DNA of 64,000 bases from Tribonema minus (taxonomy: Eukaryota; Sar; Xanthophyceae; Tribonematales; Tribonemataceae). Of this stretch, positions 1 to 64,000 are shown in pieces. The stretch covers positions 496,001-560,000 of the forward strand of contig JAFCMP010000523.1 in NCBI GenBank assembly GCA_017506865.1. Reading direction: 5' to 3'. Under the pieces are notes generated by a model, which saw nothing but the letters and a program-made list of their open reading frames with translations, was not told the DNA's origin and made no database searches. Positions within the stretch are counted from its first letter, which is position 1, and the number at the start of each line of letters is the position of its first letter. A program made the translations under genes and the position numbers.

Positions 1-8
1 AGCGGCAA

Positions 9-2873
9 TCACGCTGCATTCAGGCTGGAGTGCCGTCCGTGCCGCGACGCAGACTTGGGCCGCAGCGGCAACGCTGCTGCTGCCGTGGCGGAAGAGCTCG
101 CGCGTTTCACTGGCGGCGTATATACCAGCCCAACAGTTGCCGCCGCAGGGGCACCGCCTCCACCGCCATCTTCAACTTCAACTTCAAAGTCGTCGCCGTC
201 GTACTGATTCTCCGGCTCGGCGTGCGGCTGCGACCGTGAGGCGGCGGCGACGGCCTCTGAACGTGGCGGCGGCGCCTGTGCTGCTGCCTCGTGGGACGGC
301 CGCAGCGCAGGCGCGCGCGCAGGCGCTGCTGCTGCTGCTGCTGCTGCTGCTGAACTTGCTGCTGCTGCTGTGGCAGCGCTCGGCACGTCCCTGGCGGACC
401 GCGGCGATGCTCGGCGGTTGGCATCGCCGCCGCCGCCGCCGCTGCCGCCAGAGGGTGCGCGTTGCAGCGGCGGCACTCGGCCACCGCCTTTTGGAGTTGT
501 GGCGCTGCTGCCTTGACTTGAAGTTGAAGTAGCGGCGGCGGCGGCGCTCGCCTGCAGCAGCGCCTGGTAGCGCTCCAGCTGTTCTTGCAGCTCCGAGTAC
601 TCGTCCTGTGATCAAACGTGGGGTAACTCATTTCGTTAAACCCTGAGTAGCGTCTGGCTCTTGCATACACATGCGTCAATGCAGATGCCCCAGTGATGAT
701 TCAGGTGATAGGCTGTGATGGGGCATGCCATGAAGGTGGCGGCATGATGCTGCGACACTGCTGCTCACACACCATTGCGTCACAGCCCCAGCGCAGAGGA
801 CGCAAGGATAATGCGCCATGCAGCAGTCACAAGGATGCACTTGCCTGAAAGGAGTTCCACCTGTCGGTGAGGTCGACGTAGCTTTCCTGCAGCGCCTCCA
901 GATCAGCGACCTTGTCCGCCACCTGCCCATACAGGTCTTCTTCGTGGGAGCGGGCGACGTCGCGCTCCTGCATTTGCAGAAAAAGTATGACGGATGAGAA
1001 GTGGTACTGCAGCTAGATGGCACGTGGCATGCGCTGTGAGGATAAGCGGTCCAGGGGAGTGAGTGGTCATCGTGCAACCAGCGCAGCGTGCAAAGCGCAG
1101 ACTTGCTTGGGAGCTTTGCCATTGCCGCAGCAAGCGCTGACGCATGACATCACCATTAGTGTAACTGCCTGTAACTGACTGATCATTTTAGCGGCGCACC
1201 TCGGTGACCACGGCCATCTGGCTGAGCAGATCATCGCGCTCGCTCTCAAGCGCCGCCTTGGCTGCGGCGAGCGCTGACGCGGCCTCCTCCTGCGCGTCGC
1301 GCGCCGCGTGCGCCGCCGACAGCTGCTCCGCCAGCGCGCTCAGCTCCAGCTTCTCACGCCCGACCTCCGCGCGCAGCCGCAGCACCTCGTTCTGCGCCGC
1401 TCGGGGGCAGCGCACAGCGCGGCAGCAGCGCGTCCACATAAGTTTAGTTTGCTGCATGCATGTTTCCATGCGGTGAGAGTGCTGTACTATAGGCGCCAAA
1501 TGTCGTTCATTTTGCCTCTAAAAGGTGTCCACCGGACCTGTGCAGTCGTCACACCATGCGGTCCGCTCTCGCGCGCCTGCGCTGCCAGCACCCGCCCGCC
1601 ATGCGCGCTTCCGCAGAGACACCACAATCGCTCCTGACTGGCCGCACGCTCACCCCCCCACAGCTGCCCTCCCTTCCGCAGCCTCCAAGTCTACACAGGT
1701 CACAAGTCCTCTAAGTCTACACAAGTCACAAGTCACAGAGCAGCAGCAGCCGTTGGCCGCAGCAAATAAGCACCTGCGCCGCCAGCGCCTCCTCCTCCAG
1801 CCGCGCCGCGCGCGCCGCCGCTGCCGCCGCCTCCGCGCGCAGCCGCTCGCGCGCGTCCTCCGCGTCGCGTGCGCGCCGCTCCAGGCTCACCACCTGCGAC
1901 GCCGCCGCCAGTGACGCGCGCCGCGCACCCGCGTCGCGCAGCGCCGCCGCCTCGTGCGCCTGCGCCTGCAGCGCCGCCGCGCACGCCGCCATGGCGCCGA
2001 ACAGCGCCGCTGCTGCTGCTGCCGCCGCCGCTGCGGTGTCGGACGCTTGCGAGTGGTGGGAATGGAATTTTTCTTGGGCTAGGTGGAATGCCAGGGTGAG
2101 GGTGGCGGGGGGGTGGGGGGGTGCGGCGGGGCGGATGCGCAGGCGCCTGCGGAGGGTAACGAACGGCATTGCAGCAGTGCTCAGATAGTGGAGGAAAGGT
2201 GCAGCAGCAGCGCTCAGGCAGTGGAAGGCAGCGGTGCGGTAACATGCAGGTGATGGCTGTGTGCGGATGATAAATTGGCAGGAGCAGCAGTGCTCAGCAA
2301 TATTGAAGCAGTCCGCCGGTGATAGAGGCGCGTAGCACCGCCCAGGTGAGCGAGCTGACAGCACAGCAGTGATCAGGCAGCGGAGCACCACCAGCAGCAG
2401 CAGCAGCAGCGGTAGCAGAGGGCCGTCCACAGTGCCTGCGGTAGGCAAGTGCTACTTGGTCGCAGATGGTGTGCAGCTGCCAACGAGTCAGCCTGTCGTG
2501 CATGACGCGCCATGTCGCTGTCAGGTGCGGCTCTAGCCAGTCCCTGAGCGTTGCTGCACACTGCAGCCACCACACGCTCCTCTCACGCAGCCCCGCGCCC
2601 CACTGTTCTTTCTCTCAAGTCCTCTCTAGATAGATCTCTGGCCATGCCTTGCCCCCCCCCCCCAAACTCCTCACACAACACACAGGTGCATGCCTTCACC
2701 CCGAACGTCACCGATCATCAACTGCCACTCACCCCCCTTGCCCCGCTCCCAATGCTCACCTGGTCTCAGGCAGCGGCCCTGCCATAGCATCGCCGCCGCT
2801 GCTGCCAACCTCCAGCCGCAGCGCGACACGCCACCGCCCCCCGTCCTCTACCTCCACATCATACCCCGCCGCC

Positions 2874-2904
<31 letters not shown>

Positions 2905-4384
2905 TGCCGCCGCCGCCGCCATCGCGCGCCGCCGCCGCCGCCACCGCGAGCAGCTGCAAGAAGCGGTTGGTGTCGCCAGTGGCGCGGCCGACGACGATGT
3001 CTGCGCCGCGCGCGGGCGGCGAGGGCAGGCGCAGCGCGCGCGCCACTGCTGCCGCCACCGCGTCCATGAGCTCCACCTTGGCGTGCTTGTCGCCTAGGCC
3101 CTCCCAGGGGCGCGCCGCGAGGAGGTCCGCGCCGAACCCTGCAGTGCGCACGCACGCGCGCGCGCCAAAAAATAACACTTTCAAGTGTCTGTTCCTGGAC
3201 ACGTGGTAGATGCATTGTATGGATTTAGGCAGATCGCAATGATCGACCTGACTTTCAGTTGGTAAATTTGGCTGCAACCATGACTGGGTTGGAGGGTGAA
3301 TGTCAGGATGGCGGGCAGCGGCGTTGGCGTCGCAGCATGTAGGGCTAGGATTGGGGGTAGGTATGCTTTTATTGTGCGCCAGTGCTCAACTCCGCCATGC
3401 CGGTTGCGCAGACTGTATTCAGCACAGAGGCGTCTGGCAATTGAGGAGGAGGGGCACTGTGACCAGAGGCCCCGCAGAAGTTTAGGGAGAGAACAGTATG
3501 AGATGCGATTGGTATGTCAGCAAGTAGGGCCAGGGTCAGAGGTAGGCATGCATAATGCATCATACCAGCCGTGAGCGCCGCCAACCACCCCGTCTGCCAG
3601 CAATGCTCAGCAGGAATGCTCCAGCCGAAACGCAAGGTGCGGACAGGTTTGAGCATCATCATGCATGAGAAACATCACCACAAGCTCTTGCTGCAGCCCA
3701 TGGCAGAGCCTGCACCTGGGCAGGTGGCAGGGTACCAGCGACGCGCATGGTGCAAGGGGGAGCGAGTCCCGCGCTGAGCACTGCTGTGAGTGTCATTCAG
3801 GGTTAGGGTCAGTGTTAGGGTCAGGGTTCAGGGCTAGCATTAGGTTTACGGCTAGATTCACGCAGCGCATGCGACACCAACACAATATTCACGCGCATGC
3901 ACAGTCCATGGCCCGCACGCTACAGCGACCCGCAGAAACAAGAACGTTTAAACGACAGCGGCTGACCTGTCACGCCCACTAGTGTTAGGGGTTGGGGTTA
4001 GCATTAGGGTTAGGGTTGGTTTCACACACATGCGCAGGCCATGGCGTGCATGCATCACTGACACATGATAGCGTTCGGAACGACCGCTGCGGAGCGCTGC
4101 TGACCTGTCGTGCCCGCCACGAGCGCAAACAGGTCGTACAGGAAGCGCACCGGCGGGCGCGCGAGCAGCTTGGCCGGCGGCGTGCTCTTGAGCAGCTCGC
4201 CCCAGTTGAGCACTGCTGCCAGCGCCGCCTCCGTCGCCGCGACGTCTTCGTTGGCGGCGGCGGCGCGCGCCGTGAGGGCCGGCGGCAGTGGCACTGGCGC
4301 AGCGTCATGTTGTTGATGTGTCTGCGGCGCTGTCGCGGCGGTGATGGATGCAATGGCGGTGGGTGCACCCAGGTCAATCTGCAT
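9..4384 (-). CDS. IFT54/TRAF3IP1-like protein (N-terminal CH domain plus coiled coil)
   Basis: Likely intraflagellar-transport subunit IFT54 (MIP-T3 family), a tubulin/IFT-B linker in cilia. Exons read on the minus strand: 4378-4105, 3138-2760, about 2045-1774, 1391-1200, 967-845, 605-9 (TGA at 11-9). Seen: a CH-like block with KLLARPPVRFLYDLF, then TGFGADLL, then GDKHAK and TNRFLQLL, in the same order as the family's N-terminal domain; later exons are Ala/Glu/Arg-rich coiled coil (EVLRLRAEVGREKLEL; YVDLTDRWNSF); the last exon is Gly/Ala/Pro-rich with an acidic DDFEVEVEDGG. The 967-845 exon uses a GC donor (CAG then GCAAGT). An ATG at 4384 could start the gene, but a long C-tract and CAG directly before 4378 look like a splice acceptor in phase 0 with the last kinesin exon, so this may be the C-terminal half of a fused gene. 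Phases of exons 2 and 3 do not match in my model, so a small exon may be missing. Confidence 0.62.
3801..4018. repeat. interstitial TTAGGG-like tracts
   Basis: Two short runs of GTTAGGG variants (about 3801-3850 and 3983-4018), inside the intron between the first two IFT54-like exons. Confidence 0.8.
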
Positions 4385-4394
4385 GGGTTTGGGG

Positions 4395-4460
4395 AGGGGG
4401 GGGGGGGGGGGGGGGCATAGGTGTGTGAGGGGGGGAGGGGGGGGGGGGGGGGGCTGCTGC
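4395..4460. repeat. two long poly-G runs
   Basis: Two G-homopolymer runs separated by a short spacer. On the gene's strand they are C-runs directly upstream of the CAG at 4381-4379, the position and composition of a polypyrimidine tract. The same arrangement precedes proven acceptors at 6432, 24619 and 27213. Confidence 0.85.
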
Positions 4461-4923
4461 CGCAGGTGCATGCGCACATGTGTGGCGGGGTGAGGGGGGT
4501 AGGGTTGTTGAAGTGAGACTGTTGAAGTCCGTCTTTGCAAACATGACTCAACGCACTCACGGCTAGGGCGACAGAGATCGAATTGCCAATATTTGCCATC
4601 ACATGCTCAACCGTCAGCACAGTTTTGAGAGAAGAGTCATGATGCAGTGGGCTGCATTGGATGACGCCGCTTCGACAGTGCCCGATCGCCAGCGTCATGT
4701 GGCCGCACCTTCGCGCACGAGCCGCAGCCTTCCGCTGCACTTCCCCCGCCTCCTCATCGCTCTCGCCACCGTCACTCACATTCGTGCCCACAACACGGTG
4801 CTGCCGTGCCTCAAGTATCACTGTGTGCCCCCGCAACGCAGCTACGTCAACATTTACCCAAGTTCATCTTCAACTCCAAGGTGTGTGAAATGCTGTGACA
4901 CACCAACTACTACAGTAGCACAC

Positions 4924-5320
4924 CTGCAGCCAGCGCTCCCCACCCCCATCGCCCATCGTCCACTCCACCGTAGCGCCCGCCCCAACCGCCGCTGTGCCCG
5001 GCGACGTCGTCACCGCGCCGCGCGCGCTCAAATCCAGCAGCAGCGCTCCACCAGAATGTTCCTCGGGCGCAGTCTCAGCGCGGTCTTCGACAGCGCGCTC
5101 GGCAGCGTGCAGTGCCTCAATGAGAGCTGCTGTGCACGATGCAAGTTGCGTAGCGGCGCGCTGGTACTCTGGGCCCGGGGTGGCGGTGCCGGGGTCGGGT
5201 GCCCAGGTTGACACTGCTTGGCGGCGGCAGCGGCAGCAGCAGCGGCAGCAGTGATCAGACACATGGCTTGATGGTGCCGGGGTGGGTGCGCATGGCTACA
5301 ACTGCTCAGCAGTTTCAGCA

Positions 5321-5401
<81 letters not shown>

Positions 5402-8400
5402 CAGTGCAAGGCCTTAAGGAGGGAGGCAATAAGAGACTGCTGAACCGATGGCAGACAACAAGAGCACATCCATTACCCATTGCAAGGCTGGGCGCTCCAG
5501 CAGTATCATCTGCAGAAGTACTGACGTCCGCCGCTCAGCACTGCGCGCCGCTGCGGCCGCAGCCGGCGTCATTGACATCAGCGACAGCTCGAAACATGGC
5601 ACCGCGAGCCTGTGAGAACAGCAGCCCTTTCGCGCTCCAGCTCTTGAGCATGAAAGACTGCCATGCATCTGCTCACCAGTTTGTGCTGCGTCTGCGAGTG
5701 CGGCAGCGGCGCCGCGCGCATCGCGCACGACGCCCGCCGCCCCGTGCGCGCGCGCCGCCGCCGCCGCGCGCTTCCCCGCCACCTGCCGCTGCACCAGCGC
5801 CAGAGCGCGTGCTGCCTCGTCCCCCGCGGTGCTGCAGGTGCAGTGGTGGCATTGAGGGGGGATGTCAGTGGGACAAGGGGGGTGCCGTGGCCAGACATCT
5901 TCATTTCCACGGCCGCATGCGCGCACCGGCGTGGCACACGCACCTGACCAAGTTGCCTCGTAAGGCATCCCAGCACGAGCTTCTCATCACTGCTGCTCGG
6001 GTCTTAATGACGCCCATTTGTGTCGGATTGCGCACTCATTCCGGCCTGAGACCCCAGAGCGAGTCTCTCTGGCAATGCGCCCTTGTCCCCTTCAGCACTA
6101 TAACCACCTCCCCAACCCGTACTATGACACGCCGGACCTGATGGTATCACATCTCAGCCGTGCTGTAGCGCACTCATTGAGGTCAGACAGAACACGCAGC
6201 TGCCTCGCCAGTTATCTCAACATGTGTACTCTGAAGTTCAACAGGAACGCTGGGGCACGCACGCGCACCTGCCGGCGGCATCACTCTGGCTGCTGCGCCG
6301 CGCGGGTGGCGGCGGCAGGCCACGTGCGAACTCCGCAATGCGCGTTAGCAGCGCGTCGCAGCCGTCGCGTACGAGCTCGCGCTCCGTCGCCAGCAGCCGC
6401 TCGCCAGCCTCGCGCAGCGTGCCGAGCCGCACCTGCGGGGCGGGGGGGGGGGGGGGGGGGGCGCTGAGGTGAGCGGAGTTGAGCGCTGGGCAGGGAAAGG
6501 GGGAGTGCACAGGGACAGGGGGGGGGAGAGGGGCTGTTGATGCCGGGGATTGCTTGGGGCACAGGGGCGGGGGTGGGGGGGGAAGAGGGGCAAATTGGGG
6601 GAAGGGGGGTACAGAGGGGGGCAGCAGGGCTGAGGACTGCAGCTCGGCCAATATGATGCGTGCGGTGCGACTGGCATGCATGCAAGAGCAGACACGAGCA
6701 CTGACATGACACTGGCATGCATGCAAGAGCAGACACGAGCACTGACATGACACTGAGTTGTTGAGCACTGACCTGTAACTGTTTGAGGGCGGGCACGCTG
6801 TACGCGACTGGCGCGGCGGCGCCAGATGAAGCGGCGGCGGCGGCGGAGGTGGGTGCGGCAAACGCTGTGGCGACGTCAGTCGCGAGCGCGTCTCTGTACA
6901 CGGTGTAGACGGTGCCCTCTTCCAAGGCTCTCTGTGGAAGGGCGGCAGAGAGCGCATGCGGCGAGCGAAGTGAGTGCCTCCTGGGTGAGGCAGTGCGGTA
7001 GGTATTGCTGAGCATACATATATGCATACCTATATTAGCGCATGCAGTGTCGCGGGGCACACGCACTGCAGCGGTCTGGCTGTGTGTTCGTCTCCACGAA
7101 CGCACCATTGTGGGCAGTAATGGGGTCTGCCTGCAGCTGCTGTGCTCGCAGCGCCAGCGTGGCCGTTTGCAGTCGAAGCATCGACTTTGAGTCATGGGGA
7201 GAGTCACTTGCTTTGAGTCACGAGGAGCGTCACTGCTTGCTGTTGCTGTGCGGCGGCCACCGTTAGGTGCTGTAATTGCACACGTTGTGGCACCACTGCA
7301 CATGATTTAAAGGTCATCGTGACTTGCGGGCAGCCTGAGTGCTACAGCCGCTGACAACAGCGACTGAGCTTGTGTTTTTGCACTTTACAAAGCTGGCACG
7401 TACACTGGGCGCTTTACACAGCCGTCACTGAAGTAGGGTTAGGGCTGAGAGCTCATCAGACTTGCAGCTGGCGACTCCTCTACCAGTGCGAGGGCTAGGG
7501 TTAAACTCAGGATCACGGTGAGGTTAGGGCTTGGCACTTGCCTGCTCCGTGGCCAACAGATGTCGCACGTGCGCCAGCCAGTATTAGGGCTAGGGTTAGG
7601 GTTAGGTTCAGGCTGAGAGGTCAGATGTTGACAAGCGCACTTGCCTGCTCTGTGGCCAGCAGCTGCCGCACGCGCGCTAGCCAGTCTCGCGTTGGCACCC
7701 CCTCCACCGCCTCCCCCACCTGCAGCAGCGTGCGCGCAGACACGCGACGGCGCAGCGTGGAAAGTGTTGAGCGTTGACACTGCTGTTGATGAGCAGCTGT
7801 CCGTTTGCAGAAAGCGGTCCGATAGGGGCACTGCACAGTGACCTTGGCAGCGCCCCTCGTATGTTGTGTGTGTTGCCATTGTCACCAGGGCCGTTGTAGT
7901 CGGCGGCGCGTGCGCTAGCCAATGACGGTGAAAGCCGACCTCCGCCAGTGAACATTGCGTGCAGAAGCATGAGCTTGGCATACGCAAGAAGCATACCTAT
8001 GCACGCATGCAATCATACCTACCTACCTGTCTATTCATACGTCCCTAGCAACCTAAATACATACATACGTACATGTAGCTAGATGAACACATGCATACCA
8101 ATCTGCGCATATACCTGCATGCGAGCGTTCCTCCAGCACGGAGAGCCCCATATCGCCCTTCTCCTCACGTTAGCTCACATGTACCCGCATATACACGAAC
8201 AAAGTCATACATGCACAGAATGTAGCTCATACTGAACGTACACGAAATTATACCTACATACCCACCTACCTGTACATACATACACTATCCTTCCATTCCA
8301 GTACATACATGCATACATGCGCGGGTACATACCTCGCGCACAGACAGCTCCAGGTCGCCCTTTTCCTCCAACGCCTCCCAGCGTCTTTGCCGCTCTCTCT

Positions 8401-11400
8401 CCTGGCGTCGTGCCTCTTCTTCCAAGCGTCTCTGGCGATGACATGGGGTCATGAACAGGGCAGGCAGCGCAGCGCACTGACGTCATGCTCGAAGTACATG
8501 ATCGCAAGTGCCACCGTGTGGATGCCGCAGGCCATTGTTGCAGCGCAACAGTATCAACTGCAAGCGCGCGCGTGCACCATCCTGTGCTTCAACATGAATG
8601 TTGGATATACTTCAACTTGAAGTATTTCCAAAGTGCATCACTGTGCCGACCGCACGTGGGAACGGGCACCCGATGTAGCGTCAGCACGCGCGAGGATTTA
8701 TTATGTGCTGCGATGACGTGACTTTCAAGTGCCTGTGCCTGTGGCCTCCCTCCAGTGCTGCTCACAATGTGGCGTGTATGGGCGCCGACTGCAGCACCAT
8801 CGGTAGAGGCTTGGGAGTCCGGACGCAGACGTCAATGCGCAGAAGGCGCTGCGGTGGCAGCAAATCCACAATCACACTGTCCGACAACACCCAACTATAA
8901 GGGTGTCAGTGCAGCGTCACCGCTGCCCCCCCAAGTAGCCACATTTGCGGTGCCAAGTACACTTCAACGCGAGGCGTGCTGTCACGGGGTGGCGCTCTTT
9001 GAGCACATATAGCGGGCGCAAACGTCGGCGTCAGTGTGTGCGACGGCGCCGCCAACAAACGGCGCTGCGAAAAGAAGATGAGCACCGCCGTCTCTGGTGC
9101 TGCACTAGTCTGATGATTCAATGGTACGAACATGTGGGCACATGTAGCCAATGTGCATGCAAGACGCGTCACTGCGGGCCCTGACAGAGGCAGCGGCCAC
9201 AGTGCGTGTAACGAATGCACCTGAAGGCTGCATGAATACTTCTACTACTATGTGCATTGCACAAGCTTAGCATTGCACCGCGGCCGACCTGCAGCTGTCG
9301 CCGCTCCTTTTCCGCTGCCTCCGACTGCTTCGCCTTTTCTTCCCATGTGACCTGCCAGTGCATACAGTAGACCATCAGCGGACAATGAATGGTGCTGTTG
9401 AGTAACGCAGCAAGACAGAGTGCTGCAGCAGACAATGTGCAGGTCGACACATGCCCAATGGCATTATTCTGAAAAACAGCGCTTGTTGAAAGAAGACCTG
9501 AATTGGGCAGCATAGATTTGCGCACTCAACATTTGCTGTTGTCACGTGGTTTTTGTATGTACTCCGCAGAGCATACCTTCGGCATCAAGTCAAATCTACT
9601 TCAACTTCAGTTACCGCAGATGAAAACTTCAACTTCAAGTCACACTTGATTCAGCTCCGCGCGCAGAGCTCGCAAATTCAACATCAAGTCACCCGCTTCA
9701 ACTTCAAACTGTTCAACCTGACATCAAGAATGTCATCTGCGCACAAGTGCAGGCTCACCTTCATGGCGGCCTCCATGTCTGCAATCTGCTGCCGATAGCG
9801 CGCCTCAAATTCAGGGTCCGCGGCTGCGCCCCCCCCGCCCCCTCCCCCTCCGCCCCCCCCCCCCCCCCATCCCCCTGCGTTGCCAGCTTTGCGCGCAGTG
9901 CCCTGATCTCCTCCTCCAACCGCTCCACCTGCGCCGCTCACAAGGAAACAGGCGAACAGGCGAGGGTTTGCACCGGCAAGGGTGGGCATTGCAGCGAGTG
10001 AGAGTTGAGAGGTGCCGGCAAGCAGCGGTTTCCTTGGCTCGTCGGTTGCTCTGAATGGGCTGTGCACGCAGGCCATGCGAAATTGGCAGAGATTGCACGA
10101 CCCGTAAAACCTGCATGGCTGCCGGCCAAGTTGAGGTTTAACCAATGTGCATCACGGCAACTTCCCAAAAGCGGCCTGTCTGATGCGGAAATGCACACTT
10201 GGCATGACACTTGAACTTCCTCTTGAACTTCATCTGAGGTCCTCCCTCATGTGACCACTCCACCGACCACATCATACTTCACCTTGTCATGAGGCACTTC
10301 AAGTTGCACTTCATCACGTGCATACATACCCGGCTGGCCTCCTCGTTCTTGACATCGCGCAGCTGTATCGCCTTGGCGCGGCTCGCGTACTGCATGATAA
10401 ACTTCAAGTACTGCGCCATTGGTATTACCAGAAAACTTCCCCATAATTGATGCACCGGTAACGCCGGAAAATGGGGCCCCTGACTTGTTTGTTACCCCGG
10501 CTTCATGACATGTATACGTACCTGGCTGGCCTCCTCGTTCTTGACGGCGCGCAGCTGCACGCCTTGGCGCGGCTCGCGCACTGCATGATAAACTTCAAGG
10601 GATAAACTTCAAGTTTTACTTCATCATGTGCATACATACCTGGCTGGCCCCCTCGTTGTTGACGGTGCGCAGCTGTATCGCCTTGGCGCGGCTCGCGCAC
10701 TGCATGATAAACTTCAAGTGATAAACTTCAAGTATTACTTCATCATGTGCATACATACCTGACTGGCCTCCTCGTTCTTGACGGCGCGCAGCTGTATCGC
10801 CTTGGCGCGGCTCGCGTACTGCAGCGTGCTGAGCGTTTCCGCAAAGTTGCACGCGGCCGGTGAAACCGCCGCCAGCATCGCCGTGAGAGAGTTGCCGCCC
10901 AGCGACTCTTGCAGCACGCGCGTGAGCTTGCTGTTGCGGTAGGGCACGAAGACCTAGTTGCGCGCACGAGAGTAGGGCACGTGGTTGTGGCGTGGAGTTG
11001 CGATACCAAGGCCTGGTCGTGACGCGCGTATGCATAGTCTGCGCGTGATGGATACATGCATGCATGCACTAGGGGGTTGTCAAGATCAGTGGGATGCGCT
11101 CAATATCATGTGTAGCGTCAGCCGACGTAGCTGCAGAATGACTGCGTCGTCCCTGAATACAAGGATGCGGTCTGGGTCACCTGAACCACCAAAGTGACCC
11201 AACCGTTACCCAATGCTGCCTGGTAGGCCTACCCTTGGGTCTACCTGACCCTTGAAAGCGACCCAAACAGCGCACCAACGCCATTCACTAGTACACAAGT
11301 AGTCCTAGGAGGATGAACCCCCCCAGCATCCTAACAGTATGCAGACTAGGCCTAAACTGGGGCCTATCTGACCCGCGAAGGCGACTCAAACGGTGACCCA

Positions 11401-14400
11401 ACGCCATTACTACTTACTACATCGTCTTAGGTGGATGCTCAGCAGGCTATCATGGTTTACGTTATCCCTAACCCTACAAAAGATTGCCGCCGCGGCTCTC
11501 ACCTTTCTTCCCTTGGCCACCTCTACGAGGGCGTTGATGACATTGCCGAGCGCGCTGAGGGACTTGTTGATGTTGGCGCCCTCACGCAGGCGCGCGCCCG
11601 CCGCGCCCGTGCTCTTCTGGCGCTCGCTGCCGGCTAAGTCGACCTGCAGGGGGGGCAGATCACCGTATATACATGACAAACACATTACAGCATTGTCCGC
11701 ATATACATGTACTTCTATGTATACTGTCAAGTGCATGCAAATGAACCTGTCTGGGGGCTACTATGCATGTATGACAAACATACTGTATTACACGCATGCA
11801 TGTATGTACACTGTCGCGGTCATCTGGATGAAACTGCCTAGGGGGAAACTGTGCCATGGGAGAGGGCACAATGGTCAACTTCAAGTTGAAGCCATACTTT
11901 CTATGTGGTGACTGCCGCTCAAACTCATAGACCACGAACATGGCGTGGCGACGATTGTGACAAATGAAACACCTGCTTAAAGAGATTGCCGCAGTCGCAC
12001 AGAAATACAACTTAAACCGAATTGCAGTCGGTTGTCACGCAGCAGAGTGCATTCAAGACACGCACTGAGCAAGCACTTCGAATGTTATATCAGGGGGCCC
12101 TTGAGTTGTACACACCAAGCGTCGTGCGCAAAGTCAGAAGCACCCTGCTGAGGCAGCCTGCAGTTGTCTAACCGTGACCACCACCCCTGACCGTAACCCT
12201 AACCCCAACCCTAACCCAACCTCAACCCTAACCCTAACCCTAACCCTAGCCCTAACCCTAACCCTAACCCTAACCCTTGTCAGCAGGATGAGATGTAAAC
12301 ACCACCGCCAGTCATCACCAGGTCCAACCAGACTGCATCCCGCACTCCACTGGTGCAGAACAGGGCAATTCAAATGCTTGTTATCGGGCCTCAGAGGCGG
12401 TATCGATGCAACAAGATGCATGGAGAGTCACCTCACCAAGTTGAGCTTGGCGAAGGTGCTGCGCGCGGCGTCCGAGGCATCGCGCTGGTGCAGCTTTACG
12501 CTGAGCACACTGTGGCTGCGGCTGCTGGTGTCGTTCATGGCGGTGCTGCCCACGGTGCGGCTGGCCATGCCCTGCGGCGACGCCCGGATTTCATTGAAAG
12601 CGGTAATGGGGTCAAGGTTACATTATGTTGGCTTGAGGGATTAGATAACGTTGATAGCAGTAATTATGTCAAAATTACCTTACGTTGGCCTGAGGTACCA
12701 GATAAGGGTTACGGAAAAGCAATAACATTGATCATGGCCGTGCTGCCCACGGTGCGGCTGGCCATGCCCTGCGGCGGCACCAGCATATGTTGGTATCAGC
12801 TCTTAGATCAGGGTTACAGAAACCGATCATACATTGATATTAACGGTTAGGCTATGCTGATGTAAACCGAACCGCACTGATCAGTTGCATGTCCCAGTGG
12901 CAATCGACACCAAATTTTGCAATGACTTCAGCCGTGTGCACGACATTGGCGCCCAAGGCTCGGTATCGAGCTGACTTGTCCATGAGGTTGAGGATAGGCC
13001 AGTGGACGTTGCTAAATCTGAGGACGCTCAAACACGAGAGCATAAAGGTACATCGCACGCTTCGTCTCATACTAAACCAACTCCATGCGCTGATGCAGTA
13101 CGGCGCAAACACACTTGACGTTGAAGTTGAACTCGAGCCCTCCGCCAGCGGCCACCGCATCTCTGAATACGGACTGTATATCGTCATGGCGCCTTTGTGA
13201 CAGTCAGATGCACTTTGCATCCCGTGCGAACTGCGATTTGAGCACGGCGATTGATTGAGACATCGCAGCGGCCTTGGATTCGTTGAGCATCGTCCTGTGG
13301 TGAGCACTGCCACCCAGCCGCCCACGCTTGTTGGTGGCGTGGGCGCGGTCGTGTAGCACTCATACGAGGCATAGCCATGCACCGGCTACTTTGACATACA
13401 GATCAAGTCTGCAGGCCGTACAGCAATGCCGTCGCCTACATGTCGCTGCTGCCGTCAGACGCGCACCACGGCGATGCAAAGCATACGTATGAACAGTAAT
13501 CGTTAGCAAAGTATTGTAGGTACAACATAAACAGACCCTCAGACTCATGTTACCGCCAGCACGCTTGCTCCCGCACCGAGCCACATGACATTTTCAATCC
13601 CATGTGCGCAGTGCTCGGTCGAGAAAGTTCAACTGGCCTTGAAAGCCTGGCATCAGCGCTGAACATCATCAGAGGGGCACACGTGAGCAGCGGTTCTCAC
13701 ACACCTGGTCAATCAGCGCCTGAAGCTTTTTCGGCGTATCCACCACCATCTCCTGCAGCCCCTTCACATAAATGCCCAGCACCGTGTGCTCCCTGATCTC
13801 CAGCCCCGCCCCCTTGTTCTTGCGGTTGTCCGGGTCCAACAGATCGTACACCACCTGCACATAGCAAATGATAGCGAATGGCAACATCAATCATGCTGCA
13901 GCGCAGGACATGCGCACTCAATTCAACAGGAGTCGTGGTGCACACATGATAGTCAAGTTGTTGAGGAGGGCCACGTGCGTGCTGTTGGCAACTGTTAGAA
14001 GCCATACATAGCCATCTGCGGTCAGCTGCCACGGCGCCTTTTTCCGCGCACGGCGCTCACAATGCACATGCAGTATGAACGCGCTCCCTAACTTGTCGTT
14101 GAATGACACGAGACCAGTGGCATGGGACCACACATGGCACATTGAGCCCGGCGGCCGCCTCTAGGCAACGCAAGCTGTGTGCGCATATTCACTCACTCAC
14201 TCACTCATCCAGTTACTCACGCACCTCATTGTAGATCTCAAAGTAGCTGCAAGTGACCAGGAAGTGGATGTCGGGGTTGGCGGCCGTTTCCGCGCCGACG
14301 CGCGCAAAGAGCGCCTCGTTCATGCGCGGTATGATCCCCGCGAGTTCGCCGTCCGCCCCCCCCTGCACCCCCTGCATGCTGAAGGTCTTTCCGCTGCCGG

Positions 14401-15194
14401 TCTGTCCGTACGCGAATATGGTCGTGTTGAAGCCGGCGAACGCTTTGTCCAGGGCGGGCTTGCCCTGCACAGACATGGGGTCAAGCGCACATGCGGACCG
14501 AGGTGTGCTGTCAGTCGCGGCTGTGGCTAGTCTCGGCGTGCAGCGCATGCCGCTGCTGCCTGGATTGGTGGCAATGTGACGTACTGGCAGCAGGTGGCCA
14601 AAGTGGGTTTGCTCAAGAAGGATGCTTGCACAGAAGCAAGCAGTGTTGCTGGCATTTGCCAACGGTGTGCATGTGACTATTGCAGCTGCTGTGATGTATG
14701 TGGCGGTGAACAAAAAACTGTGCTTGAATGAGACAAATAATATGCTCCACAGCTGCTCTGCCCTTACGCCATAGTTGTGCTTTGCAAGATGCTTCCATCC
14801 TTATTTTTTAAGCCCCTGCACGGGATTTCTTGCACTGGTGCGTTGTTGGCATCTGATACCTGCCGAAATTGCCTCTTACACATGCAAAAATCGTGACCAT
14901 TTTGAAAATCATACACCAACACGACGGGCCGCAGACGGCACGTACCACTTGGTCCCACAGCTCATGCTGCTGCGCTTCCGGTCCAAAGACATGATCAAAG
15001 CCGAACCTGTGCACGTCCGTTGGGTTTTCCGGGTTGACCAGGCACACTCCCTCGTTTTCGACAGAGAAGATGCATTTGTCCCCCGCTTTTCTTTCCTTTT
15101 CATTGAATCCTCTGCACCTGATCGCCACCCGAATGTTCTCCACGGGATTGCTGGGCGCCCCATTCTCACCATCGAAGGACCCCGGCGCCACCAT
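4924..15194 (-). CDS. kinesin-3-like motor protein
   Basis: Microtubule-dependent ATPase motor. Minus-strand exons: 15194-14946, 14464-14225, 13854-13705, 12571-12437, 11643-11503, 10953-10759, 9928-9759, 9351-9289, 8431-8333, 7719-7645, 6931-6773, 6432-6269, 5831-5677, 5213-4924. Motor domain is about residues 15-365: P-loop GQTGSGKT (about 103-110), switch I NDTSSRSH (about 226-233), switch II DLAGSE (about 260-265), then [17 protein letters not shown] and the [11 protein letters not shown] end of the motor. A WEEK-type coiled coil follows (VTWEEKAKQ), as in kinesin-3, then [17 protein letters not shown] and Ala-rich helices. I see no FHA domain. All exon phases agree except 9928-9759, which crosses a 16-G tract and is one base out of register, probably a homopolymer-length error. 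The intron after 7645 has a GC donor. If the last exon is not spliced onward, reading continues to a TGA at 4872-4870; otherwise it joins the IFT54-like exons in frame. Confidence 0.88.
5325..5400. repeat. (CAG)n triplet tract, about 25 units
   Basis: Near-perfect CAG repeat (CTG on the gene's strand) within the kinesin intron between exons 5831-5677 and 5213-4924. It generates a spurious polyglutamine reading frame on the plus strand. Confidence 0.95.
6670..6755. repeat. short tandem duplication (about 48-bp unit, 2 copies)
   Basis: A unit containing TGGCATGCATGCAAGAGCAG and GAGCACTGACATGACACTG is repeated twice head to tail in a kinesin intron, near the end of exon 6931-6773. Confidence 0.85.
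7542..7584 (-). repeat. ghost copy of kinesin exon 7719-7645 with its GC donor
   Basis: The minus strand reads [13 protein letters not shown] followed by GCAAGTGC, against [13 protein letters not shown] plus GCAAGTGC in the exon. The unusual GC donor was duplicated with the exon end. TTAGGG-type repeats lie between the two copies. Confidence 0.8.
7563..7606. repeat. interstitial TTAGGG tract
   Basis: Short TTAGGG-like array in a kinesin intron between the real and ghost copies of exon 7719-7645. A related TAGGGTTAGGG stretch lies near 7435-7445. Confidence 0.8.
8115..8165 (-). repeat. decayed ghost copy of a kinesin coiled-coil exon end
   Basis: The minus strand reads [14 protein letters not shown], a diverged copy of [12 protein letters not shown] at the 3' end of exon 8431-8333. 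It lies about 200 bp downstream inside the next intron, in a (CATA)-rich tract. Confidence 0.6.
9590..9730. repeat. cluster of CTTCAA / TTGAAG hexamer-like motifs
   Basis: At least five ACTTCAACTTCAA-like motifs sit within about 140 bp of kinesin intron. The same motif recurs roughly once per kilobase on both strands (for example 172-186, 515-530, 20155-20175, 38742-38760, 47785-47880, 50200-50218), usually in introns and occasionally in exons. Confidence 0.75.
10330..10699 (-). repeat. three extra copies of the kinesin motor-end exon border
   Basis: The last 60 bases of kinesin exon 10953-10759 recur downstream at 10699-10640, 10580-10522 and 10389-10330, each with a GTATGT- or GTACGT-type donor and each preceded by ATGCAG, a possible acceptor. 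The first and third copies are open 20-codon units in phase 0 ([11 protein letters not shown]-type; the first has a Cys for the Tyr). The middle copy is 59 bases long, so out of frame. They could be skipped ghost exons or cassette exons that lengthen the neck. Confidence 0.85.
12192..12277. repeat. interstitial CCCTAA telomere-type array
   Basis: About 14 CCCTAA or near-CCCTAA units in a kinesin intron just 3' of exon 12571-12437. It is flanked by genes on both sides, so it is not a chromosome end. Confidence 0.9.
12733..12768 (-). repeat. ghost copy of kinesin switch I exon 5' border
   Basis: Copy of the first 12 codons of exon 12571-12437 ([12 protein letters not shown]) with its acceptor, about 200 bp upstream in the sense direction. 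Flanking intron sequence (GTTGGCTTGAGG, then TTGGCCTGAGG) also recurs, so the duplicated unit was about 200 bp and spanned the intron-exon border. Confidence 0.8.
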
Positions 15195-15330
15195 ATATCA
15201 TGCAAGAATGATTTGGTGCAACGGAGAAGTAAAATCTGGCGGTTTCACGTCATCTGAAAACTTCAAGCTGAAGTGGTGCTGCGGGGTCCGTGGATCCAAA
15301 GAACTCGAGTGCACTAGTGCTGTGGCGGTG
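15195..15330. promoter_or_regulatory. short bidirectional promoter, kinesin / DUF819 protein
   Basis: Only 136 bp separate the two divergent start codons. It contains CACGTCA (15246-15252), the reverse of TGACGTG, a bZIP/CRE-like site, and a CTTCAAGCTGAAGT inverted motif. I see no clear TATA box. Promoter function is inferred from the head-to-head layout. Confidence 0.45.
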
Positions 15331-18300
15331 ATGACAGATCGGATGAGGGGAGCTCGCGTCAGATGCAGTTTGGGGCTGGCCCTGCTGCTGGTGCAGCAAG
15401 GCAACAGCTTCTCGGGACAGATCCAGCGAAATAGTGTCGCAGCACGATCGAGATGTCCTGCTGATGCGTGCTTTCGCCCTTGCCTGCGGCAGCGACCATA
15501 TGACAGTGCCATCGGCGCTGCCACGGTTAATCGCAGACGACATAGCCGGAGCAGCACCACCCTCAGCGGAGCGGCGATGGCTGCCATAGCTGCAGCACCT
15601 GCCATCCCCCTAGCAACAGCTGCAGCAGCGGTGGCTCGCAGGCTGGCGTTCGTGCCAGTGGCGATGCACAGCCAGACCTGGTACCTGTGGACTTTCCTCA
15701 TGTGGGCCTCCAGCTTCGGGCTCTGGAGCGAGAACACAAAGTGGGGAGCAGCACTGAGTAGCCCGCTGGTGACGATGCTCATCACCATAACAGCGTGCAA
15801 CATCGGGGTGCTGCCGACGGCCTCCCCCGTCTACACCTGCGTCAACAAGGTGTGCAAACGTTCCGCATATGCTGCAATCTATCAGCAGGAGATCAATTTG
15901 CTCTTCTCACCGCCATGCTGCGCCCGCATGCGCACTTCACACTGCTCTTCTTGCCGCCTCTTTACAATTTGACATTCTGAACGCATGTCCTGATGACGCG
16001 CCACCTCTGCAGTACCTGGTGCCGCTGGCGGTGCCGCTGCTGCTGTATGACGCGGACCTCAAGCGTGTCATGAAGTACTCGGGGACGCTCATGGCGTGCT
16101 TCATGCTGGGCGCCGTTGGCACAGTGCTCGGCACTGTTGTGGCGGCCAAGCTTGTGCCACTGGGGATGGGAGCGGATGGCTGGAAGGTATGTCAACACTC
16201 TGGTGTGCAATGCATGCGCAGGCACGTGCACCGGCGTGTGGTCGTGCACTCTACACCAAGTGCCCGTGTACTTGGAAACGTGGATGTGGTGTGCGATGGC
16301 CAGGTGTCATGGACAAGACGTGAGGAAAGAGCTCTGCAGTGCATGGAGTGTATGTTGTTTGGATAGCCGTGAGCTTCTGATGTCAATGCATCATGAGTCT
16401 TTGTGTTGTTTAGACCGCTGTGTTGGCAGGTCGACGCCATGCACGTTTTGATGGTTTCAGGTTGATGACTTTGCTGTTGGTGATGGTGGCGATGACAGTA
16501 ACCGCTGCAATTCATGCGTCAGTGTTAGGTCAGGCCTGGAATATGTCTGGCGTTCGGCTCCTTTAGCAGGCCACTTGCTGTATGCTGAGATCTGAGACAG
16601 CCAAACCCCTAAAGCGCTTACAAATTCTCTGGCAGCTGCAGGTTTGGGTTAGGGTTAGGGTTAGGGTCAGGCTCCAGATCACGAGGCATTTCTGCGCCCG
16701 TCTGCCCCTTGGGTTGCATTTACATACGTAACGCAATGCAGATCCCCATTGGCTGCCCTGTGACAACTGACGCTCATTATGCACCTCAAGAATGCTCTGA
16801 CCAATTCTGTCCGCAGATTGCGGCGGCTCTGGCATCGCGGCACATCGGCGGCGCGGTGAACTACGTGGCGGTTGCCGAGACGCTCAGCATGTCTGCAGGT
16901 GAGCGCTGACGCGGTCATCGATGCTCAGAAAGTCCGCAGGCCGGCAGAGTGTCGGGCTATGAGCATTGATGTCATTTTTGCAATTGGCATGGCTGCCGCG
17001 TGATTGGGCAGGCGATGGCGCTGGCTCTCGTGGCGCCACGGTGTGCTCTTGCACTGCCACCATGCAACCAATTTGCATCAGGTGCGACAGTTTGCAGCTC
17101 GCCGCTCGTCCGTCAAGGGTCAGCACGATGCCGTGCAGTAGCCGTTGCCATTCATCACACGCAGCGTTGCGTGCACGTTCAAGTCTGGCTTGCACGGCCG
17201 CTGACCACGCCCCACGGCGGCGCGTTCTTGTGTTGAATTCATGCATGCATGAATGAATCGCTGCTACTGGCAACCGCCACACCCGACTCTGGCGCGGATC
17301 ACTGCCTCAGCATCAGCGCTGACGCACAGCAACGTGCACCGGCTCATGCCCACCCCAACAAACAAGCATTGACTGCTGTGGATATGGTGGCACTGTTTGA
17401 CTCGCGGCCGATTGCCGCAGCAGCGGCGAACACGATCATTGGTGGAAGGCATCCAATCAGACCGCTCACCACAGCTCGTCACCTAGACTAGAGCTCTACG
17501 ACCTTTTGATTCGTTTCCAACCAAACTCTCGCCGTGCCGGTCGCAGAGGCGGTGGTGGCAGGACTCGCGGCCGACAACCTCGTCGTCGCCCTCTACTTCG
17601 CCTTCCTCTTCTACATGGCCAAGGGGGACGCGGGCACCGCCGCGGGGGGCGGCGACGCCCCTGAAACCCCCTCAGGGGGGGGCGGCGAGGGGGACATGGG
17701 GCCCCCCACGGTGGACCCTGCGAGTCCGCTCGTGGGCAAGGATGGCCTAGCGTATGCGCTAGCGGCGGGCTGCGCGCTGACGTTCGCGGGCAACGCCATC
17801 GCGGCGGGTCCGCTGCGCGGCGCCATCAGCGGCATCCCCATCACGTCGCTGCTGACGGTCGCGGCGGCGTCGGCGTTCCCCAAGGTGGGCGCGTTGCCGG
17901 TCCGGTGGTCGCCGCCGTGTGCGTCAGGCTGCTGCGCCGCGTTTGCCATGCTGCGAACGCATGCCTCCCCCACACACGCTGCCGCGCCAAACACACATCT
18001 CACGCCACGCAACCGCTGCTGCCGCCGCCGCAGGTGCTCGCGCCGCTGGGCGTCGCCGGCGCAAAACATAGAAGTACTTTGAAGTACAGTCTCCTCAACT
18101 TCCCAAAGCCATCACAAGCGCGTCTTGCTTGCGCACCGCTGCTTCTTGCGCGTGAGCCTCCTTCGCACACGCTGCCGCGCTGAACACACATCTCACGCCA
18201 CGAAACTGCCACCGCCGCCACCGCCGCTGCTGCCGCCGCCGCCGCCGCAGGTGCTCGCGCCGCTGGGCGTCGCCGGCGCACAGGTCGGCGTCCTCTTCAT

Positions 18301-18637
18301 GCAGCTCTTCTTTGCGGTGACGGGCGCGTCCGGATCGATCGCGGTCGTCATGCGGACCGCGCCGACGCTGCTCGCCTTCTCCGCCATCCAAATAGCCGCA
18401 CACTACGCCTTCACCGTAGGCGCCGGGCGCGCGCTGCGCCTGCCCTTCAACCAGCTGCTGCTGGCGAGCAACGCCAACGTCGGCGGGCCCACGACCGCGG
18501 CGGCGTTCGCTGCGTCGAAGCGCTGGTCCGCGCTCGTCCTGCCTGCGCTGCTGACGGGGATCCTCGGCTATGCTGTGGCGACCTTTGTGGGGATAGGACT
18601 TGGGCAGGCGGTGCTGCGGGGGATGATGGGGGGGTAG
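15331..18637 (+). CDS. DUF819-family integral membrane protein, probably organelle-targeted
   Basis: Five exons: 15331-15849, 16013-16186, 16817-16898, 17547-17884, 18251-18637 (TAG), giving 499 residues with all phases consistent. Membrane function is unknown; bacterial and plant DUF819 proteins are about 10-helix transporter-like proteins. Seen: hydrophobic segments YLVPLAVPLLLY, GTLMACFMLGAVGTVLGTVV, LVVALYFAFLFYMA, LFMQLFFAVTGASG, then HYAFTVGAGRALRLPFNQLL and the family's NANVGGPTTAAAFAASK block, typical of the DUF819 C-terminus. The first about 85 residues are an extension: Arg-rich start, hydrophobic SLGLALLLV, then NSFSGQ with a Phe after the likely cleavage point, then Ser/Arg-rich sequence. 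This resembles a bipartite plastid leader of secondary-plastid algae. A Gly/Pro-rich loop (GGGDAPETPSGGGGEGD) interrupts the middle. Confidence 0.82.
16643..16667. repeat. interstitial TTAGGG tract
   Basis: Four TTAGGG-type units within the second intron of the DUF819 gene, sense orientation. Confidence 0.85.
18034..18063 (+). repeat. ghost copy of DUF819 last-exon 5' border
   Basis: VLAPLGVAGA with its CCGCAG acceptor and about 50 bp of upstream intron is duplicated; the real exon starts at 18251. The upstream copy would read out of the gene after 10 codons, so the downstream acceptor must be used. Confidence 0.85.
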
Positions 18638-20373
18638 GTATGATGGTGCGCGAATGGATTCTGTTGCAGGGGCGGGGTTTACGAGGGGCGTGGTGGCAGC
18701 TACTGGGTGCACTCTGGCGGGTGGTTTCTCGAGGATCGTCTTGTCAGCGGCTGGCGGTGAGAGTATGCGCCGCTGCGCAGCGTTGCTGGCTATGAGTGCA
18801 TACGCATGGCGATGCTGCATGACGCACGCTGTGTGAAAGCTCTCGGGCACTTCGCATCATGGCTTCAGGAGCCCGCGCACGTCTCCTGTGTCGCGCTGCT
18901 GCGGCAAGTCAGTGAGCCACCCGCCCAGGTCCCGTTTTGACCACGATGTCCTTTTACAATGTGTGGTTATTTACTGCCGGTGATGGCACGCTCGCGCGCC
19001 CCCTTCAGTCCTGGCGCGGCGTCGCTTTGTTTATTCTGCTGCGTAGGGCACAATCTGACAAGCCATGCACTCTGAATGCATTGCCAATCATAACAACTGC
19101 TGGAAGGTCCTGCCCCCTTGCACAGATTGTGCTTCTCGGGTTCTGGTGTGTGTCATGAAGACAAGTTGCGCTTGCACTCAAGCCGTTGAAAGGAGCCACA
19201 GCTCAAAGGTGCGCACGGTGCTGGCGTATGCCTTGTGTGACATCCAACCAAGTGTGTGATGACGGATGCCAGGGCAATGAACACGGCATAGCATCCAGGG
19301 GGGAGATGCCATCTGGCAACGTTGTTTACAATTGTAAACAAGTGATCGTCAATGTGCATGGAGGCACTGCGTCACAATGTACATGTAGATTCTGTTGACA
19401 AGCTTTTGTTAAGCATCAACCATTTGAGCTTGTTCGTGCCCTGAGCGAGAAATCAACAACAAGCACCAGTTGCGCAAGAGCCAGCGGACAGAAATCCATA
19501 TTGTGTGCTCAGCGACATGTGGTATTATGCGTAATGCATGGTGCTGTTATTCTGTGCCTGTCAGGCAGCAGCCTGCACAGCAGGCAGAACTTCAAGTTTT
19601 GCTTTGAACTTCAAGTATCGCTGTGACGCTACCACTCGCGGAACCGTTACCTCAAGACATGAAGACAGCGCTAATCTCTACTTCGACATGCAGGAAGAAT
19701 CATTCTCATCAATGAATGAGCTGTGTGAAAGACGAAAGAGGGGTATCACCCCTCCATCTTGCCACAATTGAAACATCATCCAAACGAGGGCATGCAGTGC
19801 CCGCGGGGGTAGGGGGGGGGGAAGGGGGGGGGGGGGGGGGGCACCCAGGGTGCATCGCTGCTCTAACTGGTGCGATGAACACCAGGCGCAATGCAGCGCC
19901 GCCGCCGCCATCATCCACGGAGAGGAATGGATGTCTGTAGTGCCTCGCCAGCAGTTCGTGCTTTGGATACACCTGTACTGCTGCTCAGGATACACCTGAA
20001 CTGTGGCGCGGTCAAATGGTGCCATCTAGGCGAGCCTGGGGCGAGAAGGAAACGAAACACAGAGAGTCAGCGATAAACGTAACCGCATTTGAGCAGCGCT
20101 GGTCGACGATTGCGCACGTGCCATGACAAATTGTCACCAGGCGTGTACTGCTACTTCAACTGGTTCACTACTTCAACTTGTCGCCGTGCTTCAGCGCGCT
20201 GACATCACGCAGCACAACGCACACCTCAGTCGGCCACGCACCGCCACTCACCGCGCTGAGTGCTCAGGGCTGCGCGACGATGATGGTGTACTGCTACTTC
20301 AACTGGTCATCTACTTCAACTCCTCGCCGCACACCTCAAACGGCGACGCGACGCCACTCACCGTGCTAAGTGC
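18638..20373. other. intergenic region between convergent DUF819 and catalase genes
   Basis: I see no supported gene. It holds a long G-run (19808-19842), TTCAAG motifs (19588-19618, 20155-20175, 20298-20330) and, near the catalase end, a duplicated copy of the catalase stop-codon region (20255-20290). Reading frames here are short and lack recognisable motifs. Confidence 0.6.
20255..20290 (-). repeat. ghost copy of the catalase stop-codon region
   Basis: The minus strand reads IIVAQP then TGA, a copy of the catalase C-terminus IIAAQP then TGA at 20391-20374. Matching flanks (CACTCACCG..CTGAGTGCTCAGG) show a tandem unit of about 116 bp. Confidence 0.8.
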
Positions 20374-23300
20374 TCAGGGCTGCGCGGCGATGATGGCGTT
20401 GACCTTGGTCTTGACCATGTCGGAGTAGCGCTGGTCGACCTTCGCCAGCACACCATACATGCGATCGCGGATGAAGCTCTGCGCGCCGCTCAGGCTCTTG
20501 GCCATGGCGCTGGTGAGGCGGTCGCGCTGGCCATCGTCCATCTGCCACACGCAATTTTGTTCAACAAGTGAGACAAACAGACAAGAGCACAGTGCGAGAA
20601 GTCATGAGCCCGGCAGTGTCGATTCTGTCCTGAACATGCGTGTACACTTGTGTGAAGGCGGTCAGCTCAGGCTCTTGGCCATGGCGCTGGTGAGGCGATC
20701 GCGTTGGCCATCGTCCATCTGCGACGTACACACGTAGAGATAAGAGCACAATGCGAGGGGTCGTGAACATGAAAATGAATGCAGACGTTCGCGTTTTAAC
20801 TTGAGCAGCAGGCGCAGGGGCATGATAACTCTGTCACTCACACTTGTGAAGCGCGCGGCGGCCTGCGTGTAGATGTCGGTGGTAGTGTCGTAGCGGCCGA
20901 TATTGCACAAGTCAGGGTGCAATGCATCATACTTCTGTTTCAAAAAGACACAGCGGCCACGACAAAAACCCCAACACTCACACTGGTGAAGCGCGCGGTG
21001 GCCTGCGTGTAGATGTCGGTGGTCGTGTCGTAACGGCCGATCGTGCACGAGCCGGAGATCTTGTCGTTGTAGTCCCACGCCGCCTTGGGGTCCATCACAG
21101 GGCCTCCGAAGCTGTTGGGGAAGTAGTTGGGGGCACCGCCCTGCGCCATGGCAGCACGGCATGTTCCACATACTTCAAGTAGTGAAGTAGTACACTTGAG
21201 GTAGTACACAGTGTGTTCCACATGGTGAAGTAGTAGAGTTCTCAAGCTGACTGAAGACATGAGTCTGCAGCTCGTTGCAAGGTGGCATGCACATGCTTGC
21301 CGTGACTGCTGATTGCAGGGATAAAGTGCAAGCATTCCAGTGGACTACGCAATGCACGTGGTCAGTGTATCGATAAGAGTAGCCAAGAAAGTACTGAACA
21401 TAAGCATGCATGTTGCTCAGCAATTGCCTTTGGGAGCGCGTGCACTAGCGCCCACGCATTCCAGAGCTCGAGGAGTGGGACCAGAGCCAATTAGTGGACA
21501 TGTTCAGCAGCAAGGCACCTGTTCCATCACGCGCCACAAGGATGTGACTGCACGGCATGACTGACAAGCTGCACTGCAAGCATGGACGCCTACGCCACGC
21601 CCACGCGACTGGCGTCAATGCGACGTCACCGACCGGCAACAAGCAACCATGTGCAATACTTCAACAGACGGCGTCATGGAGAGTCACACAATGAAGTTAG
21701 CAGCATCGCAGCAGTTTGTGTCAGGACCACGCTGCATCTTGCAGCAGAACTGGCCAGCAGGGCTTGTAATACTTGAAGCGTGGGCGTCACCATGGAGCGT
21801 CACCTGTTGAAGAATCGCACGCACCTGGTTGTCAAACAGCTGGAAGCCGTCCCTCTCGTAGTTCGTCACGGGGAACTTGGCGGGGCGGTTGACAGGGAGC
21901 TGCTCAAAGTTGGGGCCGAGGCGGTGCCTGAATGCATACACACAAAAACCGCAGCAGAAACGGTTACAGACCGTTGCACACACAGAGCCTGCAGTATGCG
22001 AGAACAGCATGGCAGATGGCCAAGGGTCGTGTGGCGGCATGTGGTCTCGACCCGTACCCTGAACCCTGCTTCTACTGTGAAAACGCATTCTCTTCCTGCG
22101 TACTGGTGACACACTGGTGCAAAGATGCAGTGCAATAGTTGAACCGCCGCCACCCACCATGCATGCACATGGCAGCAGCGCAGAACCTGCCTGTCCGTAA
22201 CTTACATGCTGTACACACTACACAATCCGATCGCGTGCGAGCAGGGTACCCATGCATTATTGTGGTACAGTAGCTGAACAGACGCTGCAGAGGATGTGTG
22301 TGCACAGGTGCAGGGGCAGATTACTTGTGTGTATCTTGCCACCTGAACGGATGCTGCGGGAAATGCGTGTACGAATCATCGCACACCTTCACAAACGCGA
22401 TCGTGTAGGAGCAGGGGTACCCATGCATACCGTGGTAGCCGACCAGGCGCTACAAACAATTTGAAACAAGTGTGCGCATCGGAGCAGATGCTGTGGAAAG
22501 TGCGTGCGCATGGGGGCAGGGGCAGCACACCTGTGCGTATCTTGGTAGCTGAACAGGCGCCCCTGCAGCAGGCGGTCCGGCGAGGGCTCTATGCCGGGGA
22601 TCATGTTAGAAGGTGCAAAGGCCACGCTCTCCACGTCCTGGAAGTAGTTGGTGGGATTCTTGTCCAGCTTGAAGGTGCCGACCTGACGCGGCCGATGGAA
22701 GGGAGGACATGATTATCAGCGGCCAACGAAGTGAAAGCATGCTTATTAGTGGCATGTTGGAGGGCACAAAGGCAACGCTCTCCACGTCCTGAAAGTAGTT
22801 GGTGGGGTTCTTGTCCAGCTTGAAGGTCCCCACCTGACGCAGCCAATGGATGGGGAGGAAATGCTTATTAGCGGTCAATGGAAGTGAAAGCATGGTTATT
22901 AGAGGCATGTTGAAGGGCGCAAAGGCCACGCTCTCCACATCCTGGAAGTAGTCAGTGGCGTTCTTGTCCAGCTTGAAGGTGCCCACCTGACGCAGCCAAT
23001 GGAAGCGAGGACATGCTCATTTGTGGTGTACTTCTGAAGTGCTGTCGTGCTTTACTGGTGCATGACAGCTTGAAGGGCCCAACCTGATGCGGAAGCGATG
23101 GGGTCACACGGCAGCGAGGCCCATATAGATATTTACTTCTATATTGCTGGGTCAAAACTAGGCACTGGCGCTGTCTTGTGCGCCTTCCCGGCGAGCAGGT
23201 GCAACGTGATACTGCAGAGGCACTGGCAAAGACGACACTTGTGTAACACGGACAGGCTTCAAATCGTACGTACTGGAGGCAACTGGCTGCACTGGATGCG

Positions 23301-26300
23301 AACAGAATACGCACCTCTTTCAGCGGGTAGTCCTGCTTGGACCACTCCTTGGTGATGTCGAAGGGGTCAAACTTCACCTTCTCGGCCTCGTCGGCAGACA
23401 TGACCTGCACATGTGACGCGCATCAGGTCAGTAGGTAAGATATAAATAAGGGTTAGGTTTAGGGTAAAGCATGCAGGTATCAGAGTTTCAGTCGAGAATA
23501 ACGCCCGCACGCGCATCTGTTAGCGCACTCGCGGAGCATTGCAGGGCTTGAGACACACCGCATTCATACCAGCGCTCCGTCAAGGGGGGGGATGCAGGGT
23601 ACTCTGCGGCATGTGTCGCTGGCAAGACTGCTACGACCGCCGCCTGCAGTGGACCGACCGATTGCTGCGCAGTTTATCCCATTGCTGCGCAGTTTATCCG
23701 ATTGCTGCGCATTTTATCCGGATTCGGCGCACGATGATTGAGCTCATTGCCGCCGGGCACCATCTTGCTCATCACCGTATGCAGCACTGCTCAACCACAG
23801 TGCACCCACCGCAATTTGTCAAGTAGTGACAAAAATCGGCTGCTCGTAAGGTATCTGTCATATTTGTGAATTTGCAGCAGGGCGGAGGCAGACAGACCGG
23901 CGGAGAGAATTCGCACGTACATCGGCGGCATCGGGCCTTTCGCTGATATGTACGATACCTGTAGGCTATGAACACGACGTTGGGACAGGTGATTTCTGAG
24001 AGAGCGACGATGAGCATGCGTCACCGGAATAATTGCGGAAAGGCAATACGCTAGGTTTCTGCACTTTATTTGGCAACATGCGTGCCTCATATCGTCATGC
24101 AGCACGCAAGGAGTACATGTTAGCTCACTGTCATCATTTATGGACTTGTTAACACGAACAAAAGCCCCAGGGGAGGCGGGTGTCCCGTGCGCGCAATATG
24201 CCGTGTACATCCTATGTGGTAGGAATCTAGTCTGCACTGCGCCCTGAGAGCGCTTTCTACAGACCGCACCTGTATGGACATGTCCCACGATGGGTAGTTG
24301 CCGGTGGCGAAGGCATTTACAGATCGCGCGTGTACATGCCTCAAGATAACTTGCCTCTTGTGAGAGCACAGTAAAGGCCACAGTCCCTGTCAGTGACTTA
24401 CAAGTACAGGCCGCGCACCTAGATGTACGTGCGCACCTGTATGTACATGTCCCAGGATGGGTAGTCGCCGGTGGCAATCGCGTTGTAGAGATCGCGCGTC
24501 GAGTAGTCCGGGTCCGCGCCCGCAATCTGCGCGGCCTTATCCGCTGTCAGCGTGCGCAGACCCTGGTTCGACAAGAAGTGGTACTTGACGTAGAAGACCT
24601 TGTTGTTGCTGTTCACGTTCTGCGGGGGGGGGGGGGGGGGCATAGGGGGAAGTTGAGCGCTGCTGCCCTTTTTCAACATGGAGGTTAAAATACGCTGCCA
24701 GTACTCGAGGTACAGGTGAACAAACGCTGTGTAGTAGGGCGTATGCTGGTTGTGCTTGTGGTGTAACGCGAGATCGCGTAGTGAGCGGAGAGTGCCGTGG
24801 CACCTGTGGCGAATGACGCGGCTCTGTCAAGGCCCAATCACCCCTCCATGATCGAATGCCATGCCACGAATGTACAGTCGGCACGCGTGGAACGTTGATT
24901 GTCGCCTTTCAATAATCATAAACTTCAGTAAAGTTGAGCTCGGCACCCAGATTCGCTACACGTCGTGAGTGAGTTCTGCTGCTTAACAAGCGGTGGTCCC
25001 CAACAACAGCAAGGGGTTGTGTGCAGAGACCACTGCGCGCATTTGTGGACAAGGAGGGGTATGTACTATAATGCAATGTCCCGCACTACCTAGTAGGTAG
25101 TACGCACCTTGAACGTGTGGCTGCCAAAGCCGTCCATGTAGCGGTACCCTGTGAAAAGCGGGACAACGACAACAAACATTTGTACATATGTTACAAGGGT
25201 GCGTCAGTGCTCAGTGCCTGTGGTGCAAACGCGCAGGGAAGCAGTGCTTGTGCTCTCGTTTCAAATCCATTGCAGGCTGAAAGTGACCCTACTAGGCTCA
25301 AATGCGGTCTTTGTATCGGCTGCCGCCATGACATGGCACTTCGCTGCCGGTTTGCTCTGCTGCTTCCGTGAACTAGCTCTGCTGCTGCTGCGAGCAAGCA
25401 GTACATTGCAACAGGATCAGGCCCTGTAGACCTACCACCTGGGCATGCTCGCTGAACTAATCATGCATACATCACCATGTGTAAGACCAACCTTCCCGCT
25501 GTTGGCACCTTCAGCAATATGAGAGCGCAGTAAGCTTGTTCAACACCCTAACCCTAACCCTAACCCTTAGCACCATACACCTCTGCTCAAACAGACAGTC
25601 AGCCAAGCATGACTGCCCCACCGCCACAGCACAAGAAATCCACAATGACAACGCGCAGCACTACCTCTCACCGTCAGGAATGCCGGCATCCGAGAACAGA
25701 ACGGTCAGCTGTAAACGCCAAGCAATGTAGAGGGGCAAGGCATGTCATTAGAGAGCCACCATTGATTGCTAAGTGTGCGACGCACTGTTGTTTGCAAGAG
25801 GCGATGACAGGCATGGCGACATGTGCACACGCCTGATGAGTGACGTTGCCGCTGTCCAATCCAGGCTGCTGTTCGGCACAATAGAGCACAAGAGGAATAT
25901 TGAGGACCTTGATTTACATTTTATGATATGTTTTTTAGGGGGATACAAATGGTATGAGGGGGGGAAAGCGATTAATAATCTGATGGCAACCGAAGTGTTG
26001 AAGTGGGGCCGGTTGTCCACGCGATGTCTTGGTGCAGCAATGTCAGGCACAGCGACTACTGCCGGCGATGATCAGCACGTGTCTGCTCTGCATATTATGT
26101 CATGTCGTTGCGGCTCAATTTCATGCATCAACTGGTTTTGCTTGCTAAGCTTACAATATCCTCTCTTGGGTAGCCACAGAATGGAGAGGTAACAAATCCA
26201 AACACGAAGACTAGAACAGAAAGCCAAAGGCAAGAACAGTTGGCGCCAACGACACATTGTTCAGGGAGGCATTTGTTGGGTAGCCACATAATGGAGAGGT

Positions 26301-29300
26301 AACAAATCCAAACACGTAGACTAGAACAGAAAGCCAAAGGCAAGAACAGTTGGCGCCAACGACACATTGTTCAGGGAGGCATTTGACTCAAACATAGTAC
26401 GCCTCATCCACAACAAGGCATCCCAGAAGTGCAACAGAATCGTGATTAAAGTACATCACCAATCAGCACAGCTGTCAATCGATGATGCAAGTGAATCTGC
26501 CCACCTCGCATTATGCTTGACACCATTAGCAGTGCCCGTCAATACGTCGGCAGGTCATTACCTGGTTGATTGACTCCGGTCTCAGGCTGAAGAAGTCCCA
26601 GAAGGAGTCTGTCCAAGAAGAAGGCAAAAATTCGAGAGGACCAACATCAGCAAAAATGCAGTTCATAAGAATTTCAACAACTTAATAGCTTGAAGTATCC
26701 CATCTGCTTGCCAGCCAAGCCACAAGTGGTCTGAGCGGAACAAGCGTTACCATGATCAAGCTGCACAGCACATGATGAAAACACCCATATTCACAATCGA
26801 GAGTGCTTGTGAGAGCGGCGGCACGCAGGTCAGTAGGTAAGTGGCATGCAGCAGCAAACCACTCGCAAGGGTAGTTGCAGATGCAGCCCCGGGTCAGTGA
26901 ATGATTCAGTGATCATCAAGGCGTATGGAGGATAAGCGAAGGATCAGGACCACTGTGAGTACACTCCAGCAACACAAGCATCATCATACTAAGCACACAC
27001 TAATAGAGCATCAGGCTCTAATCCAATCTCTCATGACATCGCAAGCAACGTGACAAATGCGGTGGTTGCGCAACACGTACTTGGGTCTCGCACGTTCGTA
27101 ACGGGGTTTTTCTTGGTGGCGTGCGTCATGCTGGCAAACAACATGGGTTCGGCTATGAAAAAGATGGGGGTGTTCAACCCCGTCATGTCCCAGTTCCCCT
27201 CCTCCGTATAGAACTGCGCAGTGTGGGGTGAAGGGGGGGAGGGGGGGGGGGGGGGGCATGCGCAAGGTGTGTGGGTGCACTCGGGGCGATGGCAGGTGCA
27301 ACAGTAAGGCATAATTGTTGCAAGTTGTTCGGAAACTGATTGGCATCTATGATGGGTTCTGCTTCTAACTGCTGTTGCACTCTGCTCTCATATGTTTGGC
27401 ACCATATACATGTGCGACAGGAAACTCCAACGTCCATATTAGTTAAGTGGTGAAGGTGGTTTAATGTATGACATACTTGGGTCCTTGACTCCAGTGACCG
27501 GATTCTTCTTGCTAGCGGCGTGCGTCATCTGGGGGAACAGCATGGGGTCGGCTAGGAAAAAGATGGGGGTGTTGTTCCCCACCATATCCCAGTTCCCCTC
27601 CTCCGTGTAAAACTGCAGCGGGCGGCAGAGCGAAACCGCGTGTGTGTTGGACGCAGAACAGCGCTGCGCACACTGCCGGAGCATTGTTGAACTTTGAACT
27701 GATGAGCCGCGGTTGGCAGTTTGAAACAAGTGTGTGCATGTGCCAATCAAACAACTGCACCTACCAACGGTTGCAATGCAAGTCATTGTGACCGCTACAG
27801 GACGTGCGTCATGTTGCAGCTCTTGTGGAGACAATGCATGATACATACTGCACCAGATTTTGAAGTTGCTGGGCGTTTGAAGTTCGCCGTACCTACTTAA
27901 CAATTGCGATGCAAGTCACTGTGAACTTTACAAGACGTGCGGCATGTTGCGTCTCTGGTATGTAGAGACAATGCATAGTACATACTGCACCAGCTACCAG
28001 CTGTTGAAGTTGCTTGGTGTTTGAAGTTCAAGTCATCAGCACATTGACACTGCGCGCGCAATGAGCCCAGCAGGACACGTGCAAGGCACTTCAGACTAGT
28101 TTGCTCAGCGACTTGAGCACTTGCAAACCATTAACTGACCAATCGTCACAACACTGCACGGAGGTTCTTGTATTGTAACCCTTCAGCAGTGTCATACTGT
28201 GCATTGCTCCAAACCAAGTAAGCCCTGACTGCCAAAACAGGGTGCAGTAATGAAATGACTGTGTAAAGCTCTCGTCACAAAGTTGTCGATAACATGACAA
28301 AAATTTGCAAGTACTCATCAATCAATTGGACTGAGAAAAAATATACACACTTCCTAAGCAATTGCAGGCACCCGCAGTGGTTGTCACCGTTGATCGATGT
28401 GCACCGGCACAGAAGGTAGTAACTACAGCAGCTTGGAAACTTGAGCGATGTGAGCTCCTTTGAGCTGAAAAATAAACGCTGGCCAAACACACCAACATCA
28501 CAGCAGCATGTTGAGAGTACAGATGCAGGAAGGCCATCGATCAGTCTGGAGGCCAAATGGCATAGCTACGTTGACATGTGGTGTGCTCTACACATGCATC
28601 TTGAGTTGCACGAAAAAAAGCACTCGACAATTGCTTGTGACTTAGTTCAATCAGGCGATCTTCAAGTTGAGGGCCAATGCTCACCTTGATTGCAAAGCCC
28701 CGCACATCGCGCACCGTGTCCGCTGATCCTGACCCCCCTCCAACCGTGCTGAACCTCACCACCAGAGGAGTCTTCTTGCCCTTGGTGTCAAACATTTTCG
28801 CTTTACAATACTGTTTGGCCTCCTCTGTGGTGACGGTAAAAGTTCCGAAAGCTCCTGCGCCTTTGGCGTGTACAACGCGCTCCGGTATGCGTTCTCGGTC
28901 GAAATTTGCCATGGTATTTAGGAAGATCAGATCCTGCAGCAGCAGCCGGAGGAACGCAATCACGCACGTTGCGGGTTGATGACATGATGCAAGGTGCAAG
29001 GCATTGGCTGCCCGAGATGTATCCGATCCGACCTCAAGCCATTGAAGCGCTATTTGCACTTGATGTGGGAAATGCGAGCTTGCTTTCATTGACGGTATCA
29101 GCATGTAGCCAAGTCCCCCTGCGTGCAAGAAGCCTGCTGCACACACGTCAACTGCAGAAGGTAATCTATTCTGTGCAAGAACCTATGAAGATGGCGACTG
29201 CGTACCGGCTCAAGACCACGCCACAATCAGTGCAACTTTGTCATCAACTGGAGGTGGAAAATCACCGACAATCAATCCTGTGAGAGAGAGCGCTCTACGC

Positions 29301-29522
29301 AAGCAGCTTGAACGCGCTGGATACCTTCATGAGAAGAGGTCCTCTTGGTCCCGCCGTCAACGACGTCGTGACTGTATCCACCGGTTGCCCACCCGACAGC
29401 GTGGCGACTCCAGGTGATCCATGGCTCGATGCATAATCCGGTAATTGGCTCAACGTCTGGTCTGCTCCACTTGCCACATGTGCCAATGTACATGCGGCGC
29501 AAACGCTGATGTGAAACCTCAT
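20374..29522 (-). CDS. CAT: catalase (monofunctional, haem-containing)
   Basis: Converts hydrogen peroxide to water and oxygen. Minus-strand exons: 29522-29325, 28933-28685, 27612-27477, 26608-26562, 25708-25672, 25148-25108, 24619-24437, 23404-23315, 22682-22531, 21927-21825, 21140-20982, 20541-20374 (TGA). These give 520 residues with every phase consistent; the family is usually 480-530. Seen: [12 protein letters not shown], active-site [17 protein letters not shown] (His88), [16 protein letters not shown] (Asn162), [26 protein letters not shown] (usual family form SDRG), the haem-ligand block [14 protein letters not shown] (Tyr373) and [11 protein letters not shown]. Exons of 47, 37 and 41 bases are very small. 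The C-terminus (AIIAAQP) has no SKL-type peroxisome signal. Ghost border copies accompany five exons, and a second version of exon 3 lies at 27213-27081. The start ATG at 29522 is the only in-frame Met before the conserved part. Confidence 0.95.
20665..20718 (-). repeat. ghost copy of catalase last-exon 5' border
   Basis: [18 protein letters not shown] with its CAG acceptor is duplicated about 177 bp upstream (sense) of the real exon start at 20541. After 18 codons the copy reaches an in-frame TGA. Confidence 0.88.
20836..20905 (-). repeat. ghost copy of a catalase exon 3' border
   Basis: [20 protein letters not shown] followed by GTGAGT is duplicated downstream of the real exon end at 20982 (TQATARFTS there). 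Confidence 0.88.
22253..22455 (-). repeat. decayed copies of a catalase exon 3' border
   Basis: About three diverged copies (near 22253-22290, 22320-22360 and 22430-22455) of the [14 protein letters not shown] end of exon 22682-22531. The minus strand reads for example LQRLFSYC. They lie downstream of the real exon. Confidence 0.65.
22757..23085 (-). repeat. tandem ghost copies of catalase exon 22682-22531 5' border
   Basis: Two near-intact copies (22833 and 22986 downwards) read [19 protein letters not shown] with acceptors, and a third partial one lies near 23070-23085. The unit is about 150-155 bp. Copies differ by a few substitutions (PTN or ATD; FAP or FVP) and lead into intron sequence after about 27 codons. 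Confidence 0.9.
23670..23722. repeat. short tandem repeat (about 20-bp unit, 3 copies)
   Basis: Three copies of a unit with ATTGCTGCGCAGTTTATCC in a catalase intron. Confidence 0.85.
24262..24340 (-). repeat. decayed ghost copy of a catalase exon 3' border
   Basis: The minus strand reads [13 protein letters not shown] followed by GTGCGG, against [13 protein letters not shown] followed by GTGCGC at the end of exon 24619-24437. One base is missing further upstream within the copy, so it is no longer a usable exon. A shorter donor-region echo lies near 24400-24430. Confidence 0.82.
25545..25569. repeat. interstitial CCCTAA tract
   Basis: About four CCCTAA units within a catalase intron. Confidence 0.85.
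26167..26385. repeat. 110-bp tandem duplication
   Basis: Two almost identical 110-bp units, each starting with TGGGTAGCCACA, in the catalase intron after exon 26608-26562. They are AT-richer than the surroundings and not linked to an exon border. Confidence 0.92.
27081..27213 (-). other. second, divergent version of catalase exon 3 (possible mutually exclusive exon)
   Basis: A complete exon-like unit 263 bp downstream of exon 27612-27477: CAG acceptor after a C-tract, 133 open bases, donor GTACGT. It reads [35 protein letters not shown] and has the same start phase (0) and end phase (1) as exon 3, one codon shorter. The protein differs at about ten positions, including Asn to Leu at the conserved active-site position (GNNTP to GLNTP). 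Using both exons would shift the frame, so only one can be included at a time. Confidence 0.8.
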
Positions 29523-31267
29523 GCTGATGGCGGCGCTGGCTTTGGTGAGGTAGCCTGCGCGTGTGTGTGTGTGTCTTGTTTTTCACCGTCCAGAGGTCAG
29601 TTCTCGGGTCCCGGGACCTTCAACCTTTTGTTCAACCCTTCTACGCTGTCGTCGCGCACGCCGTGAACAGTGAATGATGGCGACATCACTTGCCCAACTT
29701 GACCACACACACACGGTCAAGCGAGGCGAAGCGCACTTCAGTCATGGCTAGTCGTAGATTCGCCGTCCTCAAATCATCGTGTTGTGGTGGGTGTGGAGAC
29801 ACAAACTCGGAATACACGTGGCGTGGCATGGCAGCCTGCATGGCATGGCATGCCGTGTGTGTGCGCCAATCAACGAGTCAAGGTGACCTAAGGTGATTCA
29901 CGACTTGAAATGACGAGTGGTAGCCACCCCGCCGCTGGATCACATGCATGTGCTGCGTTGAGGATTGCACCTCTGCTTTGCTCATGTTGGTCAAGTTGGC
30001 CGGTGACGATTTGAGTAGGCTTTTCCATGGGCATCTGGGGTATATGTATCAAGCAACTCATATAGACTGTGTTCACAGGCACGGGCACAACTGCATGTAC
30101 GCCTCATTCGATGGAAATTAGTACAGAGCAGGTAGTGTGATCCAGCTGGGTGTTGTCGATGCGCTTCGAAGCGAATGCTCTAGGTAACTATGTAGTAGTA
30201 GATACATTATTTGCTGATCAGCGTCGTTCACTGCCATGGCCTATTACCGCACCATTCATTGAACCGACCCGGAAGGGGTGTGCTCCTTATTGGTCACTAC
30301 TCAGCCTGCTCAGCACTAAAACCTCACCAGTTGCTCCAATAGCAGTTGCCTCATGGTGTCATCAGACCACAGGAGGCACATATCTGCCCCTCCAAGGCAA
30401 TCGCTCAAGTTACCTAGACCAAAAGTCGCACAGTGCAGCACATACTGATCTCATAAAGGTATCGACCGTGACATGAACAAAAGGTATTCATGCCGCGCCA
30501 TATCTGTGCCATGCCTGCCTGATCACCAAGTGGCATCGATCACAAAATTTGTAGCTTTCGCGAGTTGACTGCAACTCAGAGATGTACTGGGCATCACTAC
30601 ATGGCCGCCTTTGCGGCTTCAAAGCTTACATCTGCCATTAATCAGGTCGCAACGCGGTAAATTCCATATATGTGGACACGTAGGCTGGTCTCCCCCCCCC
30701 CCCGGCTGAGTCAGCACTCACTTGATGAATTCCAGCTCCGTTACCACTGCTACTAGCCTTGGACCTTAGAACATTATGAATAAAATTGAGCAGCTTCCCT
30801 TACTGAGGACTGCTTGTGAGCTCCCATCGATGAGCCATTGCGATTCTTCTTTGCAAGTTGGGTGCACTCATGCACATTTTCTGTTTTGTTTCGGTGGTGA
30901 ATGCACCAGCTGGAATGGCGTTGTCTTTGTTCACAATCGATTTGAGCGCGACGAGCATTTTTTTTTGCTGGCTGCCGCTCAGTCTTTGCAGCTCTCCAAG
31001 GCACAACAGAGCTTTGCCATGATGCTGCCGCTTCGTCCGCCTGCAGTGTCGTATGGTCGATGGATGACTCAACCCTGGCCCCCTCTCGATGGTGTTCATG
31101 GCGCATATATGTACGCAGTTCACACCCGAATGCCTGTTTGCCAACTTGTTGTCGGTACACCGTGTGTGCGAGCGACAAGCCTGCTACACGGTCATCCCTG
31201 GCGCGTCCCCAGTTGAAGAAGAAAAAAAAAAGCTCTGCTCTCCACATCACCCTCCACATGCACACCC
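29523..31267. promoter_or_regulatory. intergenic region between divergent catalase and cyclase genes
   Basis: 1.7 kb between two divergent starts and presumably carrying both promoters. I recognise no tRNA and no defined promoter element. A (GT)n stretch lies near 29560-29575 and a C-run near 30693-30704. A minus-strand reading frame at 31144-30800 has protein-like composition but no family I can name. Confidence 0.45.
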
Positions 31268-33326
31268 ATGGAGAGTACCGTGACAAATGATGCTTGCAAA
31301 GCGCAGGAAGAGACACAGCAGCATGCGCAGTGGACGTTTGCTGAGGTGTCGCTGGCAACTTTTGCGCAGCAGGTCAAGGACTTCGTGCACCTGCTGGATC
31401 TTGCCAGCTCTCCTGCGGTGCACAAGTAAGGCTTCAAACAATGCAGCCCACCGACAGTGTCAGCCGATTCTGCCGCGTGAAACATCACAGCTTGCATCCA
31501 AAATGCTGGCCAGACCGCACCGAAAAGTGCTAAAGCCGGCACACATTTAGCGCCTCGGACACGGTCGCAGTGCAAGTGTTTTTCAGCTGAGTATGTTGAA
31601 GGACGTGATTGGCTTTGCTGTTGACTGGTTCAATCAAACCAATCATGCTTCGTCTGTTGCGCAGGTTCGACGGCCAAAGTATCAGCACGGCAACTTCATG
31701 GGGACTGTATCTGGAGAATGTCCTGGAGAGGCTGAACGCAGAACAGGTGTGTGCGCCCTGCAATTATGCTTGCACCTCATTGTTGCATGAACTGAGAGGC
31801 TTGCGTATTCGTCAGTCCGCGTATGTGGGAGCTTACGAAGCATGCATTGCGCGATCACAGATGCTCCCGCACTGATGCAGCCAATGCGGATTCCGGCATT
31901 GCCACAATTACCACTGCAGGAGGCGGCACTTGTCACCGCGCTGGCGGCAGCATTTCCCAGCACCACCGCTGGCAGCGTCAGCGACGGCAGCACGGATCGC
32001 ATCAATGTGACAGTGCTCCGCAGCGCACGCAGGGCAGCGCTGCGCGCCGTTGTCGACAGTCCGTACCTCTCCGGCCACCGCCGCCCGGACCTGCTGATGA
32101 AGACGGTCATAGCGGAGTATAAGGCTCTGGCGGCAACGGGGGTGACAAAAGGCGGCGGCAGCAGCAGCAGCAGCGATGCAGTGGTATCGCCTGCGCCAAT
32201 CAGGTGTGTGCACGCTGACACCATTGTGCATAGTGCTGGGTAGAATTCGGGCCATCATGTGCAGTGCGGTTCGCAACCACAGCTGCCACGCCTGAAGGTC
32301 TCCCACAAAACACAGCCGCCGTTCACCAACAATGAAACCGTACGCTCATCCCCGCCGTCCCGTGCACTGTCCGCCTCCAGTGCCGCCACGCACAGCGCAT
32401 TCCTCGAGGATGTGTGCAGCACCATGCAGCGGCGCGCGCTCTTCGCGCTGTGGGCGGACCACCTGGTCACCATCGAAGCCATCACGCCACGTGGCAGTCC
32501 CGCCGGGGCGCCACTTGGCAGCGCCGCAGCTGCGTCTGCAGCAGCGCTCGGTAAGATGGCTGCCACGGTGAATGGGGGGGGCGCGGGCGTGTGTGACGGC
32601 GGCAGCAGCAGCAGCGGGCGAAAACTGGGGCAGGGCGCCGTGGACGCGCAGCTGCACGCGTACGCTGAGCTGCTGCTGAATGTGGCGGTGGAGATGCACG
32701 CCGCTGGGCAGGTGAGCGGCTGCAACGGCGCAGCTCAGGGAGCGCGCCGAAATGGCTGCGGCAGCACTGCGCGCACGCGGCGTCGCGGCGCAGTCATTGA
32801 GTGGAGACGTAGAGGATCGTGATGGGCTTGATGCGTGTGGTTCGACTTCAAGCATCCGCGTGTGACTGACGCACTTGAACAGAGAAGGTCCTCAAGTGCA
32901 CCCCGGCCTGGCACCTCTGGCATCTCAGTAACAAAGCCTCAACACAGAGGACAGCAACTGCCAGGTCACCAGTGCACAGCCGCCTCAGTCACTGGTGGTG
33001 TGCTTTCGTCATCGTGCTAACAAAGATAACGCAGCCATGCACAAACGCACACGTTGCTATGGTGCGCACTCAAAATCAAAAGCGGCCAGCCAGTCACAAC
33101 CTCCTCTACTATTGCATCTGCCCCCAGGACTGGCGCCTTCACATCGAGCAAGTGGCGGGGGCCGCGCGACTGCCAGGCCAGCAGGGGGAGGACGCCTTGC
33201 AAGTGCTGGCGCGCATGCCCCTCATGGCTATCACCAATCTCAGCAACAGCAGCGCAGCCAGCACTGACAGCGGCACTGGCGGAGGCAGTGTTGGCGACAA
33301 CGGCGGCGGTGGCAGCGGCAGCGGCG

Positions 33327-33359
<33 letters not shown>

Positions 33360-36300
33360 GCGGCGGTGGCGGCAGCGGCGGCGGCAGCAGCGGCAGCAGC
33401 GGCGCTTTGAGTGCTGCAGCGGCCAAGGATGTGCGGGATGCGGTGATAGGGGCGCTCATGACATTCTGCGGCGATGCCAGGTGTGTGCCACTTGAGCAGT
33501 GTGCATGCGAAGCATGTGCAGCATTCGCCTCACAGCCTGTACGACGCACGAGCATAGTGTTCGCGGCGCAGTGTGCCTTTGCTCAGCGCGACATCTGTGT
33601 CTTACATCCATGGTGCGGTGCGCAACAGGGATTGCCAGCTGTGTGTGACGGCTGCAGTCATAGTACGTGCCTGCCTGCGGGCCTTGTCCCCTCTACATAT
33701 TTGGTATGATGGCTAGTGTGCTGCGGTCAGGACTGCACCAATCAATGCATCGCGTGTCCCTACCCCAAGGTCGACCTTAGCTCAATATGGATGAAGACTA
33801 TATCTGCCCTCATCAGGCATCAGCCTCACGCACTGTCATAGCCTTACCATTACCCAGCACCACCATATAGCATCAGATTATCTGCTAGCGGCGTGTGTGC
33901 ATGGCGGCATGTATTCATATGCATACGTACCCTTAAGGGCCGTCACCGCCGCACCCGCCCAGCTCGCAGGCACATGCGCCGTGGGCCAACAATAAACTTC
34001 AAAACTTGCGAGAGCCGCAGAGCTGTCTCCTCAGGCCAATCACAACCTGATGCCTTCCCACTGGCCTGTGAATCGCTGCGTCGATGGCGCAGGCTCTGGC
34101 GCCTCCCGCCGCCCCTCCTCGCGGAGCTGTCGCAGCTGCACCTGCCCTTTGCGCATGCGCACGTGCTGCGCCTGCTGCGCGAGACCGTGGCAGTGCTGGA
34201 GGCGCGAATGTGCCAGGGCATCGAGTTGCAGGGCTCCATAACTTCAACTTCAACATCAGATCCCGCGGCGGCGACGCAAGCAGCTGCGGTGCTGGAGGGT
34301 ATCGCTGCGCTGAAAGCCAGGTGGCATGTGCATGTTTGACGCGCACCTCACTTGCCGTGATCGCTGATTGCGATGGTCTACCCCATGATCCACAAACTGC
34401 ATCGCCTTAGCTGGGCTTCCGGCAATCGGCCACATTCACACAGCAACACGGACCTGTTGACGCAGTGTTCTTGTAGGCAGCCTGTGACATGCACAGTACT
34501 ACTTAAAGTAGAAGCATGACAGTCTAGACTACGGCAGAGGTATCAGATGGTGCCAGCATCCAGTACTGGCGGATGGTGTAAAGGGGGCTGCTGACTCAGG
34601 TCTGCCACATGTGACGTCCCTGACTGAGCACTGATGCTGGCTATTTCTGAATAGCGGTCCTGTCTGCCAATTTGCAAGTGCTATCAGCTGAGGCTGACAC
34701 GGGCACTGTGCTGGACGGGGACAGTGCACAACTGCCACATTACTGAATCGAGCTGTGACAGCAACCCGCCACCACTCCACCACGTGCCGTCAGGCTTGAA
34801 GCCCAGAGCAGCCAAAAGTGTCAGCGTCGTGCGGCGCAGTGCGCAGCCTTGCAGTGCTGCCTGCGTCACAATGACGGTGCCGCAAAGCGCCCGCCACTGC
34901 TAGCATGTTATCGGTGTTCCAAAGCTTTCTTGAGGCCACCTTCCACATACACCATCCGCTGAACACTACCAGAGTAACTGGAAAGCACGCTTAGTGACAG
35001 GCGTGCTCGCTGCTCTGCTGCTTGCTTGCTCTCGCAGGAGCCCGCGCCTGCGCATGCTTGTGAACACCGTGTTCAGCGCTGCGGGCTTGAATGAGGCAGC
35101 GCTCAACTACCCCTGTGGGTGACGTGCCGAGCGCATGACAAGTGAGCTTTTGAAGTTCAACCTTGGGACATGTGAGCACGTGACGCTTCACATTGAACGC
35201 AATGCGCAGCGTGCAGCATGTCTCACCTCTGCGCATGACGCTGCGACTGTGGAGCTCGCCAATGACACCGGCGCCGCACAGCGCAGCAGCGCTCCACTTT
35301 ACACGCTGAAGCACCCTTGCAAGCGCATGACGCTCACATTTGTGGCACGCTTCACCAGCCCGGTGCTTGCCACAGCGACTGCGAAACTGTCGGTCACTTC
35401 GCACGAGGACCTACTGTACCGTTGCACAAGTGCAGGCGATCCCTCTACCGCTCCTGCAGCCTCAGCACCCCCAGGGCACAGCTCTCATGGCAACTTGTGG
35501 ATGTCGCAGCGCTACTGCTCCGCAGAGCATTGAGCATCACACCTCTTGTGCGGAGCGTATTGCACGGGGGCCGTGTGAGCCGCCAAAGCGCCCATGTCGT
35601 TGTTGGTGCGGCACTGGATCGTGCTGGGCTACTTCTCGCTCAATGAGCGTCGACATGAGTCCGAGGTCACGTCAACATGGGATCCATACCGCCCTTGCCT
35701 GCGGCCGATGCACAATGCAAATCACACAAGTGGGACATCTCGAATGAGGCGACCATGATGATTTGCACAGCACGGCGCATGTGGAAAGCAGATTGCAAGA
35801 ACGTGCGTGGCTGAACCTGCAGCTGGCAAGACGCAGGGCACATGACTTGTGATACTCTCAAACGTGGCACTGGGCGTGAAGGAATGCACTGCTACTTCTA
35901 CAGCTGACTGGAAGCTCCTTGACCACGTGTGCTTGTTGCTGCGCTTGCGCCGTGCGCATTTATGTGGCACCTCACAGTAGTATCACAAAAGCTACGCGCA
36001 TCTGGTATGTGCATTGGTCACTGCTCATATGCGCGTTCCGCGCAGTATGTCCAGTTTTAGCAGGCTACCGCGCAAGCGCACTGGGGTACATGTGACACAT
36101 ACATGGTCAGTGCATAGCACAATGCGCTGGTATTCAATCCATACATCAGTATTGGTGTTGCACTGTGACTGCCAAATATGTCAGGGCATCTCGTGCCTGC
36201 AGCAATACAGGCTACAAATGCTGATATGTAAGGGCATTTCTTGCTTACAGCAATTGCCACTGAGGTCACCTTCATCTGTTCATAGACAACACGCATTCGC

Positions 36301-39300
36301 GCTACCCGCACCGACCTTCGCCGACATGGATGTGGCCGCCTGCAAACTTCATGAAGGCCTAAAGGAACTTGAGGAAGTCCACACGCTGAAGCGCTGGACG
36401 GTGTAAAGAGGCCGGAACATGAGCTGCGCAGGCTTGCGTTCTGACGGCATTTCGCCTGGCCTCACCGGCCCAGGCAAGGTTTAGTACAGCTCTCTCAGTT
36501 GCACGCCTGTTGCACTGTCTTGCCTTTTACTGTCAAGTCTAACAGTGGTAGAACAGGTCGAGGCTTTCAGCAACGTGGAAGTCTACGAGCCTAGGGAAAC
36601 CTGCTCACAGCCAAACTACAACTTCCACCAACTTCAAGCGTTTCCCGTAACCGCCTGTGTCAGCGCTTTTATGGGGTGTGTGTGAGAGGATGATGTTTTT
36701 TTTAGTCTCCTACCGTGTGCTTCCAGAGTGACGCGCGCGTAGCGAGGAGCTGCTGTGGCGCCGGAGTGCGCAGCGTCATTGCATCAGCATGAGGCCAAGA
36801 GTTCGCTGCCGTCAGGTGTGAGCTTGCTGTTGCTGCTGAAGCATCGCCAACACGCAGCTGCAAGACTGTGGAGCTGGCGGCCATGGAGGCAGGAGGGAGA
36901 GAACCTACGAAGGAGGGGCGACAACTAGCGAATGCTGGACCAGGCCCCTCAATTGCAGTGCACAAAATGGCTGTGTCGTTTGCTCCCAGCAGCATTGGCA
37001 GCCCTCATGGAATTGGCAGCCCAACTAGCGGTGGGAGGGCGGGCTGGCGCAAGAGTTTGCAAATGGCCATCGTCAACAGAAGCAGCGCCATGATGCTTTT
37101 GGACAAGGCGCGCCACCAGAAGCTCACCACTCTGGCGAGCTTCTTGCCAAGGGCAGTGCTGGAGGATTTGGCCACGCTTACTCCCGAGGCAGCGGCGCAG
37201 ATGCAGCCAAGCTGCAGGACACTTGAGGTGAGTGCACCTGAGAGCTGAAGGTGCAAGCGTCACGAGCGAAACAGCGTGTGAAGGTAGCAAACTTGTCGAC
37301 GCATTGCAAGCTGTGCATGTGGTCAGAATGCGGGAAAGGCAACATCAACCTCACTATTGACTTGTCCAACTTCATGAACACCAGCGTCACTTGCCAAGTC
37401 ACTCAGGTGCACAAATACCAATCTCACTTGTCTACACAGTCCCCAAGCAGTTGAATGCTTCAAGTGCTCTCAGAAGATATGCAGAATATTTTACGCTGAT
37501 TGGTAGTGCAGTGGGCCCATTGGACTGATCCGTGCTTGCAGACATACGCTCGCATTGAAGTGTGTTTACAATGCTTGCTGGTGCCATGTGTTTCGACACA
37601 GGCTAAGCCTGCACCCAGTTCTAGCAGCAGACAAGTCACCTGACAGGACTGTGGAACTTGAAGTATAACATGAGCTTGAAAAACATATGGGAAGTGATTG
37701 AGATACGGTCACTGGTTGATGGCACATTCATTTGGCCAGCACAAGCTGTTACAGTTTCAAGTCTGCATGCTGAGACAATCGCGATGCTTCTCAACACACG
37801 CACCAGCTCGGCAGCACTACCTTGACAAAGAAAGGGGCTGCTGAATCTTGAGCGCAAACAGGTGTAGATCACATCCCCCACCGCCGCAGCGCACCGTGCT
37901 GCCGCGTGAGGCATGGGCAGCGTGACTCTGTGCATGGCACGCGACGCCCTGCACGCTCTCAAAAACGCACAGCCATGTACTGCGTGCGAGCATTCAACAT
38001 GACGCGCGTGGCACGTCGTCACTGCGTTACCGTCGCAGCAGCGCGCCGTGCTGCCCCGCATTTGGCCCATACGCCACCGCAGTGACGGCATGCATGGCAT
38101 GCGGTAGCAGTGCCCTGCGCTCGCAATGAGCAGCCTGACAGAGGCCCTGCCAGCGGCTCACCAGCTCCCGTCAGCCTCCTGACACTGGCGTCAGGGGAGC
38201 TCGTAGTTGCGCCTGAAGAGCTTTTGTGTACTCCACCGCAGCCGCGGACCCTAGTTGTTGCAGTGCTGCGGGTTTACGACAGTGCCGCAGGCGCGCGGCG
38301 GCGGCTCCCCCCCCCTCCCCCACTCTGTCAAAGTGTACATACCACCATATTCACGACAAACACTCTGATCAGGAGTAGCACTGTCGGAATGAGCATACAC
38401 TCTGCCCTAACCCTAACCCCAAATGCCCGCACAACAACCGCAGGGCGCGGTGGTGGTCCTCTTCGACCTGTGCTCCTTCACCAAGCTGGCGGAGGGCCTG
38501 CGGCGCGGCAAAATCTTGCTGCTGGACTCCACCAGCGCGGCCGGAGCGCTGCCACGGCCCAATGGCGTGGCGCCCCTGGCGAGTCCGACGAGCGCTGCTG
38601 CTGCTGCTGCTGCGGGGGGGGGAGAGGGGACAGGCACGGTGAATTCGGGGGGGGATATCAGTCGGTCGTACAGCTCGGCGCTGCTGTCAGCCAAGATTCT
38701 GCGGCTGCAGAGCACGGAGGAGGCGCAGGTGAGCCGGCAGTTCAAGTTGAAGTTGAAGTAGGGAGTGCCACCGTGAGTTGAAGGAGGAGGCAGTGTATCG
38801 TATTGCTGGGGCAGTTGCAGGGCAGGCTTCGCAGGTGCTGTCGATGTGCATGCATGTTTCTGTGGCAGGCAAGGGGGTGCACCCAATGGATCCACTTTTT
38901 TGAAAGGAGATCAAGTTCAGTAGCACCTCCTGCAGATGTACCTAGGTGGTTCAGGCTGAACCCTGAGGCGCAGGCGCTATGCTCACAACAGCTGCCGCAC
39001 AGCCCGGAGCACATGTGCAGGGCGCTTGCAATGCAGCCCCCGGGGCAGTGTGTTTCCATGGCACACTTTGGACTGAACTGTATTGAGAGCCAGTTGACTA
39101 TCATGCAGGCAGATGTGTGAGGGAAATACACGTAGCTTGTTCTCTGAGCAAGCTACCATTCACATTCAAGGACACCATCGACCTCACCCAAATGATGTCT
39201 GGTTGGACGCTGAGCACAAGCGGCTCAGCAGGGCACATGCTGCTGATCACTGCTGATGCGGCGCCTTGCTGGGCCAAATGCGCTCACGGGTCTCCTTGTG

Positions 39301-42300
39301 CATGGCACATTGGCGTATGCCGGCGCCTAATCAACGTCTCGTGAGACAAGCCCTTTACTTCCTGCTCAGAAGTGTTTGCATCATGACACACGACGCTGCG
39401 CGTAAATGAATGAATGGCACCGCGCAACATTATGTGATCAGAGGCTTGCTCCACGCCGTCGCGTCACGGGCCTGCAGCGCCGCCGGCATTGCGGGTGGTG
39501 TCGTTGTGGCAGTGAGCAGCGATGGCTATGCGCTCCAGGCAACGGGTCATGACATGGCATTGTGCTGGGGCGAGACGATGATCTAGTCAGCAGCAGCGCT
39601 CAATACATTAAATGTTGAAGACGAATTGCCGACCATCTTCGAAGGTACTTCAAATATGTGCTTTGGAGTATGTGCTTCAAGACGTGCATCAAGCTGGTCA
39701 TGGCACTGGCGCGCAGGGTGTGACACGCCAGTCATCACGTGACGTGCCTCGGATTGGATCACTGCATCAGATGGGTGCAGTCATCGCTATTGAAGTAACT
39801 GTTGAAGTTGAAGTTGGGCAGGCTGTAGTTTATGAGCCGCAGTCTTCACAACACGTGTGCGCAGCATGCCTCGCGCAGCGAAAGGGAATACGCGTCCCAT
39901 GCCTCTGCAGCTTCACTCCTTGCTTGCTGCAAAGGTTGCTCGCCAGTGGTCCACAATGATGCGGGCCGCACGCTGCATTTGACATGGGCACAAGCAGCAA
40001 AGATGACAGTTTCTATCAGAAGATGCCTGAGGGATACAGATGTATGAGTGCCTTGAAGTACATTAAATGCCAGAGCAGGACGATGGCCATGACATTTTCA
40101 ATAAGCACACACAGAGACCTACTTGGCGGTATGCCTTTCAATACCCCATGGTCTCCAGTCTTTGAAGTTGCCGCTACAAAATGCACCATTCCCCATGGCG
40201 TCCAGCCTTGCAGATGCCTCCCGCCGCCCTCCACCCCCGTCGTGTTGCTCACCATCAGACTCAAGGAGCAGCTTTGATGCACTTAGTTCATCTAAAGCAG
40301 AACCAAAAATGCCAGTGCTTAAAAAAGTCACACACAGAAATACGTTTCCTCAACATACGCCTGTCAGGAGTCCGATCTCCAGTCTTCAAAGTTGCCCTCC
40401 GCCGCTACCAAACGCATCATTCCCCATGGCATCGCGCTGATGCTGCCAGCCTCTCTCACGCCCCCTCATGCTCAACATTAGGCTGGATATGGTGCGGAGC
40501 AGCTCAAGGATCTCCTCAAGGTGTTCTTCCAGGAGCTCATGGGCACGCTCACGGACTACGGCGGCGACGTCATGCGCCTCGCAGGCGATGCGCTGATTGC
40601 CATCTTCCATGACGGCAACAAGCCCGGCGCCGGTACGCAATCGTCGTACTAGTTTGGTGCTTTATACAACACAATCAGGCAGTTGACACCATTAGGTACT
40701 GCGTGCATCGTAACGTGAACGTCTGCAACTTATGGTGGCAACGTCATGCGCTTCGCGGGCGATGCATCTTCCACGACGGCAACAAGCCCGGCGCCGGTAC
40801 GCATTTGGTGCATGTAGCTTGATGCTTCGCACGGCATAATCACGCTGTTGACACCATGAATACAGTGCAAGAAAGTGACGTGCGCGTCTGTCTGTGCTCG
40901 TCTTTGACGTCTGGTTCGCTGTGGGTTTTACGTTCGTGCGCTGTGGTGTTCGGACGCGGAGATCACACGCTTGTGTAGCTTGGGCATGTATTCGCATCCG
41001 GAGCGGCGCAACATGGGTCCTGCTGCATCACAGCAAGATGGCCAGTGGCCGTGTAGCGGCGTCGATGCATGCAGTGAGCCTACCGCTAGAGTTACAACGT
41101 GCGCCAGACATCAGGCTTACACTTCGCAGCGGTCGCAGAATCGCTGTCGGCGATGAGCGCCAACGCAGGCAGTGCGTCAGATGTATACCTTCTGCAGCTT
41201 AACAACTGTTTTTCTATGCTGTCACTTCCAGTTGGCATGCTCACTTCTATCCCCTCTGCCGGCAACCAGACCAGATACTCGCTGCGCTTACCGAGACGCG
41301 GGCGGCAGCGTCGGACGCGTGCCTGCTGCAGCGCGCCGCGCCCGTGTCGATGCTGTTGCTGCCATTTGCCGCGCTCACTCCTCTGGATGGGGCCCCCTTC
41401 TCTCTGCTGCCAGCTAGACCAGGACTCCTCCCCGCCCTCACAGAGTCGCTGTCGCCGCCATGCAATCATGCAGGCGGGGCGCCAGACGCGCGCCTGCTGC
41501 AGCGCGCCGTGTTTGCGCCGCTGCCGGCGCTGCCAGCTGCCGCGCTGCCAAAGTCCTTCTAGCGCTCCGTGACGCTTACGAAACGATTGTGCCACCGTTG
41601 TCCACTGCCAATGCCATGTATGTGCTGCCGCAGGTGGGGTGCCGGATGCGCGCCTGCTGCAGCGCGCGGCGCTCGTGTCCATGCTGGCGCTGCGGCGCCT
41701 GGACGGCCGCGTCATCCAGGGGCTCTCGCTGCATCTGCATGTCGCCGTCGGCGTCGGGCCCGTGGACCTGTGAGTGCGGCGCGTCACCGCCATTTTCAGC
41801 TTCACCATTGAAGTTTTGAAGTAACTTCACCGTTGAAGTTTCCAAATCACACCATTGAACATTTGAAGTAGTGCAAGCAGTCTCGCTGGTGAAGCAAGCA
41901 TCGGTGACCCGGCTCTGGTGAGCACGTGAGAGTGGTCGATGCAGCACACGTGCGCGTTGTTGCGGGCACCTCGCCCTGTGCACCTGTGTCTCACTGTTGT
42001 AGTTTGTTTGCGATGGAGTGGGAGGTGGCAGTCAGCAGGGGTGCACACACCGAAACCGTCTCAACGAAACACATCAAGCACACTCTACAAACAAAACGCC
42101 TGTCCATGCAGTACCCTAGGAACTTTATTGGTGCGGCCTGTGAGCGTCACCACTTTCAGTTGTGATCGCAGGCGTCAGTGCTCGGCTGGACTCGGCCTGC
42201 CGCCAGGAGGCGCGCTCAGTTCTGTTTTGCGTTCTTTCTTTACTGGCATCCTCGTAATTACAGCATGAAGAGTTGTGCCGTCCCCCCATGGTATGCACTG

Positions 42301-45300
42301 GGCACTGAAACGCCTCGCGTTACGCTGCGCTGTGCCTGTTGATTGCAGCTACGTGGTGGGAGACAGGCGCGTCGGCTGGCACTACGTCGCGGCCGGGGAG
42401 CCCTTCAAGAGCCTCGACACCGCGCTGGACGACGGCAAGGCCGGCGAAATGGTGGTGAGTCCCTCTCAACTTCAACTGTCTGATGTGGCGAAATGGTGGT
42501 GAGTCCCTCTCAACTTCAACGATATGGTACGCGGGAGGGTGCGGCTCCAGGCCTCACTTCCTTGAACCAAATTCCACCTGTGGCGCTGCGGTCACCCTGA
42601 CCCTCACCCTGACCCTACGCCCAAGCGCTGTCCTTGCCACAGAGCTGACTGACAGTCCTCACCCTCGCCGGCAGTTGCGCTAGACCGCGGTAGTGAGCTA
42701 CGCTGCGAGCGCGCACCATGTCTCTTGAACATGACATCTGTTTCAGCGCTGAGCTCGCACTCGCTGCGATGCTATGCAACGCCGACGCCACGCCACGCCA
42801 CGGTAGCTGCAGCCTCCGTATGAGCACTGACAGTCACTGCCAGCTGCAACAGTCGCCGGTGTGAGCGGTGGACTGGGGGGGAGGGGTGGGCACGCAGGCG
42901 GCGAAGCAGGTGGCGAGAGCGTCCACAAGGCTCAGCAAGCTGGCTGGGCTGTTCGTCGCAACCAGTGCTGGTGGCCGCGCAGTTCTGCCCGACTCGGCGG
43001 TTGCGTTTTCCCGAGCCCCAATCAGCCTGCACCGGTGCAACCTTCTGTAAGTCGAAGCTGAACACATATCCGAGTACTTTTAAAATGCAGTACTTCGAAG
43101 TACCTATACGGGATATAATAGTCAAATACAGGATGTACTTGCGCGAGCACAGCAACGCTCAAGCGGCGGGCCCCCATGACAACCCCCCAGCGCAGTGGCC
43201 ATGTAAGCACTCACAACCACGCTACGCGAGGCGCAATTCACACAACTGCGTTGCCTCATAGTCACCTTATCCGTGTCATTCCTCGTTGCGCCCCCCCGTG
43301 CGCCACCAGGTGAGCCCCGCGCTGTGGGCAGGCATGCAGGGGGGCAAACAGTCACATTCTTCATGTCATTTCCCCATCATTGCGCTCACCCCCTGTGCCC
43401 CCCCAGGTGAGCGTCGCGCTGAGGGCAGGCATGCAGGGGGCTTAATCGTTTTTCATGCCATTTCCCCTCGTCGCACTCACGCCGCCAGGTGAGCCCCGCG
43501 CTGTGGGCAGGCTTATTAGTCACTTTCTTTATGTCATTTCCCCTCACTGCGCTCACCCCCCATGCCTCCCCAGGTGAGCCCCGCGCTGTGGGCAGGCATG
43601 CAGGGGGCGCAGCAGGTCATGCAGGCCTCCGCATCCTCCAACGACTATGACAGTGACCCCGAGTGGGAGGGCAGCCAGCCGTCGCCGCGCGACGCGGAGG
43701 ATGACGCGGCTGACAAGGGGCAGCTTGACCGGGAAGCGCTCAGGTGGGTGGCGACATAACTGTGGTCCTTGGGCGGCTGACCCTAGCCTGTATACCTACC
43801 CCATGATGCTGATTTTTAGAGGGGCAGCTGGTGAGGCAGGGGGCTCTGAGGCGCGGTCGCCTCGGTGTTGCGATGTGCAGCTTGCTGTGACACAGGATCT
43901 CTGCATGCAAACATTTTCCTTTGTAGTCGTCAAGAACCTGAGTTTTGCTTTAATGCGCAGCTCTGAGAAATTGCTACATATCTTGTGTGAGCCTGAGCGC
44001 TGATCCCTAGGTGCATACATACGCCCTGGTGATGCTCAACTGCCTGAGCCATGCTGCACTGCGCGCGCAGGTCGTGCTACGCGTGGCGCGCGCGCACGCT
44101 GCCCAGCGGCAACATCATGCTGGACTCGAGCGCCACCGCAGAAGCGCTAGAGGTGAGCGTTGCTGCATTAGGGCCACACGCGTCAGGCGAGCACGTAGCT
44201 CAAAGTGCCCTGTGTAGAGAGTTCTTGAGAGCTGATTCCCACGTCTCATCTGGCAGCGTGTAGCCCGGCACCTGAGGCACCGCAGAGCAGCCTGTCGCTA
44301 GTAGGTCAACCTGGGTGCCTTTGCAAATGTCGCAACCCGCTTTCATGCCAGAGGTGAGCGCTCCTGAGAACACGCGCATACGAATGCGGGGACGTAGGGT
44401 GAGGTGCATGCGGGCGGTGCTGAGAGCTGATTGCCACGTGTCATATGCCAGCGTGTGAGCAGGCACATGAAGCCCGGAGCGGCCTGTTGCTATGTGCGTC
44501 AAAGCAGCGCTGCATATGGTGGCACCCGTTTTCCCGCACCACGTTTCAGATACAGCAATACCTTTAAAATAGCTTGAATAGCAGCGTATCAATGGTGTCA
44601 AGTGGGCTGCGGCACGGCTACTGAGCACTGATGCCTCGCCGGACCCACACGGCCCGTCGGCATTGCGCGGTGCAGTCATGCCTCGCGAGCATTGTCGCAC
44701 TCCAAAAGCAGCAGCGATACCATCGCCGGGGTAAGAGTGAAGCTTTTAGTGAGGTCCAGAATAAAGTGTAGGGCTCTCGGTACTGTCAGGCTCAATATAA
44801 CAGGGTTAGGATTACAGTCAAAGGTAGTAAACAGCGTTATGGTAAGGGTCACGGTCAGGGTCACCCGCCTGACGCTGCTGACGCTCACTTCTGCACCGCC
44901 GCCGCCGCCGCAGCGCGTGCTTCACCTGGACGCCGCAGAGGAGCGGTTGCGCGGCAACGACTACGCAGGCGCCGCGGCCGCCGCTGCTGCAGCAGTGCTC
45001 CGCAAGGCGGACGTGCTGGAGCGCGTGGTACGCCTGTTTACGCTGCCGCCGATCCTGTATGCGTGCGAGGCCGAAACTTCCGGCTGGTGAGTGTGATTCA
45101 TTGTGTGTAGCTCACGTGCGCGTGCAGATTTACTTGCAGAGTCTAGAACCGCCTGTGAACATGGGGCAGATGCAGATGGCAGGTGCAGCTCACAATACGG
45201 CACTGTACCCTTGCGTGTCGTGCGTATTGTATTTGCGACACGCTCTCGTGCATCGCAGATCGCAAGCACAGCGATAGACATTGTGTGCTCTTGTGCCCAA

Positions 45301-48300
45301 GACAACAACCCCTTTTTCCGCACTTCAAGTTCGGCAGTGTTGGTGTATGCATGCCATAGTACTGGTGCCAGCTTCAGGCAGTTTTGCGGCGCGAAGCATC
45401 TTACTATTCTACATGCCAATATTTCATGGGGAATGGACCCATGCTCCATCAAGGTCGTCTGCACGTGAACATGTTCGTGTTAAGCTATGTTGTCAGCATG
45501 TTGTGGTTCCATTCCGTGAGGGACCTCGCACTGGCGGTGCACGTCGCTTGCACCCCATGGGTTACCGAAAAGGCTGACTGTACTCAGAGTTGCTCAGAGA
45601 GTCATGAGTGCAACTGAGGGGGCATCAACGACAGCTCCGCAACGGCTGTTTTGCACTGACCGATTTCTGGCCTTGCTACCATCTCAGAGGGCACTGTGCC
45701 AGCTGTCGTAGGACCGTAGTTCAACTATGCTCACAAATGCTTGCAAGGCAACATTGCTCAGAGTCATACAACTAAACTGCCATCAAGGGCACCCATCAAC
45801 GACAAGGTCGGCGATTTGCGTACAAAGTATAGGCTAGTTGCTACCTCAGAGGGCACAGCATATAGCGTCGGCACAACAGCAATCGCAGGTATGCTCACAA
45901 TACTCTTGTGCGCTGTGCACATACCCTGTGCTCTCTCCCTGGCAGGTTCGCAGAGCTACACAGGGTGGTGGTGATATTTGTCAACATTACGCTGGATCAC
46001 AAGCCGGACCTGGCTTCGATGCAGCGAGTTTTTGGTAAGCACAAGGCTGGAGCTGGTGCTGTTGGAGCGCATGCAACCGCGTCCATGCTGTGCCGCCATG
46101 TTGTGCCATTTCTAAAGTGTACCTCGATTATAATGTTCAACAATCTGCAGCGACGGTACACGATGTGTATGCTGCAGCTTCAGCGTACGCTTACTGTGAC
46201 TGCGACCAACGGCGGCACTGGACCCAATGCGTCTCTGAGGTCAAACAACAACCGTAGGACCTTCTAGCTGCAGGCGACTGCGGAGCGTTCTTCAACTTGC
46301 AGTAGAAGTGCCGCATCGACCGCAAGTCATGCCACGGAGGTTTCCTCAAATTCGTGCGCGCTCACACGCCGCTTGCGCCCGCCGCTTGCGCCCGCCGCGT
46401 CGCCACCGCCGCTGCCGCCGCTGCGCAGCCGTCCTGCAAGGGACGATGCGCGCGTACCACGGCGTCATCAAGGAGTTCAGCCAGGACGACAAGGTGAGCC
46501 CGTGCACACATGCACTTGTGTACCATTTGTCCATTGCGGGCATCTGGCACAATCAGTGTCTGGAGAGTACGGTACATCTGCTGAGCACTGCAGCAGCATG
46601 GGCGGATGGAAGTGCTGTCATAGCCCTGAGCTGACCTCGTGCAGTTCGCCAGGTGCCTCGGGGCTCGCGCGCAGCGACGGTGGGCACTGCGCGGCAGACC
46701 TTTTGAGCACTGCTGCTAACCTTGCTGATGCGTGGCTGGCGCCGCTTGTCTACTGCTCCACGCTGCCTCATCGCTGCCCCTCACTTCCCCTCACTGCGTG
46801 CGTGGATACTGCATGTGCTGTGCTTACCTGCGTCGCTACTGGCTACGCGCACGCGCACGCGGTAGCTCACGCCATTCCGCCCGCTGCCTGACTTCCCCTC
46901 GCTGCTCACGGTGCACCGCTACCGTGTCACCTGTGCGACAGGGCATTGTCATGGTGGGGGCCATGGGGCTGCCCCCGGTAGCAGGCGCTAACCCTGCAGT
47001 ACGCGCCTGTTCGGCAGCGCTCCGCATGGTCGCGGGGCTGGACAGGATTGGCGCGCACGCGTACGTGGGCATCAGCATGGGACAGGTGGGGGTGTTTTCA
47101 GTTGCTTCAAAGCGGGGGATTGGGTGGTGTTGGTGGTTTAGTTAAAGCACGCACTGGCTTGTGTCTGGTGAAACATATGTAGTGATGTATTGGGCGATGT
47201 GCAGCATCGGCGGCACAGGCGAAGCACTCAAAGGCTCATATGTTGGCTTCATAGTTTGATGTGTATTGGTTGCACAGCAGCTCCGCGCAGCAGCTGCGCC
47301 AGCTGTAGCGCGGGCAGATGCTTAACGTGTGGTCAGAAGCCCTTGGCCGGGAACTCAGCAGCCCCACAGAAATGCAGTCACGCGCAGGCACTGGTATCGG
47401 ATGTCGATACAGTTTTGTAGATGGACTTCTGGGGCAGGAAGTCTTCGCTGCCTTCCCTGCTCATCAGCCGATCACAGCGGCGCATGCCAGCATATATACA
47501 TCGTCCCAAATGTCTCCAATTGAAAGCATCGCACCGCACACCAACCCGAGCATAATGTCTCACTTGCAGCGGCTGACACGACCCCCGCGCGCAGGTCTTC
47601 ACCGCGAGCATCGGCAGCGCCCGGCGCGAGTTTGGCATGTTCGGCGACGTGGTCAACACGGCCGCACGCCTCATGGGCGCCGGCAAGAAGGACGCCTCGC
47701 TGGTCGCTGCCGCAGCAGCGGCAGCGCAGCATCAGCGGCGGCACAGCGCCACGTCCAAGGTGAGATGCAGGAACCGGATCGCTTCAACTTGTTGCTCCAA
47801 CTTGAAGTTGACATCCTGCTGGTCGTTGTGCCGCAGCTGGTGCTGCGCTGCACCAAGTTGCTTCAAGTTGAAGTTGACACCCCGCTGATCGCTGCCGCCG
47901 CGACGGCGGCGCAGCACCAGCGGCGGCACAGCGCCACTTCCAACTCCAAGGTCACGTCGTTCATTGCCGAGAACACTGAGAAAAACAGAACCAGATCAAG
48001 AGACGATATATACAATTGTTGATGTTGTGCAATATATACATCATGGTACGCCTGTGCGTGTGTGCCCGTGTGCTCTGCGGCCGCGAGATGCTGCTCTGGA
48101 GGCGGTGTTGTTGCTTGCGCTTGCATCGGCTCCAGTGCACTCGCAAGTGGCAAGGTACTGCTGCGGATACACAACGAGCGCAAAGATGGCGCGGGTAGCG
48201 CTGGGCAGCCCGTTGCACCCTATTGTCTAAAGACTCTGCACCGAATGCTTGATTCGCATCTGAAGCAGGTGCACGCAAGCTCCTCAAGGCTGACGAAGGC

Positions 48301-51300
48301 GCTGCAACGACCATGCAACAGTAGACTTCCCTGTTGCTGTTCCAGGGGCTTGCCCTGCTACCACAGTGGGTGAATTGCAGCAAGCACTCGCCCCTGGCGC
48401 TCGTTGGCCTCAACAGCATATCAGTCCACGTGACGGGTGCACCCTCTGCACCCGGCCTACTGCGCACAACAGCAAGGCAGTGACCGCTCGCCACACACTT
48501 CCTTTCTCAATCATCATTTTTGCTTGCTGGTCTGCTGAAATTTTCTTTCTCAACCGCTTTTGCTCGCTGGTCCGCGCCCTTGCATGACACACATGCAGGG
48601 CGGCCCGTCCTCCAGCTTGAAGACGCCGCTGCCAGCCGATGGCAGCGCTCCGCCGCACCCAGACGTGCCGCCGGCTAAGAAGGGCGTCATCGTCGTGGAG
48701 GCCGTCGTCCGCAGGTTGGTGGCAGCCCTAGAGTTGGGGTTAGGCTTAGGGTTCGCATGAAATTTGGAGGGTGGCATCACGCAGGCTTGGCTGCGCTGTC
48801 TGCTCCTTGAGGACATGAAGTTGCTCATTCCTTCGCATGCAGCCACAATATAGAGCTGCGTTTAGCTGATTTTTGTCGAAACTTGCTAATTGCAGGGCCG
48901 AGCTGCCGCAAAGCATGTGGTAGCTGCAGCTGCACCTCCCTGCCGCAGCGCGCTGACAGCATTGCATTGGGAGTGCTGTTGCGTATGGTAACAAGTCCTA
49001 CACTCACGCCGTACAACATTGATAGCACTCTACCATCCTCTCGCGTCAATAGCTAAAGCAGCGTGCGCTACCTGCACGGTCTGTTCCACACGAGCCCCCT
49101 TGCCAGCATCCCTAGCCCTGACCCTAACCCTAATCGTACTTGTCGCGTCACTAGCGAGGGCAGAGCACTCTACCTATACGGTATGCTACACACAAGCCGC
49201 TTGCCGGCGTCCGCAAGCACAACACAATCGCATGTCTCACGCGTCCAGCGCTGCACGTCGCTGCCTGCCCCCCCCCCCCCGCGCCGCAGCGCCGCGCACA
49301 TGCAGGTGGAGTTCATATCCGGCGGCCACATCGCCGTCAAGGGCAAAGACGAGAAGCTGGAGGTGTACATGCCCGTCAGGGAAAAACCGCAGGTATGTAT
49401 GTATACGTATCTCGCTGAAGCCGATAGAAAACCATGTGCTGTGCGGGCCGCTCTGCATGTACTGCACTTTCGCTGGCCGTGGCTCTTACTCTGAGGTAAG
49501 TGACTTTGTATTTCCATTATGATGTGCAGGGTTGCCAGGGGAGCAGGGCAAGTCATCACTCCCTGCAGGTGCACTGGCATGTGCTCGTGGGTTATCAACC
49601 CCATGGAGCCTGCTGTCCATACACACCATTTACACACTGCGCGCGCGCGCCCACGCACACACAGACTTGCAGCTGCTTGATTGTTGATGGTGAGCAAACG
49701 CATGCTGTTCCAGGCCAGTCTGCACCGCTCAGCATCTCTCAGCTTCGCGAGTCAACAATCCTGTCAAGTTGTCCAGGATAATGCCAGCAGAGCAGCGGTG
49801 GAGCTGGTGATCATTGATTCACGCATTTGCAACGACAAGCCAAAGAGAGGAGGCTCGTGAACAACTTCAACTGCGGGTACAAGTGGTGACCTCCCCTGCG
49901 TAGCACGGCACCGCTCAACGCTCCCGCACCGCCATGCCACTCAGCAACACGGACGCCCCGCGCTTCTGCTTACTGCAGCACGCCAACCTCTCTGTCTGTG
50001 AAGTAAGGCGCTGCAATTGATTCGCATAGTCAACTACAACATCAACACTTCAATAAGCCAATTGTGACGGCGATGAGCTGCAATTGTGACCCTCCGTATC
50101 GCACCGCCCAACCACCCTGACACCCGGTCTCGCCCTTTCCGTGGCCCGTGCACTGCTGTGTTGCTGAACTATGCGATCTCCTCCTTTGAGGCTTCCCATC
50201 CCAACTTCAACTTCAACAATGCTGTTGTGATGCGATAAACGGTGTCGCTGCCTCTCTGCGCCGCGTGCAGATTGTGGAGGGCTCCGGCGCGGATGACCCA
50301 CGTGCGTTAGTGGGCCACCGCGGCCTGCGAGCACGGCTCATCACGCGCATCAGCCAGCTAACTCAGGTACAGGCAGAGACGTTGCGGTAGTATGCACACA
50401 CGTATGCACGCGCAAGCAACACTTGTTTTCAAAATTGCCGAATATGGGGGGGGGGCAGCGGACGTGTGCACGGGGTGCTGTGTTTCTGATGTGATGGTTT
50501 TCCTTTTTGCTGCAATGAGCGTGCTCCAGTTCAGCTAATGAATTGCGGCTCGATGCATTGACCACACCGCGGTGCAGGCCCGTTCACTAGGCACGCCCAG
50601 CACTAGCTGCAGCAGTGCTCAGACCCCGTTGCCCCCCCCCCCTTCCTTCACAACCTTCATGCATACCCCCCCCCCCCCCCCCCCCCCTTCCCCCTTGTGC
50701 CAGGGACTCGGTGGCGGCATGGTCATACTGCAGGGCGCTCCGGGCATTGGCAAGTCGCGCCTGCTCTCCGTGTTTGCGCGCGACTGGCGGCGGCAACGCG
50801 TGGCAGTGCTCGGCATGGACCCCTTCCTCTTCCCCGCGACCATCGCGGGGCGCCGCAGCAGCATGGACGATGCGGGGCACAACCAGCAGCGAAGTGAGTG
50901 ACTCTGACTTGTGTGACTCTGACTTTAGTGATTAGAGTCGGGTATGTGCTGTGCAGCCGAGCTGAGCACCATGCCCATTTGCTGTCAAGTGCATTGGCAG
51001 AATTACTGCTGTGCATGGACGCCCGCTTACAGATGGGGTCTCTTCCCTTCCCCCCCCCCCCCCCACGCACAGGCGCCTCCGACGCGAGCGCCGGCGGCGA
51101 CAGCGGCTTCTCCGCGTGGCGCGCCGTCGTCCGCGACGTGGTGCTGCTGCTGCGCGCGCGCGTGCTCGCGTCCGCGGGCTACGTGCTGCCGCAGTCGGCG
51201 ACGCCGCCGCCTGCGTCACCGGCGTCGCAGCAGGGCGGCGGCGATGGCGGCGGCGTGCGCGACTCGGCGCTAGCGGGGGACCTGCTGGTGGCGCTCGCGC

Positions 51301-54300
51301 GCGCGCAGAGGGCGGGCGGCGCCGCAGCGGCGGTGACGGGTGCTGGTGCGGCGGCGGCGGCAACGATCGCTGATGACAGGTGAGGGCTCCCAGCGGAGTG
51401 CCGGTGTGAGTGAGCGTGCATGAAGGAGGCGGGTGGACCGTGTTGCGTGGTACTGCGCCACGTTTTCGTTTCCGATATATTGGTGGAAGGCACTTGCGGC
51501 TAACCATCCATTGTCACCTACAGCGCTACGATCTTTTGATTCGTTTTCACATTGCCATGTGGTACGCGTTGTCTACACAGCGCTGCAGGCCTCAGCCTGC
51601 GGCCGCGGCATGCGCAGCGAGCGCGCGATCGTCATGCTCTGTCGGGCAAAGGCAGGCTGACACTGACTTGCACGCACACACCATACCTGTTGGCACTCAT
51701 CAGTCCGCGACCGTCTGCTTTGCATCCCTTGCACAACCGCCACTGCTGCGCAGCGCGGCGGACCATCGCCAGGCGCCGCCGCCAGAACCAGGAGCCCCTG
51801 CAGCCGAGTCGCCGCCTCCGCCGCAAGACTTCACCGCCGCCGCCGCCGCCGCTGCTGCCGCTGCGGAAGGCGCCGCCTCTCCCGTCAGCGATACTGAGCA
51901 GTACGCCAGCGACACCGACTCCGTACACACGTACCGTTCGCAGGCATCGGGCAACGAGGGCAGTGCTGCCGCCGCCGCCGCGCCGCCGCCGCTGCCGCTC
52001 AGCGCCGCCGACGCCAGCAGCGGCGGCGGCGGCGGCGACGATGGTGGCGGCCAGAAGCGGTCGCTGGACGGTCCGCCGCTGTCTGTGGCGGTGCGGCGGA
52101 GGTCCAGCATCGTCGGCGCCACCGCCAAGCAGCAGCAGGAGATCGACTCCATGGCGGGAACGCTGCACGCGCAGGTGCGGCGGCGGAGACTCGCGGTCGC
52201 TCGCTGCGACATGCGCAGCAGTGTGTCGCGGGTGCCTGCGTCCTGTCTCATTGGTTCCACCGAACCGGACTGCTGAATGTTACGTGCTGCGCTCGGTGGT
52301 TGCCATTGCAGTGCAACGTGATGTGTTGTGAGAATGTGGCTGCAGTGGAGTGGTTCCTGTTGCCCATGCGGCGCGCAACAATCTGGTCTTGGTGATAACC
52401 ATCTGTGTCCGGTGTTCGGCAGAGCCGCGCACGATTTCCCTCCAGCATCCGCATGCCACACTGGCCGTTGCGTCCTTGCCCCGAGGGGGGTTGTGGACAC
52501 CCTGGCACTGTGCTGGCAGATGGGGCAACCCCCCATGCGCATCCACATCGTTCTGCTCAACTGTGCTCTTGTCCTGGTGGTTCAGCATCCACATGACGCC
52601 GCCGTGGCGCAAGGCCACCGACACTCACGCAACGCACTCATGCTCGCCTGAGCCCTAACCCCCCTCTCAAACTTCTTGCTACTTCAACTTCCCAGGTCGG
52701 CGTCCTGCGCGCCCTGGCGAGCCGCTCCTCCTCCCTCCACGTCTCCGCCTCGCCGCGGCACCGCTCCGCAGACGCCGCCATGTGCGTCGCCTCCTCCCCC
52801 CCCGTGGGCTCCCCCGCCGCCGCCGCCGCCCCCGTGCGCCACAGCGACAACGGCCTCTGCAGCGGCGGCGGCGGCGGCGGCATCGCCATCAACGTGAAGG
52901 GAAGCGCACTGCCGTGGTGGGCGGGGGCGTTTCAGGATGATGCCGTTGCGGACGGTCTCGTGGACTCGCGCGAGGCGCGCGGCGAGTACCTGCACCACTT
53001 CTGCCGCGTGTGCACGCCACAGGAGCCGGAGCGGGCCACGCGGGTGAGTGCGCGGGACGGAGTCAGGGTTTGAAGTTTGGGTTCAAGGGTTGGAGGTTTA
53101 GGGGTTGGATTCGAGGCTTAGGAGCTAGGGTTAGGGTTCGAGCGACGGGTTGGCGCTTTGTGAATGGGGGCAGGGACCAAGAAGTTTTAGGGCTTAGAGT
53201 TAGGGTTAGGCTAAGGGTTAGGTTGTGCTGCTGCAGCCGCCCAGAGACACAGACGGCTTGCGTTTGAGTGTGGTACCTCTGCTGGTGTACATACATGTAT
53301 TGGGGCGGTATGACGGCGGCCAAAAAGGATGATTTTCAACGCTCTTGCCGTGTGCGATGCCGCCATGACGCCTTGGTCGACCTACAGCATGCCAGCACAT
53401 GAGTCAAAACTCATTAAATCTCAGTCCATGCGCATCAGTGACGACGCTGCTGTGTGTCCATACCGTCACCGCGCTTTGTCAACAACCTCCGCCGGCACCA
53501 GCGCCACCACCGCACGCAGCAACGCTCAACCTCAACCCCTACATCCCGCTCACCCCTAAACCCTAACTCTCCGCTCGCGCAGGTCCTCTGTGACATGCTC
53601 ATGGGCGCCAGGCCGCTGCCGAGCGTTGCCCCCCTGCCCCCCCCGATACACCCCCCTCCCCCCTCCCCCCCTGCAATGGGGGGCACGGACTACGCCCCCG
53701 ATGCGGAGCGCGCGGGCCACCCTGACAGGGAGCAATTCGACGTGCTGCTGGGCGTTGTCACCATGGCAGCGCTCGCTGACGGAGGGCTGCCGCTGCTGGT
53801 GGTCATGGACGGCGCGCACCAGATGGACCCGCAGGTGAGATTCGGAGTCGGAGTCACGAGTCGACGCTGTTGCCGCGCTGCGCAGCGCTGCGCGGGGTGA
53901 TGCGGCACCATCGTGGCAAACTGACTCACAAGTCGTCGTTGTGGCACCTTGTGAGCGCCTTGGCGCGCGCTCGTGCTCGCGCTGTGGCGAGGCCCGATGA
54001 AGTCGCGCACGGTATCAATGCGGCGGTCGCGCAGCGCCGCTCGCCGCTTCCTTGGATGTCAGCCGACACATGCGCAAAGTTCAAGCACGCCAACCATGGG
54101 TATGGCACAGCAAACTCTTTGTGGAAACTCATCCTGTCCATGCGTGGCAATGGCCTGCCGCTGCCCGGTGTTTGCATCCGATGTGCCCCAATGGACCCAT
54201 GTCAAGTTGAAGTTGCCACCGAACTCGGAGCAGTCGTCCAGTGTTGCTGTGTTGCGTTCTCACGTCGACCAGTATGTAACGTCAAGTGCTACGTGGTGTG

Positions 54301-57300
54301 CGCTCCATGTTGTTCACTGTGGACCACCTCAGATGCAGTTGGAGAACCGTGTAGTAGTCAGCATAACCGCGTCTGACGCCAACCGCGCAGCCTGCGTAGA
54401 GCAGAGTCCATCAGACGCAGACATCAAACACGACAAACCCTGCTGTCATTCACCACAAAGCACTCCCATCTGCACCACTCACCCTGCGCCCTCAATCACT
54501 AATACTGCAACTGCGTACATACCGTATGCCGCCCCCCGCGCAGAGCGGCGACCTCCTCAAGGCGACGCTCAAGTACCTCGGCGAGCGCGTCCTCTTCATC
54601 GTCACCACGCCGCCGCTGCCGCCGCGCGCCGGACCCGCGCTGCGCTCGCGGCGCCGCAGGAGCAGCGGCCCAAGCCACCGCGCCGGGCGCGACAGCAGCA
54701 GCGGCGGCATGAGCGCTGCTGCGGAGCGCGTCGCCGGCCTCAATGTGCGTGCCCGTGCGACGCGCTGCTGCTGTTGTGATGGTGACGGCGATGTGCGTGG
54801 CGTGCAGGCGCAGGGGGTGACAGCGCTCCATTGATGGCAGCGCTCCGCATCGCAGTCGTCGGCGTCGCCTGCGCGCAGTGCCGCACGCGCCAACGCAGTG
54901 GATCGTTGTCGCAGTTGTTGCGGGTGTAAGGCGTCCAACTCGCTGTAGGATCGAGTCCATTTGCATCATGTGGTGCCTGCTGCAGCCTCTGGCGTACCCA
55001 GGCCGCGCTGCCGCCGCCGCTGCTTCAGAGCTCGCAGCCGCGCACACATGCTTGATGACTTCATGGCATGTGGTGCATGCCACACTGCGGTTGCGTGTAC
55101 CCCGTGCACCGCTGCTGCTGCCAGTTGTACAGCCAAGTTCACTAGATTACGCACTCGAGAGCTCTTGTTCACACAGCCATACCTTTGCCTTTGCCTGCGC
55201 GCAGGGCGCGTCTGCGCATGACAAGCTTCAGGACGCGGTCCCCGAAGACGATGAGGAGGGCTCCGATGAGGACTCTGACGGCTACTCAAACGACGACAGC
55301 ACAGACGATGAGCAAGCGACGGCTGCGATGGACGACTTTGACGGCGACGAGGGTGGCGCAGAGCCGTCCGAGTTGAAAGCGCGCGCTGTCATTCGGCAGT
55401 CTGTGACCAATGACGTTCAGGTGCGATGCTCATCAAGTGGCGGTTACAAAGCGGGTGATAGTGGGCAGCAGCGCGCAGCGCAAGCATGCGGTCAAGCACT
55501 GCTGACGCTCACGCACGCTGTGAACCGGTGCCACCACTGCCACACATATGCGGCAGCCCTCGTGTTGGCTTCCACGCTTGGAACCGGCCGCACGCGCTGC
55601 ACCGTGCCTCGCTGCACCAGCCCTCTGACACCACGAATCACCCGCCCCGGCCCCCCTTACAAACAATTTTCAGGATGCGGAGCAGCGCATGCAGCTGGGC
55701 GCCGCCGCCTTCATGGGCGGCCACAACGGCAGCGGCATGCGCCTCGCCGCCAACGCCGCGGCGGCGACGGTCGCAGAGGCAGCCGCCTCGGCGCTGCACA
55801 AGCGCGGCGGCGGCACCGCCACCGCCACCGCCGCCGCTGCCGCTGCCATCACCGCCGCCGCCGCCACCGCCAATGGCGCCGCGGCGGCGACGGGCCTCGC
55901 CGGCGTAGTGGCGGCAGTGAGCAAGCGCGCCGCGTGCCAGGTGCTGCGCGTGGGGCCCCTGGGGTACCGGCAGTGCGAGGACCTGGCGGGGGGGCTTTTG
56001 GGGGGCGTGCGCGTGTCAGCGCTCGCCGCCCTCGTCCTCTACCTGCGCTGCCAGGGCAACCCGTTTTATCTCGCCGAGTACTGCCGGTTTGCGGTGGAGA
56101 GTGAGTTGGGGAGTGTGGCGGAGATGCCGCGGCGCGCAGCGGGGGAGGGAGGGGAGGGGGGGGGGGGAGGGGGGGGCGCAGCGGCAGTGGACGCTGTCGT
56201 CGAGCAAGAACGTGTGCCGCGTGCTGCAGGTGCGTGATGCGTGCGAGTGACGGCGTGAGTGGTCGTGGTAATTGCAGTGTTCCGTGTGTTTGAAGGTTGT
56301 GGCTGTCGCCTGATGCACTTGAATTCCGCGGACATTTTCTCAGGGCGCTTTTGGAACTAGACACATCGCCGCTGTGTGCAAGATCGCTTGAGCTATGCGA
56401 CTGCTGTGCTCATTGACGTTCCAGCGCGTGCGACGTGCCAACATCTGTATCGCGAGACAGCGGTCGCTGCAGAGCAGTTGTCGATGGCAAAAGTCCAGTG
56501 CACGCCAGTCACCTCTTACTTTCCTGCCCTTCACCTTGAAATGTTCGGGCTTGCCCCGTGCGCATTGGCCAGTCCTCTGTATTCTTCTGCAGCATTTGCA
56601 CGATACTGGCAACGGCATTCTCACACCACATCAAATCCTCCCTGTCGCGCACCTGAGTTCACGGTGCACCGCCCAGCAGAGCAGCGCTCGCCACGTGCGC
56701 GCCCCCCCCCCCCCACCCCCCCCCCCCCCCCCCCCCCCAAGCGACACCTGTACACGCTACGTCGTTTTGTGCCAACTTTGCACTGCCTATACCCCCCCCA
56801 CCCCTCCCCTTTGCAGGGCGCCATGCCGAGCGCCGTCGAGACCAAGGTCCTGGACTTCCTGGGCTGCCTCACGGCTCAGCAGCTGTTTGTTCTCAAGGTG
56901 CTCAGCGCAATGGGCGCGTACGACATCAGCGTCGCCATGCTGGAGGAGGTGTACCCCATACCCGTCGTACCCGGCTGCCCCCTGCTCGCGGACGTACTGG
57001 CGCTTGAGGCGTGCAAGATCGTGTGGGTGCAGGAGGGCGGCGGCAACGGCGGCGCCGCTGCCATGACGGTTTCGTTCCGGGACTTGGTGCTTCATCAGGT
57101 GCGCTGTGCGCGCGCGGGAGCGGGGACATGGGCTGGAGCTGAGCATTGCTGTGTGAAGCATTGGGTACTGGTTGCGATACCGGCGGTGCTGCGTAGTCGT
57201 GTGATTGGCGCCGCCGGCATGAGAGTTGTGCTTTGAGTCACTTGCAACGCATTAGGCGCTCAAGGCAGTGATCATTGGGTATGCCATTGTTGATGTTGAG

Positions 57301-60280
57301 CGCTGCGCTCAAGCACAGGCGCACCGCAATGCCAGCACGACAACAGCGACGATGGCGCCCCCCCCCGTGGTCAGCTGATGTGTAGCAGTAATAGCCAGGC
57401 GCTGGTCGCGTGAGGCCACCACTGCAACACGCGGTGGCGCATCGCGCCCCCCTGAAAGCGGCGCACTGCGCAGTGACCGCCACCTAAGTATGCCAAGCGA
57501 TCCAACACCCCCCCAGCAACCGCGAATGACCTGCAACGGCTTGCGGCGGCTGCAAATGAATGCTGCCCGTGCCGTGCTCACCGCCACTGCTCCCCCCGCC
57601 CCCCTCCTCCCCAGGTGGTGTACCAGAAGCTGTCACACCAGCACCGCCGCGACCTGCACGCCAGGCTCGCCGAGTACTACCTCGACCAGCAGAAGAAGGC
57701 GGGGGCGTGGGAGGGGGACGCAGACGGAGGGGGGCGGGGGTCCCCCCGTGTCGCCTCCGCGGACATCACCCCCCTGCTGGTGCACCACCTGACACTGGCG
57801 CACCGCGAGCAGAAGGTGAGAGGATAGTGATAAGCTACTAAGAAGCCGCTTCCGACGTACAAGGGCTGGTGCTGAGGTCCGGTCATGATGGTGCATGACG
57901 AAGGGCAGCTCTTGCGGCGGCCGGTCACTGCACGTGCAGCACTGCTCATCGCATGCAGTCTGGGGGCGCCCTTCAGGCCCGCTCGCGTCTCCACTCAACT
58001 TTTGACCTTCGAACACCATACCCGCGACCACACACACGCACCTGCCCCCCCCCCCCCACTTACACCTCAATGCCCCCTCCCCCCTTCCCCTTCATTCTCG
58101 TTACCGCCCCCTTTCCAGGCCATGATTCGCGCGCACGTGATCGGCGTGCGCGAGCTGGAGGCGTGGGCCGTCAAGGACTTCCAGAAGCTGCTGCACGCGT
58201 GCCTGCCGCCGCTGCCGGCGGGCGCGCGCGCGCTCGCGCGTGCGAACCGCGATCTCATGTGGCTGTCCCCCGCCGTTGTGGGCATTTTGAAGACGCTGGC
58301 GGCCATCCGCAGCGGCCAGGTGAGCGCTGCCACATTGTCGGTTGGTGATGGCAGGGGGTTGCAGCAGGAGGTGCTTGGTGATGGGACAGATTAAGTGAGG
58401 GAAGGGACAGCTGCAGGGGAGGCTGAAGCAGCAGCTGCCCATGCACCAGAACCCCAGATGCTGCCTCCATGTGCTCTGGGAAACTCGTGCGGATGGTAGC
58501 TGCACGTTCACAGCGATCTCGTCCTTGCTGCGTGTCAGTTCTACAGAGGGGCACTGGCGCAGCCGGCGCAGATAGAGACCGGCTCTGCTTCCAGGCAGGA
58601 GCACTTTCGCAAAGCCCGCTTTGTTGTCATTGATGAGCTACTGTGCCTCAGGCACCACCAGCCAAATGCTTCCAAGCGCGAATGCTTTGCTGGCACGCTG
58701 AGGTTGATGTACAGCATCGGAGCCAGTCTGTGTTACCCATGTGTAACGCCTGTACCTGCAGAGCAAATGCACATGCTTCTTGCACGCGTCCATATGTGGA
58801 CGTACCGACCACGGGCACATGAGCCGAGCACTGCTTCTGTGCCTAACCTTGACCCTCGCCTTGACCAAAACTTTAAGGCTGACGTTTGACTGGGCTGTGC
58901 GCCGCCCTGCGTGTGAGCGTTACAGGGCGTCAGCTCCGCCACGCGCAAATTCAGGAGCCGCGTCGAAGAGCGGCGCTCGGGCAGCGCGTACGTGGCCGCA
59001 GGAACCCTGCCTAAAGATCATCCGGTGAGTCTGCTGCTCCCTGCTGCACAGACGCGTGCAACGAGCCAGACTATTGCCACGTTTTGCAATTGCTTCAATT
59101 CACAAATCGAGGCGTGGATGCTGGTGCGCGAGAGCCTGAGCACGTGTTTGCGTCATTCTTTGCTACTTGGGCTATGCGCTGGCAGCACCCACCACGGCAC
59201 TGCGTATCGAGCAGCTGAGTGCGTCGTACTGGTACATGCAGGTTTGCAGTGCGTACATGCATCATGATATTCAAGCCTCGTCAAATTGTACACTTTGGGC
59301 GGTGTGCACCTCACCCCAGCAGCGTTGTTGTGGCAAGAATTTCGAATGATTTTGTGAAAAGGGAGCACTACAGCTCTCTGAACAACAATGAGAGTACAGC
59401 GCTGAAGTGCCATGGCTTGCCACCGGCCTTGCCGAACAACTTTAAGCAGATGACGAACACCACAGCCTCGCAGTGCTTTACTCAAGCAGCCTCTTCCTCT
59501 TGCCTCCCGCCGCAGATCGCCGCCGCCGCAGCAGCGGTCCAGGCCAAAGAAACTGCCGCCGCCGCCGCCGCAGCCACCCCCGCCCCTTCCGCCACCGAAT
59601 CACCTTCCAGCAAGACCGCGGAAGGCGGCAGCAGCAGCCTCCGCCCTCACCGCTCGGCGCCGCCGCGCCTGACGCACGTGCCCGTGCGCAGCGCCACCGC
59701 CGGCGCCTCGCGCACCGCCTCGAGCCCCGTGCGCGGCGCTGCGTTCGAGTTCCTCACGGTCGCCGAGGAGGCGGAGCGGCGCACGGCGGCGGGCGGCGGC
59801 GCGCGCGCGGCGACGGCGCTCACGCGCAGCGCCTCGCACACCGTCGTCGAGCGCGCCGGTGGCGGCGGCGGCGGCGGCGCCGCTGTAGCGGCGGACGCGC
59901 AGCGGCGGCGGCCGCACACGACGCCGGGCGACGAGCGCCGCCCCTGCGACGGCGGCGGCGCCCACGCGCCGGCGTCGCCACCGCCGGCGACGGCGGCGTG
60001 CGCGCGGCTGTGGGCGCGGCAAGAGCGCGCGCTCCGGCGGCTCACCGCGGCGCAGCGCGCGCGCATCGAGCAGCTGCGGCTCGTGTATGGCACGCCGTTG
60101 AGCGGCGTGCTGCTGCTGAAGCAGCAGCGCGGGCCGCTAACGTCGCCGCCGCCGCCGCTGTTGCGGTCGGGCGGCAGCGGCGACCGCGGCGGCAGCAGCG
60201 GTGGCGGCGGCGGCCAGGCGCGCGGCAGCAGGAGCCCGCAGCGGCGACCCTTAGCGGTGGCTGCTTCGGCAACAGGGTGA
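31268..60280 (+). CDS. soluble-adenylyl-cyclase-like protein (two class III cyclase domains plus P-loop ATPase region)
   Basis: Makes cAMP from ATP; sAC-type enzymes are bicarbonate/calcium responsive and often ciliary. Exons: 31268-31425, 31665-31746, 31881-32203, 32381-32711, 33128-33480, 34093-34320, 35038-35118, 36286-36400, about 36865-37227, 38444-38728, 40482-40632, 41634-41769, 42349-42454, 43574-43743, 44071-44152, 44914-45086, 45946-46034, 46429-46493, 46942-47085, 47595-47759, 48599-48714, 49290-49392, 50271-50366, 50704-50893, 51073-51379, 51754-52174, 52696-53043, 53583-53834, 54544-54744, 55205-55420, 55674-56229, 56817-57098, 57615-57815, 58119-58319, 58926-59024, 59516-60280. 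C1: VVVLFDLCSFTKL (Asp about 686), GGDVMRLAGDALIAIF (Asp about 809), VVGDRRVGWHYVAAGEP, VSPALW. C2: VVVIFVNITLD (Asn where Asp is expected), EFSQDDKG, FGMFGDVVNTAARLM. ATPase: LVGHRGLRARL, Walker A GAPGIGKS (about 1316), Walker B LLVVMDGAHQMD, GNPFYLAEYC. About 2,650 residues with Gly/Ser/Ala linkers. Frame in 55674-56229 breaks at a G-run. One further exon may exist near 59176-59242. Confidence 0.9.
38404..38420. repeat. CCCTAA tract near a splice acceptor
   Basis: Two or three CCCTAA units lie 25-40 bases upstream of the acceptor of the first cyclase-domain exon (38444). CTAAC is also a good branch-point match. Similar CCCTAA lies just before the acceptors at 52696 and 53583. Confidence 0.7.
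40733..40793 (+). repeat. ghost copy of cyclase C1 exon 3' border
   Basis: A copy of the end of exon 40482-40632 (YGGNVMRFAGDA, about 10 bases missing, then the bases encoding DGNKPGA) followed by the same GTACGC donor. The exon itself has YGGDVMRLAGDA. Confidence 0.87.
41166..41560 (+). repeat. serial decayed copies of a cyclase exon 5' border
   Basis: Three progressively worse copies of the start of exon 41634-41769 (GVPDARLLQRAALVSMLAL): about 41472-41560 (GAPDARLLQRAVFAPL), about 41300-41370 (ASDACLLQRAAPVSMLLL) and about 41166-41225 (ASDVYLLQLNNCFSML). All are upstream in the intron, most decayed furthest away. Confidence 0.8.
42484..42510 (+). repeat. ghost copy of a cyclase exon 3' border
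   Basis: GGCGAAATGGTGGTGAGTCC and its following CTCTCAACTTCAA recur 40 bp after the end of exon 42349-42454, including the donor. Confidence 0.85.
43310..43511 (+). repeat. tandem ghost copies of a cyclase exon 5' border (VSPALWAGMQG)
   Basis: Three copies (43310-43343, 43407-43441, 43489-43511) precede the real exon at 43574, spaced about 80-100 bp. Each carries a CAG acceptor followed by GTGAGC, which can be read as either an acceptor or a donor. Confidence 0.9.
44215..44545. repeat. diverged two-copy tandem repeat in a cyclase intron
   Basis: The segments beginning GAGAGCTGATTCCCACGTCT (about 44226) and GAGAGCTGATTGCCACGTGT (about 44421) share an interrupted similarity of over 100 bp (GCGTGT, CCTGTCGCTA or CCTGTTGCTA, CACCCG or CAACCCG). 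No exon border is visible in them. Confidence 0.7.
47883..47950 (+). repeat. ghost copy of cyclase C2 exon 3' border
   Basis: LIAAAATAAQHQRRHSATS followed by AAG and a GT donor repeats the end of exon 47595-47759 (AAAAAQHQRRHSATSK). It lies downstream, with CTTCAA motifs between the copies. Confidence 0.87.
53066..53222. repeat. degenerate TTAGGG-like region
   Basis: About 150 bp of diverged GGTTTAGGG / TTAGGGTT units in a cyclase intron just after exon 52696-53043. Confidence 0.75.
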
Positions 60281-61031
60281 TCTGGCAGCGCAGCAGTGGT
60301 GCTGCCAGACCACTGCTTGATGCTTCTATTTGCAACTTCGGACTTCAGCTTCGTTGCTCGCGTTGCATGACGCACATGTACATTGCTTGTAGGCGGACGT
60401 GCTTGGTTTGACTCCCTCAAATGTACAGCATTTCCCCGCGAACGCGTGTCTGCTTGTCATTTTGCCATTGAGGATCCGGCTGCTGACGCATATGCATCCT
60501 CAAGTGTGGCAGCAACATGGATGTGCCGCGCTGCATGCGCACTGCGAACGATTGCGTTCAACCTCGTGCCGAGACAGCAACTGCAGGAACGGACATTTTT
60601 GCCAGCACCATAGCATTGTGACTGTGCTTGTGTACAGAAGGCGCGCCTACACTCTGATCTGATGTGGACGAGCACAGAAAGCATCGCTCATCATCGTGCG
60701 CTTGTGGCCGTTGCGGTGTCATCGACGCCTTTGCTGATTTATGTGCATCAACATACTGGAGGGACCACTGCGCCAAATATGCGCTACATGCACCACAGTA
60801 TATGAGCAGTGATTCAGCAAAACCTGGGCATGGCAGGACAGGGCACAGTTAACAAAGCCGGTACAGTGCACAGCAGGGTGCAAAACACACCTTCTGGGGA
60901 ACGCGCAACAGACACAAAGGTGTGTATTTCACCATTGCTTTCATAGCTAGCACCCACTAGCAGTTGCACGATCACACAACAACAACACACACCAGGGGTG
61001 TTCACACATACATAATATAGTTCTCGAGTGC
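60281..61031. other. intergenic region between convergent cyclase and rhodanese genes
   Basis: About 750 bp that should hold both 3' UTRs. I see no gene, tRNA or clear terminator. It is AT-richer than the coding parts and has a CACACAACAACAACACACACC stretch near 60973-60993. Confidence 0.55.
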
Positions 61032-63289
61032 CTAATCATCATAATCGTAACTGACAAACTCTTCCGTGAGCTGCTGCAACTCGGCATCCCCCGCTATTGC
61101 CTGCGCCCACCCCTTGAAGCCACCTTGCAGAACGTAAACTTCAGGTGGTGACGTGCCCTCTGATTCTGCTACCACGGGTGCCCTGGACAGGAATCGCTGG
61201 GCGCACATGGGCCCTCGCACCTGCATTAGAGTTTCAAGTTTGATCAGCAAGCCTGCATGAGTTCAGAAGACAATTATGCTCTACGACGCTGAGGCAGGAT
61301 TGTACTTGCGCAGTCTCACCATACAGAGTCTCACAGCTGATAGAGAGCAGCATTGCATTGCTGCCATGCAACACCAGAGCAGTCAGCTCTGAGGCTGCAG
61401 TGATGCAAGTCAGTTGCCAGCCCGTAGTACTAGATGCTCGTGATTCACAGAGTGCACCGATGCCGCAAGCGACACCAGGTCGCAAAGTTGAGCGGCAACG
61501 CTTTGTCTACCCACTGAATCAGGCTGCTGACAACCTACAACAAGATAGCAGCACGTGTGCTCATGTTGACTGCATGTGATGCTGAAGCCTCCGGTCTCAG
61601 CGGATGAATTGGCAGCAGCAGCAGCAGCAGCAGTAGCAGCAGCAGCAGCAGCGGCAGCAGCAGCAGACCACGTCCGTCACAGCACTGTTGTCAAGCAGCA
61701 TTGAAGCACGCTGCGAGGCTGCGCGCTGCCACTGACCTGGCTGAGCATGCAGTGGAAGACCACCTTCTGCTTGCCCTGACTGGCCAGGGTCTTGATGAAC
61801 TGATCCACATCGTCGATGTCCTCAAACAGCTGTGGGCACAGGAATGAAGAAAGGAAGTGTGCAGCCTCAGCATTCTCGTCTAGCGCCGGGAACGATGCCG
61901 GCATGTGGCACATGATGAAGCGTCCAGCTGTGTATACAGCTACTCACCCATGGTGTTTGAGATATGCCTGTAGCTAGAGTTCCGAGCCGGAACTGGCGCA
62001 GACGGTTCCGGCTCGTCTAGACGGAGAAGACGAAAAGACGGAATGTCAACACACCGTCTTTTCCGTCTTTTTTCAAAACAGCTTTTATGGCTTGTGTAAT
62101 ACTCCAGCAGACATGTGGCTCACGTACGATGCCAAGGCAAGAGTGCTGATGCACCGCTACCTCGCGCTGCTTGCTATCTCACTCTTTCGGTCTTACTTCA
62201 CTTCAAGTTTGAAGTGCAAAAGTGTGTGGGGTCGTTTCCGGTGTCAAGTGCAGGAGTGTGTGCTTGGCTGTGTAGGTACCCACGAAAGCTGTGTTGCCCC
62301 TACACGAAGTAATCAGTTGGTTCGCGGTCAAAATGAAGTAGGTGAAGTAGGTGAGTCGGCGTGGCAAGGCCGCCTTAGACGGAAAAGACGGGTCGAAGAC
62401 GGTACAGCCCTTCTAGACGGAAAAGACGGACGGCCGGCTAAGCCGTCTGCAATTAAGACGGTTTGTGGGACCGGCTCGAAACTCTACGTAGCAAGACGCA
62501 GCAGAAAACTGTGCCTGGTACACTGCAAACCTCCGCTGCGGTAAGAACCCCTGGGTGTACTTGCATGTGCCGCCGCGAGCTCATCATCATTACGCGCCCA
62601 TGGAACCCGTTGATGCCACTCATGGCAGAATGTGGACCGGCATACTGTGAGTTGGTCCCTATGCGGACAACGCAAATGCAAGCTCGGATCATGCATAATG
62701 TCGCGCACTGGCGTTGATCGCCACCAAATCATCGGCAACACCAATGATGGCGTGAAATGCGACCTAGTGGTGGGGACTGATCGATGGTAGTTGAGTCCGT
62801 TGCCAATCAGTAGGCGCTACAGTCGGTGATTCACTACTCATGAGCTCACTTCAAGCGCAGCAGATTCATCCTCATATGCGCTGGCAGATACAGTGACACT
62901 GCTTTGACCATCATGGGCACTCCGCACAAAGGATCAGGGCCCAACCTCAGGAAGCTCACTTACATCGACCGGCCGATTGAGAGCCCCTTTGATGTGCCCA
63001 CCACTGAAGTCCGTATCTCTGACATCTACCACCTGCAGAATTGAGTGCGATGAGGCAGCGCCACAAGGTCAAAAACAGCAAGGCCAGTCTCGATTTCACC
63101 ACATAGAGCAGCTGTGCTTGAATTCAGCAGGCTGACTGTGTGACCAGCAAGAGACTGCTGCAACAGCGCGCTGAGAGTCGCCTGTGCACACACTCATACA
63201 CACACCTGCACATTGTGAGCTTCCTGCTGAAGTAAAGTCTTCAACTCGGCTGGTCGTATTTGCTTGGCAGTTCGGAAGGTCAGGCTCAT
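61032..63289 (-). CDS. single-domain rhodanese, Cdc25/Acr2-type phosphatase or arsenate reductase
   Basis: Small thiol enzyme of the plant CDC25/ACR2 and yeast Acr2 type (arsenate reduction or tyrosine dephosphorylation). Minus-strand exons: 63289-63206, 63032-62964, 61829-61737, 61220-61032 (TAG), all phase 0, giving 144 residues. Seen: MSLTFRTAKQIRPAELKTLL, then VVDVRDTDFSGGHIKGAL (CH2A-like motif), then the active-site loop HCMLSQVRGPMCA (HC-x5-R, Cys about 78), then YVLQGGFKGWA and an acidic tail ending YDYDD. The intron at 61736-61221 splits the catalytic loop between Gln and Val-Arg. The start was chosen at MSLTF because it matches the family's length; an upstream in-frame ATG at 63445 would add about 52 residues. 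Head-to-head with the gene at 63502. Substrate cannot be told from sequence. Confidence 0.83.
61613..61668. repeat. interrupted (CAG)n tract
   Basis: About 18 CAG units with TAG and CGG interruptions in an intron of the rhodanese gene. Confidence 0.9.
61978..62490. repeat. region of AGACGG-type repeats with inverted copies
   Basis: AGACGGAAAAGACGG-like units occur near 62018-62042, 62378-62395 and 62418-62435, with the inverse CCGTCTTTTCCGTCTTTT at about 62056-62075. GAGCCGGAAC / GTTCCGGCTC form an inverted pair at about 61983-62014, and GGACCGGCTCG recurs at about 62469. This could be a small non-autonomous element or satellite-like insertion in the second rhodanese intron. No coding capacity was seen. 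Confidence 0.55.
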
Positions 63290-63501
63290 GACAAAGCAGC
63301 ACACGGCGGCAGTGGAGAGCTGTGAGCTTCCTGTCTCGCCAGTTGAAGTTGCATTGATTGGAGACGCGCCCTCTTCTCGTAGTAGTCTTGTCAGCGTAAG
63401 GTGTGAACGGTGAGCAGCTATCAAGTGCTGTGATATCCGGCACACCTGCTTGTTCGTGTTTCTACTGACAGAGCTCTGAAAGCTGAGGCTTGCGATCGAT
63501 C
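63290..63501. promoter_or_regulatory. short bidirectional promoter, rhodanese / unknown gene
   Basis: About 210 bp between divergent start codons. It contains TTGAAGTTGCATTGATTGG with an ATTGG (inverted CCAAT) near 63356-63361. Promoter role is inferred from the layout; if the longer rhodanese start at 63445 is used, the gap shrinks to about 56 bp. Confidence 0.4.
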
Positions 63502-64000
63502 ATGATGCACATCGGCTCGGAGCTGGCCCGCCGTTTGCGGGAAAGCAAGGGCGTTCCGCGAACAGAGAGCGATGGTGCTGCTGCTACAGCAGGCAATCTG
63601 TCGTCTGGAACAAACCTGACCTATCTCAAGAAAGACGGAGTGGTGCAGAAGCTGGCTCCAGAGCCGCCATCTGGTCGCGAAGCCGGCAAGACGACCAAGA
63701 AGCGGAGGAGAAAGCCCAAGCAGTCAGCAGCGGCTGTTGCTGAGCAACACACACCCCTCGAGAGCTGGGAGGACATCGATCACAACTTCGTGCTGAAGAT
63801 CCCCTCGCAGCAGCCGCAGCAGCACCAGGATGATGCCGAGTCCCCGTACTCATCGGACATGGACGAGGAGGGCACTGCAGGCGAAGAGGACGACCAGCAG
63901 CAAAACGGTCACGCCACGGCGCCAGAACTCCTTGCAGCAGCTGCTGCACGCCGCCGCAGCAGCAGCAGCGCCTCCGAGGCAGCCGAAGAGCCCCCCGCAC
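63502..64000 (+). CDS. unknown charged, low-complexity protein (5' part, cut by window end)
   Basis: Open for 166 codons from ATG at 63502 to the window end with no stop and no need for introns. I do not recognise a family. Features seen: MMHIGSELARRLRESKGVP start, LTYLKKDGVVQKLAPEPPSG, a basic patch KTTKKRRRKPKQ that could be a nuclear localisation signal, a short hydrophobic-acidic block WEDIDHNFVLKIP, Gln-rich and Asp/Glu-rich stretches, then RRRSSSSASEAAEEPPA. Composition suggests a disordered N-terminus, possibly of a nuclear protein. It could be the first exon of a longer gene. Confidence 0.6.
   Translation, partial: MMHIGSELARRLRESKGVPRTESDGAAATAGNLSSGTNLTYLKKDGVVQKLAPEPPSGREAGKTTKKRRRKPKQSAAAVAEQHTPLESWEDIDHNFVLKIPSQQPQQHQDDAESPYSSDMDEEGTAGEEDDQQQNGHATAPELLAAAAARRRSSSSASEAAEEPPA

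Follow-up and report, generated by a model that had tools for sequence, protein, structure and literature searches.

How does the end of an exon, together with its splice site, come to lie a second time inside the neighbouring intron? The question is raised by a 64,000-nt stretch of the Tribonema minus genome (contig JAFCMP010000523.1, positions 496,001 to 560,000; the window), in four genes of which, namely kinesin, DUF819, catalase and cyclase, the original prediction had placed at least a dozen such copies, here called ghosts. Duplications were found at most of the named sites (Table 1): in the kinesin gene at 7542 (49 nt, 88%), 10330-10699 (four copies, 90-94%) and 12733 (45 nt, 98%), beside DUF819 at 18034 (125 columns, 76%), in the catalase gene at 20255, 20665, 20836, 22757 and 24262 (61-276 columns, 87-95%), and clearly in the cyclase gene at 40733, 43310-43511 and 47883, with 41560 falling on the margin of a group of related blocks (41298-41693). 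Matches were weak at 22253, 22455 and 23085 (34.6-40.1 bits) and at 8115 and 41166 (31.9 and 25.6 bits), and the site at 42484 dropped out (best 10 nt). A Pfam search of ten ORFs gave one match above the cut-off (DUF819), on an ORF that also had a sub-threshold SdpA match; the other nine gave nothing at E 0.01. The PF00211 profile was matched nowhere in the window, so the gene is a putative cyclase, named for a sequence motif. Outside the window, the C76 catalase (L024) shares 7 of 11 exon lengths with the window catalase, and the C522 catalase (L023) has a different layout. The duplication at 26166..26385 represents the same type of event away from the borders.

Table 1. Exons, ghosts and other duplications in the window (positions of the window; ".", no strand assigned).
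Position	Strand	Feature	Basis
7534..7685	-	duplicated 49-nt block, kinesin region, 88%	
10296..10719	-	three more copies of the 10738-10823 exon end and donor, 90-92%: 10296-10409, 10501-10599, 10606-10719	
10738..10823	-	kinesin exon end with GTATGT donor, taken as live copy; runs into exon 10795-10953; donor ~10759	donor by eye
12437..12571	-	kinesin exon, live acceptor 12571	exon model
12732..12776	-	acceptor ghost of exon 12437-12571 in adjoining intron, 45 nt, 98%; outside the 84-ghost set	
15791-16363		DUF819 ORF	Pfam on one ORF
17963..18280	+	duplication beside DUF819 gene: 17963-18063 and 18156-18280	
20218..20289	-	copy of 20328-20399 (catalase stop codon region and GTGAGT motif), 72 nt, 87.5%; putative 3'UTR border	
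20375..20541	-	catalase last coding exon, live acceptor 20541	exon model
20665..20725	-	acceptor ghost of last coding exon, 61 nt, 95%, ghost junction 20718	
20835..20911	-	donor ghost, 77 nt, 91%, ghost junction 20842; source exon 20982-21140	
20982..21140	-	catalase exon, live donor 20982	exon model
22531..22682	-	catalase exon, live acceptor 22682	exon model
22753..23027	-	pair of acceptor ghosts in tandem, source exon 22531-22682, period ~151, junctions 22833 and 22986	
24265..24331	-	donor ghost, 67 nt, 87%, frameshifted, ghost junction 24270; source exon 24437-24619	frameshift by reading
24437..24619	-	catalase exon, live donor 24437	exon model
26166..26385	.	tandem duplication wholly within catalase intron, 110 nt, 98%, no spacer	
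27083..27215	-	in-frame duplicate of the whole exon 27477-27612, shorter by one codon, 54.2 bits, AG/GT-flanked; approximate ends	
27477..27612	-	catalase exon, PF00199 59.0 bits	exon model, Pfam
40557..40857	+	duplicated block of putative cyclase gene, 137 columns, 76%	strand by reading
43259..43608	.	several local copies around GGTGAGC motifs	
47691..47943	.	duplicated 68-nt block, 87%	

The wider gene set comprised 26 multi-exon genes with 126 introns and 252 borders, the exon models being built without repeat information; border placement was checked against these models for the window catalase and kinesin and for 24 genes elsewhere. Under a revised complexity filter, which discarded 104 low-complexity pairs including the kinesin ghost at 12733, the set was found to hold 99 exon-intron, 56 intron-intron, 4 exon-exon and 0 inverted duplication pairs. 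A first filter on distinct 4-mers (77 exon-intron, 52 intron-intron, 1 exon-exon and 2 inverted pairs) was replaced, having thrown out long blocks and so exaggerated how far the copies are limited to exon sequence; a survey of 341 kb, run under that first filter, gave 228 direct and 4 inverted local pairs. A splice border is crossed by 94 of the 99 exon-intron pairs. Only two span a whole exon, and the copies are thus not mutually exclusive exons carrying both splice sites, for which the catalase copy at 27083-27215 is a candidate. Removal of redundant, short, whole-exon and non-crossing pairs, with each copy counted once, left 84 of the 99 as ghosts. They occupy 44 of 252 borders, affect 17 of the 26 genes and are spread unevenly, three genes accounting for 38 of the 84. 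Catalase is the one window gene represented, since the kinesin ghost at 12733 was lost to the complexity filter and the kinesin exon models do not extend to the 10330 array. Seven acceptor pairs scored as "down" are overlapping arrays in which the copy starts upstream. Small local duplications in the same orientation are demonstrably common in the introns of this genome, and some extend across a border, so that an exon edge is copied together with its splice signal.

The copies lie in the intron adjoining the duplicated border, as had been proposed: of 192 exon edges, 42 had a direct copy in the adjacent intron, compared with 2 of 150 across the exon on the other side. Comparison of each edge with one size-matched intron of another gene gave no match (0/192), direct copies were found for 2 of 102 exon-interior control segments, and the control set contained no inverted copies of exon edges. 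In this comparison with one intron each, the 192 border segments gave no sign of the similar intron sequence that introners place in many unrelated genes, and the 601-base window segment 20000-20600, searched against the genome with very common words skipped, matched itself and a local copy only. Specificity for borders, as originally described, was not supported: direct copies were also found for 167 of 1309 intron-interior 60-mers, the odds of a copy are only 1.9-2.9 times higher at borders, and part of that excess is expected from the slower decay of copies of conserved exon. The duplication process therefore extends beyond the borders, and intron interiors share it. Ghost-bearing introns are longer than ghost-free ones (median 1007 vs 564 nt), in line with the intron lengthening originally suggested. 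Repeats are a common source of assembly errors, and the copies might be artefacts of this kind; with a graded exon-part divergence of 0-30% and a border-tied effect in 17 of 26 genes over many contigs, this explanation is hardly credible.

The ghosts range from near identical to barely readable, as predicted, with exon identities of 0.70-1.00. Their origin by tandem duplication across a junction is borne out by same orientation and by flanks that, in 62 of 84 ghosts, outscore 95% of same-gene random placements; the other 22 had no in-register flank homology detectable in that test. The original prediction overlooked both the diverged spacer between many copies and the live border and the fact that exon-derived parts do not follow flank age. 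Unit flanks are in register but diverged, mostly to ~60% identity, and mean flank identity is 0.61-0.65 within every class of exon identity. Thus, 26 of the 84 ghosts have an exon identity of at least 0.93, yet their flanks average 0.63; in one ghost of L025 exon 1, 66/66 exon bases are identical, with 22 mismatches in 99 aligned flank bases. Between ghosts, the exon part (0.82) exceeds the intron part (0.63) in 56 of 61 pairs and is not the better kept one in 5. Such a pattern could arise if short exon edges were freshly placed into introns by RNA-templated or break-filler insertion, old tandem copies not being refreshed. The six youngest border blocks (at least 93%) would suit this, with 3-17 nt of intron each and 59-425 nt from the live copy, in contrast to the purely intronic pairs of at least 90.6% without a ghost, three of six of which have no spacer. 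However, in-register homologous flanks accompany 21 of the 26 best-kept ghosts, which insertion at random points would not yield, and we consider fresh copying quite improbable. A reading of ghosts as purely exon-limited insertions was likewise weakened by spacers homologous in register.

Do exon and intron parts of a copy share one divergence clock? Exon and flank identity were found to be uncorrelated among ghosts (rho = 0.00), also with one ghost per border (rho = -0.09, n = 44) and with short flanks, whereas one-clock simulations gave a mean rho of 0.42-0.71, and under each of 8 settings none of 400 resamples was as low as the observed rho; these simulations lack intron-to-intron rate variation, which would lower the expected rho, and model detection bias only roughly. 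The divergence of exon parts shows overdispersion (2.08, p 3e-8), and positions 1 and 2 of the codon covary with position 3 (rho 0.35). The similarity of the copied part is thereby decoupled from flank age, as is characteristic of gene conversion, although alignment of six arrays revealed no unambiguous conversion tract in which a ghost carries variants of the live exon. The main rival to gene conversion is plain tandem duplication and neutral decay, in which the live exon is under selection, ghosts and introns drift, rates are uneven among indel-rich introns and detection favours well-kept exon parts; indeed, finding ghosts by exon similarity biases exon parts upward. For ghosts with well-aligned flanks (z of at least 5, n = 31), divergence is 59/298 = 0.198 at fourfold sites and 461/2777 = 0.166 in introns; the gapped alignments conceal mismatches (unrelated pairs give 0.274 under the same scoring). 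Given this agreement, the mean requires no conversion, and the difference in mean exon and intron rates was dropped as an argument, leaving decoupling and overdispersion as the case. GC-to-AT changes, tallied by hand, amount to 0.099 at codon position 3, 0.063 at position 2 and 0.075 at position 1, which makes the ghosts appear nearly neutral, and some ghosts fit a clock (L017 exon 2, exon 0.926 and flank 0.80; window catalase exon 7, 0.889 and 0.83). Against plain decay stand the absent correlation and the 26 well-kept ghosts with diverged flanks, and it is judged possible but rather unlikely.

As predicted, splice sites are left in the copies. GT or AG is retained in 68 of 84 ghosts; the fraction expected is 0.42 if these sites had diverged like the flanks and 0.80 if they had diverged like the exon parts. 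Median predicted donor scores are 7.5 for ghosts, 9.6 for real sites and 0.3 for random intronic GT, and the corresponding acceptor scores 6.5, 7.0 and 1.4. This near-real strength would be expected if selection kept ghosts for use as poison exons or as decoy or alternative splice sites, as would the concentration of differences at third positions in 57 ghosts (0.143, compared with 0.044 and 0.045 at the others; nonsynonymous 0.040 and synonymous 0.199 per site). However, much of the third-position excess was attributed, by hand tally, to base composition and to synonymous substitutions of the live exon, which weakened protein-level selection as a candidate. Moreover, 11 of the 57 ghosts are frameshifted, and 2 in-frame stop codons were counted in the 57. 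The best-preserved ghosts also show low fourfold divergence (21/270), for which selection on the protein gives no explanation. Selection on ghosts is therefore regarded as improbable.

The best reading, to which we assign about an even chance, is that small tandem duplications arise first and that gene conversion subsequently renews their exon parts. Local same-orientation duplications, where they span a border, place an exon edge and its splice signal in the adjoining intron. The initiating lesion, judging from known biology, may be a staggered break that is filled in and joined. The outermost copy, attached to the exon body, would keep being spliced, and the ghost, usually with one partnerless splice site, would go unrecognised as an exon; for these two reasons the duplications would be tolerated. 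Flanks then diverge in register and units multiply into arrays, as seen for most ghosts. Finally, as the statistics suggest, short-tract gene conversion would occasionally refresh the exon part of a ghost from the live exon, so that this part, splice signal included, would stay alike at any flank age. A stronger form is put forward more tentatively, at somewhat below an even chance: live exons may continually overwrite their own decayed ghosts in neighbouring introns, keeping competing sites young, so that splicing would have to distinguish exon ends via the exon body, not site strength.

How does this compare with known systems? Under gene conversion, or concerted evolution, tandem copies remain alike despite their age; such likeness is shared here but extends only to the stretch of each decaying intronic copy that stems from the exon. 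In the excerpted text of PMC4974935, local tandem duplication of potato coding sequence carries splice motifs, as here, and part of it turns into an intron; that new intron arises inside an exon, whereas here existing introns lengthen, with the border copied at 44 of 252 borders. The small tandem duplications formed by end joining of breaks in PMC8355091, which cites Vaughn and Bennetzen (2014) for rice, are similarly short, local and in the same orientation, but are described in its excerpt without the splice-border context and later exon-only similarity present here; a shared lesion would be hypothetical. In Lipomyces, stwintrons arise through donor duplication (PMC7138796, in its excerpted part), and duplicated donor elements in an intron potentially compete in splicing in both systems; the Lipomyces duplications are 4-7 nt and of donors only, unlike the ~40-70 nt exon edges here, with donors and acceptors alike. 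Introners share the growth of intron sequence, which is rapid according to the excerpt of PMC9860276, but are dispersed, the copies here being local and gene-specific. What is new here is that most ghosts have in-register diverged flanks and an exon-part identity independent of flank identity.

What does this mean for the introns of T. minus? The ghosts, each recording one duplication at an identified border, provide a natural, countable system for intron lengthening. Dozens of near-real predicted splice sites lie beside true ones in graded decay, making it possible to test how exon and intron definition discriminate among look-alike sites. If conversion is true, exon sequence would reach introns by concerted evolution, distorting divergence dating and splice-site prediction.

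So that repeats would not define exons, exon models were built independently of them. Kinesin and catalase exons were found genome-wide with Pfam profiles (132 and 28 matches, respectively) in the assembly holding the window (158.2 Mb, 554 contigs), and 30 stretches were taken for modelling with a purpose-built spliced protein-to-DNA aligner, the queries being six single-exon kinesin matches from the same genome; for the catalase in the window, exon ends were read by hand and joined into a model. The 32 models, 26 of them multi-exon, contain 126 introns with a median of 626 nt. The GT, GC and AG intron ends are forced by the method. The wider consensus, with G at donor position 5 (97/126) and C preceding the acceptor AG (118/126), emerges from the data, both features also being rewarded in the aligner's splice scores. 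Exons shorter than 25 nt (14 of 152) are doubtful, and none of them has a duplicated border. Six kinesin genes (stretches L003-L008) hold much of the motor domain in a single open stretch, and their relatives are many-introned. Two catalase genes on one contig (C76:11426-16547 and C76:45722-50843 of assembly G000) lie in opposite orientation with equal exon scores; the candidate readings are that an inverted duplication took place recently or that the pair stems from the assembly.

Once 104 low-complexity pairs had been excluded, the direct pairs in the modelled genes comprised 99 of exon-intron type, 56 intron-intron and 4 exon-exon; inverted pairs were absent (an earlier filter had left two). 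Of the exon-intron pairs, 92 extend over one border and 2 over a whole exon, leaving 5 that cross no border. Copies lie in the intron adjoining the duplicated border, donor copies downstream and acceptor copies upstream; seven acceptor pairs counted as downstream represent overlapping arrays. At 40 bits, a 60-base border segment had a match in the intron next to it 42 times out of 192. The controls gave 2 of 150 for the intron across the exon (Fisher 1.4e-9), 0 of 192 for a size-matched intron of another gene, and 2 of 102 for exon interiors compared with an adjacent intron (Fisher 6e-7).

Intron-interior 60-mers also have direct copies in their own intron (167/1309), and the odds at borders exceed theirs by a factor of 1.9 (40-bit threshold) or 2.9 (50-bit threshold); slower decay of conserved-exon copies would give part of this excess. 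The refuting condition set for the original observation, duplications no more common at borders than inside introns or exons, is thus only half survived: exon interiors seldom carry them, which selection would lead one to expect, whereas they are frequent both at borders and in intron interiors. The duplication process is general, extending beyond borders. Of 97,261 intron bases, 19,840 (20%) fall within detected duplications, and introns with border copies are longer (median 1007 nt, n = 35) than those without (564 nt, n = 91; p 9e-7).

Within the window, self-comparison revealed numerous local direct duplications, mostly with periods of ~90-430 bases, and Tandem Repeats Finder independently detected two arrays (table below). 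At least 12 places in four genes had been named as duplicated borders; no direct copy lies close to 42484, those at 8115 and 41166 are weak, and 22253, 22455, 23085 and 41560 are weak if tested singly. The two copies of a catalase exon, one in-frame codon apart and scoring 54.2 and 59.0 bits against PF00199, are candidate mutually exclusive exons. Telomere-like runs also adjoin border copies in the gene stretches L018 and L032.

Features located in the window
Feature	Positions	Remarks
Duplicated whole catalase exon	27083-27215 and 27477-27612	both copies open, AG/GT at ends
Tandem Repeats Finder arrays	10514-10823 and 22602-23021	
Telomere-like TTAGGG/CCCTAA runs	12185-12277 and 3797-3844	in genic regions

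Distinct copies of an exon edge (ghosts, as opposed to live borders) number 84, 44 donor and 40 acceptor, at 44 borders (24 with at least two). They are spread over 17 genes, but 38 of them belong to just three. In the six youngest border blocks, the exon part spans 41-66 bases and the intron part only 3-17. Five whole introns read as arrays with mutually similar spacers, and the flanks (the intron parts of the units), aligned at the same offset as the exon parts, beat 95% of random same-gene placements for 62 of the 84 ghosts; thus, most ghosts are old tandem units rather than random insertions. GT is kept in 35/44 donor ghosts and AG in 33/40 acceptor ghosts. Median donor scores are 7.5 bits for ghosts, 9.6 for live sites and 0.3 for random intronic GT, and the corresponding acceptor scores are 6.5, 7.0 and 1.4 (random AG). 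In L032 (gene-span ~7309-7454), a ghost donor is followed by a mini-intron of 25 bases and then by a ghost of the next exon's acceptor, as if a once-short intron had been duplicated with both exon edges. By eye, the motif CTTCAAC/GTTGAAG recurs in introns of L010, L025, L031 and L032 and beside ghosts.

If one clock governs a duplicated unit, well-kept exon parts should accompany well-kept flanks. Mean flank identity was 0.61-0.65 in all exon-identity classes, from <0.78 to >0.93. Because exon-part divergence is overdispersed relative to sampling (dispersion 2.08) and codon positions covary, it seems to reflect true age differences. Its correlation with flank identity was 0.00, whereas one-clock simulations, which applied a detection filter, allowed indels both small and large and set one rate for all introns at 1-8x exon, gave 0.42-0.71 and reached the observed value in 0/400 runs in each of eight settings. 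An earlier uniform-age simulation (partial run) gave 0.75-0.78. With one ghost per border or shorter flanks, -0.13 to 0.12 was observed against 0.32-0.59 expected (weakest P 0.023). When two ghosts are compared, neither of which codes, the exon parts show the closer resemblance in 56/61 pairs and the intron parts the lesser.

This decoupling is taken as putative gene conversion from the live exon. Counting against conversion, ghost detection favours well-preserved exon parts, rates that differ from intron to intron would lower the correlation expected under one clock, and no clean conversion tract was seen in the six arrays inspected. Where flanks align well, fourfold-site (0.198) and intron substitutions (0.166) agree, and therefore the averages alone need no conversion. 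Nearer ghosts are weakly more alike (rho 0.25, p 0.02), which suits conversion and simple age order equally. Selection acting on ghosts is possible, if weakly supported: ghost differences are in excess at third positions, but a hand tally attributed this largely to live-exon synonymous change and base composition, and 11/57 well-preserved ghosts contain a frameshift.

A literature search, with subscription journals largely outside its scope, returned no description of border ghosts of this kind. Known neighbours are intron gain by tandem duplication, stwintron donor duplication (PMC7138796) and small tandem duplications derived from breaks (PMC8355091); the Haematococcus genome is described as 47.3% repeats, chiefly short and tandemly arranged (PMC7617258).

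Of the competing sites, the outermost is the live one. Ghosts mostly have a single splice site, the exception being at least one ghost in L031 that also has an acceptor-like CACAG before it. From this arrangement, we infer that recognition may proceed across exons (exon definition). Intron definition is the mode thought to operate in Volvox and Chlamydomonas, whose introns are shorter (averages of 491 and 373 bp) (PMC4378016).
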